From positions 1 through 48,110 of the forward strand of contig JANJVS010000186.1 of the NCBI GenBank assembly GCA_024709955.1: a DNA stretch of 48,110 nucleotides. The letters are read 5' to 3'. This DNA is from Rhodocyclaceae bacterium (GTDB taxonomy: Bacteria; Pseudomonadota; Gammaproteobacteria; Burkholderiales; Rhodocyclaceae). Shown here piece by piece: positions 1 to 48,110 of this stretch (position 1 is the first letter of the stretch; every line of letters begins with the position of its first letter). A program made the position numbers and the translations under genes. The notes beneath the pieces were generated by a model, which was not told the origin of the DNA, made no database searches, and saw only the letters and a list, made by a program, of their open reading frames with translations.

Positions 1-1236
1 CGGCTCCTCGTTCCAGGCGGCGACCTGGTTGGACCAGACCAGGGCGACGTTCTGGCTGTGCATCACCGCCTCGGGCGTCAGCTGCAGGCGGTCGGCGATC
101 GCCTCGACGGCGTCGAAATCGGCCTGTTCCAGTTTTTCGCACAAGGCCAGCAGGTCGCCGAGCGGGCCGGCGCGCTCCAGCAGCGCGGCCTTGACGTCGC
201 TGGCGAGATGCAGCCGCTCGGCGACTTTCTCCATCGGCCAGCCGAGCAGCGCGTCGGCCAGCGAGAGGATGCCGGTCAGGTAGGCCTCGTCCTGCAGTAG
301 CGTGCGCGTGGCGTGGGTGCGGTAGCGCGGGATGTATTCCATGAAGCGGGCGCGGCGCAGCGCCAGCTCCAGCAGCGGCGTCGGCGTGCCCTCGCCGTCG
401 CCGAGCGCGAACAGCAGGACATGCAGCCAGCGCGCGAGCTCCTGGCGGCCGAGGATGGTGAAGGCGTGCTTGAGCGAGCGGATGCGCGTGCGCAGCGCGA
501 AGGTGGATGAATTCACCAGCTGCAAGAGGTGCAGGCCGAGGCGCGGGCTGTTCTTGAAAATCGCTTCCAGCACCGGATCGTCGGCGTCGATCAGCAGCTT
601 GTCGAGCAGTTCGAGCACCGCCAGCTTGTCCGGGTCGGCGCGCTCGCCGGCGATCTCGGTGGCATGGGCGAAGTAGTAGCCCTGGAACAGGCCGAAACCG
701 CACTGGCGCGCCAGGTCGAAGTCGGCGCGGCGCTCGACGCCGCTCGCCTGGAGGCGCGCCGGCCACTGGCGCAGGGCGGCGAGGGTGGCGGCGGAGTCGG
801 GCTCGCGCAGCCGGCGCACGTCGAGCTTGATGATGTCCATCAGGGCCAGCCATTCGCCGAGGCCGTCGGATGGGGCCACCGGGTAGTCGCGCCAGGCGAG
901 CTGGAAGCCCTGGGCCTTCAGCGTCCGACAGGCGGCCAGGGCGGCGGCGTTGCCGAGCAGGCCCGCATCCACCTCGAAGACGACATGGTCGTCGGGCAGC
1001 AGCGTCGGCAGGATGCTGGCGAGCAGGTGGGCGCCGACCGGCACATGGATGCGGCGGTGGCGCAGCAGGTCGTCCAGTCCGGAATGGATGAAGGCGCCGA
1101 TGATGACGTTGGCGACCTGGGCGGGGTCGTCCGCGCCCGCCGGCACGCGATAGCGCAATTCGACGGCGACCGAGGCCTGGCGCGCGTCGAGCACGGTCTG
1201 ATAGGCGAAGGCGTAATCGCGGTGGGATTCGTTCAT
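1..1236 (-). CDS. EAL-HDOD (YuxH-type) signalling protein, 3' end outside window
   Basis: The start is ATG at 1236, and the frame stays open to base 1, so the last residues are missing. The first ~200 residues have the layout of an EAL domain (conserved tail F-G-L-F-Q-G-Y-Y-F-A), but the catalytic residues look lost: the E-A-L position reads VELRYR, the D-D-F-G position reads RDYPVA, and no Asn/Glu metal ligands are evident. A C-terminal HDOD domain follows (NSPRLGLHLLQLVNSSTF, then SLKHAFTILGRQELARW). This is the architecture of the YuxH/CdgJ family, in which the EAL part is usually a dead or binding-only module and HDOD acts in signalling. I infer a regulator without phosphodiesterase activity. 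It is divergent from the symporter at 1325. Confidence 0.85.
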   Translation of the reverse strand, partial: MNESHRDYAFAYQTVLDARQASVAVELRYRVPAGADDPAQVANVIIGAFIHSGLDDLLRHRRIHVPVGAHLLASILPTLLPDDHVVFEVDAGLLGNAAALAACRTLKAQGFQLAWRDYPVAPSDGLGEWLALMDIIKLDVRRLREPDSAATLAALRQWPARLQASGVERRADFDLARQCGFGLFQGYYFAHATEIAGERADPDKLAVLELLDKLLIDADDPVLEAIFKNSPRLGLHLLQLVNSSTFALRTRIRSLKHAFTILGRQELARWLHVLLFALGDGEGTPTPLLELALRRARFMEYIPRYRTHATRTLLQDEAYLTGILSLADALLGWPMEKVAERLHLASDVKAALLERAGPLGDLLALCEKLEQADFDAVEAIADRLQLTPEAVMHSQNVALVWSNQVAAWNEEP

Positions 1237-1252
1237 GGTCCGGTCATGATAA

Positions 1253-1279
1253 TTCCGAACCCGGGGGCGCGGCTATAAT
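1253..1279 (+). promoter_or_regulatory. candidate sigma-70 promoter of the symporter gene
   Basis: A perfect TATAAT (-10) lies at 1274-1279, 46 bases before the symporter ATG. The best -35 is the weak TTCCGA at 1253-1258, 15 bases away. The -10 match is clear; the -35 is not. Confidence 0.45.
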
Positions 1280-1324
1280 GCGGCGCCATTTCATTCGGCC
1301 GCGGCGCGGCGTTGCGGGGGCCCC

Positions 1325-2866
1325 ATGCTCTTGTGGTTCGTCATCCTCTATCTGATGGTTTCGGTGGGCATCGGCCTGTTTGCCGCGACGCGCGTGCATA
1401 GCGCCAAGGACTTCGCCGTTGCCGGCCGCTCGCTGCCGCTGCCGGTGGTCACCGCCACGGTGTTCGCCACCTGGTTCGGCGCCGAGGCGGTGTTCGGCGT
1501 CTCGGCCACCTTCGTCAAGGACGGCCTCACCGGCGTGGTCGCCGACCCGTTCGGCTCCTCGATGTGCCTGATCATCGCCGGCATCCTGTTCTCGCGCTAC
1601 CTCTACCGGCTCAACATCCTCACCCTCGGCGACTTCTACCGCATGCGCTACAACCGCGTCGTGGAGGTGCTCACCACCATCTGCATCGTCGCCTCCTATC
1701 TCGGCTGGGTGGCGGCGCAGATCAAGGCGCTCGGCCTGATCTTCTACGTCGTCACCGACGGCGCGGTCTCGCAGGAGACCGGCATGATCCTCGGCGCCGC
1801 CATCGTGCTCACCTACACCACCTTCGGCGGCATGTTCTCGGTGGCGATCCTCGACTTCGTGCAGATGGCCGTCTCGATGGGCGGCCTGCTGTTTATCGCC
1901 TGGATCGTCAGCGGCAAGGTGGATGGCGGCACCAGCGCCATCGTCTCCCACGCCTCGGATGCCGGCAAGCTCAAGTTCTTCCCCGAGATGGACCCGCTCA
2001 AGTGGATCGCCTTCCTCGGCGCCTGGGTGACCATGATGCTCGGCTCGATCCCGCAGCAGGACGTGTTCCAGCGCGTCACCTCGGCGAAGAGCGCCAACAT
2101 CGCGCTGTGGGGCTCGCTGATCGGCGCCTCGATCTACTTCTGCTTCACCTTCGTGCCGATGTTCATCGCCTACTCGGCGACGCTGATCGACCCGGAGATG
2201 TTCGGCAAGCTGCTGGAGGAGGATACCCAGCTGGTGCTGCCGACCCTGGTGTTGCAGCACACGCCGCTGGTCGCCCAGGTGCTGTTCTTCGGCGCCGTGC
2301 TCTCGGCGATCATGAGCTGCTCGTCGGCGACGCTGCTCGCCCCCTCGGTCAGCTTCGCCGAGAACGTCATCAAGGGCTTCTGGCCGCGGATGGGCGACCA
2401 CCACTTCCTCTGGGTGATGCGCGCCACCCTGGTCGGCTTCGCCTGCCTGGTGCTCGCCTTCGCGCTCAACTCCGAATCCTCGATCTTCGAGATGGTCGAG
2501 AACGCCTACAAGGTGACGCTCGCCGGCGCCTTCGTGCCGCTGATCGGCGGCATCCTCTGGAAGCGCGCCACCTCGCAGGGCGCGCTGGCGGCGATCTTCG
2601 GCGGCCTGCTGTCCTGGATCCTCGTCGAGGTGCTCGTCGTCGGCGGCGCGGGCGGCGGCGAATACGCCTACGCCCTGGTCGGCGAGGAAGGCATTCCGCC
2701 GCAGCTCATCGGCCTGGCCGTGTCGGCCGTCGGCATGGTCGCCGGCTCGCTGCTGCCCCAGTGGGTCGGCCACAAGGTGCCGGGGCGGCCGCTGCACGAA
2801 CTGCAGCACCACGCGGCGATGGAAACCCACCACATCACCGAGCACCCGCGCCACCATCCGCGCTAA
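1325..2866 (+). CDS. sodium:solute symporter (SSS family)
   Basis: This 513-residue polytopic protein has about 13 hydrophobic segments. The N-terminal pattern (KDFAVAGRSLP, then TVFATWFGAEAVFG) is typical of the SSS family, as is LTLGDFYRMRYNRVVEVLTT at about residue 100. These inner-membrane proteins import organic solutes with sodium. The C-terminus is hydrophilic and His-rich (HHAAMETHHITEHPRHHPR). Substrate cannot be read from the sequence. The gene stands alone: its left neighbour is divergent and its right neighbour converges 6 bases away. The ATG at 1325 follows a G-rich stretch that can act as ribosome binding site. Confidence 0.9.
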   Translation: MLLWFVILYLMVSVGIGLFAATRVHSAKDFAVAGRSLPLPVVTATVFATWFGAEAVFGVSATFVKDGLTGVVADPFGSSMCLIIAGILFSRYLYRLNILTLGDFYRMRYNRVVEVLTTICIVASYLGWVAAQIKALGLIFYVVTDGAVSQETGMILGAAIVLTYTTFGGMFSVAILDFVQMAVSMGGLLFIAWIVSGKVDGGTSAIVSHASDAGKLKFFPEMDPLKWIAFLGAWVTMMLGSIPQQDVFQRVTSAKSANIALWGSLIGASIYFCFTFVPMFIAYSATLIDPEMFGKLLEEDTQLVLPTLVLQHTPLVAQVLFFGAVLSAIMSCSSATLLAPSVSFAENVIKGFWPRMGDHHFLWVMRATLVGFACLVLAFALNSESSIFEMVENAYKVTLAGAFVPLIGGILWKRATSQGALAAIFGGLLSWILVEVLVVGGAGGGEYAYALVGEEGIPPQLIGLAVSAVGMVAGSLLPQWVGHKVPGRPLHELQHHAAMETHHITEHPRHHPR

Positions 2867-2872
2867 GCGCGG

Positions 2873-4489
2873 CTAGGCCGTTTCCTCCCGCCAGCGCGCG
2901 ACTTCGGCGAGCCAGGCCGTCGGCCGCTCCTCCTCCACCGCCAGCCGGCCCGCATGGACGTCGCCGGCGTCGGCGTCCAGGGTCAGCCAGTCGCCCTCCC
3001 GGAAGGCGCGGCCGGCCAGTTCGATGGTCCGATCGGCGGCGTCGCAGCGCAGGCCGGCGCAGCCGACCAGGACCACCTTGTCCATCTGGCGCGCCACCAC
3101 GGCGGCGTGCGCGGTGCGGCTGCCGCGCGCGGTCAGGATGCCGGCCGCCGCCGCGATGCCGTCCACGTCGGTGGTGGCGATGTCCTCGCGCACCAGGATG
3201 ACCGGCAGGTTCCGCGCCGCGTAGCTCCGGGCGGCGGCCGGGTCGAGGGCGATCACGCCGCTGGCGACGCCGATGCCGGCGGCCACCGCGCGCGCCAATC
3301 TGCTGCCTTCCGCCGCCCCGGCGAGCCGCCGGCGCGCGAGCGTCACCAGGTCGTAGGGCGCCAGCTGGCGCAGCGCGGCAGCGCGGTCGAGCTCGCCGGC
3401 GGCGACGCGCTCGACGGCGATGCGCAACGCCGCCCAGGGCGTGCGCTTGCCGTTGCGCGTCTGCAGCAGGAAGAGATGGCCGTTCTCGACGGTGAACTCG
3501 AATTCTTGCATGTCGCCGAAGGCGGCTTCGAGCTGGGCGCGAATCTGTTCGAGCTGGTCCATGACGCCGGGCAGCGCCCGCGCCAGGCGCGGGCCGTCGT
3601 TGCTGGCGCGCCGGCCCGCCACCACGTCCTCGCCCTGGGCGTTGAACAGGAAGTCCAGGTAGGCGACGTTCTCGCCGCTGGCCGGGTCGCGCGTGAAGCC
3701 GACCCCGGCGCCCGAGGTGCCGCCGGCGTTGCCGAACACCATGCGCTGGATGGTGACGGCGGTGCCAAGGTCGGCGGCGATGCCGTTGAGCCGGCGGTAG
3801 GTCGCGGCGCGCTCGCTGTCCCAGGAGGCCAGGACGGCGGTCACCGCCGCGAGCAGCTGCTCCTCGGGACGCTGCGGGAAGGGCGCGCCGACCCGCTCGC
3901 GGTAGAGATCGAGGAAGTCGCCGGCGATCTGCCGCAAGGAGAGGAAGTCGAGTTCGTTGGCCTGCGCCACGCCGGCGCGCCCGCACTCGGCCTGGACGAG
4001 CGCGTCGAAGGGCGCGGCCGGCTGGCCATGCACGACCTCGGCGAACTGCTGGATCAGGCGCCGCCAGGCATCCCACACCAGGCGCGGATTGCCGGTGGCG
4101 CGCAGCAGGCCGCCGAGGCCGGTCTCGGTGAGGCCGATATTGAGCAGCGTGTCCATCATGCCCGGCATCGACACCGGCGCGCCGGAACGCACCGACACCA
4201 GCAGCGGCCGGCGCGCGGCGCCGAACTGCAGACCGGCGATGCGCTCCAGGCGCGTGATTTCGTCGGCCAGCAGCGCCGGCAACTGCCTCTGCACCGCCGC
4301 CGGATCGGCGCGCATGGCGCGGCAGCAGCCGGTGCCGAGCACCACCGCCGGCGGCACCGGCAGGCCGAGCGCGACCATGCGCGCCAGGTTGGCGGCCTTG
4401 AAGCCCATGCGCGCGGGATCGGGCGCCGCGACCGGCATGCCCGCGGCGATGGTGAAGCGTTCGTCGGCCAGCCAGGACTTGGCCATCAT
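2873..4489 (-). CDS. PPDK-like phosphotransferase lacking the PEP-binding barrel
   Basis: This 538-residue protein matches the N-terminal and central parts of pyruvate phosphate dikinase. It has the ATP-grasp start (KAANLARMVALGLPVPP), SVRSGAPVSMPGMMDTLLN, MVFGNAGGTSGAGVGFTRDP, NAQGEDVVAG and EFEFTVENGHLFLLQTRNGKR. The phosphohistidine domain reads GILTARGSRTAHAAVVAR with the expected His. PPDK is about 870-900 residues; this protein stops about 40 residues after the swivelling His domain, so the whole C-terminal PEP/pyruvate TIM barrel is absent. It could phosphorylate its own His from ATP, but the final acceptor is unknown. The ATG at 4489 overlaps the upstream stop (ATGA), so it is translationally coupled to the PhoU-like gene. 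Confidence 0.85.
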   Translation of the reverse strand: MMAKSWLADERFTIAAGMPVAAPDPARMGFKAANLARMVALGLPVPPAVVLGTGCCRAMRADPAAVQRQLPALLADEITRLERIAGLQFGAARRPLLVSVRSGAPVSMPGMMDTLLNIGLTETGLGGLLRATGNPRLVWDAWRRLIQQFAEVVHGQPAAPFDALVQAECGRAGVAQANELDFLSLRQIAGDFLDLYRERVGAPFPQRPEEQLLAAVTAVLASWDSERAATYRRLNGIAADLGTAVTIQRMVFGNAGGTSGAGVGFTRDPASGENVAYLDFLFNAQGEDVVAGRRASNDGPRLARALPGVMDQLEQIRAQLEAAFGDMQEFEFTVENGHLFLLQTRNGKRTPWAALRIAVERVAAGELDRAAALRQLAPYDLVTLARRRLAGAAEGSRLARAVAAGIGVASGVIALDPAAARSYAARNLPVILVREDIATTDVDGIAAAAGILTARGSRTAHAAVVARQMDKVVLVGCAGLRCDAADRTIELAGRAFREGDWLTLDADAGDVHAGRLAVEEERPTAWLAEVARWREETA

Positions 4490-6429
4490 GCCCCCCGCGC
4501 CTCGCCGAGCACCGCGTCGCGCAGCGACAGGGCGGCGTGCATCAGCGCATCCACGGCGGCTTCGAGGTTGCGCGCGCATTCGAGCGCGGCGAACAGCATG
4601 CCGGGTTCGGGCATGCCGCTCGCCATCAGGGCGCGCTCGAATTCGCGGTAGGCCGTGTCGGAGGCGTGCTCCGCCGCGACGATGCGGTGGATCGCGCCGA
4701 GGAAGTCCTGCAGGTCCTCGGGAGTCCTGGCCTGGTAGAGGACGCGCACTACCTCCAGCGCCTTGACGTATTCCTGGCAGCCATCGACCGCATGACCGGC
4801 GAGCGCGGCGAGCGCCTGGGGCATCGGCGGATTCAGCGGGCGCGGCAGCAGCGAGAGATGGAAAACCGCGTCCTCCAGTTCGTCGGCGACGTCGTCCGCC
4901 ATGGCGAGCAGGCCGACGAAGAAGGTGGCGCGCTCGCTGTGGTGGCTGACGCCGCGCGCCTGCACGATCAGCACGTCGGCGCGGTGCTCCCACTCCACCG
5001 CGCGGCGCGCCAGCGCCTCCGCCCTGGCCGCGTCGTCGGCCTGCAGCAGGGCGTCGCGCACGCCGCCGGCGAGTTCCAGCGCCAGCGCCGCGTGTTCCGC
5101 CGCCATGTCGAGCAGGTTCTGCTGGGCGGTGTGCAGGTGGCCGAGCAGCTCGGCGCGCAGCGCGTCGCGCACGTAGTCGGCCGCGCGCCCCGCCAGCAGG
5201 CCCTCGGTCGCGGTGCGGAAGAAGAAGCGCAGGTAGTCGACGGCGGCCCGGCGGCCGAGCAGCGCATCGAGCCGCGTGCCGAACAGCGGCACGTTCTGCG
5301 CGGCGAACCGCAGCGCGTCGCACACCGCCGCGTCGGCGCCGGCGCGCAGGAAGCCCATGTGGCCGACCTCGGCGTCCGCCGCCCACTTGAGCAGGGCCAG
5401 CGCGTCCTTGCGGCCGAGCAGGGGGCGCAGGCGCTTGCGCGCGCGGTTCCAGTCGATCAGGAACACCAGGCGCGAACCGAGGAATTCGAGATAGTCGCGC
5501 AGCTGCCCGGCGTCCTTGGCGACGAAGCGGCCGACGCTCAGGTGGTAGATGCCGTCGGCCATCGCGCTGTCGGTCTTCGACCTGGTGTCCTCCCACTTCA
5601 CCGCCCATGGCTCGAACAGCGACTGGAAGAACAGCAGGCGCGCCATATGCACGTCCGTGTAGGTCACGTCGACGGCGCGCTCCTCGACATGCACCACCAG
5701 CACATGGGCGTCGGTGGTGCCGATGTCGTTCTGCAGCACCAGGCGCGCGCCGCCGCGCGTCGCCGTCGTGCCGAGGCCGGGATGGTCGAACTTGAGGGCG
5801 CGCGTGCGCGCCACGCCGCGCATGAAGGCGGCCACCAGCTCCCGGTCGGCGACGGCGAGCCCATACACGGCCGCGCCCTCGATGTGTTCCGCCGCCAGGC
5901 TCTTCTGCAGGCGGTTGAGCGCCTTGTGCAGGTCCATCACCAGCAGGTGCGCCGTGTCGCGCTTGCGGCCGCCCTTCGCGCCGGCGCCGGCCACCAGGCC
6001 GTCGATCTGCGCGCGCGTCATGACGTCGTCGCCGTCGCACCAGGTTTTCTGCCGCAGGGCCGCGAGCCGCTTGGCGAAGGCGGCGCCTTCCGCGCCGCCG
6101 GCGGCGAGCACGGGCGCGAGCATGGTCGCCAGTTCGCCATCGACGCGGGCGCAGAGCGCCCGCGCGCCCGGCAGGCGGTAGCGCCCCGCGTCCTGTGCGC
6201 GCGCCTCGGCGACGATGCGTTCGCGGCCGTCCGCGGGAACGCCGGCGGCACTGCGCTCGGCGGCGAGGTCGGGCACGGCGGCGGCGGGATGCTCGGCCCG
6301 CCCCTGGGCGAGCTGCAGCAGGGCGAAGTCGAACTTGACGCGGTCGTTCGCCGCTAGGGCGGCATTGACCATGCCGGGCAGCATCACCGCCTGTTCGCCC
6401 AGCGCATCGAGGATATGGATTTTTTCCAT
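4486..6429 (-). CDS. large protein with PhoU/DUF47-like C-terminal region, partner of PPDK-like protein
   Basis: This 647-residue soluble protein has no signal peptide. The last ~230 residues are helical and resemble PhoU/DUF47 proteins: WEHRADVLIVQARGVSHHSERATFFVGLLAMADDVADELEDAVFHLSLL, with repeated E-x2-AD and D-x3-D-E-x2-D patterns that bind metal in that family. I do not recognise the first ~400 residues; they contain RLVLQNDIGTTDAHVLVVHV and YTDVHMARLLFFQSLFEPW, which look like a folded domain. The gene is upstream of and overlaps the truncated dikinase. PhoU-like proteins act with phosphate transport or phosphate signalling, so a shared phosphate-related role is an inference. It is divergent from potA (91 bases). 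Confidence 0.6.
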   Translation of the reverse strand: MEKIHILDALGEQAVMLPGMVNAALAANDRVKFDFALLQLAQGRAEHPAAAVPDLAAERSAAGVPADGRERIVAEARAQDAGRYRLPGARALCARVDGELATMLAPVLAAGGAEGAAFAKRLAALRQKTWCDGDDVMTRAQIDGLVAGAGAKGGRKRDTAHLLVMDLHKALNRLQKSLAAEHIEGAAVYGLAVADRELVAAFMRGVARTRALKFDHPGLGTTATRGGARLVLQNDIGTTDAHVLVVHVEERAVDVTYTDVHMARLLFFQSLFEPWAVKWEDTRSKTDSAMADGIYHLSVGRFVAKDAGQLRDYLEFLGSRLVFLIDWNRARKRLRPLLGRKDALALLKWAADAEVGHMGFLRAGADAAVCDALRFAAQNVPLFGTRLDALLGRRAAVDYLRFFFRTATEGLLAGRAADYVRDALRAELLGHLHTAQQNLLDMAAEHAALALELAGGVRDALLQADDAARAEALARRAVEWEHRADVLIVQARGVSHHSERATFFVGLLAMADDVADELEDAVFHLSLLPRPLNPPMPQALAALAGHAVDGCQEYVKALEVVRVLYQARTPEDLQDFLGAIHRIVAAEHASDTAYREFERALMASGMPEPGMLFAALECARNLEAAVDALMHAALSLRDAVLGEARGA

Positions 6430-6520
6430 CGCGGCGTAATATGGAGATACCGGATTGCGTCTTCCTCTGTCCGTCTTCCGTAGAGGTACTTCAGTTTAGC
6501 TTTCGTCGCCGCGCCTTGCC

Positions 6521-7606
6521 ATGGCCTTGCTGGAATTCCGCAATCTCACCCGTCGTTTCGGCGATCTCTCCGCCGTGAATGACGTGAGCCTCGCCATCGA
6601 GGCCGGCGAGTTCTTCACCCTGCTCGGCCCCTCGGGCTGCGGCAAGACCACCATCCTGCGCATGATCGCCGGCTTCGACGCGCCGGATGCCGGCGACATC
6701 CTGCTCGACGGCGTTTCGCTGGCCGGCGTGCCGCCGGAAAAGCGGCCGCTGCACACGGTGTTCCAGAGCTACGCCCTGTTCCCGCACATGACCGTGGCGG
6801 GCAACGTCGCCTTCCCGCTCGAAATGGCTAAAAAGTCGGCGCTGGAGATACGGTGCCGCGTCAATGAAACCCTCGCGCTGGTGCATCTGGAGGACAAGGC
6901 GGACAGCTTTCCCCACGAACTCTCGGGCGGCCAGAAGCAGCGCGTCGCCCTGGCGCGCGGCCTGGTGAACAAGCCGCGCCTGCTGCTGCTCGACGAACCC
7001 CTCGGCGCCCTCGACGCCAAGCTGCGCGAGGAAATGCAGGTCGAGCTGATCGCCCTGCAGCGCGAGGTCGGCATCACCTTCGTCTTCGTCACCCACGCCC
7101 AGCAGGAGGCGCTCGCCCTCTCGCACCGCATCGCCGTGATGCGCAATGGCCGCGTCGAGCAGTGCGACGAGCCGGACAAGCTCTACACCCAGCCGGCCAA
7201 TCGCTTCGTCGCCGACTTCATCGGCAAGATCAACCTCATCGACGTCGAGGTGGCGGTGTCCACCAAGGTGCTGCTGACGCTCAAGGCGCCGGGGCTCGGC
7301 GAGATCGCCGCCGCCGACCCGCGCCCGCTCAAGGCCGGCGAGCGCGGCGCCTTCGCGCTGCGCCCCGAGCTGATCCGCGTCCATGGCCACAAGGAATCCG
7401 CCGACCTGAAGAATCGCTTCGCCGGCACGGTGCGCGAGCTGCTCTACCTCGGCGACGTGACGCTCTACAAGGTGGCGCTCGCCGACGGCCAGGTCATCGA
7501 GGCGCTGATGCCCAACGCCGCGCCGGGCCGCGCCAAGTTCCACGAGGTCGGCGACCCGGTCTGGGTCTGCTGGCGCCACGACGCGGGCGTGTTCCTCAAG
7601 GACTGA
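6521..7606 (+). CDS. potA: spermidine/putrescine ABC transporter ATP-binding protein
   Basis: At 361 residues this is the usual PotA length. Walker A is GPSGCGKTT at about residue 38, the Q-loop is VFQSYALFPHMTV, the signature is LSGGQKQRVALARGL, and Walker B is LLLLDEPLGALD, followed by a C-terminal TOBE-like regulatory region. It powers polyamine uptake with the three genes that follow 4 bases later. A degenerate copy of the 25-bp dispersed element lies in the helical subdomain, encoding the KKSALEIRCRV stretch, where family members usually read like K-x-P-x-A-E-I-x-x-R-V. The unusual Cys there may come from the element. Confidence 0.92.
   Translation: MALLEFRNLTRRFGDLSAVNDVSLAIEAGEFFTLLGPSGCGKTTILRMIAGFDAPDAGDILLDGVSLAGVPPEKRPLHTVFQSYALFPHMTVAGNVAFPLEMAKKSALEIRCRVNETLALVHLEDKADSFPHELSGGQKQRVALARGLVNKPRLLLLDEPLGALDAKLREEMQVELIALQREVGITFVFVTHAQQEALALSHRIAVMRNGRVEQCDEPDKLYTQPANRFVADFIGKINLIDVEVAVSTKVLLTLKAPGLGEIAAADPRPLKAGERGAFALRPELIRVHGHKESADLKNRFAGTVRELLYLGDVTLYKVALADGQVIEALMPNAAPGRAKFHEVGDPVWVCWRHDAGVFLKD
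6831..6855 (-). repeat. dispersed 25-bp element, copy 1 (inside potA, degenerate)
   Basis: On the plus strand it reads AAAAGTCGGCG, CT, GGAGATACGGTG. The first half is perfect and the second differs from GGCGGGACGGTG at three places. The strand given is the one on which it reads CACC to TTTT. It lies antisense to potA, unlike most copies. It is one of the weaker matches. Confidence 0.55.
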
Positions 7607-7610
7607 AGCG

Positions 7611-8420
7611 ATGAACGCGACGCGCTGGCTCGTCACCCTGCCGCCCACCGTCTTCCTGCTCGCCTTCTTCCTCGCGCCGGCGCTGATCGTCGTCGCCGCC
7701 TCGTTCCGCGAGCCCGGCGAATTCGGCGGCCTCGCCCCCTTCGTCGCCCCCAGCCTGGAGGCCTACCGCTTCCTCTTCGACGACATCATCTACGCCGAGA
7801 TCTTCGCGCGCTCCTTCCTCGTCGCCGCGCTCACCACGCTGATCTGCGTCGTGCTCGCCTATCCGCTCGCCTGGCTGATCGCCAGGAGCCCGGCGAAGCG
7901 CCGCGACCTCTTGGTGCTGCTGGTGATCCTGCCCTTCGCCAGCAACTTCCTGGTGCGCATCTACGCCTGGATCATGCTGCTCGGCCCGGTCAACCTGCTG
8001 TACACCCCCTTCGCGGTGATCGCCGGCATGGTCTATGTGCATCTGCCCTTCATGATCCTGCCGCTCTACACCAACCTCGAAAAGCACGACCCGGCGCTGC
8101 TCGAAGCCGCCCAGGACCTCGGCGCCAGCGCCTGGACGCGCTTCTGGCGCGTCACCTTTCCGCTCTCGCTGCCGGGCATTTTCTCGGGCGCGGCGCTGGT
8201 GTTCATCCCGGTGCTCGGCATGTTCGCCGTGCCCGAGCTGCTCGGCGGCACCGGCGACATGCTGATCGGCAACCTGATCAAGGAGCAGTTCCTCGACAAC
8301 CGCGACTGGCCGCTCGGCGCCGCGCTGTCGATCATGCTCACCGTCGCGGTGCTCGCCCTCGCCGGCCTCGCCGCCTGGGGCGCGCGCCGCGGCCTGCACG
8401 GCACGGAGGCGGTCTCATGA
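7611..8420 (+). CDS. potB: spermidine/putrescine ABC transporter permease
   Basis: This 269-residue inner-membrane permease has about six hydrophobic helices. The cytoplasmic EAA loop reads EAAQDLGASAWTRFWRVTFPLSLPGI near residue 165, the contact site for the ATPase. The N-terminal layout (TLPPTVFLLAFFLAPALIVVAASF) is that of PotB/PotH. It starts 4 bases after potA and its end overlaps the potC start by 4 bases, so the four genes are one operon in the E. coli potABCD order. Confidence 0.9.
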   Translation: MNATRWLVTLPPTVFLLAFFLAPALIVVAASFREPGEFGGLAPFVAPSLEAYRFLFDDIIYAEIFARSFLVAALTTLICVVLAYPLAWLIARSPAKRRDLLVLLVILPFASNFLVRIYAWIMLLGPVNLLYTPFAVIAGMVYVHLPFMILPLYTNLEKHDPALLEAAQDLGASAWTRFWRVTFPLSLPGIFSGAALVFIPVLGMFAVPELLGGTGDMLIGNLIKEQFLDNRDWPLGAALSIMLTVAVLALAGLAAWGARRGLHGTEAVS

Positions 8421-9196
8421 AGCGGCCGAACATTTGGCTATGGACCGCCTCCCTCGCGGTTTACGCCTTCCTCTACATCCCGCTCGCGGTGGTGGTGATC
8501 TTCTCCTTCAACGACTCGATGCTCAACGCCGAATGGGTCGGCTTCACGCTGGACTGGTACGCGAAGCTGCTCGGCGACGGCGAGATGCTGCGCGCGGCGG
8601 CCAACTCGCTGCTGATCGCGCTGTTGTCCTCGTCCATCGCCACCGCGCTCGGCGCCATGGCCGGCATCGCCATGCACCGCTGGCGCTTCCGCTGGCTGCC
8701 CTTCCTCGTGCTGACGCCGGTGGCGATGCCCGAGATCCTGCTCGGCGTCTCGCTGCTGCTGTTCTTCCGCCAGGTGCTCGACCTGACGCTGGGCTTCTTC
8801 TCCATCCTGGTCGCCCACATCACCTTCTCCATCGGCTTCGTCGCCGTCATCGTGCGCGCGCGGCTGGCGGGCATGGACGAAAGCATTTTCGAGGCGGCGC
8901 GCGACCTCGGCGCCACGCCCTGGGCCAGCTTCCGCCGCGTCACCCTGCCGCTGATCCTGCCGGCCCTGGTCGCCGGCTTCCTGATGAGCTTCACGCTTTC
9001 CATCGACGACTTCGTCATCACCTTCTTCGTCGCCGGCGTCGGTGTCACCACGCTGCCGCTGCAGATCTACTCGATGATCAAGGTGGCGGTGACCCCGGAG
9101 GTGAATGCCGTCTCGACGCTGCTGATGGCGCTGACCCTGACGCTGATCCTGACCGCCAGCCGCTTCGCGCCCGACGTGCTGAGGGGGCGCCAATGA
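8417..9196 (+). CDS. potC: spermidine/putrescine ABC transporter permease
   Basis: This 259-residue second permease of the transporter has six predicted helices. Its EAA loop reads EAARDLGATPWASFRRVTLPLILPAL, followed by SFTLSIDDFVITFFVAG, a PotC/PotI hallmark. ATGA overlaps link it to potB upstream and potD downstream. It should pair with PotB as the heterodimeric membrane channel. Confidence 0.9.
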   Translation: MKRPNIWLWTASLAVYAFLYIPLAVVVIFSFNDSMLNAEWVGFTLDWYAKLLGDGEMLRAAANSLLIALLSSSIATALGAMAGIAMHRWRFRWLPFLVLTPVAMPEILLGVSLLLFFRQVLDLTLGFFSILVAHITFSIGFVAVIVRARLAGMDESIFEAARDLGATPWASFRRVTLPLILPALVAGFLMSFTLSIDDFVITFFVAGVGVTTLPLQIYSMIKVAVTPEVNAVSTLLMALTLTLILTASRFAPDVLRGRQ

Positions 9197-10302
9197 GGCC
9201 ACCGTCCCGCCAGTCCCACGGGGATTCCCTTCGGTCACGCCGACTTTTGCTGGCCGGCGCGTTGGCGTTGCCGTTCTGGCGCGTCACCCGCGCCGCCGGG
9301 GACGTGCTCCATCTCTACAACTGGAACAACTACATCGGCGACGCGACGCTGGCGCGCTTCGCGGCCGCCTGCGGCTGCCGCGTCAGGCAGGACTACTACT
9401 CGGACAACGAGGAGATGCTCGCCAAGCTGGAGGCGGGCGCCGAGGGCTACGACCTGCTGGTGCCGACCGGCAACGCGGTCGAATCGCTGATCCGCCGCGC
9501 CGCGCTGCGGCCCATCGACAGGGAGCGCTTGCCCCATTTCGCCAACCTCAAGCGCGAGTTCCTCGATCCCTGGTTCGATCCGGGCAACCGTTATTCGGTG
9601 CCCTACGCCACCTCGATCACCCTGCTCGGCTTCAACGCGGACAGGATGCGCGCGCTCGGCCTGCCGACCGACAGCTGGGCGCTGATCTTCGAACCGGAGT
9701 GCCTGGAGAAAATCAAGGGCAAGGTCACGGTGCTCAACAGCCAGCGCGAACTGATGGCCGCGGCGATGCGCTACCTCGGCCATTCGGTGCAGGAACGCGA
9801 TCCGGCCAAGTGGGAGGCGGCCAAGCGCCTGATCCTGCGCGCCAAGCCCTGGTGGGCGACCTTCTCCAACAGCACCTACATCAAGGACCTCGCCATCGGC
9901 AACATCTGGGTCGCCCACGGCTACAGCAACGACATGTTCCGCGCCCGCGAGGATGCCAAGGCGGCGGGCCGGCCCTTCGCCATCGGCTTCGCCACGCCGC
10001 AGGAGGGCGCGGTGCTGGCGGTGGACAGCTTCGTGCTGCACCGGTCGGGGCGCCGGCCCGACCTGGCGCACCGCTTCATCGACTTCATGCTCGAAGGGGA
10101 GAACGCCGCCGACGTCTCCAACCTGATCGGCGCCGGCAACACCAACGCCGCCGCCATGGCCCACATCCTGCCGGAGATCGCCGGCGAGCCGGCGATTTTT
10201 CCGCCGCCCGCCATGCTGCCGCGCCTGGAGATGCTGCGCGACTTCGAGCCGCGCCTGCGGCGCCGGCTCGCGCGCATGTGGACCGAGATAAAGGTGCGCT
10301 GA
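9193..10302 (+). CDS. potD: periplasmic polyamine-binding protein
   Basis: This 369-residue protein starts at the ATG inside the potC stop (9193). After the signal region it reads VLHLYNWNNYIGDATLARFAAAC, the typical start of mature PotD/PotF, and later VPYATSITLLGFN and GYSNDMFRARE. The signal peptide has a twin-arginine look (S-R-R-L-L-L followed by AGALALPFW), so Tat export is possible. Bases 9200-9248, which encode residues ~3-19 including the two Arg and the start of the hydrophobic run, are a 49-bp copy of the dispersed element. The annotated signal peptide is therefore partly made of repeat DNA. PotD proteins usually use Sec. Confidence 0.9.
   Translation: MRPPSRQSHGDSLRSRRLLLAGALALPFWRVTRAAGDVLHLYNWNNYIGDATLARFAAACGCRVRQDYYSDNEEMLAKLEAGAEGYDLLVPTGNAVESLIRRAALRPIDRERLPHFANLKREFLDPWFDPGNRYSVPYATSITLLGFNADRMRALGLPTDSWALIFEPECLEKIKGKVTVLNSQRELMAAAMRYLGHSVQERDPAKWEAAKRLILRAKPWWATFSNSTYIKDLAIGNIWVAHGYSNDMFRAREDAKAAGRPFAIGFATPQEGAVLAVDSFVLHRSGRRPDLAHRFIDFMLEGENAADVSNLIGAGNTNAAAMAHILPEIAGEPAIFPPPAMLPRLEMLRDFEPRLRRRLARMWTEIKVR
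9200..9248 (+). repeat. dispersed element, long 49-bp form, copy 2 (5' end of potD)
   Basis: It reads CACCGTCCCGCC, then AG plus 24 extra bases (TCCCACGGGGATTCC...GGTCA), then CGCCGACTTTT. The outer blocks match the short form perfectly. It is nearly identical to the copy at 11824 (one mismatch). It starts 4 bases after the potC stop and lies inside the potD coding sequence. Confidence 0.9.
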
Positions 10303-10330
10303 AACAGTCCGCACGGCTAAAATTGTCGCC

Positions 10331-11782
10331 ATGTCCCGCCACGATATCTTCAGCCGCCACCGGCTCATCCTGCTGCTTTCCGCCGTGCTGGTGCTCGGTT
10401 TCCTCGCCACCTCGCTGATCAGCTATTACGTCTCGCGCCAGGCGATCCGCCACGCCATCATCGACCAGGATCTGCCGCTGACGTCGAGCAACATCTACTC
10501 GGAAATCCAGAAGGACCTGGTGCGTCCGGTGCTGATTTCCTCGACCATGGCCCACGACACATTCCTGCGCGACTGGGTGCTGCGCGGCGAGCAGGACGTC
10601 GACGAGATGTCGCGCTTCCTCAAGGAAGTGAAGCAGCGCCACGGCGCCTTCAGCAGCTTCTTCGTCTCCGAGAAGAGCGGCCGCTACTACACCGGCGAGG
10701 GCATCCTCAAGCGCGTCTCCTCCTTCGAGCCGCGCGACGCCTGGTACTACCGCGTGCGCGGCATGAGCGAGAACTACGAGATCAACGTCGATCCCGACCT
10801 CGCCAACGAGGACGCCCTGACCATCTTCATCAACTACCGCGTCTTCGACTATGCCGACAACTACATCGGCGCCACCGGCATCGGCCTCACCGTGGATGCG
10901 GTGCGGCGCCTGATCCGCGAATACCAGCAGCGCTTCCACCGCACCATCTACTTCGTGAACAGCCGCGGCCAGGCGGTGGCCTTCGCGCGCGGCGAGCAGC
11001 CGGCGGACTTGCGCCAGATGCCGGGCCTCGGCGCGCAGATCGACGCCATCCTGCAGCGGAAGCGCGGCTCCTTCCAGTACGAGGCGGACGGCGACAACCA
11101 CATCCTGCACGTCAATTACCTGCCCGAGCTCAAGTGGTATCTGTTCGTCGAGCAGAACGAGTCCGTCGCCCTCGCCGGCATCCGCCAGACGCTCTACTTC
11201 AACCTGGCCATCAGCCTGGTCGTGACGCTGATCGTCGTCTTCCTCACCCAGCTGGCGCTGTCGCGCTACCAGCGGCGCCTCGAACAACTGGCCTCCACCG
11301 ACGAACTCACCGGCCTGCTCAACCGCCACGCCTTCAACATCCTGATCGGCAAGCTGATCGCCGAATACCGGCGCGAGCCGCGGCCGATCAGCATGCTGAT
11401 GGTCGATATCGACCATTTCAAGCCGATCAACGACCGCCACGGCCACCTGGCCGGCGACACGGTGCTGGCGACGGTGACGCGCGTGCTGCAGGCCGGCCTG
11501 CGCGAATCGGATCTGGCGGTGCGCTGGGGTGGCGAGGAATTCCTGCTGGTGCTGAAGGGCTGCGAGCTCGCCGAGGCGGCCCGCATCGCCGAGAACCTGC
11601 GCGAGGCCGTCGCCGCGCGGCCGATCCGCGTCAAGGACACGGATATCGCCGTCACCCTGAGCATCGGCGCCAGCCAGTACGGCGGCGGCGAGTCGCCCGA
11701 GCAGGCCGTGAACCGTGCCGACGCCGCCCTCTACCGGGCCAAGGCCGGCGGGCGCAACCGCGTCGAGATCGCGGAAACCTGA
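10331..11782 (+). CDS. membrane diguanylate cyclase with periplasmic Cache sensor
   Basis: This 483-residue protein has one membrane helix near residues 10-32, a periplasmic region of about 250 residues in double-Cache style (FSSFFVSEKSGRYYTGEGI, RDAWYYRVR, LTIFINYRVFDYADNYIGATGIGL), a second helix near 290-312, and a GGDEF domain. The active site is intact (RWGGEEF), as are DIDHFKPINDRHGHLAGD and the primary inhibitory I-site (R-E-S-D five residues before GGEEF). It should make c-di-GMP in response to a periplasmic ligand and be subject to product inhibition. A weak TAAAAT lies just before the start at 10318-10323. Confidence 0.93.
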   Translation: MSRHDIFSRHRLILLLSAVLVLGFLATSLISYYVSRQAIRHAIIDQDLPLTSSNIYSEIQKDLVRPVLISSTMAHDTFLRDWVLRGEQDVDEMSRFLKEVKQRHGAFSSFFVSEKSGRYYTGEGILKRVSSFEPRDAWYYRVRGMSENYEINVDPDLANEDALTIFINYRVFDYADNYIGATGIGLTVDAVRRLIREYQQRFHRTIYFVNSRGQAVAFARGEQPADLRQMPGLGAQIDAILQRKRGSFQYEADGDNHILHVNYLPELKWYLFVEQNESVALAGIRQTLYFNLAISLVVTLIVVFLTQLALSRYQRRLEQLASTDELTGLLNRHAFNILIGKLIAEYRREPRPISMLMVDIDHFKPINDRHGHLAGDTVLATVTRVLQAGLRESDLAVRWGGEEFLLVLKGCELAEAARIAENLREAVAARPIRVKDTDIAVTLSIGASQYGGGESPEQAVNRADAALYRAKAGGRNRVEIAET

Positions 11783-11823
11783 GCGGTGCCTCTACCGAAA
11801 GTCAGAACAGGCGTGGGAGCATG

Positions 11824-11872
11824 CACCGTCCCGCGAGTCCCACGGGGATTCCCTTCGGTCACGCCGACTTTT
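11824..11872 (+). repeat. dispersed element, long 49-bp form, copy 3 (between cyclase gene and ubiU)
   Basis: It reads CACCGTCCCGCG, AG plus the same 24-base core as the potD copy, then CGCCGACTTTT. It differs from that copy only at position 12 (G for C). It begins 41 bases after the cyclase stop and ends 16 bases before the FNR-type box of ubiU. Confidence 0.9.
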
Positions 11873-11888
11873 GGGCGCAAAGGCATCG

Positions 11889-11930
11889 TTGACCCAGGTC
11901 AAGCCATGTCCGCCGCGCCCCACTTATAGT
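11889..11930 (+). promoter_or_regulatory. FNR/ANR-type box and -10 of the ubiUVT operon
   Basis: A perfect dyad TTGAC-CCAG-GTCAA lies at 11889-11902 (consensus TTGAT-N4-ATCAA; the C/G variant is common in GC-rich relatives). TATAGT at 11925-11930 fits a -10. The start point would be near 11936-11937, which puts the box centre at about -41.5, the classic position for FNR-activated class II promoters. Translation of ubiU begins at 11960. Confidence 0.75.
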
Positions 11931-11959
11931 CCGCCGCTCCCCCCAGCAACGCCCCGACC

Positions 11960-12967
11960 ATGTCCAAGGACTTCGAACTCGTCTGCCCCGCCGGCGGCCT
12001 GCCGGCGCTGAAAACCGCCGTCGACGGCGGCGCCGACTGCGTCTATACCGGCTTCCGCGACGACACCAACGCGCGCAACTTCACCGGCCTCAACTTCGAC
12101 GACAAGAGTCTGCGCGAGGGCATCGACTACGCCCACAAGCGCGGCGTCAAGGTCTTCATCGCCCTCAACACCTACCCGCAGGGCGGCAACTGGTCGCGCT
12201 GGACTGCCGCCGTGGACAAGGCCGCCGCCTTCGGCGTCGACGCCATCATCCTCGCCGACCCGGGTCTGATGGACTACGCCCACCGCACCCATCCGCAACT
12301 GCGCCTGCACCTTTCCGTGCAGGGCTCGGCCACCAACTACGAGGCGATCAACTTCTACCGCGAGCGCTTCGACATCCAGCGCGCCGTGCTGCCGCGCGTG
12401 CTGTCGATGGCCCAAGTCGAGCACGTCGTCAAGAACACCCCGGTCGAGATCGAGGTGTTCGGCTTCGGTGGTCTGTGCGTGATGGTCGAGGGGCGCTGCG
12501 CCCTGTCCGCCTACGCCACCGGCACCTCGCCCAACTGCAACGGCGCCTGCTCGCCGGGCAAGGCGGTACGCTACGAGGAGACGCCGACGGGCATGGAGAC
12601 GCGCCTCAACGGCATTCTCATCGACAAGTTCGGCGCCGGCGAGCGCGCCGGCTACCCGACGCTCTGCAAGGGCCGCTTCGAGGTGGACGACGAGACCTAC
12701 TACGCCATCGAGGAACCCACCAGCCTCAACACCCTGGAGCTGCTGCCCGAGCTCATGAGGATCGGCGTGAAGGCGATCAAGATCGAGGGCCGCCAGCGCA
12801 GCCCGGCCTACGTCAAGCAGGTGACCCAGGTCTGGCGGCAGGCGATCGACAGCTGCCGGCGCGATCCGGCGCATTTCTCCGTCCTGCCCGCGTGGATGGC
12901 CGAGCTCAACAAGATTTCCGAGGGCCAGTCGGCCACGCTCGGCGCCTACAACCGCCCCTGGAAGTGA
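11960..12967 (+). CDS. ubiU: UbiU, oxygen-independent ubiquinone hydroxylation protein
   Basis: This 335-residue member of the U32 peptidase family begins [25 protein letters not shown]. Cys173, Cys180, Cys197 and Cys236 ([27 protein letters not shown]) match, shifted by four, the [4Fe-4S] ligands described for E. coli UbiU. UbiU and UbiV form a complex that hydroxylates the ubiquinone ring without O2. The gene heads ubiUVT and has an FNR-type box upstream, consistent with anaerobic induction. The next gene starts 4 bases later. Confidence 0.95.
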
Positions 12968-12971
12968 TCCG

Positions 12972-13850
12972 ATGAAGCTCGCCCTCGGCCCCCTGCTTTA
13001 TTACTGGCCGCGCCAGCGGACCATGGACTTCTACGCCGAGATGGCGGAACAGCCCGTCGATGTCATCTACCTCGGCGAGGCGGTCTGCTCGCGCCGCCAC
13101 GAGATGCGCCTCGACGACTGGATCGAGGTCGCGACCGTGCTCGCCGACGCCGGCAAGGAAGTGGCGCTGTCCACGCTGCCGCTGATCGAGTCCGAATCCG
13201 ACCTCAAGGCGGTGCGCCGCCTGATGGATGCCGCCAGGGACGATACCCGCCTTACCGTCGAGGCCAACGAGATGGGCGCGGTGCGCCAGCTCGCCGAGCG
13301 CGGCCAGCGCTTCGTCGCCGGCCCGACGCTCAACGTCTTCAACGGCCACACCCTCAAGCTGCTCGCCGATGCGGGCGCGACGCGCTGGGTGATGCCGCCG
13401 GAGATCGGCCGCCAGGCACTCGCCGCCATGCGTCCCGAGATGCCCGCCGGCGTCGAGACCGAGGTGTTCGCCCACGGCCGCCTGCCGCTCGCCTATTCGG
13501 CGCGCTGCTTCACGGCGCGGCGCTACCGCCTGCAGAAGGACAGCTGCGAGTTCCGCTGCATCGAGTTCCCCGACGGCCTGACGCTCAAGACGCGCGAGGG
13601 CGCGCCCTTCCTCGCCATCAACGGCATCCAGACCCAGTCGGCGAAGATTTACCATCTGGAACGCGAGCTGCCCGAACTGGCCGCCGCCGGCGTGGACCTG
13701 ATCCGCGTCTCGCCACAATCCGACGCCATGCCCGCGCTGATCGCCGCCTATCGCGATCTGCTCGCCGGCCGGCCCGCCGCGATGCCGGCCGGCGACTATT
13801 GCAACGGCTTCTGGTACGAACGCCCCGGCCTCGAAATGGTGACGGCGTAA
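12972..13850 (+). CDS. ubiV: UbiV, partner of UbiU in anaerobic ubiquinone synthesis
   Basis: This 292-residue U32-family protein begins [20 protein letters not shown], typical of UbiV. The iron-sulfur ligands are seen at Cys39 (GEAVCSRR), Cys179 (SARCF), Cys192 and Cys196 (DSCEFRC), close to the E. coli positions 39, 180, 193 and 197. It works with UbiU. The gene is 4 bases after ubiU and 59 bases before ubiT. Confidence 0.95.
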
Positions 13851-13909
13851 GCCGCCGCCCGCCGACAGGCAAGCCGCTCGGGGTAAGATAGCCGCAAGGA
13901 GACGATTCC

Positions 13910-14404
13910 ATGATGAACCTGCCGAAACTGCCGGATTTCACGCTGCCCGCGCCGCTCGCCCGCCTCGGCGGCAAGCTGCCGCAACTGCCGCCGACGCTGG
14001 CGCTGGTCACCGGCCTCAACCTCGCCCTCGGCCGCCTGATCCCGCGCGAGCCGCTGGAAATGCTCGTCGGCAAGCGCTTCTGCATCCGCGTCGTCGACGC
14101 CGGCATGACCCTGCGCTTCGGCTACGGCGAACGCGGCTTCCGGCCGCTGTTCGACGCCGCCCGGGCCGACCTGACCATCTCGGCGCGCGCCCGCGACTTC
14201 ATCGCCCTGATGGCGCGCGAGGAAGATCCCGACACCCTGTTCTTCAACCGCCGCCTGCTCATGGAAGGCGACACCGATCTCGGCCTGCTGGTGAAGAACA
14301 CCCTCGACGGCATCGACCTGCCGCGCTTCGATCCGGCGCGCCTGGCGCCCGCCGAGCTGCTGCACCGCCTGCGCGCGCGCCTGGCGACCCCGCACGGCGC
14401 CTGA
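13910..14404 (+). CDS. ubiT: UbiT, SCP2-domain lipid-binding factor for anaerobic ubiquinone synthesis
   Basis: This 164-residue protein has an SCP2 (sterol carrier) fold: GLNLALGRLIPREPLEMLVGKRFCIRVVDAGMTLRFGYGERGF, then DLTISARARDFIALMAREEDPDTLFFNRRLLMEGDTDLGLLVKNTLD. UbiT binds ubiquinone lipids and replaces UbiJ under anoxia. AAGGAG precedes the two possible ATGs (13910, 13913). Position directly after ubiUV supports the call. Confidence 0.93.
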   Translation: MMNLPKLPDFTLPAPLARLGGKLPQLPPTLALVTGLNLALGRLIPREPLEMLVGKRFCIRVVDAGMTLRFGYGERGFRPLFDAARADLTISARARDFIALMAREEDPDTLFFNRRLLMEGDTDLGLLVKNTLDGIDLPRFDPARLAPAELLHRLRARLATPHGA

Positions 14405-14435
14405 TCCCGTCCGCGTGGCGGCACGCGCCTCAACC

Positions 14436-15503
14436 ATGCGCCGCGATGCCCCGCCCGCCGGCAAGCGCGCCCCCCTGCCGCTCTACCTCGCCGGCGCCTA
14501 CACGCTGCTGGCCATCTACGGCAGCCTGCATCCCTTCGCCGGCTGGCGCGATTCCGGCGTCGCGCCGCTGGCCTTCCTCGCCTCCGGCTGGCTGCGCTAC
14601 ACCACGAGCTTCGACCTCGTCGTCAACACCCTCGCCTACCTGCCCCTCGGCTTCCTCTGGGCGACGGTGCTGTCGACGCGCCTGCCCGCCTTCGCCGCCT
14701 TCCTGCTCGCCGCGCTGGGCGGCGGCCTGCTTTCCCTCGGAGTCGAGACGGCGCAGAACTATTTGCCGAGCCGCGTGCCCTCGCATCTCGACCTCGCCTG
14801 CAACAGCCTCGGCGCCCTGCTCGGCGCGGCGGCCGGCCTGCGCTGGGGGCGCGCGCTGCTCGACGGCGGGCGGCTGCACGCCTGGCGCGAGCGCCGCTTC
14901 CTGCCCGGCCTGGCTGGCGACCGCGGCCTGCTGCTGGTCGGCCTCTGGCTGCTGACCCAGCTCAACCCGGAAACCTTCCTGTTCGGCAACGGCAACCTGC
15001 GCGGCCTGCTCGGCCTGCCCGCCGCCCTCGAATTCGCCGCCGGCCGCGTCATTGAGCTCGAAATGGGCGCCGTCGCCGCCCATACCCTGGCGATCGCGCT
15101 GATCGGCAGCCGACTCGCCGCCAATCACCCGGTGCTGCTGCCGCTCGCGCTGCTGGGCGCGGCGCTGCTGGTCAAGAGCTTCGCCCTGATGTTGCTGATG
15201 GAGAGCGTGCATGGCTTCGCCTGGCTCACGCCCGGCGCTCTGGGCGGGTTGGCGCTCGGCGTCATGCTGTGGGCCGGCGCGCTCAACCTGTCCGCCGGCG
15301 AACGCCAGGCCTTTGCCGCCATGGCGCTGATGCTCGCGACCGTGCTGGCCAACCTGATGCCCGACAATCCCTACCTCGAACACACCCTGGGCGCCTGGCG
15401 CCAGGGCCATTTCCTCAACTTCAACGGCCTGACGCGCCTCGCCTCCTCGTTGTGGCCCTTCCTCGCGCTGCCCTGGCTGATGCTTCCAAGGAAAGAGACA
15501 TGA
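14436..15503 (+). CDS. VanZ-like membrane protein
   Basis: About 355 residues with roughly ten hydrophobic segments. The first half has the VanZ pattern: AIYGSLHPFAGWR, SFDLVVNTLAYLPLGF, then SLGVETAQNYLPSRVPSHLDLACNSLGALLGA. The family is named for a teicoplanin-resistance protein, but function in proteobacteria is unknown. A GTG at 14415 would add seven residues; I prefer ATG 14436. The stop overlaps the next start (ATGA), so the two genes are coupled, though no functional link is evident. Confidence 0.8.
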   Translation: MRRDAPPAGKRAPLPLYLAGAYTLLAIYGSLHPFAGWRDSGVAPLAFLASGWLRYTTSFDLVVNTLAYLPLGFLWATVLSTRLPAFAAFLLAALGGGLLSLGVETAQNYLPSRVPSHLDLACNSLGALLGAAAGLRWGRALLDGGRLHAWRERRFLPGLAGDRGLLLVGLWLLTQLNPETFLFGNGNLRGLLGLPAALEFAAGRVIELEMGAVAAHTLAIALIGSRLAANHPVLLPLALLGAALLVKSFALMLLMESVHGFAWLTPGALGGLALGVMLWAGALNLSAGERQAFAAMALMLATVLANLMPDNPYLEHTLGAWRQGHFLNFNGLTRLASSLWPFLALPWLMLPRKET

Positions 15504-15832
15504 CCGCCATCGACGACCTCGAATCCCTCAAGCTCGCCCTGCGCGACTTCGCCGCCGCGCGCGACTGGCGGCCCTACCACACGCCGAAGAACCTGGCGAT
15601 GGCGATGATCGTCGAGGCCGCCGAGCTGGTCGAGCACTTCCAGTGGGCGACGCCCGAGGAAAGCTTGTCTCCGCCGCCGGAAAAACTCGCCGAAATCAGG
15701 GATGAGGTTGCCGACACGCTGATCTATCTCGTTGAACTCGCGGACGTGCTCGGTATCGACCTCATCGCCGCTTGCAGGGACAAGATCGCCAAGAACGCGG
15801 TCAAATACCCGGCGCCGCCGCGCCCGGCCTAG
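15500..15832 (+). CDS. MazG-like nucleotide pyrophosphohydrolase
   Basis: This 110-residue all-helical protein carries the MazG metal-binding pattern: EAAELVEHFQW, then EIRDEVADTLIYLVELADVLGIDL, with the E-x-x-E and E-x-x-D ligands. Short members of this family (RS21-C6/MazG-like) hydrolyse NTPs or modified dNTPs to the monophosphate, acting as pool cleaners. The ATG overlaps the VanZ-like gene's stop. Confidence 0.88.
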   Translation: MTAIDDLESLKLALRDFAAARDWRPYHTPKNLAMAMIVEAAELVEHFQWATPEESLSPPPEKLAEIRDEVADTLIYLVELADVLGIDLIAACRDKIAKNAVKYPAPPRPA

Positions 15833-15875
15833 TCCGGGGGATGCGTACTGCGTCACGCCGTCGTGCCGCGGCGGC

Positions 15876-15904
15876 TTGTCGCGGGTTTACTCGGCTGCTA
15901 CCTT
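15876..15904 (+). promoter_or_regulatory. candidate promoter of the Thr/Asp-rich protein gene
   Basis: TTGTCG at 15876-15881, a 17-base spacer and TACCTT at 15899-15904. It is a plausible but weak sigma-70 match. AAGGAG just before the ATG at 15967 is a strong ribosome binding site. Confidence 0.3.
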
Positions 15905-15966
15905 GATCGGACGGAAAGGAGATCGCTTCTTTCTGATGCACCGAATTCACCCAAGGAGAACACAAG

Positions 15967-16368
15967 ATGAACAAGCCCCTGTTGCATACCCTGATCGCTG
16001 CCGCCTTCGCCGGCTTCCTGTCCGTTTCGGCGCAGGCCCAGGAGGCGACCACCACCGATACGACCGCCACCGACACCACGACCACCACCACCGATACCAC
16101 GACGACGGCGCCGGCGCCCACCTTCGACATGCGCACCAAGGAATTGCGCATTCCCTGCCTCGACGTTCAGGGCATCGTGGCGCACGGCCAGGAGGTCACC
16201 TCCGGGAAATACGATGTCGTGATGAAGCAGCGCGGCCAGTCGTCCAACTGGGAAATCACCTTCGTCGGCGCCGGCTGCGGCGGAGAGATGCCGCCGGCCG
16301 ACGAGCCGGAAGGCACCGACACCACCGACACTACCCAGACCACGGATACCACGCAGACGACCCAGTAA
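15967..16368 (+). CDS. small secreted protein with Thr/Asp repeats at both ends
   Basis: This 133-residue protein has a signal peptide (cleavage likely after VSAQAQ, residue 25), a Thr/Asp low-complexity stretch of about 20 residues, a core of about 60 residues (TKELRIPCLDVQGIVAHGQEV, SSNWEITFVGAGCGG) with two Cys that could form a disulfide, and a second acidic Thr/Asp/Gln tail. The DNA of both tracts is an imperfect ACC-GAY-ACC microsatellite. I do not recognise the core. It has its own promoter, strong ribosome binding site and terminator, so it looks like a well-expressed single-gene unit. Confidence 0.8.
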   Translation: MNKPLLHTLIAAAFAGFLSVSAQAQEATTTDTTATDTTTTTTDTTTTAPAPTFDMRTKELRIPCLDVQGIVAHGQEVTSGKYDVVMKQRGQSSNWEITFVGAGCGGEMPPADEPEGTDTTDTTQTTDTTQTTQ

Positions 16369-16390
16369 GGCGCGTCCGCGCCATCGCCGG

Positions 16391-16420
16391 ACAGCCCGCC
16401 GCGCGCGGGCTGTTTTCTTT
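16391..16420 (+). terminator. rho-independent terminator
   Basis: A perfect 9-bp stem (ACAGCCCGC / GCGGGCTGT) with a 5-base loop is followed by TTTCTTT. It lies 22 bases after the stop of the Thr/Asp-rich protein gene. Confidence 0.9.
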
Positions 16421-16429
16421 CCGGGCCGC

Positions 16430-17665
16430 TCAGTCGCGCCGGCCGATGCGGCCGACGTAGGCCATCGCCAGCAGGGTCGTCGCCGCCGCCAGCAGGCCGA
16501 CATGGCCGTAGCCGCTCACCTGACGGTCGGCGCCCACGGCGATCATCGCGCCGCCCGCGTAGGCGGCCAGTCCCGAGAACAGCTGCTGCACCGAACTGCT
16601 GATGGCGAGGAAGGTGCCGCGCAGGCGCGGCGCGGCGGCCGAGGTGACGATCGCCAGCGCCGGCACCATGCGGCCTGGCACGAGGACGAAGAACACCGTG
16701 GCGCAGACGATCATCGCCCACAGCGGCACCGGCGGCAGGTGGGTCATGACGAGCAGCGGCGCCAGCGACAGCAGGGCGACGCGGCGGTAGGTGGGCACCT
16801 TGCCGCGGCTGTCCGCCAGCCGGCCGATCCAGCGCGCGGTGAAGAAGGTCGCGCAGCCGCCGGCGAGGTACAGGTAGGGAATGTCCTCCTGGCGGATGCC
16901 GACGTTGCCCGTCGCGTAGATGGTGATGTAGGGGATCACCGTGAAGCCGGAGAACATCAGCAGCGCCATGAAGGCCAGCGCGCGGCGGTGGTTGGCATCC
17001 GCCAGCACCGCCGCCATGGCGGCGAGCGGATGGGCGCGCGCCGCCTCGTCGATGCCGGCGTCGGGCAGGTGGCCGCGCAGCGTCGGCAGGCGCCGCAGGC
17101 CGAGCAGGAAAAAGCCGACGGCCAGCGCCGCGATGAAGAAGAAGGGCGAGCGCCAGCCGAAATGGTTGGCGAGGAACAGCGAGAGCGGCACGCCGGCGAC
17201 GGTGGATAGCGAGAAGGCCGACATGATGGTGCCGCTGGCGCGGCCGCGCCGCTCGAAGGGAATCAGGTCGCCGACCATGGTCTGCACCAGCGCGCCGAGC
17301 ACGCCGCCGAAGGCCCCCGCCGCGCCGCGCGCGGCGAGCAGCGTCGCGTGGTCCGGCGCCAGGCCGCAGGCCAGCGTCGCCACCGCGAACAGCGCGAACA
17401 TCGTCAGCAGCAGTCGCTTCCTCTCGAAGCGGTCCACGAACAGCGCCGCCAGCAGGCCGGAAATCGCGGCGGTGAAGGTATAGGAGGAGACCAGCAGGCC
17501 GAATTCGTGGGCGTCGATGGCCAGTTCGCGGATCAGGATCGGCCCGAGGGGCATCATGATCATGAAGTCCAGGATATGGACGAACTGAATGCCGGCGAGG
17601 GTGAGCAGCAGCGCGCGCTCGCGGCCGGGGGCGAGCGGGGCGGCGGGGGATGGGGAGTCGGGCAC
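16430..17665 (-). CDS. MFS transporter (drug exporter-like)
   Basis: This 411-residue protein has 12 hydrophobic segments. The MFS motif A region reads ALFVDRFERKRLLL, and the TM1 region FVHILDFMIMMPLGPILIREL is typical of Bcr/AraJ-type proton antiporters (DHA1). Substrate is unknown. It converges with the preceding gene and has the terminator between them; the acyltransferase gene lies 76 bases upstream on the same strand. Confidence 0.88.
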   Translation of the reverse strand: MPDSPSPAAPLAPGRERALLLTLAGIQFVHILDFMIMMPLGPILIRELAIDAHEFGLLVSSYTFTAAISGLLAALFVDRFERKRLLLTMFALFAVATLACGLAPDHATLLAARGAAGAFGGVLGALVQTMVGDLIPFERRGRASGTIMSAFSLSTVAGVPLSLFLANHFGWRSPFFFIAALAVGFFLLGLRRLPTLRGHLPDAGIDEAARAHPLAAMAAVLADANHRRALAFMALLMFSGFTVIPYITIYATGNVGIRQEDIPYLYLAGGCATFFTARWIGRLADSRGKVPTYRRVALLSLAPLLVMTHLPPVPLWAMIVCATVFFVLVPGRMVPALAIVTSAAAPRLRGTFLAISSSVQQLFSGLAAYAGGAMIAVGADRQVSGYGHVGLLAAATTLLAMAYVGRIGRRD

Positions 17666-17741
17666 GGCGGGTCGGCGCGGGGGCGAGGCGGGGAGTTTAC
17701 TGCGTCGGCCGCGCCGCCGCTCCGGAAGCCGGCGGCGGCCG

Positions 17742-18869
17742 TCAGGCTTCCTGGGTGGCGGGCCGCAAACTCGGCGCTGGCGGCACGGTGTCGGGCCGGC
17801 GCGTCAGGTGGCTGGCCGGCACTTCCACCCAGCGGTGGAAGGCGAAAGCGGCGGCGATGCTGAGCAGGAAGGCGGCGAGCAGGCCGGCCACGGCCGCGCC
17901 GGGAGAGGTCCAGCCGAGGCGCGCCCAGAGCGCCGACACCGCCACCAGCACGGGGAAGTGGATCAGGAACAGGCTGTAGGAGACCTGCCCGAGCCTGGCG
18001 ACGACGCGGTTGCGCGGCCAGTGGGCGCCGAACTCCAGCTTCTCGGCGGCGTAGAGCAGGAAGCCCACCGCCACGGCGATGCCGAGGCGCCAGCGCCATT
18101 CGACGAACAGGGCGGCGACCATGAGCGCCTGGAATGCCCAGAATTCCAGCCGGGCGCGGCCGCCGGCGAGAGCGCGGTGGATGACCACGCCGAGGAAGAA
18201 ATACGGGAAGAAATAGAGCCACCAGCTTTCCAACGCCGGGTCGAGATTGACGTGGAAGAGCGAGATGATCGCCAGCGGCCAGCCGAGCAGGCCGACGTAG
18301 TCGGTGGCGCCGCCGCCGATGCGGTCGCGCAGCCAGAGAGCGGCGGCGTAGACGAGCCCGAGCTGGAAGTTGATGCAGACGAACCACAGCCCGGCGGACA
18401 GCGGCTCGTAGCCGAGGATGTCCTGCAGGAAGAACAGGTGCGCCAGCAGCTGCGGGAGCGAAACCGGCGCGCCCAGCACCGCGTCGGGCACCCAGCCGCG
18501 CGCGAACGCGTAGATGGGCAGGGCCAGGGCGATGGTGGCCAGGTAGGGGATGCCGAGGCGCAAATAGCGCTGCGTCGCGAAACAGCCGATGCGGCGCAGG
18601 CTCCAGTCGTGCGCGCTCATGCTGCGCGCCATGACGTAGCCGCCGACGACGAAGAACACCTGCGTCGCGCGCGCGTTGTGCTCGATCCAGTCCAGCAGGC
18701 CGCCGACCAGCGGCGCCGCCCAGTCGCGCAGCGGCGGATAGAGCGCGAAGTGGTGCCAGAGGATGATCAGCGCGGCGCAGGCGCGCAGGGCGACGATGAA
18801 GGACAGCCGCCTACCCGCCGTGCGTCGGGAAGGCGCCGGCAGGCGGCAGAGCGCGGCAAACGAGAGCAA
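17742..18869 (-). CDS. acyltransferase family 3 membrane protein
   Basis: About 375 residues with around ten membrane segments. The pattern FIVALRACAALIILWHHFALYPPL with the catalytic His, ATQVFFVVGGYVMARSM and LGQVSYSLFLIHFPVL identifies the acyltransferase-3 (OafA/NodX) family, which acylates sugars or lipids at the membrane. No ATG fits well: I propose the TTG at 18869, as the frame upstream is open but runs into the ferredoxin gene region. The last ~15 residues (RPDTVPPAPSLRP) are encoded by a copy of the dispersed element. Confidence 0.75.
   Translation of the reverse strand: MLSFAALCRLPAPSRRTAGRRLSFIVALRACAALIILWHHFALYPPLRDWAAPLVGGLLDWIEHNARATQVFFVVGGYVMARSMSAHDWSLRRIGCFATQRYLRLGIPYLATIALALPIYAFARGWVPDAVLGAPVSLPQLLAHLFFLQDILGYEPLSAGLWFVCINFQLGLVYAAALWLRDRIGGGATDYVGLLGWPLAIISLFHVNLDPALESWWLYFFPYFFLGVVIHRALAGGRARLEFWAFQALMVAALFVEWRWRLGIAVAVGFLLYAAEKLEFGAHWPRNRVVARLGQVSYSLFLIHFPVLVAVSALWARLGWTSPGAAVAGLLAAFLLSIAAAFAFHRWVEVPASHLTRRPDTVPPAPSLRPATQEA
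17766..17790 (-). repeat. dispersed 25-bp element, copy 4 (3' end of acyltransferase gene)
   Basis: On the plus strand it reads CAAACTCGGCG, CT, GGCGGCACGGTG, with three differences from the consensus. It ends 24 bases from the stop codon and is in the sense (CACC to TTTT) direction of the gene. Confidence 0.7.
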
Positions 18870-19020
18870 TTTCCGAATCCCCAGGTGAAGGTGAAGCGGC
18901 GCGGCACTGCGCGCCGGTCGCGGAACGCGGCATAGACCGGCGGCGGTGGCGATAGTTCCGCGCGGAACGCTTTCCCCGTCGGAATCCGGGCGGCCATCGC
19001 CCGGGACGGGGCGAAACCGA

Positions 19021-19049
19021 TTGGAGGGCGCGCGGTGTTTTGCTAAATT
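19021..19049 (+). promoter_or_regulatory. promoter of the ferredoxin gene
   Basis: TTGGAG at 19021-19026, a 17-base spacer, and TAAATT at 19044-19049 with an extended -10 (TGC before it). The start codon at 19080 is 31 bases on, preceded by GAGGACAGG. The rest of the divergent gap (18870-19020) shows no clear site. Confidence 0.55.
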
Positions 19050-19079
19050 GGCGCGCACCCCCGAACGAGCGAGGACAGG

Positions 19080-19394
19080 ATGAGCCACTTCAAATACCAC
19101 GTCTTTTTCTGCACCAACCAGCGCGCGGCCGGCGAGGCCTGCTGCAACAACCACGACGCCCAGGCGATGCGCGACTACTGCAAGCAGCGCGTCAAGCAAC
19201 TCGGCGACGCGATTCCCGGCAAGGTGCGCATCAACAACGCCGGCTGCCTGGACCGTTGCGACCAGGGGCCGGTGATCGTGGTCTATCCCGAGGCGGTCTG
19301 GTACACCTACGTGGACCGGGAGGACATCGACGAGATCGTCGATTCCCACCTCGCCAAGGGCCAGATCGTCGAACGCCTCCTCATCGACAAATGA
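19080..19394 (+). CDS. thioredoxin-like [2Fe-2S] ferredoxin
   Basis: This 104-residue protein has the pattern of the thioredoxin-fold 2Fe-2S ferredoxins: HVFFCTNQRAAGEACCNN, then VRINNAGCLDRCDQGPVIVVYPEAVWYTYV, with Cys residues positioned for one [2Fe-2S] cluster. It is a soluble electron carrier whose partners cannot be told from the sequence. The alpha/beta hydrolase gene starts 1 base after the stop, so they are co-transcribed. Confidence 0.92.
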   Translation: MSHFKYHVFFCTNQRAAGEACCNNHDAQAMRDYCKQRVKQLGDAIPGKVRINNAGCLDRCDQGPVIVVYPEAVWYTYVDREDIDEIVDSHLAKGQIVERLLIDK

Positions 19395-19395
19395 C

Positions 19396-20040
19396 ATGAG
19401 CCGCCACGAACAGCTGCTGCTCGACGGCCCGGACGGCCGCATCGAGGTCTTCGTCGAGGCGCATCCGGCCGGCGCCGAGGCGCCGCGCGGCATCGCGCTG
19501 GTGGCCCATCCGCATCCGCTGTTCGGCGGCACCGCCGACAACAAGGTGGTGACGACCCTGGCGCGCGCCTTCCGCGAGCTGGGCTGCGCTACGCTGCGGC
19601 CGAATTTCCGCGGCGTCGGCGGCAGCGAGGGCGAGCACGACCATGGCGTGGCCGAGACCGAGGACCTGCTGGCCGTGCATGCCTACGCGCGCGGCCGCTT
19701 CGGCGCCGACCTGCCGGTCTATCTCGCCGGCTTCTCCTTCGGCGCCTACGTGACGACGCGGCTCGCGCCGCGGCTCGTCGCGCTCGGCGACCCGGCGGCG
19801 CGGCTGGTGCTGGTCGGCACGGCCTCCGGCTTCATCGAGGGCATGCGCAAGTACGAGACCGCCGCGGTGCCGGCCGACACCATCGTCATCCACGGCGCGC
19901 GGGACGAGACGGTGCCCCTCGAAAACGTGCTGGCCTGGGCCGAGCCGCTCAACCTGCCGATCACGGTGGTGCCTGGCGCCGACCACTTCTTCCATCGCCG
20001 CCTGCACCTGATCCGCGACATCATCCATCGCCAGTGGTGA
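19396..20040 (+). CDS. alpha/beta hydrolase
   Basis: This 214-residue protein has the family's HPHPLFGGTADNKVV oxyanion-hole region, nucleophile elbow GFSFG (Ser at about residue 117), a likely Asp in IHGARDETVP, and the C-terminal His in GADHFFHRRL. This small subgroup is widespread in proteobacteria with unknown substrate. Its last 20 bases overlap the convergent DsbD-like gene. Confidence 0.88.
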   Translation: MSRHEQLLLDGPDGRIEVFVEAHPAGAEAPRGIALVAHPHPLFGGTADNKVVTTLARAFRELGCATLRPNFRGVGGSEGEHDHGVAETEDLLAVHAYARGRFGADLPVYLAGFSFGAYVTTRLAPRLVALGDPAARLVLVGTASGFIEGMRKYETAAVPADTIVIHGARDETVPLENVLAWAEPLNLPITVVPGADHFFHRRLHLIRDIIHRQW

Positions 20041-21277
20041 ATCTCGCCGCCGCGAGGGTGACCAGCAGCGCCGCGCCCACCAGGCCCGCCGTGACGGCCA
20101 GGCTGTCGAGCCACTGGGGCGCGAAAACCAGCAGCAGGCCGAGCCCGAACATCATCGTGCCCGACATCAGCTTGAGCAGCCGGCCCTCGCGCTCGGTGAG
20201 CTTGTGCGCGGACAGGGTGCCGACGAAGGCCAGCACGATCAGCGCCAGCGGCACGACATAGACGAGGTTGTAGAGCGCGAGATAGGCGTAGCGCGCGGCC
20301 GGCGCGGTCTCGTGCAGCGTGAGGATGCGCGCATAGACCATCGGGAAGCCGGCGGTGCAGAGCAGTTCGTAGAAGTTCGCCGCCACCGCGAGGAACACCG
20401 TCGCCCCGAGCATTGCCGCCGGGCTGGCCGACTGCATGACGGCGCGGGCGCGGCGGTAGATGCCCGGCTTGGCGGACTCGGGTATCGCCAGGCTGGGGCC
20501 GCGCCTGAAGGCGAAGAAGTCCTTGAGGTTGAGCAGGCCGACGAGGACGGCGATGCCGCCCGCGATCAGCGTCACCGCCTCCAGGGCGCCGAGCAGCGCG
20601 AAGACGTTGAGCCAGGCGGCCATGAAGGCGAAGTACATCAAGCCGGAGGCGAGCACGAAGACCGCGCCGATCGCCAGCATGCGCCGGCGGTCGCGCTCGC
20701 GGGCGAGCAGGCTGAGCAGGAACAGCAGCACGAAGAAGGCGCAGGGATTGAAGGCGTCGAGGGCGGCGATGGCGACGGTGAACAGCGGCAGCGAGATCGA
20801 CCGTGGATCGACGGCCCCCAGCAGCGGCAGGCGCAGAGCCTCGGCGGCGGGGGCGTCGCCGGCGCGGCAGGCGTCGAGCCCGCGCAGCAACTGGTCGCCG
20901 CTGGTCGCCGCGCTTTCCCAGCCCACGACCATGCGGCCGCAGTAGATCAGCGTCGGCACCGCCTCGGCGCGCGCGCCGACGGCCGCCGCCAGCTCGGCGA
21001 AGCGCCGCGCGTTGGCGCGGTCGCGCGAGACCTCGATTTCGTGCAGCAGCACCCACGGCCGCTCGCGCGGAATCGCGGCGACGAAGGGGTGGGCGGCCTG
21101 GCAGTGCGGGCAGCGCTCCGACCAGAAGAAGTAGAGATGGACGCGGGCCGCGCCGTCGGCGCCGGGCTCGGTCCAGGCCGGCGCGGCCAGGGCGGCGCCG
21201 GCGAACGCGAGCCAGGCGAGGGCGGCGGCCAGCCAGCGCAGGATGTGGCGGCTCAGGCCGTGGAACGTTCCAGCCAT
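20021..21277 (-). CDS. thioredoxin domain fused to DsbD/CcdA-like membrane domain
   Basis: This 418-residue protein has a signal-like N-terminus, a periplasmic thioredoxin-like domain of about 130 residues with the CPHC active site ([16 protein letters not shown]), then about seven membrane helices. The membrane half has two Cys placed as in CcdA/DsbD ([13 protein letters not shown] and [12 protein letters not shown]), suggesting it carries electrons across the inner membrane to the thioredoxin domain. The start overlaps the end of the hybrid kinase gene by 25 bases. The protein is probably a reductant supplier; the target is unknown. Confidence 0.8.
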
Positions 21278-23172
21278 TTGAGCAGCACCTCGAACAGGCG
21301 ATCCGGTTCGATCGGCTTGGCGACATGGTCGTTCATGCCGGCGGCGAGACAGCTCTGGCGCGCGTCCTCGAAGGCGTTGGCCGTCATCGCCAGGATCGGC
21401 GTCGTCGCGTTGTGCGCCTGGGCGCGGATCGCGCGGGTCGCGTCGATGCCGTTCATGTTCGGCATCTGCATGTCCATCAGGATCAGGTCGTAGCGGTTGC
21501 GCGCGGCGAGGGCGACGGCTTCGGCGCCGTCCGCCGCCAGGTCTGCCTGCAGGCCGATGTCCTGCAGCAGGCCGAGGGACACCTCCTGGTTGATCGGCTC
21601 GTCCTCCGCCAGCAGGATGCGGACGCCCGCGAAGCGGGTCTTGAGCCGCTCCTCGGCGCCCGGGCCGGGCAAAGTCGGCGCCGGTGACACGGTGGGGGTG
21701 GCGCGCGCCAGCCGCGCCGTGAACCAGAAGGTGCTGCCGCGGCCGGGTTCGCTGTCGACGCCAATCTCGCCGCCCATCAGGTGCGCCAGGCGCTTGCTGA
21801 TCGCCAGCCCGAGGCCGGTGCCGCCGTACTTGCGCGTCATCGAGCCGTCCGCCTGCTCGAAGGCGGTGAACAGCCGCGCCTGGTCGGCGGGGGCGATGCC
21901 GATACCGGTGTCCGCGACGTCGAAGCGCAGCAATACGTCGTCGGCGTTGTCCTCGGCCAGCCGTACGCGCAGGGTGATGGCGCCGGTGTCGGTGAACTTG
22001 ATGGCGTTGCCGGCGAGGTTGAGCAGCACCTGGCCGAGGCGCAGCGGGTCGCCGCGCAGCGCCAGTCCGGCGATGGCCGGCGGCAGGTCGAAGCGCAGCG
22101 TCAGGCCCTTTTCGGCGACGCGATGGCCGATCAGGCTGTGGAGATTTTCCAGCACCTCGCCGAGCTTGAAGTTCGTCTGTTCGAGCCGGAGGCGTTGCGC
22201 CTCGATCTTGGAAATGTCGAGGATGTCGTTGATGACGCCGAGCAGATGCCGCGAGGCCTGGATGATCTTGCCGAGCTGGTCGCGCAGCCGGGGTTCGGTG
22301 GCGTGGCGCAATGCCAGGTCGGCCATGCCCATGATGCCGTTCATCGGCGTGCGCAGCTCGTGGCTCATGTTGGCGAGGAAGGTGCTCTTGGCGGCGTTGG
22401 CGCGTTCCGCTTCCTCCTTGGCCGCCCGCAGCGCGGCGGTGCGTTCCGTCACCAGCTTCTCCAGTTCATCGGCGCGGCGGCTTTCGGCCTGGCTGAAGGC
22501 GAGCAGCCGGTCGCGCAGTCCGTTGATGGCGGCGGTCAGCACCGTGAGTTCGTCGTCCAGCGCCGGTTCGCGGCGCTGCAGTTGCAGGACGGAGGCATCG
22601 AGGGGGCCGGCGTGGCTGCGCGCATAGCCTGCGATCTGGTCGAGATGCCGGCCGATCAGCCGGTAATAGATCACCAGCATGAAGAGGGCGACCAGGGTGA
22701 TCGTCACGCCGTTGGCGGCCAGCGCGAAGATCAGGCGGTCGAACGTGCGCCGGTAGGCGCCGGCGTAGGAAGCCGCCACCACCAGCTCGCCGATCAGCTG
22801 CTCCTGGCCGCGATGCATGCGCTTGAGCGGGAACGCGCGCGTGACGCCCGCCTCGCGCAGCGGCTCGCCCTGGCGCAGCAGGGTGCGTCCCTCGACGCGG
22901 ATCTCGGCCATGACGAATTCCGGCTGGCGCGTGATGCTGATGAGCTGGGTCTCCAGGCGCTCCTTGTCCATCACCCAGAGGTTCTCGACGGCGCTGGCGA
23001 CGTAGGCCACCTCGACCTGCTGGATGTGCTCGTCGATCAGGCGCACTTCGCCCCGGTAGCCGCGCCATAGTTCCGTCGCCGTGAACAGCAGGGTGACCGC
23101 GGAACTGAACAGGATGACATAGACGGCCAGGCGCAGGGCCAGCCGGCCCGGCCGGAAGCGGAGCAACGACAT
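21253..23172 (-). CDS. hybrid sensor histidine kinase with receiver domain
   Basis: This 639-residue protein has two membrane helices (about 13-33 and 150-172) enclosing a periplasmic region of ~115 residues, a HAMP-like linker and coiled coil, a HisKA domain ([18 protein letters not shown]), an HATPase with N box ([11 protein letters not shown]), G1 (DTGIGIAP) and G2 ([13 protein letters not shown]), and a REC domain ([12 protein letters not shown], phospho-Asp in [13 protein letters not shown]). The linker before REC ([14 protein letters not shown]) is partly encoded by a dispersed-element copy. It lies 9 bases after the solute-binding protein gene. No DNA-binding partner is in the window. 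Confidence 0.93.
21670..21694 (-). repeat. dispersed 25-bp element, copy 5 (kinase-receiver linker)
   Basis: On the plus strand it reads CAAAGTCGGCG, CC, GGTGACACGGTG. It differs from consensus at four positions. It is in sense orientation and falls exactly in the Pro-rich linker between the kinase and receiver domains. Confidence 0.6.
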
Positions 23173-23181
23173 GATGGCGAA

Positions 23182-23976
23182 TTACTGGGCGTAGGGTTTG
23201 AGCGTGTTGTCGAAAATGCGCTGGTAGGTGCCGTCCTTTTTCAGCTTGGCCAGGGCGGCGGCGACCTGGGGCACCAGCGCGGCGTGTTTCTTGTGCAGAT
23301 ACATGTACATCCTGGTGCGCACCAGCGGCGGTTCGAGCACCTGCACCCTGAGCCCCATGGCGCGGGACTTGGCCAGTCCCTGCCAACGCTCGTAGAGCGC
23401 CACGTCGGCGCGCCCGCTCGCCAGCAGGCCGAACAGCTGGTCGGCGTCGCGCACCAGCGTGAGTTCCTTGCCCTGGGGCACGTTGTACTCGAACACCTTC
23501 CAGCCGATGATGTAGCTGACGACGTAGGGCTTGAGCGAGTCCCAGCCGTCGGTGGCGAAGCGCGGCCCCATGGTGTAGGCGACGAAGTCGTTGGTCGCGA
23601 CTTCCTCGGGCACGCGGATCAGGTTCGGATACTGCTTTTCGAGGCCGGCCACGCGCATCGCCAGCCCGTCGTCCACGCCCTCGTTGGCGTTGAGCATGCC
23701 GCGTTCGGTGGCGGTCGGATAGATCAGCAACTCGGCTTCCAGGCCGAGCTCGCGGAATACCGCCGCGAGCAGCTGGTCGAGGAAGCCGGTGCGTTCCGGC
23801 GACGTGTAGGGAGCGAGCACCCCGGAGGACAGCACGATCTTGTCCGCCGCCTGGGCCGCCGACACCAGGGACAGCAGCAACGCGCCCCCCAGGGCGCATG
23901 CCCGGCGCGCCAGGAAGCGCAAGGCGGCGATGGCGCCGCCGGCCGGACAGGTAAGGCTTGCACGCTGCGTCTGCAA
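23182..23976 (-). CDS. periplasmic solute-binding protein (family 3), likely sensor partner
   Basis: This 264-residue protein has a signal peptide ending at SAAQA (about residue 43) and a mature part of SBP_bac_3 type: LSSGVLAPYTSPERTGFLDQLLAAVFRELG, ADVALYERWQGLAK, ALAKLKKDGTYQRIFDNTL. No ABC permease or ATPase is nearby; the next gene, 9 bases on, is a hybrid histidine kinase. I infer it delivers a ligand signal to that kinase, as the fused binding domains of BvgS/EvgS do, rather than serving transport. Confidence 0.85.
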   Translation of the reverse strand: MQTQRASLTCPAGGAIAALRFLARRACALGGALLLSLVSAAQAADKIVLSSGVLAPYTSPERTGFLDQLLAAVFRELGLEAELLIYPTATERGMLNANEGVDDGLAMRVAGLEKQYPNLIRVPEEVATNDFVAYTMGPRFATDGWDSLKPYVVSYIIGWKVFEYNVPQGKELTLVRDADQLFGLLASGRADVALYERWQGLAKSRAMGLRVQVLEPPLVRTRMYMYLHKKHAALVPQVAAALAKLKKDGTYQRIFDNTLKPYAQ

Positions 23977-24059
23977 GATGGCGCCCTCATCGCGAAAGTG
24001 TTGGATGAAGTCTACGCCGCCCGCCTGGCGACGTCCATGATGCGATTGGGGGCGCGCTG

Positions 24060-24084
24060 CCGGCCGGCGCCGCGCGCCGGCCGG
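24060..24084 (-). terminator. strong GC hairpin downstream of the small secreted protein gene
   Basis: A perfect 11-bp stem (CCGGCCGGCGC / GCGCCGGCCGG) with a 3-base loop. It lies 22 bases after the stop at 24106 (minus strand). There is no T-run after it, so it is not a standard intrinsic terminator; it may block exonucleases or act with Rho. Confidence 0.4.
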
Positions 24085-24105
24085 AGGCGGGATGGGAGCG
24101 GCGGC

Positions 24106-24450
24106 CTACTTGAAGATCCCGCGCGCCTGCATGCGGTCGCAGGCATTGGCGCGCGGCGCGGGCAGGGTCTTGCCCTGAGCCTGGGCGCGGGCAAGCATTG
24201 CGTCGTGGTGCTGCTGCTGGTAGGTCTTGCATTCGTCGTAGTTCTTGAAGGACCACATTTGCTGCTGATGGGCGGCGCGCTCTTCCTGCGTCATCAGCGT
24301 CCAGCCCACGGTGTTGTTCTGGTCGAATGCGAAGCGGCCACCCTTGCCGGGTCCCATGCCGCCGCCCATGCCCGGACCGGGCTGGGCAATGGCCGGCGCG
24401 GCGATGGCGGCGCTCAACAGGGTGATCAGTGTTAGATGAGAGAGTTTCAT
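24106..24450 (-). CDS. small secreted protein of unknown function
   Basis: This 114-residue protein has a signal peptide (cut after APAIA, about residue 22), a Gly/Met/Pro-rich segment (GPGMGGGMGPGKGG) and a helical part (LMTQEERAAHQQQMWSFKNYDECKTYQQQHHDAMLARAQAQ) with two Cys far apart. Similar small proteins are common in betaproteobacteria but I know of no assigned role. GGAGAA sits at good distance before ATG 24450. It lies 113 bases after the arsenite pump gene on the same strand, and may or may not belong to that operon. Confidence 0.75.
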   Translation of the reverse strand: MKLSHLTLITLLSAAIAAPAIAQPGPGMGGGMGPGKGGRFAFDQNNTVGWTLMTQEERAAHQQQMWSFKNYDECKTYQQQHHDAMLARAQAQGKTLPAPRANACDRMQARGIFK

Positions 24451-24562
24451 GATGTTCTCCTTACGCTTCCGGTTGACCGGCGGGCTGCCGGGTTGCTTTC
24501 TTTCTAGCTTCCGGAGCGGGGTGTCGCCAGCCGCGAATGGCAACAGAATGTAAGCCGGCGTA

Positions 24563-25639
24563 TCAGGAATTTGCGCCCCGCTCGTACCAGCCCTTGCTGG
24601 CATTGACGACGCGCACCACCAGCAGCATCACCGGCACCTCGATCAGCACGCCGACCACGGTGGCGAGCGCCGCGCCGGATTCGAAGCCGAACAGGCTGAT
24701 GGCGGCGGCGACGGCGAGCTCGAAGAAGTTGCTGGCGCCGATCAGCGCCGAGGGGCAGGCGACATTGTGCTTCTCGCCGACCGCGCGGTTGAGCCAGTAG
24801 GCGAGCGCCGAATTGAAGAACACCTGGATCAGGATCGGCACCGCCAGCAGCGCGATGATCAGCGGCTTGTCGACGATCGCCTTGCCCTGGAAGGCGAACA
24901 GCAGCACCAGCGTGGCGAGCAGGGCGGCGATGGACCAGGGGCCGATCTTCGCCATGGTCGCGTCGAAATGGGCCTGGCCCTTGGCGAGCAGCGCCTTGCG
25001 CCAGAGCTGCGCCAGGGCGAGCGGCACGACGATGTAGAGCACCACGGAGGTGAACAGCGTGTCCCAGGGCACGGTGATGGCCGAGATGCCGAGCAGCAGG
25101 CCGACGATGGGCGCGAAGGCGAACACCATGATCGTGTCGTTGAGCGCCACCTGGGAGAGCGTGAACAGCGGGTCGCCGTCGGAGAGCCGGCTCCAGACGA
25201 AGACCATGGCGGTGCAGGGCGCGGCGGCGAGCAGGATCAGGCCGGCGATATAGCTGTCGAGCTGGTCGGCGGGCAGCATGGGGGCGAACAGGTTGCGCAC
25301 GAACAGCCAGCCGAGGAAGGCCATCGAGAAGGGCTTGACCAGCCAGTTCACGACCAACGTGACGCCGATGCCGCGCACATGCTGGCGCACCTCGTGCAGC
25401 GCGCCGAAATCCACCTTGACGAGCATCGGGATGATCATCACCCAGATCAGCAGGCCGACGGGCAGATTGACCCGGGCGACTTCCATGCGGCCGAGCGCCT
25501 GGAAGGGCGCGGGCAGCCACTGGCCCAGCGCGATGCCGGCGAGGATGCAGAGGAAGACCCAAAGCGTCAGCCAGCGCTCGAACAGGCTCATCGGCGCGCC
25601 GGCGGCGGCCTTGGCGGTGACTTCGCACTGGGCGGACAT
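24563..25639 (-). CDS. acr3: ACR3-family arsenite efflux pump
   Basis: This 358-residue membrane protein has ten helices. It carries ACR3 hallmarks: ARVNLPVGLLIWVMIIPMLVKVDF, LAAAPCTAMVFVWSRL with the conserved Cys in TM4, and GASNFFELAVAAAISLFGFESGAALATVVGVLIEVPVML. It expels arsenite (and often antimonite) using the proton gradient. It is 1 base after arsC, so arsenate reduced by ArsC can be exported directly. Confidence 0.95.
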   Translation of the reverse strand: MSAQCEVTAKAAAGAPMSLFERWLTLWVFLCILAGIALGQWLPAPFQALGRMEVARVNLPVGLLIWVMIIPMLVKVDFGALHEVRQHVRGIGVTLVVNWLVKPFSMAFLGWLFVRNLFAPMLPADQLDSYIAGLILLAAAPCTAMVFVWSRLSDGDPLFTLSQVALNDTIMVFAFAPIVGLLLGISAITVPWDTLFTSVVLYIVVPLALAQLWRKALLAKGQAHFDATMAKIGPWSIAALLATLVLLFAFQGKAIVDKPLIIALLAVPILIQVFFNSALAYWLNRAVGEKHNVACPSALIGASNFFELAVAAAISLFGFESGAALATVVGVLIEVPVMLLVVRVVNASKGWYERGANS

Positions 25640-25640
25640 C

Positions 25641-26120
25641 TCAGTTTTCCTCGTGGATACGGCGGGCGGCGGCGATCGCTTCTTCGCGGCTCATGGTTTC
25701 GAGCGGCAGGGCGAGGAAGGCCTCGACGCGGCGTTTCAATTCCTGGTAGGCGGTTTCGAAGGCGGCGCGGCGCGCCCCCAGCGGCTCGACGTGGGCCGGG
25801 TCGTCGATGCCCCAGTGGGCCGTGGCCGGATGGCCGGGCCAGACCGGGCAGGTCTCCTTGGCCGCGTTGCCGCAGACGGTGAAGATGAAGTCGAAGCGCG
25901 GCGCGGCGGCGAACTCGTCCCAGCTCTTGCTGCGCGCCCCGGCGCTTGGGACGCCGTGTTTTTCCAGCGTCTCCAGCGCGACCGGATTGACCTGCCCTGC
26001 CGGTTTGCTGCCCGCCGAATACGCCTGCACGCGGCCGGCGCCGAGCTGGTTGAAGAGCATCTCGCCGAGGATGGAGCGGGCCGAATTGCCGGTGCACAGC
26101 ACCAGGATGTGGAGCGTCAT
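25641..26120 (-). CDS. arsC: arsenate reductase, LMW-phosphatase/thioredoxin-coupled type
   Basis: This 159-residue protein has the P-loop CTGNSARS (Cys9, Arg15) and later Cys83 and Cys91 (TVCGNAAKETCPVWPG), the three-Cys relay of thioredoxin-dependent ArsC of the LMW-PTP fold. It reduces arsenate to arsenite. The thioredoxin-like protein encoded just upstream (start overlap ATGA at 26117-26120) is a natural candidate to regenerate it. Confidence 0.94.
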   Translation of the reverse strand: MTLHILVLCTGNSARSILGEMLFNQLGAGRVQAYSAGSKPAGQVNPVALETLEKHGVPSAGARSKSWDEFAAAPRFDFIFTVCGNAAKETCPVWPGHPATAHWGIDDPAHVEPLGARRAAFETAYQELKRRVEAFLALPLETMSREEAIAAARRIHEEN

Positions 26121-26350
26121 GCGAACCAGCCCTCGACCTTGGCGCGCGCCGGCACGCCGCCGGCGTGGACGACCTTGCCGTCGATCACCACGCCCGGCGT
26201 GCTCATCACGCCGTGGGCCATGATCTGCTGCAAGTCCTCGATTTTTTCGAGGGCGATTTCGACGCCCTTGGCGCGGGCGACCTCCTCGACGAGCTGGTAG
26301 GTGTTCCGGCAGTTGGCGCAGCCGGTGCCGAGTATCTTGATGGTCTTCAT
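26117..26350 (-). CDS. small thioredoxin-fold redox protein
   Basis: This 77-residue protein has active site GTGCANCRNT (Cys11, Cys14) and the cis-Pro loop VMSTPGVVIDGKVVHAGGVP. It belongs to the MTH895/TM0996 small thioredoxin-like group often found beside YraQ-type permeases and arsenic genes. GGAGACC precedes ATG 26350. It may recycle ArsC; that is inferred from coupling with arsC. Confidence 0.9.
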   Translation of the reverse strand: MKTIKILGTGCANCRNTYQLVEEVARAKGVEIALEKIEDLQQIMAHGVMSTPGVVIDGKVVHAGGVPARAKVEGWFA

Positions 26351-26363
26351 GGTGGTCTCCTTG

Positions 26364-26687
26364 TCAGCAGCAGGAATTGCCCTTGGCCGTCGGCGTGCAG
26401 CAGGCGGGCCGCGCCGCATCGGGCGCAAAAGTCGGCGCCGGCGGGACGGTGGGGGCGGGTTGGTCGGGCTGGCGCGCCGCTTCGTCGAAGCTGGCGTCGA
26501 GCATCTGCCCCGCCTCGTCGCGGATGTGGCGCGCGATGTCGACCACCAGGTCGATTTGCGCCGCGCCAATGCCGTAGCCGCGCAGGCGTTCGAGCTGGCA
26601 GAGCCCCTGCTTCGGGTGGTTGGCGGCGATGTTCGCGGCCAGGGAAACCAGCGCGACGATGGAAGGATGCAAGAGCGGATCGGTCAT
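26364..26687 (-). CDS. AhpD/CMD-like small protein with Cys-rich tail
   Basis: This 107-residue protein starts HPSIVALVSLAANIAANHPKQGLCQLERLRGYG, then IDLVVDIARHIRDEAGQ. This resembles the carboxymuconolactone-decarboxylase/AhpD helical fold, where members in arsenic operons usually have C-x2-C at the NHPKQGLC position; here the first Cys is missing. A Pro-rich linker encoded by a dispersed-element copy follows, then a tail with two Cys pairs (ACC-TPTAKGNS-CC) that could bind a thiophilic metal or arsenite. It lies between the permease and the thioredoxin-like gene. Confidence 0.6.
   Translation of the reverse strand: MTDPLLHPSIVALVSLAANIAANHPKQGLCQLERLRGYGIGAAQIDLVVDIARHIRDEAGQMLDASFDEAARQPDQPAPTVPPAPTFAPDAARPACCTPTAKGNSCC
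26427..26451 (-). repeat. dispersed 25-bp element, copy 6 (linker of AhpD-like protein)
   Basis: On the plus strand it reads AAAAGTCGGCG, CC, GGCGGGACGGTG, a perfect match. It is in sense orientation relative to the gene, 63 bases from its stop, and encodes the Pro-rich [10 protein letters not shown] stretch. Confidence 0.9.
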
Positions 26688-26697
26688 GAATGTTTCC

Positions 26698-27735
26698 TCA
26701 CAGCACGGCGTTGAAGACGATGCCGACGACCAGGATGCCGGCGGCGACGACGCCCGCGAAGGTGGCGATCAGCGGGATTCTCAGCACCTTGCGCAGGATG
26801 ATCATCTCGGGCAATGACAGCGCGATGACGCTCATCATGAAGGCGAGCACGGTGCCGAGCGCCGCGCCCTTGCCGAGCAGCGCCTCGACCACCGGGATGA
26901 TGCCGGCGGCGTTGGCGTACATCGGCACGCCGATCGCCACGGCGGCCGGCAGCGACCACCAGGGCGCGTCCTTGCCCATGATCGACGCCATGAAGTCCTG
27001 CGGCACGTAGCCGTGGATGCCGGCGCCCACCGCGATGCCGGCGAGGATGTAGGGCCAGACCTTGCCGACGATCTGCTTGACGTGTCCGACGCCGGCCTCG
27101 ATGCGCGCGGCCCAGCCGATGCGCTCGGCCGCGTAGTCGGCCGACTGGCTGGCCTGCATCTGGCGTACCCAGTCCTCCAGGTAACGCTCCATGCCGAGCC
27201 GGCCGATGACCAGGCCGGCGACGATGGCCACGGCGAGGCCGAGGCCCAGGTACAAGGCCGCCACCTGCCAGCCGAACAGGCCGAACAGCAGGGCGAGAGC
27301 GACCTCGTTCACCATCGGCGCCGAGATGAGGAAGGAGAAGGTGACGCCCAGCGGCACGCCGGCGGAGAGGAAGCCGATGAACAGTGGCACCGCCGAGCAG
27401 GAACAGAAGGGCGTGACGATGCCGAGCAGCGCCGCCAGCACGTTGCCGACGCCGAGGCGCCGGCCGGCGAGCAGCGCGCGCGTGCGCTCGGGCGTGACGA
27501 AGGTATGGACCACGCCCATGGCGAAGACCACGGCGGTGAGCAGCAGCAGCACCTTGGGGGTGTCGTAGAAGAAGAAGTGGAGCGCCTCGCCAAGGTGCGT
27601 CGTGCGCGTCAGCCCGAACAGGCCGATGACGAAATCGGCGAAAGGCACGAGGCTCGCATAGGCGCCGATCCAGGCGGCGACGGCGAGCAGCAGCAGGCCC
27701 CAGGGGGCGCTCCGGGAGGTGACGGCGGCGCTCAT
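26698..27735 (-). CDS. YraQ/DUF318-family permease
   Basis: This 345-residue protein has about nine membrane helices. The hallmark TPFCSCSAVPLFIGFLSAGVPLG and later PMYANAAGIIPVVEALLGKG place it in the YraQ (DUF318) family. Related proteins (ArsP) export methylated arsenicals, and family members are common in arsenic operons; the exact substrate here is not proven. It overlaps the arsR stop by 4 bases. Confidence 0.88.
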   Translation of the reverse strand: MSAAVTSRSAPWGLLLLAVAAWIGAYASLVPFADFVIGLFGLTRTTHLGEALHFFFYDTPKVLLLLTAVVFAMGVVHTFVTPERTRALLAGRRLGVGNVLAALLGIVTPFCSCSAVPLFIGFLSAGVPLGVTFSFLISAPMVNEVALALLFGLFGWQVAALYLGLGLAVAIVAGLVIGRLGMERYLEDWVRQMQASQSADYAAERIGWAARIEAGVGHVKQIVGKVWPYILAGIAVGAGIHGYVPQDFMASIMGKDAPWWSLPAAVAIGVPMYANAAGIIPVVEALLGKGAALGTVLAFMMSVIALSLPEMIILRKVLRIPLIATFAGVVAAGILVVGIVFNAVL

Positions 27736-28091
27736 GCCGCGACTCCGGCGCGGGCGCGGCGCTTCGCGCTGGTGGCCGCTGCGGCGGTCTTCGGCAGGCA
27801 GGCGCCGCCGCCCTGGCAGCAGTTGTCGGTGAGGAATGCGATCAACTCGTCCATCGCCGCGTAGTTGGCCGCATAGAAGACGAAGCGGCCATCCTGGCGC
27901 GCGTCGGTGAGGCCGGCGCGGGAGAGCTGGGCGACGTGGAAGGACAGCGTGGCCGGCGGGATGTCGAGGGCGGCGGCGATGGCGCCGGCGTTCATGCCCC
28001 GCGGGCCCGCCTCCACCAGCAGGCGGAAGATCGAGAGCCGGGTCTCCTGGGCCAACGCGGCGAGCGTGTCCACGGCCTGGGCGGTTTTCAT
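27732..28091 (-). CDS. arsR: ArsR-type arsenic-responsive repressor
   Basis: This 119-residue winged-helix regulator (ETRLSIFRLLVEAGPRGMNAGAIAAALDIPPATLSFHVAQLSRAGL) lacks the ELCVCDL motif in helix 3. Instead it has Cys91, Cys92 and Cys98 (NCC-QGGGA-C) near the C-terminus. That spacing equals Cys95/96/102 of the Acidithiobacillus ferrooxidans ArsR, which bind arsenite. I chose ATG 28091; an upstream in-frame ATG (MAHHF) is possible but would read through the operator-like region. It heads the operon. Confidence 0.92.
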   Translation of the reverse strand: MKTAQAVDTLAALAQETRLSIFRLLVEAGPRGMNAGAIAAALDIPPATLSFHVAQLSRAGLTDARQDGRFVFYAANYAAMDELIAFLTDNCCQGGGACLPKTAAAATSAKRRARAGVAA

Positions 28092-28103
28092 TTTTATGTT
28101 TCC

Positions 28104-28153
28104 ATGATTATCGAAATGATGCGCCATTCTAGCGGCGCGAGGGCGGAGGTCAA
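28104..28153 (-). promoter_or_regulatory. arsR operon promoter and operator-like site
   Basis: On the minus strand: TTGACC (28153-28148), a 16-base spacer, TAGAAT (28131-28126). Just downstream, 28120-28104 is an AT-rich imperfect dyad (ATCATTTCGATAATCAT) that would overlap the start point, a typical place for ArsR autorepression. The promoter is good; the operator is a guess from position and composition. Confidence 0.65.
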
Positions 28154-28433
28154 GCGGGGAATGGCGGCGGGGGGGCGGCGAGGCTGAGGCCGTCGGTGTG
28201 CGCCTGCGTGGCAATGGCAGGGATGGACGGCTGAACGGCGAACGCATGCGGGCTGCCGCGCCCGAATCGCGGTCGGCCAGCATCCGGTTCCGCGGCCAGC
28301 CAGGGTTCGGTCAGGCGCTGCGCGAGGATTTTTGCTTCAATGGGTCGCCGCTGGAACGTTTCCATCGGGTACTGTTTCAAATGCGTTGATGGCAAGCGGA
28401 ATCCAATCAACTTGCGAAAGTGAGGCAACCCTG
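28154..28433 (+). other. non-coding gap before the dioxygenase gene
   Basis: About 280 bases with no convincing gene. It holds a spaced dyad TTGAT-N15-ATCAA (28386-28410) and GAGG at 28422-28425, the likely ribosome binding site of the next gene. A short minus-strand open frame here has no ribosome binding site and no recognised domain. Confidence 0.5.
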
Positions 28434-29270
28434 ATGAATACGACTGCTTCTTCCAGCAAAGCGGGAAGCGGAACCCGGATGCCGACCTGGTTCGTGCCGC
28501 ATGGCGCGGGCCCCTGTTTTTTCATGGAGTGGCGTCCGGCCGATGCCTGGCACAAGATGGCCAACTTTCTCGGCGGCGCGGCATCGACGTTACCGCGGCG
28601 CCCCAAGGCCATCATCATGGTTTCGGCTCACTGGCTGGAATCCTCCTGCGCCGTCACCAGCGGCCAGGCGCCCGAGCTGATTTATGACTACCATGGCTTT
28701 CCGCCGCATACCTACGAATTGAAGTATCCGGCACCGGGGGCGCCAGAGCTGGCATCACGCATCGCCGGGTTACTCGCGCAGGCAGGGTTGCCAGCCCATT
28801 CGGACGTGGCACGAGGCTTCGATCATGGAATGTTCATCCCGATGATGCTGATGTTCCCCGACGCAGACATTCCCGTCGTTCAGTTGTCTCTGCTCGACAG
28901 CCTCGATCCCGTGGTCCACTTGCAGGCCGGTCGGGCGATCGCCTCGCTGCGTGACGAGGGCATCTTGATCATTGGTAGCGGCATGAGTTTTCACAACATG
29001 CGTGGCTACGGCGATCCGGGTTTCGGTCCGATCTCGGACGAGTTCGATGCCTGGCTGACGCAGGCCGTCGAGGCTCCCCGGGATAAGCGCCATCAGGCAC
29101 TGGTCGATTGGGAACAGGCGCCTTCCGCGCGTCTGTGCCATCCGCCCCGCGCGGAAGAACACTTGTTGCCATTGATGGTCGTCGCCGGTGCCGCTGGCGA
29201 AGATGCCGGCCGGCGGATGTTTTCCGACCGGGTCATGGAAACGACGCTCTCTGCCTTCTGTTTCGGCTAG
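28434..29270 (+). CDS. DODA-type (class III extradiol) dioxygenase
   Basis: This 278-residue protein matches the LigB/DODA family: VPHGAGP (His23) and VSAHWLE (His66) supply metal ligands, followed by YDYHGFPPHTYELKYPAPGAPELA, GFDHGMFIPMMLMFP, and C-terminal EEHLLPLMVVAGAA. Such enzymes cleave catechol-like rings; YgiD-like members act on DOPA. Substrate is unknown. Codon use is a little less GC-rich than its neighbours, and it stands alone between the ars operon and a tRNA gene, so gain by transfer is possible. Confidence 0.9.
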   Translation: MNTTASSSKAGSGTRMPTWFVPHGAGPCFFMEWRPADAWHKMANFLGGAASTLPRRPKAIIMVSAHWLESSCAVTSGQAPELIYDYHGFPPHTYELKYPAPGAPELASRIAGLLAQAGLPAHSDVARGFDHGMFIPMMLMFPDADIPVVQLSLLDSLDPVVHLQAGRAIASLRDEGILIIGSGMSFHNMRGYGDPGFGPISDEFDAWLTQAVEAPRDKRHQALVDWEQAPSARLCHPPRAEEHLLPLMVVAGAAGEDAGRRMFSDRVMETTLSAFCFG

Positions 29271-29482
29271 GAGCAGGAGTATGGGCACGCCGGCGTCGGA
29301 TGCCGACGTTCGGCGCAAACGCGATCGCAAGGTTTGTCGCCGCAGGGAAACCCGCCGCTCATCGGCCCGGACCGCATGGCCGACGAGTCGCCGTCTTATC
29401 CGCACATGCCGCCCCCAATCCCCTGCCGGCATCCGGCAAGGAACCGGGCGCATGATGGCCCTGCGGGTAGAATCGCGTCCGC

Positions 29483-29569
29483 GCCCGGATGGTGAAATCG
29501 GTAGACACAAGGGACTTAAAATCCCTCGGCCGCGAGGCTGTGCGGGTTCGATTCCCGCTCCGGGCACCA
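29483..29569 (+). tRNA. tRNA-Leu (anticodon UAA)
   Basis: The acceptor stem GCCCGGA (29483-29489) pairs with TCCGGGC (29559-29565). The anticodon loop is CTTAAAA with anticodon TAA, there is a long variable arm (class II tRNA), the T-loop is GGTTCGATTCC, and the 3' CCA is encoded (29567-29569). TAGAAT at 29468-29473 may be its -10. Confidence 0.97.
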
Positions 29570-29606
29570 TCCGCCAATCGTTCAGCCTCCATAGCCGCCG
29601 CCGACC

Positions 29607-30149
29607 ATGAATGCACGACTCTCCTGCGCGATTTTGCTCGCGCTTGCCTGCCAGCCCGCCTGGTCCCAGATCGCCGTCGAGTTCGACAAGAGCTACGTTT
29701 ACGTTCCCACCGGCGCGAGCGATACCATCGCCGCCACCCATGTCCAGGTGCCGGGCCTGGGCAACTACGACGTGCGCTTCAAGTTCAATCCGGCGACGCT
29801 GGCGCTGGACCTGGTCAGCGCCACGCCGAGCACGACCGACGACAACACCGAGTCCCTGACCGGGCTTTACCACTGCAAGCGCTACGGCGACACGACGCCG
29901 CTGTTCTCGACGGTGATCAGGCCGGCCGGCCAGAACCTGGTGTTCGGCGGTGCGGTGGAATACGTGTTCTACGGCATTTCCGGCAGCAACAACTGGAAAT
30001 ACACCGCGTCCCTGAGCGACGGCGGCAAATATCTGCTGTCGGTGGTCAAGGAGAGCGCGACGAGCATCTACGCGATCACGGGCTATATTCCGCCCGGGCA
30101 GTCTTCGATGGACACGAACGCGGCCTTGCGCTGCGACAAGGCGAGCTGA
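29607..30149 (+). CDS. secreted protein of unknown function
   Basis: This 180-residue protein has a signal peptide (cut after QPAWS, about residue 20) and a mature part rich in beta-strand-forming residues (VEFDKSYVYVPTGASD, YDVRFKFNPATLALDLVSA). There are two Cys, near residues 90 and 176. I recognise no family. It is 16 bases before the pilin-like gene, so the two are probably co-transcribed. Confidence 0.75.
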   Translation: MNARLSCAILLALACQPAWSQIAVEFDKSYVYVPTGASDTIAATHVQVPGLGNYDVRFKFNPATLALDLVSATPSTTDDNTESLTGLYHCKRYGDTTPLFSTVIRPAGQNLVFGGAVEYVFYGISGSNNWKYTASLSDGGKYLLSVVKESATSIYAITGYIPPGQSSMDTNAALRCDKAS

Positions 30150-30165
30150 ACGAAAGGGGCGGGCG

Positions 30166-30663
30166 ATGCGGAAAACTGGCGGCTTCACCATGGTCGAGAT
30201 GATGGCGGTGATCGCGGTGATCGCCATCCTCACACTGCTCGCGCTGCCTTCCTACCTGGATCGCATCGTGCGCGAACAGATCGAGCAGTCGCTGCCCCTC
30301 GCCGACATCGCCAAGAAGCCGGTCGCCGCTGCCTGGGCGGCCCTGCAGGAGTTCCCCGACGACAACGCGGCGGCGCTGCTGCCGGCGCCGGACAAGATCG
30401 TGAACAATTTCGTCGCCGCGCTGACGGTGGACCATGGCGCGATCCACCTGACCTTCGGCAACCAGGCCAACAAGACGATTCAGGGCAAGATCCTGACGCT
30501 GCGCCCGGCGGTGGTGGAGGACGCGCCGGTGGTGCCGGTGGCCTGGATCTGCGCCGGCGCCGAGGTGCCGGGCAAGATGACGCTCAAGGGCGGGGAGGAC
30601 CGCACCAGCGTGCCGCGCGAGTATCTGCCGCTGGCCTGCCGCGGCGCGACCAAGCCGCAATGA
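30166..30663 (+). CDS. orphan type IV pilin-like protein
   Basis: This 165-residue protein has a prepilin peptidase site (MRKTGG, cleaved before FTMVEMMAVIAVIAILTLLALP), with Glu5 of the mature protein present. The globular part (VPVAWICAGAEVPGKMT, EYLPLACRG) has two Cys that could form the disulfide loop of pilins. No pilus assembly genes are in the window, so it would rely on a system encoded elsewhere. It lies after the secreted unknown and converges with metW. Confidence 0.85.
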   Translation: MRKTGGFTMVEMMAVIAVIAILTLLALPSYLDRIVREQIEQSLPLADIAKKPVAAAWAALQEFPDDNAAALLPAPDKIVNNFVAALTVDHGAIHLTFGNQANKTIQGKILTLRPAVVEDAPVVPVAWICAGAEVPGKMTLKGGEDRTSVPREYLPLACRGATKPQ

Positions 30664-30673
30664 CGCGCGCCGC

Positions 30674-31270
30674 TCAGTCGCCGCGGCCGATGCGATAGAC
30701 CGCGAGGCTGCCGAGGAAGTTGTGTTCCTCGGCGACCGGCGCGCCGCGCTCGTCGAGCACGCGGCGGTCGCGGATCGCGATGCCCATGCCGGCGCACAGA
30801 CCCTCGAAGTCGAGCATGGTGAAGAAGCGCAGGTTGGGCGTGTCGTACCACTGGTACGGCAGGTCCTCGGAGACCGGCATGTGGCCGTTCATGATCGCCA
30901 TGCGGTTCTTCCAGTAGGCGAAGTTCGGGAAGGAGACCACCGCCTCGCGGCCGACGCGCAGCATCTCGGCGAGGATCTGCTGGGTGTGGCGCATGGTCTG
31001 CAGCGTGCGCGAGAGCACGACGTGGTCGAAGGAGTTGTCCTCGAAGCCGGCCAGGCCGGCGTCCAGGTCGCCCTGGACGACGTTGACGCCGTTCTCGACG
31101 GCGGCGAGCACGTGGCCGGGATCGAGTTCGACGCCCCAGCCGCGCACGCCGCGCGCCGCCAGCAGCTGCAGCAGCTCGCCCTCGCCGCAGCCGAGGTCGA
31201 GCACCGTCTCGCCGGGCTTGACCCAGCTGGCGATGACGTCGTAGTCGGGGCGCTTGAGGGCGTGGATCAT
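30674..31270 (-). CDS. metW: MetW, methionine biosynthesis methyltransferase-like protein
   Basis: This 198-residue class I SAM-binding protein has [19 protein letters not shown] (motif I), [25 protein letters not shown] and [29 protein letters not shown], typical of MetW. In many proteobacteria it is obligately paired with MetX and boosts homoserine acylation. The start overlaps the metX stop (ATGA). Confidence 0.95.
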
Positions 31271-32394
31271 GTCTTCACGTTGCGCAGGTAGCCGGCCACC
31301 AGGGCGTGATAGTGGCGGTCGTCCATGAGGAAGGCGTCGTGGCCGTGGGGGCTGACGATCTCGGCGTAGCTGACGTCGTGCTTGTTCTTCACCAGCGCAT
31401 GGACGATCTCGCGGCTCCTGGCCGGGGAGAAGCGCCAGTCGGTGGTGAACGAGGCGACGAAATACTTGGCGCGGGCGCCGGCCAGCGCGGCGGCGAGGTC
31501 GCCGCCGCAGGGCTCGGCCGGGTCGAAGTAGTCGAGCGCCTTGGTCATCAGCAGGTAGGTGTTGGCGTCGAAGTGGCCGGCGAACTTGTCGCCCTGGTAG
31601 CGCAGGTAGGATTCGATCTCGAATTCGACGCCGTAGCCGAAGCGCCCGGCGTCGGCGCGGCGCTTGCGGCCGAATTTCTCGGCCATCTGGTCGTCGGACA
31701 GGTAGGTGATGTGGCCGAGCATGCGCGCCAGGCGCAGGCCGCGCGTCGGCCGCGTGCCGTGGCGGTAGAAGTGGCCGCCGTGGAAGTCCGGGTCGGTGAG
31801 GATGGCCTGGCGCGCGACGTCGTTGAAGGCGATGTTCTCGGCGGTGAGTTTGGGCGCGGCGGCGATCACCAGGGCGTGGCGCACGCGCTCCGGCAGGTCG
31901 ATGGTCCATTGCAGCGCCTGCATGCCGCCGAGGCTGCCGCCGATCACCGCCGCCCACTGGTCGATGCCGAGGGCGTCGGCGAGGCGCGCCTGGGCCGCCA
32001 CCCAGTCGCTCACCGTGACCACCGGGAAGTCGGCGCCCCAGGGCTGGCCGGTGGCGGGATTGGGCGAGGACGGGCCGGTGGAGCCGTGGCAGCCGCCGAG
32101 GTTGTTCACGCCGACGACGAAGAAGCGGTTGGTGTCGAGGGGCCGGCCGGGGCCGATCAGGTTGTCCCACCAGCCGATGTTCCTGGGGTCGTCGGCGTAC
32201 CAGCCGGCGACGTGGTGGTGGCCGGAGAGGGCGTGGCAGACCAGCACCGCGTTGCTGCGCGCGGCGTTGAGCTCGCCGTAGGTTTCGTAGGCCAGTTCCC
32301 AGCGCGGCAGGCTGACGCCGGCGGCGAGGGCGATGGGGGTGTCGAAGGCGAGACGCCGCGCCGCGACGGGGCCGATGCTGCCGTGCTCGAACAT
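31267..32394 (-). CDS. metX: homoserine O-acyltransferase
   Basis: This 375-residue alpha/beta-hydrolase fold enzyme has [19 protein letters not shown], the nucleophile Ser154 in GGSLGGMQ, and the Asp and His of the triad in [10 protein letters not shown] and SPHGHDAFL. It activates homoserine for methionine synthesis, using acetyl- or succinyl-CoA; metW-linked MetX proteins are often succinyltransferases, which I cannot settle by eye. It precedes metW with a 4-base overlap. Confidence 0.95.
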
Positions 32395-32410
32395 GGCGGG
32401 GGCGGCGGCC

Positions 32411-32929
32411 TTACGGCTGGATGCGGCGCGCGCCGTTGTAGCGGCGGCTCCAGTAGCGGTCGTCCATGTCCTCGATGCGCACGCGGGCGCCGGAACGGGG
32501 GGCGTGGACGAAGCGGTTGTCGCCCAGGTAGATGCCGACGTGGGAGAAGGCGCGCCGCATGGTGTTGAAGAACACCAGGTCGCCCGGTTGCAGTTCCTTC
32601 TTCTCGACGCGCGCGCCGGCCTGGCTGATGGCGGCGGCGTTGTGGGGCAGCGACAGGCCGAGGCTCTCGCTGAAGACATAGCGCACGAAGCCGGAGCAGT
32701 CGAAACCGGACTCGGGCGAGGTGCCGCCGCGCTTGTAGCGGATGCCCAGCAGCTCCAGGGCCTCGTCCAGCGTGGCCTGCACGCCATCGACGGCGCGCGA
32801 CATCATGGATGCGGGCGGATCGGCGAGCGTCAGGGAGGGCTGGAGCGGCAGGCTGGGCGTCTCGTCGGCGTGCGCGGATGCGACGAAACCGCAGAGCGCG
32901 ACGAGCAGGACTGTCAGGAATTTCTGCAT
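32411..32929 (-). CDS. NlpC/P60 cell-wall peptidase
   Basis: This 172-residue protein has a signal peptide (cut near SAHA, residue ~20) and an NlpC/P60 domain with catalytic Cys in FDCSGFVRY, His in FSHVGIYLG and a third polar residue in FVHAP. It should cut peptide stems of peptidoglycan in the periplasm. I took ATG 32929 because it gives a clean signal peptide. It lies 16 bases before metX. Confidence 0.92.
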
Positions 32930-33004
32930 GGGGGCGAACTTTAGTGTCAAAGACGCCGCAGGTAAACCCCGGCGCGCCCGTTTCCGGCGCTTGCCGTGCC
33001 GCAA

Positions 33005-33029
33005 AAAAGTCGGTTGCGGCGGGACGGTG
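33005..33029 (-). repeat. dispersed 25-bp element, copy 7 (after ptsI)
   Basis: On the plus strand it reads AAAAGTCGGTT, GC, GGCGGGACGGTG, with two differences in the first block. It starts 9 bases after the ptsI stop in transcript-sense orientation. Confidence 0.85.
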
Positions 33030-33038
33030 AGGCGCCGC

Positions 33039-34775
33039 TCATAGCCGCTCCACCTGTTCGCGGATGCGGTCGGGCTCCTCGCAGCGCAGGATGCGCGCCA
33101 CTTTCGCCGCCAGCTGTTCGGTGTCGGCCATGACGATCTGCTGCTTGACTTCGAGCAGCTGGGTCGGGTGCATGGAGAACTGGCGCAGGCCCATGCCGAG
33201 CAGCAGGCGCGTCAGTTTCGGGTCGCCGGCCAGCTCGCCGCAGACCGCCACCGGCATCTCGGCCTTCTGCGCGGCCTGGATCACCTGGGCGATCAGGCGC
33301 AGCACGGCCGGGTGCAGCGGGTCGTAGAGATGGGCGACCGCCTCGTCGGTGCGGTCGATGGCGAGCAGGTACTGGATCAGGTCGTTGGTGCCGATCGAGA
33401 GGAACTGCAGGCGCTTGACGAAGGCGCCGAGGGAGAGGGCGGCGGCCGGGATCTCGATCATGCCGCCGACGGCGATGCCCTCGTCGAACTTGCAGCGCCG
33501 CTCGCGCAGCTGCCACTTGGCCTGCTCGACCATCGCCAGGGTCTGCTCGATCTCGGTGACGTGGGCGAGCATCGGCACGAGGATCTGCACGCGGCCGTGG
33601 TGCGAGGCGCGCAGGATCGCGCGCAGCTGGGCGAGGAACAGCTGCGGCTCGGCCAGGCAGTAGCGGATCGCGCGCAGGCCGAGGGCCGGGTTGGGCGCCT
33701 GGCGCTCGGTGCCGGCCAGCGCGCGCGCGGTCTTGTCGGCGCCGATGTCGAGGGTGCGGATGGTCAGCGGCTTGCCGGCGAGGGACTTGGCGACCTGGCG
33801 GTAGGCCTCGTACTGCTCGTCCTCGCTGGGCAGCGAGTCGCGGTTCATGAAGAGGAATTCGGTGCGGAACAGGCCGACGCCGTCGGCGCCCGCCTCGCGG
33901 ACCTGCTCGACGTCCTGCGGCAGCTCGATGTTGGCCTGCAGGGTGATGTCCACGTTGTCGAGCGTGGTGGCGCGCGCGGTCTTGAGGCGCTTGAGCTTGG
34001 AGCGCTCCAGTTCGAGCTCGCGCTTGCGCAGCCGGTATTCCTCCAGCACGCGCGGATCGGGATCGACGATCAGCACGCCGCGCGTGCCGTCGATGATGAC
34101 CAGGTCGTCCTCGCGCACCAGCGGCCGCGCGTGGTGCAGGCCGACCACGGCGGGGATCGCCAGGCTGCGGGCGACGATGGCGGTGTGCGAGGTGGCGCCG
34201 CCGAGGTCGGTGACGAAGCCGGCGATCTTGAGGTTCTTGAACTGGATGGTGTCGGCCGGCGAGAGGTCGTGGGCGACGATCACCAGCGCGCCCTCGAAGT
34301 CCTTGCCGGCCTTCTTCGTCAGCTTGCGCGGCTTGCCGAGCAGGGCGCGCAGCACGCGCTCGACCACCTGGACGATGTCGTGCTTGCGCTCGCGCAGGTA
34401 GCTGTCGTCGATCTCGTTGAACTGGGCGACCAGCAGCTCCATCTGCTGCACCAGCGCCCATTCGGCGTTGCAGCGGCGCTCGCGGATCAGCGCCTTGGGC
34501 GCCTCGGCGAGCATCGGGTCGTCGAGGAACATCGCATGCACGTTCACCAGCGCCGCCAGCTCGCTCGGCGAGCCGGGGGCGGCGGCCTCGGTGCTCAGGG
34601 CGCCGAGCTCGGCGCGCACCGTCGCCATCGCATCGGCCAGGCGCTCGATCTCGCGCGGCACGTCGCGCTCGCGGACGGTGTAGTGGGCGACCTCCAGGGT
34701 CGCGTGCGACACCAGATGGGCATGGCCGATGGCGATGCCCTGGGAGACCGCGAGGCCGTGCAGGGTGAAGCTCAT
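33039..34775 (-). CDS. ptsI: PTS enzyme I
   Basis: This 578-residue protein of normal EI length has the phospho-His197 in GGATSHTAIVARS and PEP-barrel motifs DGVGLFRTEFLFM, GLRAIRYCLAEPQLF, PMLAHVTEIEQT, FLSIGTNDLIQYLLAIDR and VAVCGELAGDP. It passes phosphate from PEP to HPr. It lies 106 bases after ptsH. No sugar-specific IIB/IIC genes are nearby, so the chain is probably regulatory. Confidence 0.96.
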   Translation of the reverse strand: MSFTLHGLAVSQGIAIGHAHLVSHATLEVAHYTVRERDVPREIERLADAMATVRAELGALSTEAAAPGSPSELAALVNVHAMFLDDPMLAEAPKALIRERRCNAEWALVQQMELLVAQFNEIDDSYLRERKHDIVQVVERVLRALLGKPRKLTKKAGKDFEGALVIVAHDLSPADTIQFKNLKIAGFVTDLGGATSHTAIVARSLAIPAVVGLHHARPLVREDDLVIIDGTRGVLIVDPDPRVLEEYRLRKRELELERSKLKRLKTARATTLDNVDITLQANIELPQDVEQVREAGADGVGLFRTEFLFMNRDSLPSEDEQYEAYRQVAKSLAGKPLTIRTLDIGADKTARALAGTERQAPNPALGLRAIRYCLAEPQLFLAQLRAILRASHHGRVQILVPMLAHVTEIEQTLAMVEQAKWQLRERRCKFDEGIAVGGMIEIPAAALSLGAFVKRLQFLSIGTNDLIQYLLAIDRTDEAVAHLYDPLHPAVLRLIAQVIQAAQKAEMPVAVCGELAGDPKLTRLLLGMGLRQFSMHPTQLLEVKQQIVMADTEQLAAKVARILRCEEPDRIREQVERL

Positions 34776-34881
34776 CGCCCCCCCCTCCCAGCCTCTCCTC
34801 GCGGGGAGGTGACGGGTGTTCGTCGCTGCGCGACTCCGGCCTGTGGATCACGCCGCCCTTGGGGCGGCCCTGCGGTCGGCG
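34776..34881 (-). other. hairpin-rich gap between ptsH and ptsI
   Basis: It holds a GCCGCCC-TTG-GGGCGGC hairpin (34852-34868), a CTCCTCGCGGGGAG fold near 34794 and a run of eight or so C/G. Gaps between the other genes of this operon are only 4-10 bases. It may be a repeat unit or a processing site; only one copy is seen here. Confidence 0.4.
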
Positions 34882-35151
34882 TCATTCATCCTCCCCGAAG
34901 CGGCCGGCGATCAGCGCCAGCAGCGCGGCGAGGGCCGCGTCGGCCTGCTCGCCGTCGGTATCCACGGTGACGGTGCTGCCCTTGCCGGCGGCCAGCATCA
35001 TCACGCCCATGATGCTCTTGGCGTTGATGCGGCGGCCGTTGCGCTCCATCCAGACCTCGCAGGGGAAGCTGCCGGCGAGCTGGGTGAGCTTGGCGGAGGC
35101 GCGGGCATGCAGGCCCAGCTTGTTGACGATTTCGGCTTCGGCGCGCGGCAT
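34882..35151 (-). CDS. ptsH: PTS phosphocarrier HPr
   Basis: This 89-residue protein has active His15 (KLGLHARASAKL) and the regulatory-type Ser46 (NAKSIMGVM). It accepts phosphate from EI and gives it to IIA. A Ser46 site is notable because HPr kinase genes occur in many betaproteobacteria. It is 10 bases after the IIA gene. Confidence 0.96.
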   Translation of the reverse strand: MPRAEAEIVNKLGLHARASAKLTQLAGSFPCEVWMERNGRRINAKSIMGVMMLAAGKGSTVTVDTDGEQADAALAALLALIAGRFGEDE

Positions 35152-35161
35152 GATGGAGCGG

Positions 35162-35551
35162 TCAGTGTCGGAGCATGTTGAGGACGCCGTCGCGGCCGCC
35201 GCCGGTGGCGCGGGAGAGCAGGGTCTCCATGCCCTTGTCGCGGTAGTTGATGGCGCGCAGCAGCATCGGCAGGTTGGCGCCGGCGAGGCCCTCGACGCGG
35301 CCGGCTTCGAGCAGCTTGGCGGCGAGGTTGGAGGGCGAGGCGCCGTAGATGTCGGTGATGATCAGCACGCCCTCGCCGCTGTCCACGAGGTCGAGCATCT
35401 TGCGCGCCAGCGGCAGCAGATCGGTGGGATCGTCGCCGGCCGCGACGCCGAGCTGCAGCAGCTGTTCGGGGCGCTTGTTGAGCACGTGGCAGGCGCACTG
35501 GATCAGCGATTCGCCGAGGGTTTCGTGGGTGATGAGCAGCAGACCAATCAT
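35162..35551 (-). CDS. PTS mannose-class IIA protein
   Basis: This 129-residue single IIA domain has phospho-His9 (LLLITHETLGESL) and GVLIITDIYGASPSNLAAKLL, typical of EIIA-Man. There is no IIB, IIC or IID partner here. In Rhodocyclales and Neisseria such a lone IIA heads ptsH-ptsI and is thought to be regulatory. It lies 9 bases after apbE. Confidence 0.93.
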   Translation of the reverse strand: MIGLLLITHETLGESLIQCACHVLNKRPEQLLQLGVAAGDDPTDLLPLARKMLDLVDSGEGVLIITDIYGASPSNLAAKLLEAGRVEGLAGANLPMLLRAINYRDKGMETLLSRATGGGRDGVLNMLRH

Positions 35552-35560
35552 GGGGCGCGA

Positions 35561-36598
35561 TTATGGCACGACGGCAACCGCCGGATTGGCGGGCTCGAAG
35601 CTCAGCCTTTGCCTCATGGCGGTGGTGGCGAAGAGCTTCCCCTCGGCATCGACGCGCAACACCTGCGCGCTATCGAGTTTCTTCGCCAGCGCCGCCCAGT
35701 CGTCACCGGCGACGAACAGCGGCTTCGACAGCACGTCGGAGAGCATGCCGGCCTCGGGGCCCGGCGGGATCAGCACCGTCACGGCGCGCGTGCCGACGGC
35801 CGGTTCACCCGTGCGCGGGTCGATCAGGTGGCTGTAGCGGCGGCCCGCCAGTTCGAAGAAGCGCTGGTAGTCGCCCGAGGTGCCGATGGCTTCGCCGTCG
35901 CGCAGCTCCAGCGTCGCCAGCGGCGCGCCGCCGGCCTCCTCGGCGCGCGGGTGGCGGATGCCGACGCGCCAGGGCTGGCCGCCCTTGCTGCCCAGCGCCA
36001 GCACGTTGCCGCCGATGTTGATGAGCGCATTGCCGATGCCGCGCGCCTTGAAGACCGCCGCGGCACGGTCGAGGGCCACGCCCTTGAGATAGCCGCCGAA
36101 GTCGAGGGCGACCGCAATGTCGGCGCTGGTGACACGGTTCCCTTCGACTGTGAGCTTGGCGACCGACGGCCGGGCGGCGACGAGTCTGGCCAGCGCGGCG
36201 GGATCGGGCAGCGCCGGCTTGAATTCGTCGTCGTGGAAGCCCCAGAGGGCGACCAGACGGCCGATGCCGGGGTCGAACAGATGGTCGCCGCGGGCCGCCA
36301 GGTCCCGCGCCTGGCGGATCAGGCCGGCGAGTTCGGGCGAGACCTCGTGCGGCTTGCCGGCGGCGATGGCGTCGTTCAGGGCCGTGAGCTCGGAGGGCTG
36401 CCAGGCGTGATAGGCGCGGTGCAGGCGGTCGAACTCGCGCAGCACCTCGCCCATGGCGGCGTGCGCTTCCACCTCGGAGGCGCCCCAGACCAGCACCTCG
36501 ACGCGCGTGCCGAAGACGTAGGCCTCCTGGCCGACGGGCGCCGGCTTGCCGCAGGCGGCGAGCAGCAGGGCAAGGCAGAGCAGAATCAGCTGGCGCAT
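35561..36598 (-). CDS. apbE: ApbE, FAD:protein FMN transferase (lipoprotein)
   Basis: This 345-residue protein has a lipoprotein signal with lipobox LLAAC (Cys16). The ApbE domain has YHAWQPSELTALND, ALDFGGYLKGVALDRAA, NALINIGGNVLALG and RRYSHLIDPRTGEP. It attaches FMN covalently to periplasmic-side flavoproteins such as NqrB/C or RnfG. It lies 4 bases after gshA; the reason for that pairing is unclear. Confidence 0.94.
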   Translation of the reverse strand: MRQLILLCLALLLAACGKPAPVGQEAYVFGTRVEVLVWGASEVEAHAAMGEVLREFDRLHRAYHAWQPSELTALNDAIAAGKPHEVSPELAGLIRQARDLAARGDHLFDPGIGRLVALWGFHDDEFKPALPDPAALARLVAARPSVAKLTVEGNRVTSADIAVALDFGGYLKGVALDRAAAVFKARGIGNALINIGGNVLALGSKGGQPWRVGIRHPRAEEAGGAPLATLELRDGEAIGTSGDYQRFFELAGRRYSHLIDPRTGEPAVGTRAVTVLIPPGPEAGMLSDVLSKPLFVAGDDWAALAKKLDSAQVLRVDAEGKLFATTAMRQRLSFEPANPAVAVVP

Positions 36599-36602
36599 GG
36601 AC

Positions 36603-37889
36603 TCATGCGTCGGCGTTCTGCTCCAGTTCGCGGGCGGCGGCGAGCAGGGCCAGGCGGGCGACGACGCCGTAGGCGTAGAAGCGGTTGGGCGGCGCGTCGG
36701 GAGCCTGGGCGGAGTCCGGCACGCTGCAGCCGGTCTCGAAGGCGAGCGGCTTGAAGTGCATGCCCGGGGCGTTGAGGTTCTCGTCGATGCCGCGCTGGCC
36801 ATGGACGCGGTAGAAGCCGCCGACCACGTAGCGGTCGATCATGTAGACCACCGGCTCGGCGGCGCCTTCATCCACGCGCTCGCAGGTCGGCACGCCTTCC
36901 TGGATGATGACCTCGCTGACCTGCAGGCCCTCCTTGACCACGGCCATCTTGTTGCGCTGGCGGCGGTTGAGGTCCTTGACCTCGCTGGCGTCCTTGACGG
37001 TCATGATGCCCATGCCGTAGGTGCCGGCGTCGGCCTTGACGACGACGAAGGGCGTGGCGGCGATGCCGTATTCCTTGTACTTGGCGCGGATGCGGTAGAG
37101 CAGGGCGTCCACGTTGGCCGCCAGGCAGTCCATGCCGTTCTTTTCCTGGAAGTTCACCTGGCCGCAGGTCTCGAATTCCGGGTCGAGCAGCCAGGGGTCG
37201 ATACCGATCAGCGCGGCGAATTCCCGGGCCACCTGGCGATAGGCGGCGAAGTGGCGCGACTTGCGGCGCACATGCCAGCCGGCGTGGAGCGGCGGCAGCA
37301 CGAACTGCTCGTGCAGGTTTTCCAGGATGGCCGGCACGCCCGCCGAGAGGTCGTTGTTGAGCAGGATCGCGCAGGGATCGAAATCGTCGAGGCCGAGGCG
37401 ACGGCCGGATGGGCCGAGGCGCTTCAAGGGCTCCAGGGTCAGGCTCTGGCCGTCGGGCAGGTCGAGCACGGTCGGCCGGTCGATCTCCGGCAGCAGCGAG
37501 CCGATGCGCACGTGCAGGCCGGTGTGGCGCAGGATGGCCGCCAGGCGCGCGACGTTGGCGAGGTAGAACTGGTTGCGCGTGTGGTTCTCCGGCACGATCA
37601 GCAGATTCTTCGCCTCGGGGCAGATCTTTTCGATCGCCGTCATCGCCGCCTGTACGCAGAGGGGCAGGAAGGCGGGGTTGAGGTTGTTGAAGCCGCCGGG
37701 GAACAGGTTGGTGTCCACCGGCGCGAGCTTGAAGCAGCTGTTGCGCAGGTCCACCGAGCAGTAGAAGGGCGGCGTGTGCTCCAGCCACTGGCCGCGCAGC
37801 CAGCGCTCGATTTCGGTCTCGGCGTCGAGGAAGCGCTTTTCGAGGGCCAGCAGGGGCCCGGTGAGCGCGGTGGTGAGATGGGGAACCAT
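36603..37889 (-). CDS. gshA: glutamate-cysteine ligase (proteobacterial type)
   Basis: This 428-residue protein reads VDLRNSCFKLAPVDTNLFPGGFNNLNPAF, PENHTRNQFYLANVARLAAILRHTG, ILLNNDLSAGVP and VVVKADAGTYGMGIMTV. This set is typical of the separate GshA family found in betaproteobacteria and cyanobacteria-related groups rather than the E. coli form. It makes gamma-glutamylcysteine for glutathione. ATG 37889 begins the conserved region. It heads the minus-strand run gshA-apbE-IIA-ptsH-ptsI and is divergent from the ABC-F gene. Confidence 0.92.
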   Translation of the reverse strand: MVPHLTTALTGPLLALEKRFLDAETEIERWLRGQWLEHTPPFYCSVDLRNSCFKLAPVDTNLFPGGFNNLNPAFLPLCVQAAMTAIEKICPEAKNLLIVPENHTRNQFYLANVARLAAILRHTGLHVRIGSLLPEIDRPTVLDLPDGQSLTLEPLKRLGPSGRRLGLDDFDPCAILLNNDLSAGVPAILENLHEQFVLPPLHAGWHVRRKSRHFAAYRQVAREFAALIGIDPWLLDPEFETCGQVNFQEKNGMDCLAANVDALLYRIRAKYKEYGIAATPFVVVKADAGTYGMGIMTVKDASEVKDLNRRQRNKMAVVKEGLQVSEVIIQEGVPTCERVDEGAAEPVVYMIDRYVVGGFYRVHGQRGIDENLNAPGMHFKPLAFETGCSVPDSAQAPDAPPNRFYAYGVVARLALLAAARELEQNADA

Positions 37890-38015
37890 GAAGAAAATGG
37901 CGTGATAAGACCGCTTGATCTTACACCAGGGCCGGGGCGGGCTCCGCGGGCGCGGGCGTAGAATCCGCGCCTTTCCCCGCAACCCAGCGCCGTTCCGGCA
38001 CCCGGATTCCTTCCC

Positions 38016-39902
<1,887 letters not shown>

Positions 39903-39905
<3 letters not shown>

Positions 39906-40001
39906 CTGAAACTAGCTACTTATTATCAATTAGTAATAGATTTGCCCGATTCTGACATCGGAATAATTTGTCCCCTCCGGCATTGGGGGGTCGGGCATAA
40001 T
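39903..40001 (+). promoter_or_regulatory. AT-rich control region of the chemoreceptor gene
   Basis: The stretch 39903-39967 is strikingly AT-rich for this genome and holds two small dyads (TAGCT...AGCTA at 39903-39918 and TATTA...TAATA at 39921-39938). CATAAT at 39996-40001 could be a -10, but no good -35 is found at 16-18 bases, so an activator or another sigma factor may be involved. Confidence 0.35.
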
Positions 40002-40045
40002 CGCGCCCGCCACAAGGGTAATTTCACCTATCGGAGAGCACTCAC

Positions 40046-41170
40046 ATGTTCGGCGGGTCACGCAGGGAAATCGAGTCGTTGCGCCAGGCGCTGGCGGATG
40101 CCAACGCGCGCGAGCAGGCGGCGGGCGAGCGCATCGCCGCGCTGGAAGGGGAACTGGCCGCGGTACAGGCCGACGGCGAGACCAGCCGGCAGCGCGTGCG
40201 TTTCTTCGAGGAGATCGTCAAGTATCTCCACGAGTACGGCGAGTCCACCAAGTCGGTGCAGGCCAGCATGGCCGCGATGGCCCAGGCCCTGCGCGAGGAG
40301 ACCAAGGAGGCCGTCAAGGCCGCCGGCGAGACCGCCCTGAGCCAGCAGACGGTGCAGCGGCTCAACACCCACATCGGCGAGCTGACCGAGCGCGCCCAGG
40401 CGAGCGCGGCCTCCATCGACCAGCTGCACGAGCGCACCGGACGCATCAACGGCATCGTCCAGCTGATCAAGGAGATCGCCGACCAGACCAACCTGCTGGC
40501 CTTGAACGCCGCCATCGAGGCGGCGCGCGCCGGCGAGCAGGGCCGCGGCTTCGCGGTGGTGGCCGACGAGGTGCGCAAGCTCGCCGAGCGCACCACCGCC
40601 TCCACCGCCGAGATTTCCGCGCTGGTGGCGCGCGTGCAGGAGCAGGCGTCCCAGCTCAAGCAGCAGTCCGAGGTCAATCCCGAGGAGATGGCGGTGATCC
40701 GCCAGGACGGCGAGGCGGCCTTCGCCAGCATCGACGGCCTGCTCGGCATTTCGCAGCACATGACCCAGGCGGTCGCCGCCACGGCGCTGCGCAGCTTCGT
40801 CGAGACCGCCAAGGAGGACCACCTGGTGTTCAAGATGGAGATCTACCGCGTCTTTCTCGGCGTTTCCGACAAGGGGCCGGACGACTTCGCCAGCCATACC
40901 GCCTGCCGTCTCGGCAAGTGGTACTACGAGGGCGACGGCAAGACCTGCTTCTCCCAGCTGCCCGGCTATGCCGCCGTCGAGCCGCCGCACGTGCGCGTGC
41001 ATGGCCACGGCAAGGCGGCGGTGCAGGCCTACCGCGCCGGCGATTTCGCGCGCGGCCTCACCGAGCTCGGCGAGATGGAGCGGGCGAGCATGGACGTGCT
41101 CAACCACCTCGAAACCATGGCCAACTCCGGCGAGCGCGATCCCGGCATTCTCTGCACCAGCGACCTCTAG
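40046..41170 (+). CDS. cytosolic methyl-accepting chemotaxis protein with CZB domain
   Basis: This 374-residue protein has no membrane segment. After an N-terminal coiled coil (about 1-60) comes a short signalling hairpin with the receptor tip [43 protein letters not shown]. The C-terminal CZB zinc-binding domain has the pattern [28 protein letters not shown] and [14 protein letters not shown], with the His and Cys ligands. CZB receptors sense zinc or oxidants such as hypochlorous acid through the reactive Cys. GGAGAG precedes the ATG. Confidence 0.95.
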
Positions 41171-41219
41171 CCGGCGGCGGCTGCAGTAGAATCGCGGCTT
41201 TTCTTTCCCGGAGTCCGCC

Positions 41220-41828
41220 GTGCAGCTGGTTTGTCTCGACCTCGAAGGGGTGCTCGTCCCCGAAATCTGGATCGAATTCGCCGAGCGCACCAGCATTCCC
41301 GAGCTGCGCCGCACCACGCGCGACGAGCCCGACTACGACAAGCTGATGAGCTACCGGCTCGACCTGCTGAGGAGCCACAAGCTCGGCCTGCCGGACATCC
41401 AGAAGGTCATCGCCGCGATGGGGCCGATGGCGGGCGCCAAGGAGTTCCTCGACGCCCTGCGCCGCGACTACCAGGTCGTGATCCTCTCCGACACCTTCTA
41501 CGAGTTCGCCATGCCGCTGATGGCGCAGCTCGGCATGCCGACGCTGTTCTGCCACAAGCTGGAGGCCGACCTCGAGGGCTTCCTGGTGAATTACCACCTG
41601 CGCATGCCGAACCAGAAGAAGGAGGCGGTGCAGCGCTTCAAGGAACTCAACTTCAAGGTGATCGCCGCCGGCGATTCCTACAACGACACGGCGATGCTCG
41701 GCGAGGCGCACGCCGGCATCCTGTTCCACCCGCCGCGGAACGTCATCGACGAGTTCCCGCAGTTCCCCGTGGCCCTGAGCTACGCCGAACTGCGTGACGA
41801 GATCGACAAGGCGTCCGCCCGTATTTGA
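41220..41828 (+). CDS. thrH: ThrH, phosphoserine phosphatase / homoserine phosphotransferase
   Basis: This 202-residue HAD-family enzyme has the Asp7 nucleophile in CLDLEGVLVPEIWIEFAE, VVILSDTFYEFAMPLMAQLG and the metal site AAGDSYNDTAMLGEAHAGILF. It is close to Pseudomonas ThrH, which dephosphorylates phosphoserine and can phosphorylate homoserine. The start is GTG (41220), giving the conserved N-terminus. TAGAAT lies about 30 bases upstream. purU follows 1 base after the stop. Confidence 0.94.
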   Translation: MQLVCLDLEGVLVPEIWIEFAERTSIPELRRTTRDEPDYDKLMSYRLDLLRSHKLGLPDIQKVIAAMGPMAGAKEFLDALRRDYQVVILSDTFYEFAMPLMAQLGMPTLFCHKLEADLEGFLVNYHLRMPNQKKEAVQRFKELNFKVIAAGDSYNDTAMLGEAHAGILFHPPRNVIDEFPQFPVALSYAELRDEIDKASARI

Positions 41829-41829
41829 G

Positions 41830-42702
41830 ATGCACAAGGGCCGCTTCTACACCCTCGCCGCCTCCTGCCCGGACCGCACCGGCATCATCGCGCGCGTCAC
41901 CGGCTTCATCGCCGAGCACCAGGGCTGGATACTGGAGTCGAGCTTCCACTCGGACGAAGGCGGCGATGGTGTTCCCGCGCGCTACTTCATGCGCCTGGAG
42001 ATCAAGGCCGATTCGCTGCCCTTCATGCTCAGCGAATTCCGCGCGCGCTTCGCGCCGATCGCCGCCGAGCTGGAGATGGACTGGAAGATCACCGACAGCG
42101 CGGTGAAGAAGCGCGTCGTGATCATGGTGTCGAAGCAGGAACACTGCCTCTACGACCTCTTGGCGCGCTGGCAGTCGAAGGAACTCGACATCGAGATTCC
42201 CTGCGTCATCTCGAACCACGACAGCTTCAAGGGCTTCGTCGAGTGGCACGGCATTCCCTTCCACCACGTGCCGGTGACGGCCGACAACAAGCCGCAGGCC
42301 TTCGCCGAGATCCGGCGCCTGTTCGAGGAGTCGCGCGGCGACACCATGGTGCTGGCGCGCTACATGCAGATTCTCTCGCCCGAGCTGTGCGCCGCCCATC
42401 CGGGCAAGATCCTCAACATCCATCACAGCTTCCTGCCGAGCTTCGTCGGCGCCAAGCCCTACCACCAGGCCTACCAGCGCGGCGTCAAGCTGATCGGCGC
42501 CACCTGCCACTACGTGACGGCGGAGCTGGACCAGGGGCCGATCATCGAGCAGGACGTGATCCGCATCGACCACTCCGATTCGCCCGACGACATGGTGCGC
42601 TACGGCAAGGACATCGAGAAGACCGTGCTGGCGCGCGGCCTGCGCTACCACCTCGAGGACCGCGTCCTCGTCCACGGCAACAAGACCGTGGTGTTCCGCT
42701 GA
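41830..42702 (+). CDS. purU: formyltetrahydrofolate deformylase
   Basis: This 290-residue protein has an N-terminal ACT domain (TLAASCPDRTGIIARVTGFIAEH) and a C-terminal formyltransferase-like domain with the catalytic Asn-His-Asp set: NIHHSFLPSFVGAKPYHQAYQRGVK and HSDSPDDMVRYGKDIE. It releases formate from 10-formyl-THF and balances one-carbon pools. It is coupled to thrH, also tied to serine and one-carbon flow. Confidence 0.95.
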   Translation: MHKGRFYTLAASCPDRTGIIARVTGFIAEHQGWILESSFHSDEGGDGVPARYFMRLEIKADSLPFMLSEFRARFAPIAAELEMDWKITDSAVKKRVVIMVSKQEHCLYDLLARWQSKELDIEIPCVISNHDSFKGFVEWHGIPFHHVPVTADNKPQAFAEIRRLFEESRGDTMVLARYMQILSPELCAAHPGKILNIHHSFLPSFVGAKPYHQAYQRGVKLIGATCHYVTAELDQGPIIEQDVIRIDHSDSPDDMVRYGKDIEKTVLARGLRYHLEDRVLVHGNKTVVFR

Positions 42703-42714
42703 GCGGAGGCCGCC

Positions 42715-43152
42715 GTGGATTGGGAGAAGCTCAAGGCACAGCTGGCGCGGGAGGCGCGCGAATATCTCGCCGACCTGCGCGAGCTGCGCGAGGATCTGAA
42801 GAGCGCCGAGGGCTGGATCGCCGTCGCCCTGACGGTCGCCGCCGTGGTGATCACCGGCATCTGGTTCATCGTCAGCCTCGGCTTCAACCCGGCCAACGAT
42901 CACGTCATGAGCTTCATGCACAAGTTCGGCATGCGCACCTGCCGGCCGATCGACAACTTCAGCGGCGTGGTGATGTTCGTCGACTTCGTGATGATCATCT
43001 TCCTCACCGTGATCTCCCTCGGCAACGTGCTCAACATGATGCGGCGCGTGCGCCAGGGCCTGCCGCGCGAGCCGCGCGACCTGATCGTCTCCACCACGCT
43101 GATGCTGGTCGCCGGCATCGGCGGCATCTTCTTCATGCTCTGGGTCTGCTGA
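42715..43152 (+). CDS. small membrane protein of unknown function
   Basis: This 145-residue protein has a charged, helical N-terminus (MDWEKLKAQLAREAREYLADLRELREDLKSAEGW) and three hydrophobic segments (about 38-58, 82-102 and 122-143). I recognise no family. The start is GTG 42715 after GGAGG. It lies 12 bases after purU and is probably co-transcribed. Confidence 0.75.
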   Translation: MDWEKLKAQLAREAREYLADLRELREDLKSAEGWIAVALTVAAVVITGIWFIVSLGFNPANDHVMSFMHKFGMRTCRPIDNFSGVVMFVDFVMIIFLTVISLGNVLNMMRRVRQGLPREPRDLIVSTTLMLVAGIGGIFFMLWVC

Positions 43153-43171
43153 GGCAGGCAGCTCCCCGTCG

Positions 43172-43196
43172 CACCGCCCCACCAGCACCGACTTTT
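43172..43196 (+). repeat. dispersed 25-bp element, copy 9 (between convergent genes)
   Basis: It reads CACCGCCCCACC, AG, CACCGACTTTT, with three differences from the consensus. It begins 19 bases after the stop of the small membrane protein gene, in that gene's sense direction, and ends 4 bases before the stop of the EAL gene. Confidence 0.75.
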
Positions 43197-43200
43197 CGGC

Positions 43201-44538
43201 TCAGCCGAGCCAGGCGATGTCGCCGCAGAGCACGCAGGGTTCGCCCTGGCGCAGGAAGCCCACCGACAGGGTGACGCACAGTTCCGCCGTGGTGGCCGAG
43301 AGGTAGGGGCGGGTCACCTGTACGCGGTCGAGCTGACGGATCGCGCGCCGGAAGTAGGGGCGGCGCGACCAGCGCGCCTCGCTGGCGTTGGCTAGCGGCC
43401 GGAAGCGGGGGCTCGGGTATGCCGCGCCGCCGCGGTTGCCCCACTTGTTCTCGCCGATCTGCCGGCCGGTGCGGTCGAGCAGATAGCAGAAATTCGCCAG
43501 CGGCAGTTCGAGGAAGCCGGCGCAGGCCTCCTCCGGCGGGCGGCCGGCGGCGATCAGCACCGAGGCATAGCCGAGGGCGTTGCGGTAGGGGGCGATCAGC
43601 TCGTGCTGGCCGACGCTGGCGGCGGCCTCGCGCGTGGTGAAGTCCTGCCACAGGGCGGCGATGCGCTGCCGGGCGTCGGCGCTGTTCTCCGGATGCGGCG
43701 CCGGCCTGGCGAAGTAGTAGCCCTGCACGAAGTCGATGTCGGAATCGAGGGCGATGCGCGCCTGGGTCTCGGTCTCGATGCCTTCCAGCAGCACCAGCGA
43801 GCCGGCCTCGTGCAGCAGGTTGACGATGCGCGGCATCAGCCGGCGCGCGCCGGCGTCGTGTTCCATGCGCACGGCGAAGGAGCGGTCGAGCTTGACGATC
43901 TCGGGGCGCACGGTCCAGACGCGGTCGAAGTTCGAGTGACCGGCGCCGAAGTCGTCGAGGGCGATGAGGAAGCCGGCGGCGCGCAGGCGCTCGACGGTCT
44001 CGGTGAAGCGCGCCTCGTCGCGGATCGCATCCTCCAGCACCTCGATCACCACGTCGTTGGCGGCCAGCCCGGCGTGGGCGAGCAGATCCACCATGAAGCC
44101 GCTCTTCGCCGCCGCGTCGATGAAGACTTCCGGGTGGACGTTGAGGAACAGCCACTGGCGTTCGCCGCCCGGGCGGTTGAGGACGTGCAGCATGCGGGCG
44201 AGGCGGTCGAGGACGACGAGCTCGCCGCGCTGTCGGGCGTCGGCGATCAGCGCCAGCGGCGACAGCGGGCGCTCCTGGGCGTCGCTGGCGCGCAGCAGCC
44301 CCTCGTGGCCGATCACGCGCTGGTGCGAGAGGCTGAAGATCGGCTGGTAGTGGCTGTCCAGCCGGCAGGCGCCGAAGCCGGCGCTCGCCCTGCCGGCGGC
44401 GTCGCGGCGCAGGCGGGCGAGCGCCCGGGCGAAGTCCGTCGTCGGCGCGCGGTCCGGGTCGGGCAGCAAGCAGTCGGGAGGCATGGCGGGTGGCATGGCG
44501 TGGGGCATGACCTGGGACGATGAAAACCGGGGCGTCAT
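43201..44538 (-). CDS. c-di-GMP phosphodiesterase (EAL) with C-terminal Cache/YkuI-C-like sensor
   Basis: This 445-residue protein has an EAL domain at about residues 60-285 with the catalytic set present: GHEGLLRA, LNVHPEVF, VIEVLEDA, ALDDFGAGHSN, VKLDRSF, LEGIETE and FVQGYYFARP. A sensor-like domain follows (FCYLLDRTGRQIGENKWGN, RRPYFRRAI, VTRPYLSATTAELCVTLSV), like the YkuI C-terminal PAS/Cache fold, probably cytoplasmic. It should degrade c-di-GMP under ligand control. It is 123 bases downstream of amtB, separated from it by a terminator. Confidence 0.9.
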   Translation of the reverse strand: MTPRFSSSQVMPHAMPPAMPPDCLLPDPDRAPTTDFARALARLRRDAAGRASAGFGACRLDSHYQPIFSLSHQRVIGHEGLLRASDAQERPLSPLALIADARQRGELVVLDRLARMLHVLNRPGGERQWLFLNVHPEVFIDAAAKSGFMVDLLAHAGLAANDVVIEVLEDAIRDEARFTETVERLRAAGFLIALDDFGAGHSNFDRVWTVRPEIVKLDRSFAVRMEHDAGARRLMPRIVNLLHEAGSLVLLEGIETETQARIALDSDIDFVQGYYFARPAPHPENSADARQRIAALWQDFTTREAAASVGQHELIAPYRNALGYASVLIAAGRPPEEACAGFLELPLANFCYLLDRTGRQIGENKWGNRGGAAYPSPRFRPLANASEARWSRRPYFRRAIRQLDRVQVTRPYLSATTAELCVTLSVGFLRQGEPCVLCGDIAWLG

Positions 44539-44550
44539 GGCGGCGATCAG

Positions 44551-44583
44551 AAAAAAAGGGCGCCCGGTTGGCGGTGGGCGCCC
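44551..44583 (-). terminator. rho-independent terminator of torF-glnK-amtB
   Basis: On the minus strand, GGGCGCCC, a 10-base loop, GGGCGCCC, then seven T. The stem is perfect at 8 bp. It lies about 80 bases after the amtB stop. Confidence 0.93.
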
Positions 44584-44661
44584 GAATCCACTTTGTCAGC
44601 GGAGGGAGGGTAAAGGAGACTGGCTTGCCGTCCCCCGCCGGGGCGGGAGACGGAGGTCGGG

Positions 44662-46134
44662 TCAGTAGTGGTAGGCCGATTCGCCGTGGGCCGTGATGTC
44701 GAGGCCCTCGCGCTCCTCGTCTTCCGGCACGCGCAGGCCGACCAGCACATCGACGATCTTGTAGCAGACGAAGGCGACGATGCCGGACCAGAGGACCACG
44801 GTGCCGACGCCCCAGAGCTGGCTGACGATCTGCGCGGCCATGTCGTACTCGCCGACGGCGTTGGCGACGTAGTCATACACGCCGGTGCCGCCGAGGGCCG
44901 GGGAGGCGAACACGCCGGTGAGGACCGAGCCGAGGATGCCGCCGACGCCATGCACGCCGAACACGTCGAGGGCGTCGTCCGCGCCGAGCAGCTTCTTGAG
45001 ACCATTCACGCCCCACAGGCAGACCACGCCGGCGAGCAGGCCGATGACGATGCCGCCCATCGGGCCGACGAAGCCGGCGGCCGGGGTGATCGCCACGAGG
45101 CCGGCGACGGCGCCCGAGGCGGCGCCCAGCATCGAGGGCTTGCCCTTGAACAGCCACTCCGCGATCATCCAGGACACCGTCGCGGCGGCCGTGGCGAACA
45201 GGGTGTTGACCATCGCCAGGGCGGCGACGCCGGTGGCTTCGAGGTTGGAGCCGGCGTTGAAGCCGAACCAGCCCACCCACAGCAGCGCGGCGCCCACCAT
45301 GGTCAGCGTCAGGCTGTGCGGCGTCATCGCCTCCTTGCCGTAGCCGACGCGCTTGCCGATCAGGAAGGCGCCGACCAGGCCGGCCATGGCGGCGTTGATA
45401 TGCACCACCGTGCCGCCGGCGAAGTCGAGCGCGCCCTTGGCCCAGAGGAAGCCGGCGCCGGCGAGCACCTTCTCCAGGGAGGCGGCGTCGCTGATCGCGT
45501 CGGGGCCGTCCCAGTACCAGACCATGTGCGCCATCGGCAGGTAGGAGAAGGTGAACCACAGCACCGAGAACAGCAGCACCGCCGAGAACTTGATGCGCTC
45601 GGCGAAGGCGCCGACGATCAGGGCCGTGGTGATGCCGGCGAAGGTGGCCTGGAAGGCGACGAATACCATCTCGGGGATGTACACGCCCTTGCTGAAGGTG
45701 GCGCCGAGGGATTCCGGCGTGACGCCCATCAGGAAGAGCTTGTCGAAGCCGCCGAAGAAGGCGCTGCCGCCGGTGAAGGCCACGCTGTAGCCATACACCG
45801 CCCACAGCACGCTGATCAGCGAGAAGATGACGAATACCTGCATCAGCACCGAGAGCATGTTCTTGGCGCGCACCAGGCCGCCGTAGAACAGCGCCAGGCC
45901 GGGGATGGTCATCAGGATGACGAGGATGGTGGCGGCCATCATCCACGCCGTGTCGCCCTTGTCGGGCACGGGCGCGGCGGCGGGGGCGGCCTCGGGAGCG
46001 GCGGCCGGGGCCTCGGCCGCCGGCGCCGCGACGGCCGCGACGGGCGCGGCTTCGGCGGGCTTGTCGTCCGCCGCGGCCAGGCCCGGGATGCCGAGGCTGA
46101 TGGCCGTCAGCACGATTGCGAGCAGTTTCTTCAT
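44662..46134 (-). CDS. amtB: ammonium transporter AmtB
   Basis: This 490-residue protein has a signal peptide (cut at about AAADD, residue ~22), an Ala/Pro/Glu spacer of about 38 residues, then the 11-helix Amt core: AWMMAATILVILMTIPGLALFYGGLVRAKN, DFAGGTVVHINAAMAGL with the twin-His pore and DVFGVHGVGGILG. The C-terminal tail is that of PII-regulated channels (VGLRVPEDEEREGLDITAHGESAY). It conducts ammonium or ammonia across the inner membrane. AAGGAG precedes the ATG. It is 11 bases after glnK. Confidence 0.96.
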   Translation of the reverse strand: MKKLLAIVLTAISLGIPGLAAADDKPAEAAPVAAVAAPAAEAPAAAPEAAPAAAPVPDKGDTAWMMAATILVILMTIPGLALFYGGLVRAKNMLSVLMQVFVIFSLISVLWAVYGYSVAFTGGSAFFGGFDKLFLMGVTPESLGATFSKGVYIPEMVFVAFQATFAGITTALIVGAFAERIKFSAVLLFSVLWFTFSYLPMAHMVWYWDGPDAISDAASLEKVLAGAGFLWAKGALDFAGGTVVHINAAMAGLVGAFLIGKRVGYGKEAMTPHSLTLTMVGAALLWVGWFGFNAGSNLEATGVAALAMVNTLFATAAATVSWMIAEWLFKGKPSMLGAASGAVAGLVAITPAAGFVGPMGGIVIGLLAGVVCLWGVNGLKKLLGADDALDVFGVHGVGGILGSVLTGVFASPALGGTGVYDYVANAVGEYDMAAQIVSQLWGVGTVVLWSGIVAFVCYKIVDVLVGLRVPEDEEREGLDITAHGESAYHY

Positions 46135-46145
46135 TGCAGTTCTCC

Positions 46146-47375
<1,230 letters not shown>

Positions 47376-47440
47376 TTATTTAAATCATCATGTTGTTATA
47401 TTTATGCCGAAAGTCATGGCAGGGCCGCCGGTGATCGCAT

Positions 47441-47487
47441 GCACCTGTTTGTATCCGTGCCGGCGCGCTGCCGCACCGTCGTGGTGC
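47441..47487 (-). promoter_or_regulatory. NtrC-type enhancer sites
   Basis: 47473-47487 reads GCACC-GTCGT-GGTGC, a perfect NtrC palindrome. 47441-47455 reads GCACC-TGTTT-GTATC, with only one good half. Centres are 32 bases apart and lie at about -143 and -111 from the predicted sigma-54 start, close to the -140/-108 layout of E. coli glnAp2. The stronger site is upstream. Confidence 0.75.
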
Positions 47488-47564
47488 GCCGCATCGGTGC
47501 CGGGCGATGGCGGCGCCGCGGTGGTGCTACACTCGGCCATCCCGTCCAGCCATTCGTCATCGCC

Positions 47565-47804
47565 ATGCTCGACCCCAAGATTCTCGAAGACCTGAGCGCG
47601 CGCATTTCCGCCGTCCTGGCCGCCACGCCGGCCGCCGACGTCGAAAAGAACCTGCGCGCGCTGCTCACCTCCGCCTTCGCGCGCCTCGACCTCGTCACGC
47701 GCGAGGACTTCGAGGTGCAGAAGGAGATGCTGGCGCGCGCCCAGGCGCGGCTGGCGACGCTCGAAGCGCGGCTCGCCGAGCTCGAAGCCCGGCGCAAGAC
47801 CTGA
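47565..47804 (+). CDS. ubiK: UbiK, ubiquinone biosynthesis accessory factor
   Basis: This 79-residue protein begins [15 protein letters not shown] and contains [39 protein letters not shown], closely following E. coli UbiK (YqiC): an amphipathic N-terminus and a C-terminal coiled coil that trimerises. UbiK helps UbiJ organise the aerobic ubiquinone complex. It is divergent from torF (268 bases, holding the nitrogen control sites) and precedes comM. Confidence 0.93.
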
Positions 47805-47806
47805 GC

Positions 47807-47831
47807 CACCGTCCCGCCGGCGCCGACTTTT
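47807..47831 (+). repeat. dispersed 25-bp element, copy 10 (between ubiK and comM)
   Basis: It reads CACCGTCCCGCC, GG, CGCCGACTTTT, a perfect match. It begins 2 bases after the ubiK stop, in sense orientation, and ends 16 bases before the comM start. Confidence 0.92.
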
Positions 47832-47847
47832 CGGCAGCGCTTCCGCC

Positions 47848-48110
47848 ATGTCCCTGGCCGTCCTCAAGAGCCGCGCCCTCGCGGGACTGAACGCTCCCGA
47901 GGTCGCCGTCGAGGTGCATCTGGCGAGCGGCCTGCCGTCCTTCACATTGGTCGGCCTGCCCGAGACCGAGGTCAAGGAAGCCCGCGACCGCGTGCGCGCC
48001 GCCCTGCAGAATTCCGGCTTCGAATTCCCGGCGCGGCGCATCACGGTCAACCTCGCCCCCGCCGACCTGCCCAAGGAATCCGGCCGCTTCGACCTGCCGA
48101 TCGCCCTGGG
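47848..48110 (+). CDS. comM: ComM/YifB-family AAA ATPase, 5' part only
   Basis: The first 87 residues are present before the window ends. They read [87 protein letters not shown], the N-terminal S5-like domain of the Mg-chelatase-related ComM family. ComM is a branch-migration helicase used in natural transformation. Linkage to ubiK is common in betaproteobacteria. Confidence 0.93.

Follow-up and report, generated by a model that had tools for sequence, protein, structure and literature searches.

A recurrent 25-bp two-block motif of Rhodocyclaceae genomes as a candidate DNA-uptake-signal-like element

A contig of 48,110 nucleotides from a Rhodocyclaceae bacterium (JANJVS010000186.1; this whole stretch is called the window below) raises the question of why one 25-bp sequence, composed of two blocks in the form CACCGTCCCGCC-NN-CGCCGACTTTT, recurs in it so densely. 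A preliminary description, made from the letters of the window alone, had considered a mobile miniature element, a binding site for a chromosome-organising protein and a DNA-uptake-like signal. The last of these readings appears to be the best supported of the three, given the abundance, in-place origin, dialects and even spacing of the motif, and we regard the element as a candidate DNA-uptake-signal-like motif with a probability of roughly two in three.

All ten copies that had been reported were found at their positions, and the copies said to be perfect are exact (Table 1). One additional copy, at 38969, shares its gene with the copy at 39097. The copies at 6831, 17766, 21670 and 39097, and possibly that at 26427, are located inside reading frames, and the long copy at 9200 runs two bases into the solute-binding-protein gene, whose start is predicted at 9247. 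The density had been judged too high for chance, and indeed no match at up to three mismatches appeared in 100 dinucleotide-shuffled versions of the window, as against seven observed in the window itself.

Table 1. Location of the short and long forms of the motif in the window
Feature	Position	Strand	Context
Motif copy, 3 mismatches	6831–6855	-	Within ABC-transporter ATPase gene, potA subfamily (6521–7606, +)
Long form, 49 bp, exact	9200–9248	+	Between gene ending at 9196 and solute-binding-protein gene
Long form, 1 mismatch	11824–11872	+	Intergenic
Motif copy, 3 mismatches	17766–17790	-	Close to 3' end of Acyl_transf_3 gene (17742–18869, -)
Motif copy, 4 mismatches	21670–21694	-	Within hybrid histidine kinase gene (21253–23172, -)
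Exact copy	26427–26451	-	Short predicted frame with no Pfam match (26364–26687, -)
Motif copy, 2 mismatches	33005–33029	-	Intergenic, downstream of PEP-utilising enzyme gene (33039–34775, -)
Motif copy, 4 mismatches	38969–38993	-	Within ABC-F gene
Exact copy	39097–39121	-	Within ABC-F gene (38016–39905, +), which reads KSALAGR there
Motif copy, 3 mismatches	43172–43196	+	Between convergent genes
Exact copy	47807–47831	+	Short gap between co-directional genes, after BMFP-domain gene

A count of both forms in the whole genome (3.51 Mb), which had been proposed as a check, revealed 630 copies of the motif at up to three mismatches (325 and 305 on the two strands), against zero for the reversed-pattern control, and 18 long forms at the same threshold. 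The copies are thus more numerous than chance would produce, and the motif is commoner than was first supposed. Its consensus is sharp: in 435 kb of the same genome, 94 copies were found at up to three mismatches, 107 at up to four and 115 at up to five, the reversed control reaching seven at the last threshold. The flanks are at background level on both sides, with no conserved flanking sequence for the copies as a group, and after masking of the motif the best remaining 12-mer in the 435 kb scored 24.5 versus 205.6. The copies are spaced more evenly than expected by chance (coefficient of variation 0.63 versus 0.83 ± 0.085 in simulations, 0.4% of 2000 simulations being as low), in stretches which, like the 435 kb, come from contigs known to contain exact copies and therefore have an inflated density. 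Even spacing along the genome is a feature of uptake sequences; the density of the motif is below that of the USS in Haemophilus influenzae.

About half of the copies are located within predicted genes (45 of 91, 103 of 201 and 47 of 109 in three samples), fractions that are approximate because our home-made gene caller misplaced at least one gene, calling a frame on the minus strand in place of the ABC-F gene; this call was corrected by hand for the orthologue tests and not for the count of 45 of 91. The 109 copies come from stretches picked blind to motif content and include 47 coding, 51 intergenic and 11 straddling copies. Intergenic enrichment was seen in this sample and in that of 91 copies, and convergent gene pairs are over-represented, holding 22 of the 73 classified intergenic copies versus 15% of intergenic bases. 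Within genes, 49 of 103 coding copies are in sense and 54 in antisense orientation. The frames are used unevenly and some peptides recur, for example KSALAG and PAPTF, which in a high-GC genome might suggest a protein-coding repeat or an artefact of codon bias. However, four frame/orientation classes hold at least 14 of the 103 copies each, the motif is equally frequent outside genes, and neither shuffles nor the reversed control yielded any copy; this explanation has been refuted on these grounds and its probability is negligible.

A T-run at one end of the motif, together with the excess between convergent genes, brings to mind a transcription terminator or an RNA element. A few copies do form hairpins with an inverted partner; one intergenic pair (L164:8977-9036) makes up an almost perfect inverted repeat with T's at its end, and a 127-base composite folds somewhat better than its shuffles (z -1.93). 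This function is nevertheless hard to reconcile with the half of the copies located in genes on either strand, and only six of 78 intergenic copies have, in the 110 bp upstream, a partner resembling AAAGTCGG. Hairpin folding of the short unit was no better than that of shuffles, nor was that of the long form, and an Rfam search of the window brought one tRNA over the threshold and otherwise no family. We therefore consider a terminator or RNA element very improbable. The earlier statement that the element is not an ordinary REP hairpin or terminator holds for nearly all copies and fails for a few intergenic ones, which form terminator-like inverted pairs.

Comparison of orthologous loci with and without the element, also proposed earlier, gave gapless alignments for most testable coding copies and gapped ones for a minority. 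Copies were testable where a motif-free orthologue was in hand, that is, 39 of the 103 coding copies at about 18 distinct sites, with one ABC-F gene dominating. At least one gapless alignment to a motif-free orthologue was obtained for 33 of these 39 copies, including that at 39097, and gapped matches only for the remaining six; the closest motif-free orthologue was gapless in 25 cases and gapped in 14. The ABC-F gene bears the motif at five different sites in different species, and the motif-bearing loci form a single clade in the ABC-F tree (100/100). Given the gapless motif-free orthologues and the five ABC-F sites, the coding copies appear to have arisen mainly via substitution rather than insertion. 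It should be mentioned that motif sites are gappier than nearby control sites (84% versus 93% gapless, and 85% versus 91% in a second comparison), and that gaps or indels occur in the alignments of some intergenic or linker copies. A net deficit of eight codons in the motif-free orthologue, expected of a 25-bp insertion, was seen in two of 135 gapped pairs.

These data bear on the possibility of a mobile REP/MITE-like repeat copied by a transposase, the short copies being deletion products of the 49-bp form. Such an origin would accommodate the two forms, the intergenic enrichment, the gapped intergenic or linker alignments and the intergenic composites, in which a GC-rich segment lies between two direct copies separated by about 100 bp. 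Like REP/RAYT elements, the motif is a short dispersed repeat, partly intergenic and at times paired, and nine of the 16 motif-rich genomes searched have one or two Y1_Tnp (RAYT-type) genes, strong in G003 and G028. Unlike such elements, it has no stable hairpin in its unit, is mostly gapless in genes and occurs in seven of the 16 genomes where the Y1_Tnp gene is absent, among them the genome of the window, for which RAYT mobilisation is ruled out. With gapless orthologues, unconserved flanks and the seven genomes without Y1_Tnp, the mobile miniature element of the preliminary description is left unsupported as the main explanation; for coding copies the alignments largely refute it, and overall it seems quite improbable. 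The long form is, judged by its sequence, the ordinary motif split at its centre by a 24-bp insertion, a minority variant. No uptake sequence interrupted internally by 24 bp is known to us.

Protein-binding sites too arise by substitution, so gapless alignments also fit a site for a protein of chromosome organisation, segregation or recombination (matS-, KOPS-, Chi- or NAP-like), the copies being kept by selection on chromosome function. Abundance, rather even spacing and the presence of both genic and intergenic copies are in line with this possibility; KOPS, Chi and matS are likewise short and numerous and have genic copies too. KOPS and Chi are polar, and matS and parS are regionally confined. 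The present motif is longer, and strand polarity and regional clustering are both absent in the closed genome G028, where the dialect core occurs 92 times in forward and 83 times in reverse orientation, 45 of 89 listed forward places precede the chromosome midpoint, and the listed places are distributed round the whole circle. The suggested comparison of position and strand with the replication origin thus revealed no replichore polarity in this genome, assuming an origin near base 1, with which the GC skew agrees in five of six stretches and not at 100 kb. The dialects and near absence of the motif from sister genera would moreover need a lineage-specific protein. According to excerpts of PMC1626085, the USS have a strong consensus and regulatory binding sites a relaxed one, and our motif is long and its consensus sharp. 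A chromosome-organising binding site therefore fits less well than an uptake signal, and we consider it unlikely.

Among 19 genomes of the same genus, 18 carry the motif in abundance (51–630 copies each). It is likewise abundant in nine of the 68 genera sampled in the family and nearly absent from sister genera. Lineage dialects, AAAAGTCAGTCC and AAAAGTCGACGC, were found in other genera, and the single-contig genome G017 has 396 copies with a widened pattern. The exact core was also found in 27 stretches of viral contigs. No copies were found in G005, a genome placed in the same genus, nor any excess of degenerate copies over 56 kb, yet it retains ComEC. The genome of the window has ComEC plus pilins of the ComP_DUS and GspH families. 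ComEC is present in every sampled genome with more than 30 copies, but also in 244 of 249 genomes of the family, rich or not. ComP_DUS (PF16732) is over the cut-off in 229 of 249 genomes and missing from motif-rich G086, G177 and G239; GspH (PF12019), searched in 21 genomes, is missing from G028, G087, G177, G239 and G086. Being near-ubiquitous or patchy, these genes fail to distinguish motif-rich from motif-poor genomes; none of the genes tested thus follows the motif, and co-occurrence did not yield a receptor.

We infer an uptake function, including receptor binding of the motif and the resulting uptake bias, from the pattern that the motif shares with the uptake sequences known from Neisseriaceae and Pasteurellaceae. 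A putative receptor of the DNA-import machinery, presumably a minor pilin of the type IV pilus at the cell surface, would recognise the motif, and fragments carrying it would be imported and recombined more often. New copies would originate by point mutation in place or arrive within a recombining homologous fragment, and uptake bias would then spread them.

In the literature searched, self-recognition tags for DNA import are reported solely for Neisseriaceae and Pasteurellaceae, and neither the motif nor uptake sequences in Rhodocyclaceae are described among the matches listed (titles and beginnings of abstracts, preprints excluded). It is rather probable, with slightly less assurance than for the motif itself, that Rhodocyclaceae sensu lato (including Desulfobacillus and the Sulfuritalea/Sulfurisoma clade) represent a third family with an uptake-signal system of its own, having a 25-bp two-block motif, a putative receptor, several dialects and a variant spaced by 24 additional bp. 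If so, this would be the first uptake tag beyond the two families where such tags are known. The members of these families mostly live on animal mucosa, and an environmental high-GC case with dialects in multiple genera would show repeated evolution outside the mucosal niche. It would also provide an independent test of tags as molecular drive versus selected mate recognition, and comparing motif-rich with motif-free sister genera would offer a new way of finding the DNA receptor.

The DUS of Neisseriaceae, whose receptor is ComP, are similar to the motif in their many copies, location in genes, over-representation between genes, lineage dialects and location in slightly freer gene regions (excerpts of PMC3630211 and PMC2397512). 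Uptake sequences occur in terminators (excerpts of PMC13020248), and some copies of the motif are found in terminator-like pairs. The motif differs from DUS in its sequence and in having 25 bp with two conserved blocks, whereas DUS measure up to about 13 bp and the extended USS 17 (excerpt of PMC12616744). It differs from DUS also in the additional form with a central 24-bp insert, in that no gene tested as receptor tracks it, and in its high-GC, mostly uncultured, environmental hosts, of which the isolate Sulfurisoma sediminicola BSN1 is a cultured example. From the Pasteurellaceae USS it is distinguished by another sequence, by flanks that are not AT-rich past the 25 bp and by the unrelated bacteria that carry it, while the sharp consensus and an A/T run at one end are common to both. 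The copies in pre-existing genes, too, would be substitutions and not insertions, as in the USS, for which the same gapless-alignment test gave this result (Redfield et al., 2006, excerpts of PMC1626085).

All ten copies of the 25-bp motif claimed in the preliminary description were found again in the window, three short copies and the long copy at 9200 proved exact, and an eleventh copy was detected (Table). Its view that the density exceeds chance held as well, with seven copies at ≤3 mismatches in the window versus none in 100 shuffles. A count of both forms in the whole genome holding the window (3,512,931 bases, 237 contigs), proposed in the same description, gave 630 copies of the short form at ≤3 mismatches (325 + 305 by strand), 91 of them exact (hand count of the listing), and 18 copies of the 49-bp form; the reversed short pattern occurred 0 times in the same bases at this threshold. 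Intergenic copies were in excess per base (51 of 109 copies in 10% of the sequence) and favoured convergent gene pairs (22 of 73 classified copies vs 15% of intergenic bases).

Coding and other copies shared one consensus, least conserved at positions 7, 8, 13, 21 and 25, with background-level flanks; the sharpness of the consensus in this set (45 + 45 copies chosen at ≤3 mismatches) is partly due to construction. The motif is truly sharp, since copy counts level off as more mismatches are allowed. The unit folds no better than shuffled sequence. The extra 24-bp segment of the long form was found only between recognisable, sometimes degenerate, motif halves (all six occurrences in 435 kb) and is also present in relatives with small changes of length. 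In the lnt gene of L045 the long form lies in frame, at a place where the protein has extra residues compared with solved Lnt proteins; opposite it, 6nwr shows a gap of 9 residues (net 8), and therefore this centre insert adds eight codons. Some intergenic composites consist of a direct pair of copies, spaced by roughly 100 bp, flanking a GC-rich segment, which in most of them holds a partial inverted AAAGTCGG, and others of a near-perfect inverted pair. In another kind of composite (loci L003, L010, L020 and L030) similar 60-bp segments immediately precede the motif.

Table. Location of individual motif features and of the candidate receptor region
Feature	Location	Content
Eleventh motif copy	window, 38969-38993	
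Long form in lnt	L045:1501-1549	49-bp form
Direct-copy composites, intergenic	L011:1501-1627; L021, L023, L041, L044, L050	two direct copies
Candidate receptor region	L166:11632-12356 (own genome, contig C197)	ComP_DUS-family pilin, then GspH/FimT-family pilin

A first survey covered 61 genomes, 19 of the same genus, 18 of other genera of the family and 24 from other families of the order. The motif was present in 51-630 copies in 18 of the 19 genomes of the genus; among the other genera of the family two genomes (G019 and G026) were rich and the remainder had 0-5 copies, while 0-4 copies per genome were found in the other families. The exception within the genus, G005, had no motif copies and no excess of degenerate ones, and is possibly misplaced or a case of true loss. 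With a widened pattern, 249 genomes of 68 genera of the family yielded genomes with >100 copies in genera g1, g2, g9, g62, g70 and g88; a looser pattern extended the list to g11, g47 and g69, all three of which include a genome with at least 39 copies. Motif-rich genomes include the single-contig G017 and G110, which rules out an assembly artefact as the source of the abundance. In some otherwise poor genomes the motif is bunched on few contigs (G097, C104 and C66; G123, C1 at 1.46-1.49 Mb; G096, C50), possibly representing DNA transferred from motif-rich relatives.

When all 12-mers were counted without the motif as input (cut-off 5), the top word of the own genome was AAAAGTCGGCGC, the motif on its reverse strand (55 vs 0.5 expected). 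Sister words were revealed in G028 (AAAAGTCAGTCC), in G086 (AAAAGTCGACGC) and in G002, the last with an additional variant AACTCGGCGCTG; the short stretches sampled from G005 and G019 held no motif-like 12-mer that reached the cut-off. Stretches L146-L150 of G021, from a motif-poor genus, contain repeated words of their own, AAAGCGAATCCC and ACCCCCGAACGG (both found eight times in 100 kb), perhaps another repeat family.

Homologues of the window ABC-F protein assign the window to Rhodocyclaceae, close to Sulfurisoma and Sulfuritalea. When 37 of these proteins (the window and 36 of 80 homologue loci, hand-chosen, mostly the closest) were placed in a tree, the window fell within a fully supported clade of 15, whose 14 other members all had 1-11 copies per 5-22 kb locus (widened pattern, ≤3 mismatches); outside the clade copies appeared in just 2 of 22 rows, L077 (two) and L086 (one). 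The gene carries the motif at five sites in different species (nucleotide offsets about 426, 953, 1081, 1648 and 1714), for example WQAEKSALAGRLADP versus WQAEKTELDGKLADP.

The origin of coding copies was studied in 114 loci (1.88 Mb), where the widened pattern matched 201 times at ≤2 mismatches; 103 of these copies lie within predicted genes, 78 are intergenic and 20 straddling. Thirty-nine of the 103 were testable, 58 having no usable orthologue and 6 only motif-bearing ones. At least one motif-free orthologue was gapless for 33 of these 39, and the closest one for 25, in a set dominated by the one ABC-F gene and comprising about 18 distinct gene sites by our own grouping, 13 with gapless support. 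Thus the mobile miniature element offered in the preliminary description fails for most testable coding copies. Over all motif-free pairs the gapless share was 84% at the motif vs 93% at controls 60-240 bp away (85% vs 91% in a smaller orthologue set), and because it is below control positions, either motif sites lie in freer gene regions, as a passage of PMC2397512 reports for DUS, the uptake sequences of Neisseriaceae, or a minority of copies are insertions. The identical test is described in a part of Redfield et al. (PMC1626085) as showing that USS of Pasteurellaceae are not insertions, and a section of Treangen et al. (PMC2397512) argues for recombination, not point mutation, as the source of many recent DUS; both fit the present data.

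Spacing was more even than random in 21 own stretches including the window (CV 0.63 vs simulated 0.83 ± 0.085; as low in 0.4% of 2000 simulations). The closed genome G028 has 92 forward and 83 reverse copies of its dialect core, and among the 89 forward places listed, 45 fall in its first half. An origin near base 1 was assumed; in six 20-kb stretches, GC skew agrees with it at five (positive skew at 0.5, 0.9 and 1.3 Mb, negative skew at 1.7 and 2.1 Mb), whereas the sixth, at 0.1 Mb, is negative and disagrees.

The motif is abundant, mainly of in-place origin within genes, split into dialects, neutral to strand and replication, and evenly spaced. It is best read as a candidate uptake signal, the uptake-like option of the preliminary description, maintained via biased import and recombination: we infer that a receptor would recognise it and bias uptake toward motif-bearing DNA. 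The own genome has ComEC and the minor-pilin families ComP_DUS and GspH of type IV pili. G005 counts against an uptake signal, as it kept ComEC yet lacks the motif or remnants; none of the genes tested tracks the motif, and the ComP_DUS family was not found in three motif-rich genomes. The main rival is the binding site of a chromosome protein, also among the options put forward initially.

Passages on uptake sequences in PMC12616744, PMC13020248, PMC4212676 and PMC3630211 mention them for Neisseriaceae and Pasteurellaceae only, and the literature matches listed include no description of them in this Rhodocyclaceae clade. Without claiming membership in the DUS/USS class itself, we estimate from sequence a chance of about two in three that the motif works like DUS and USS.
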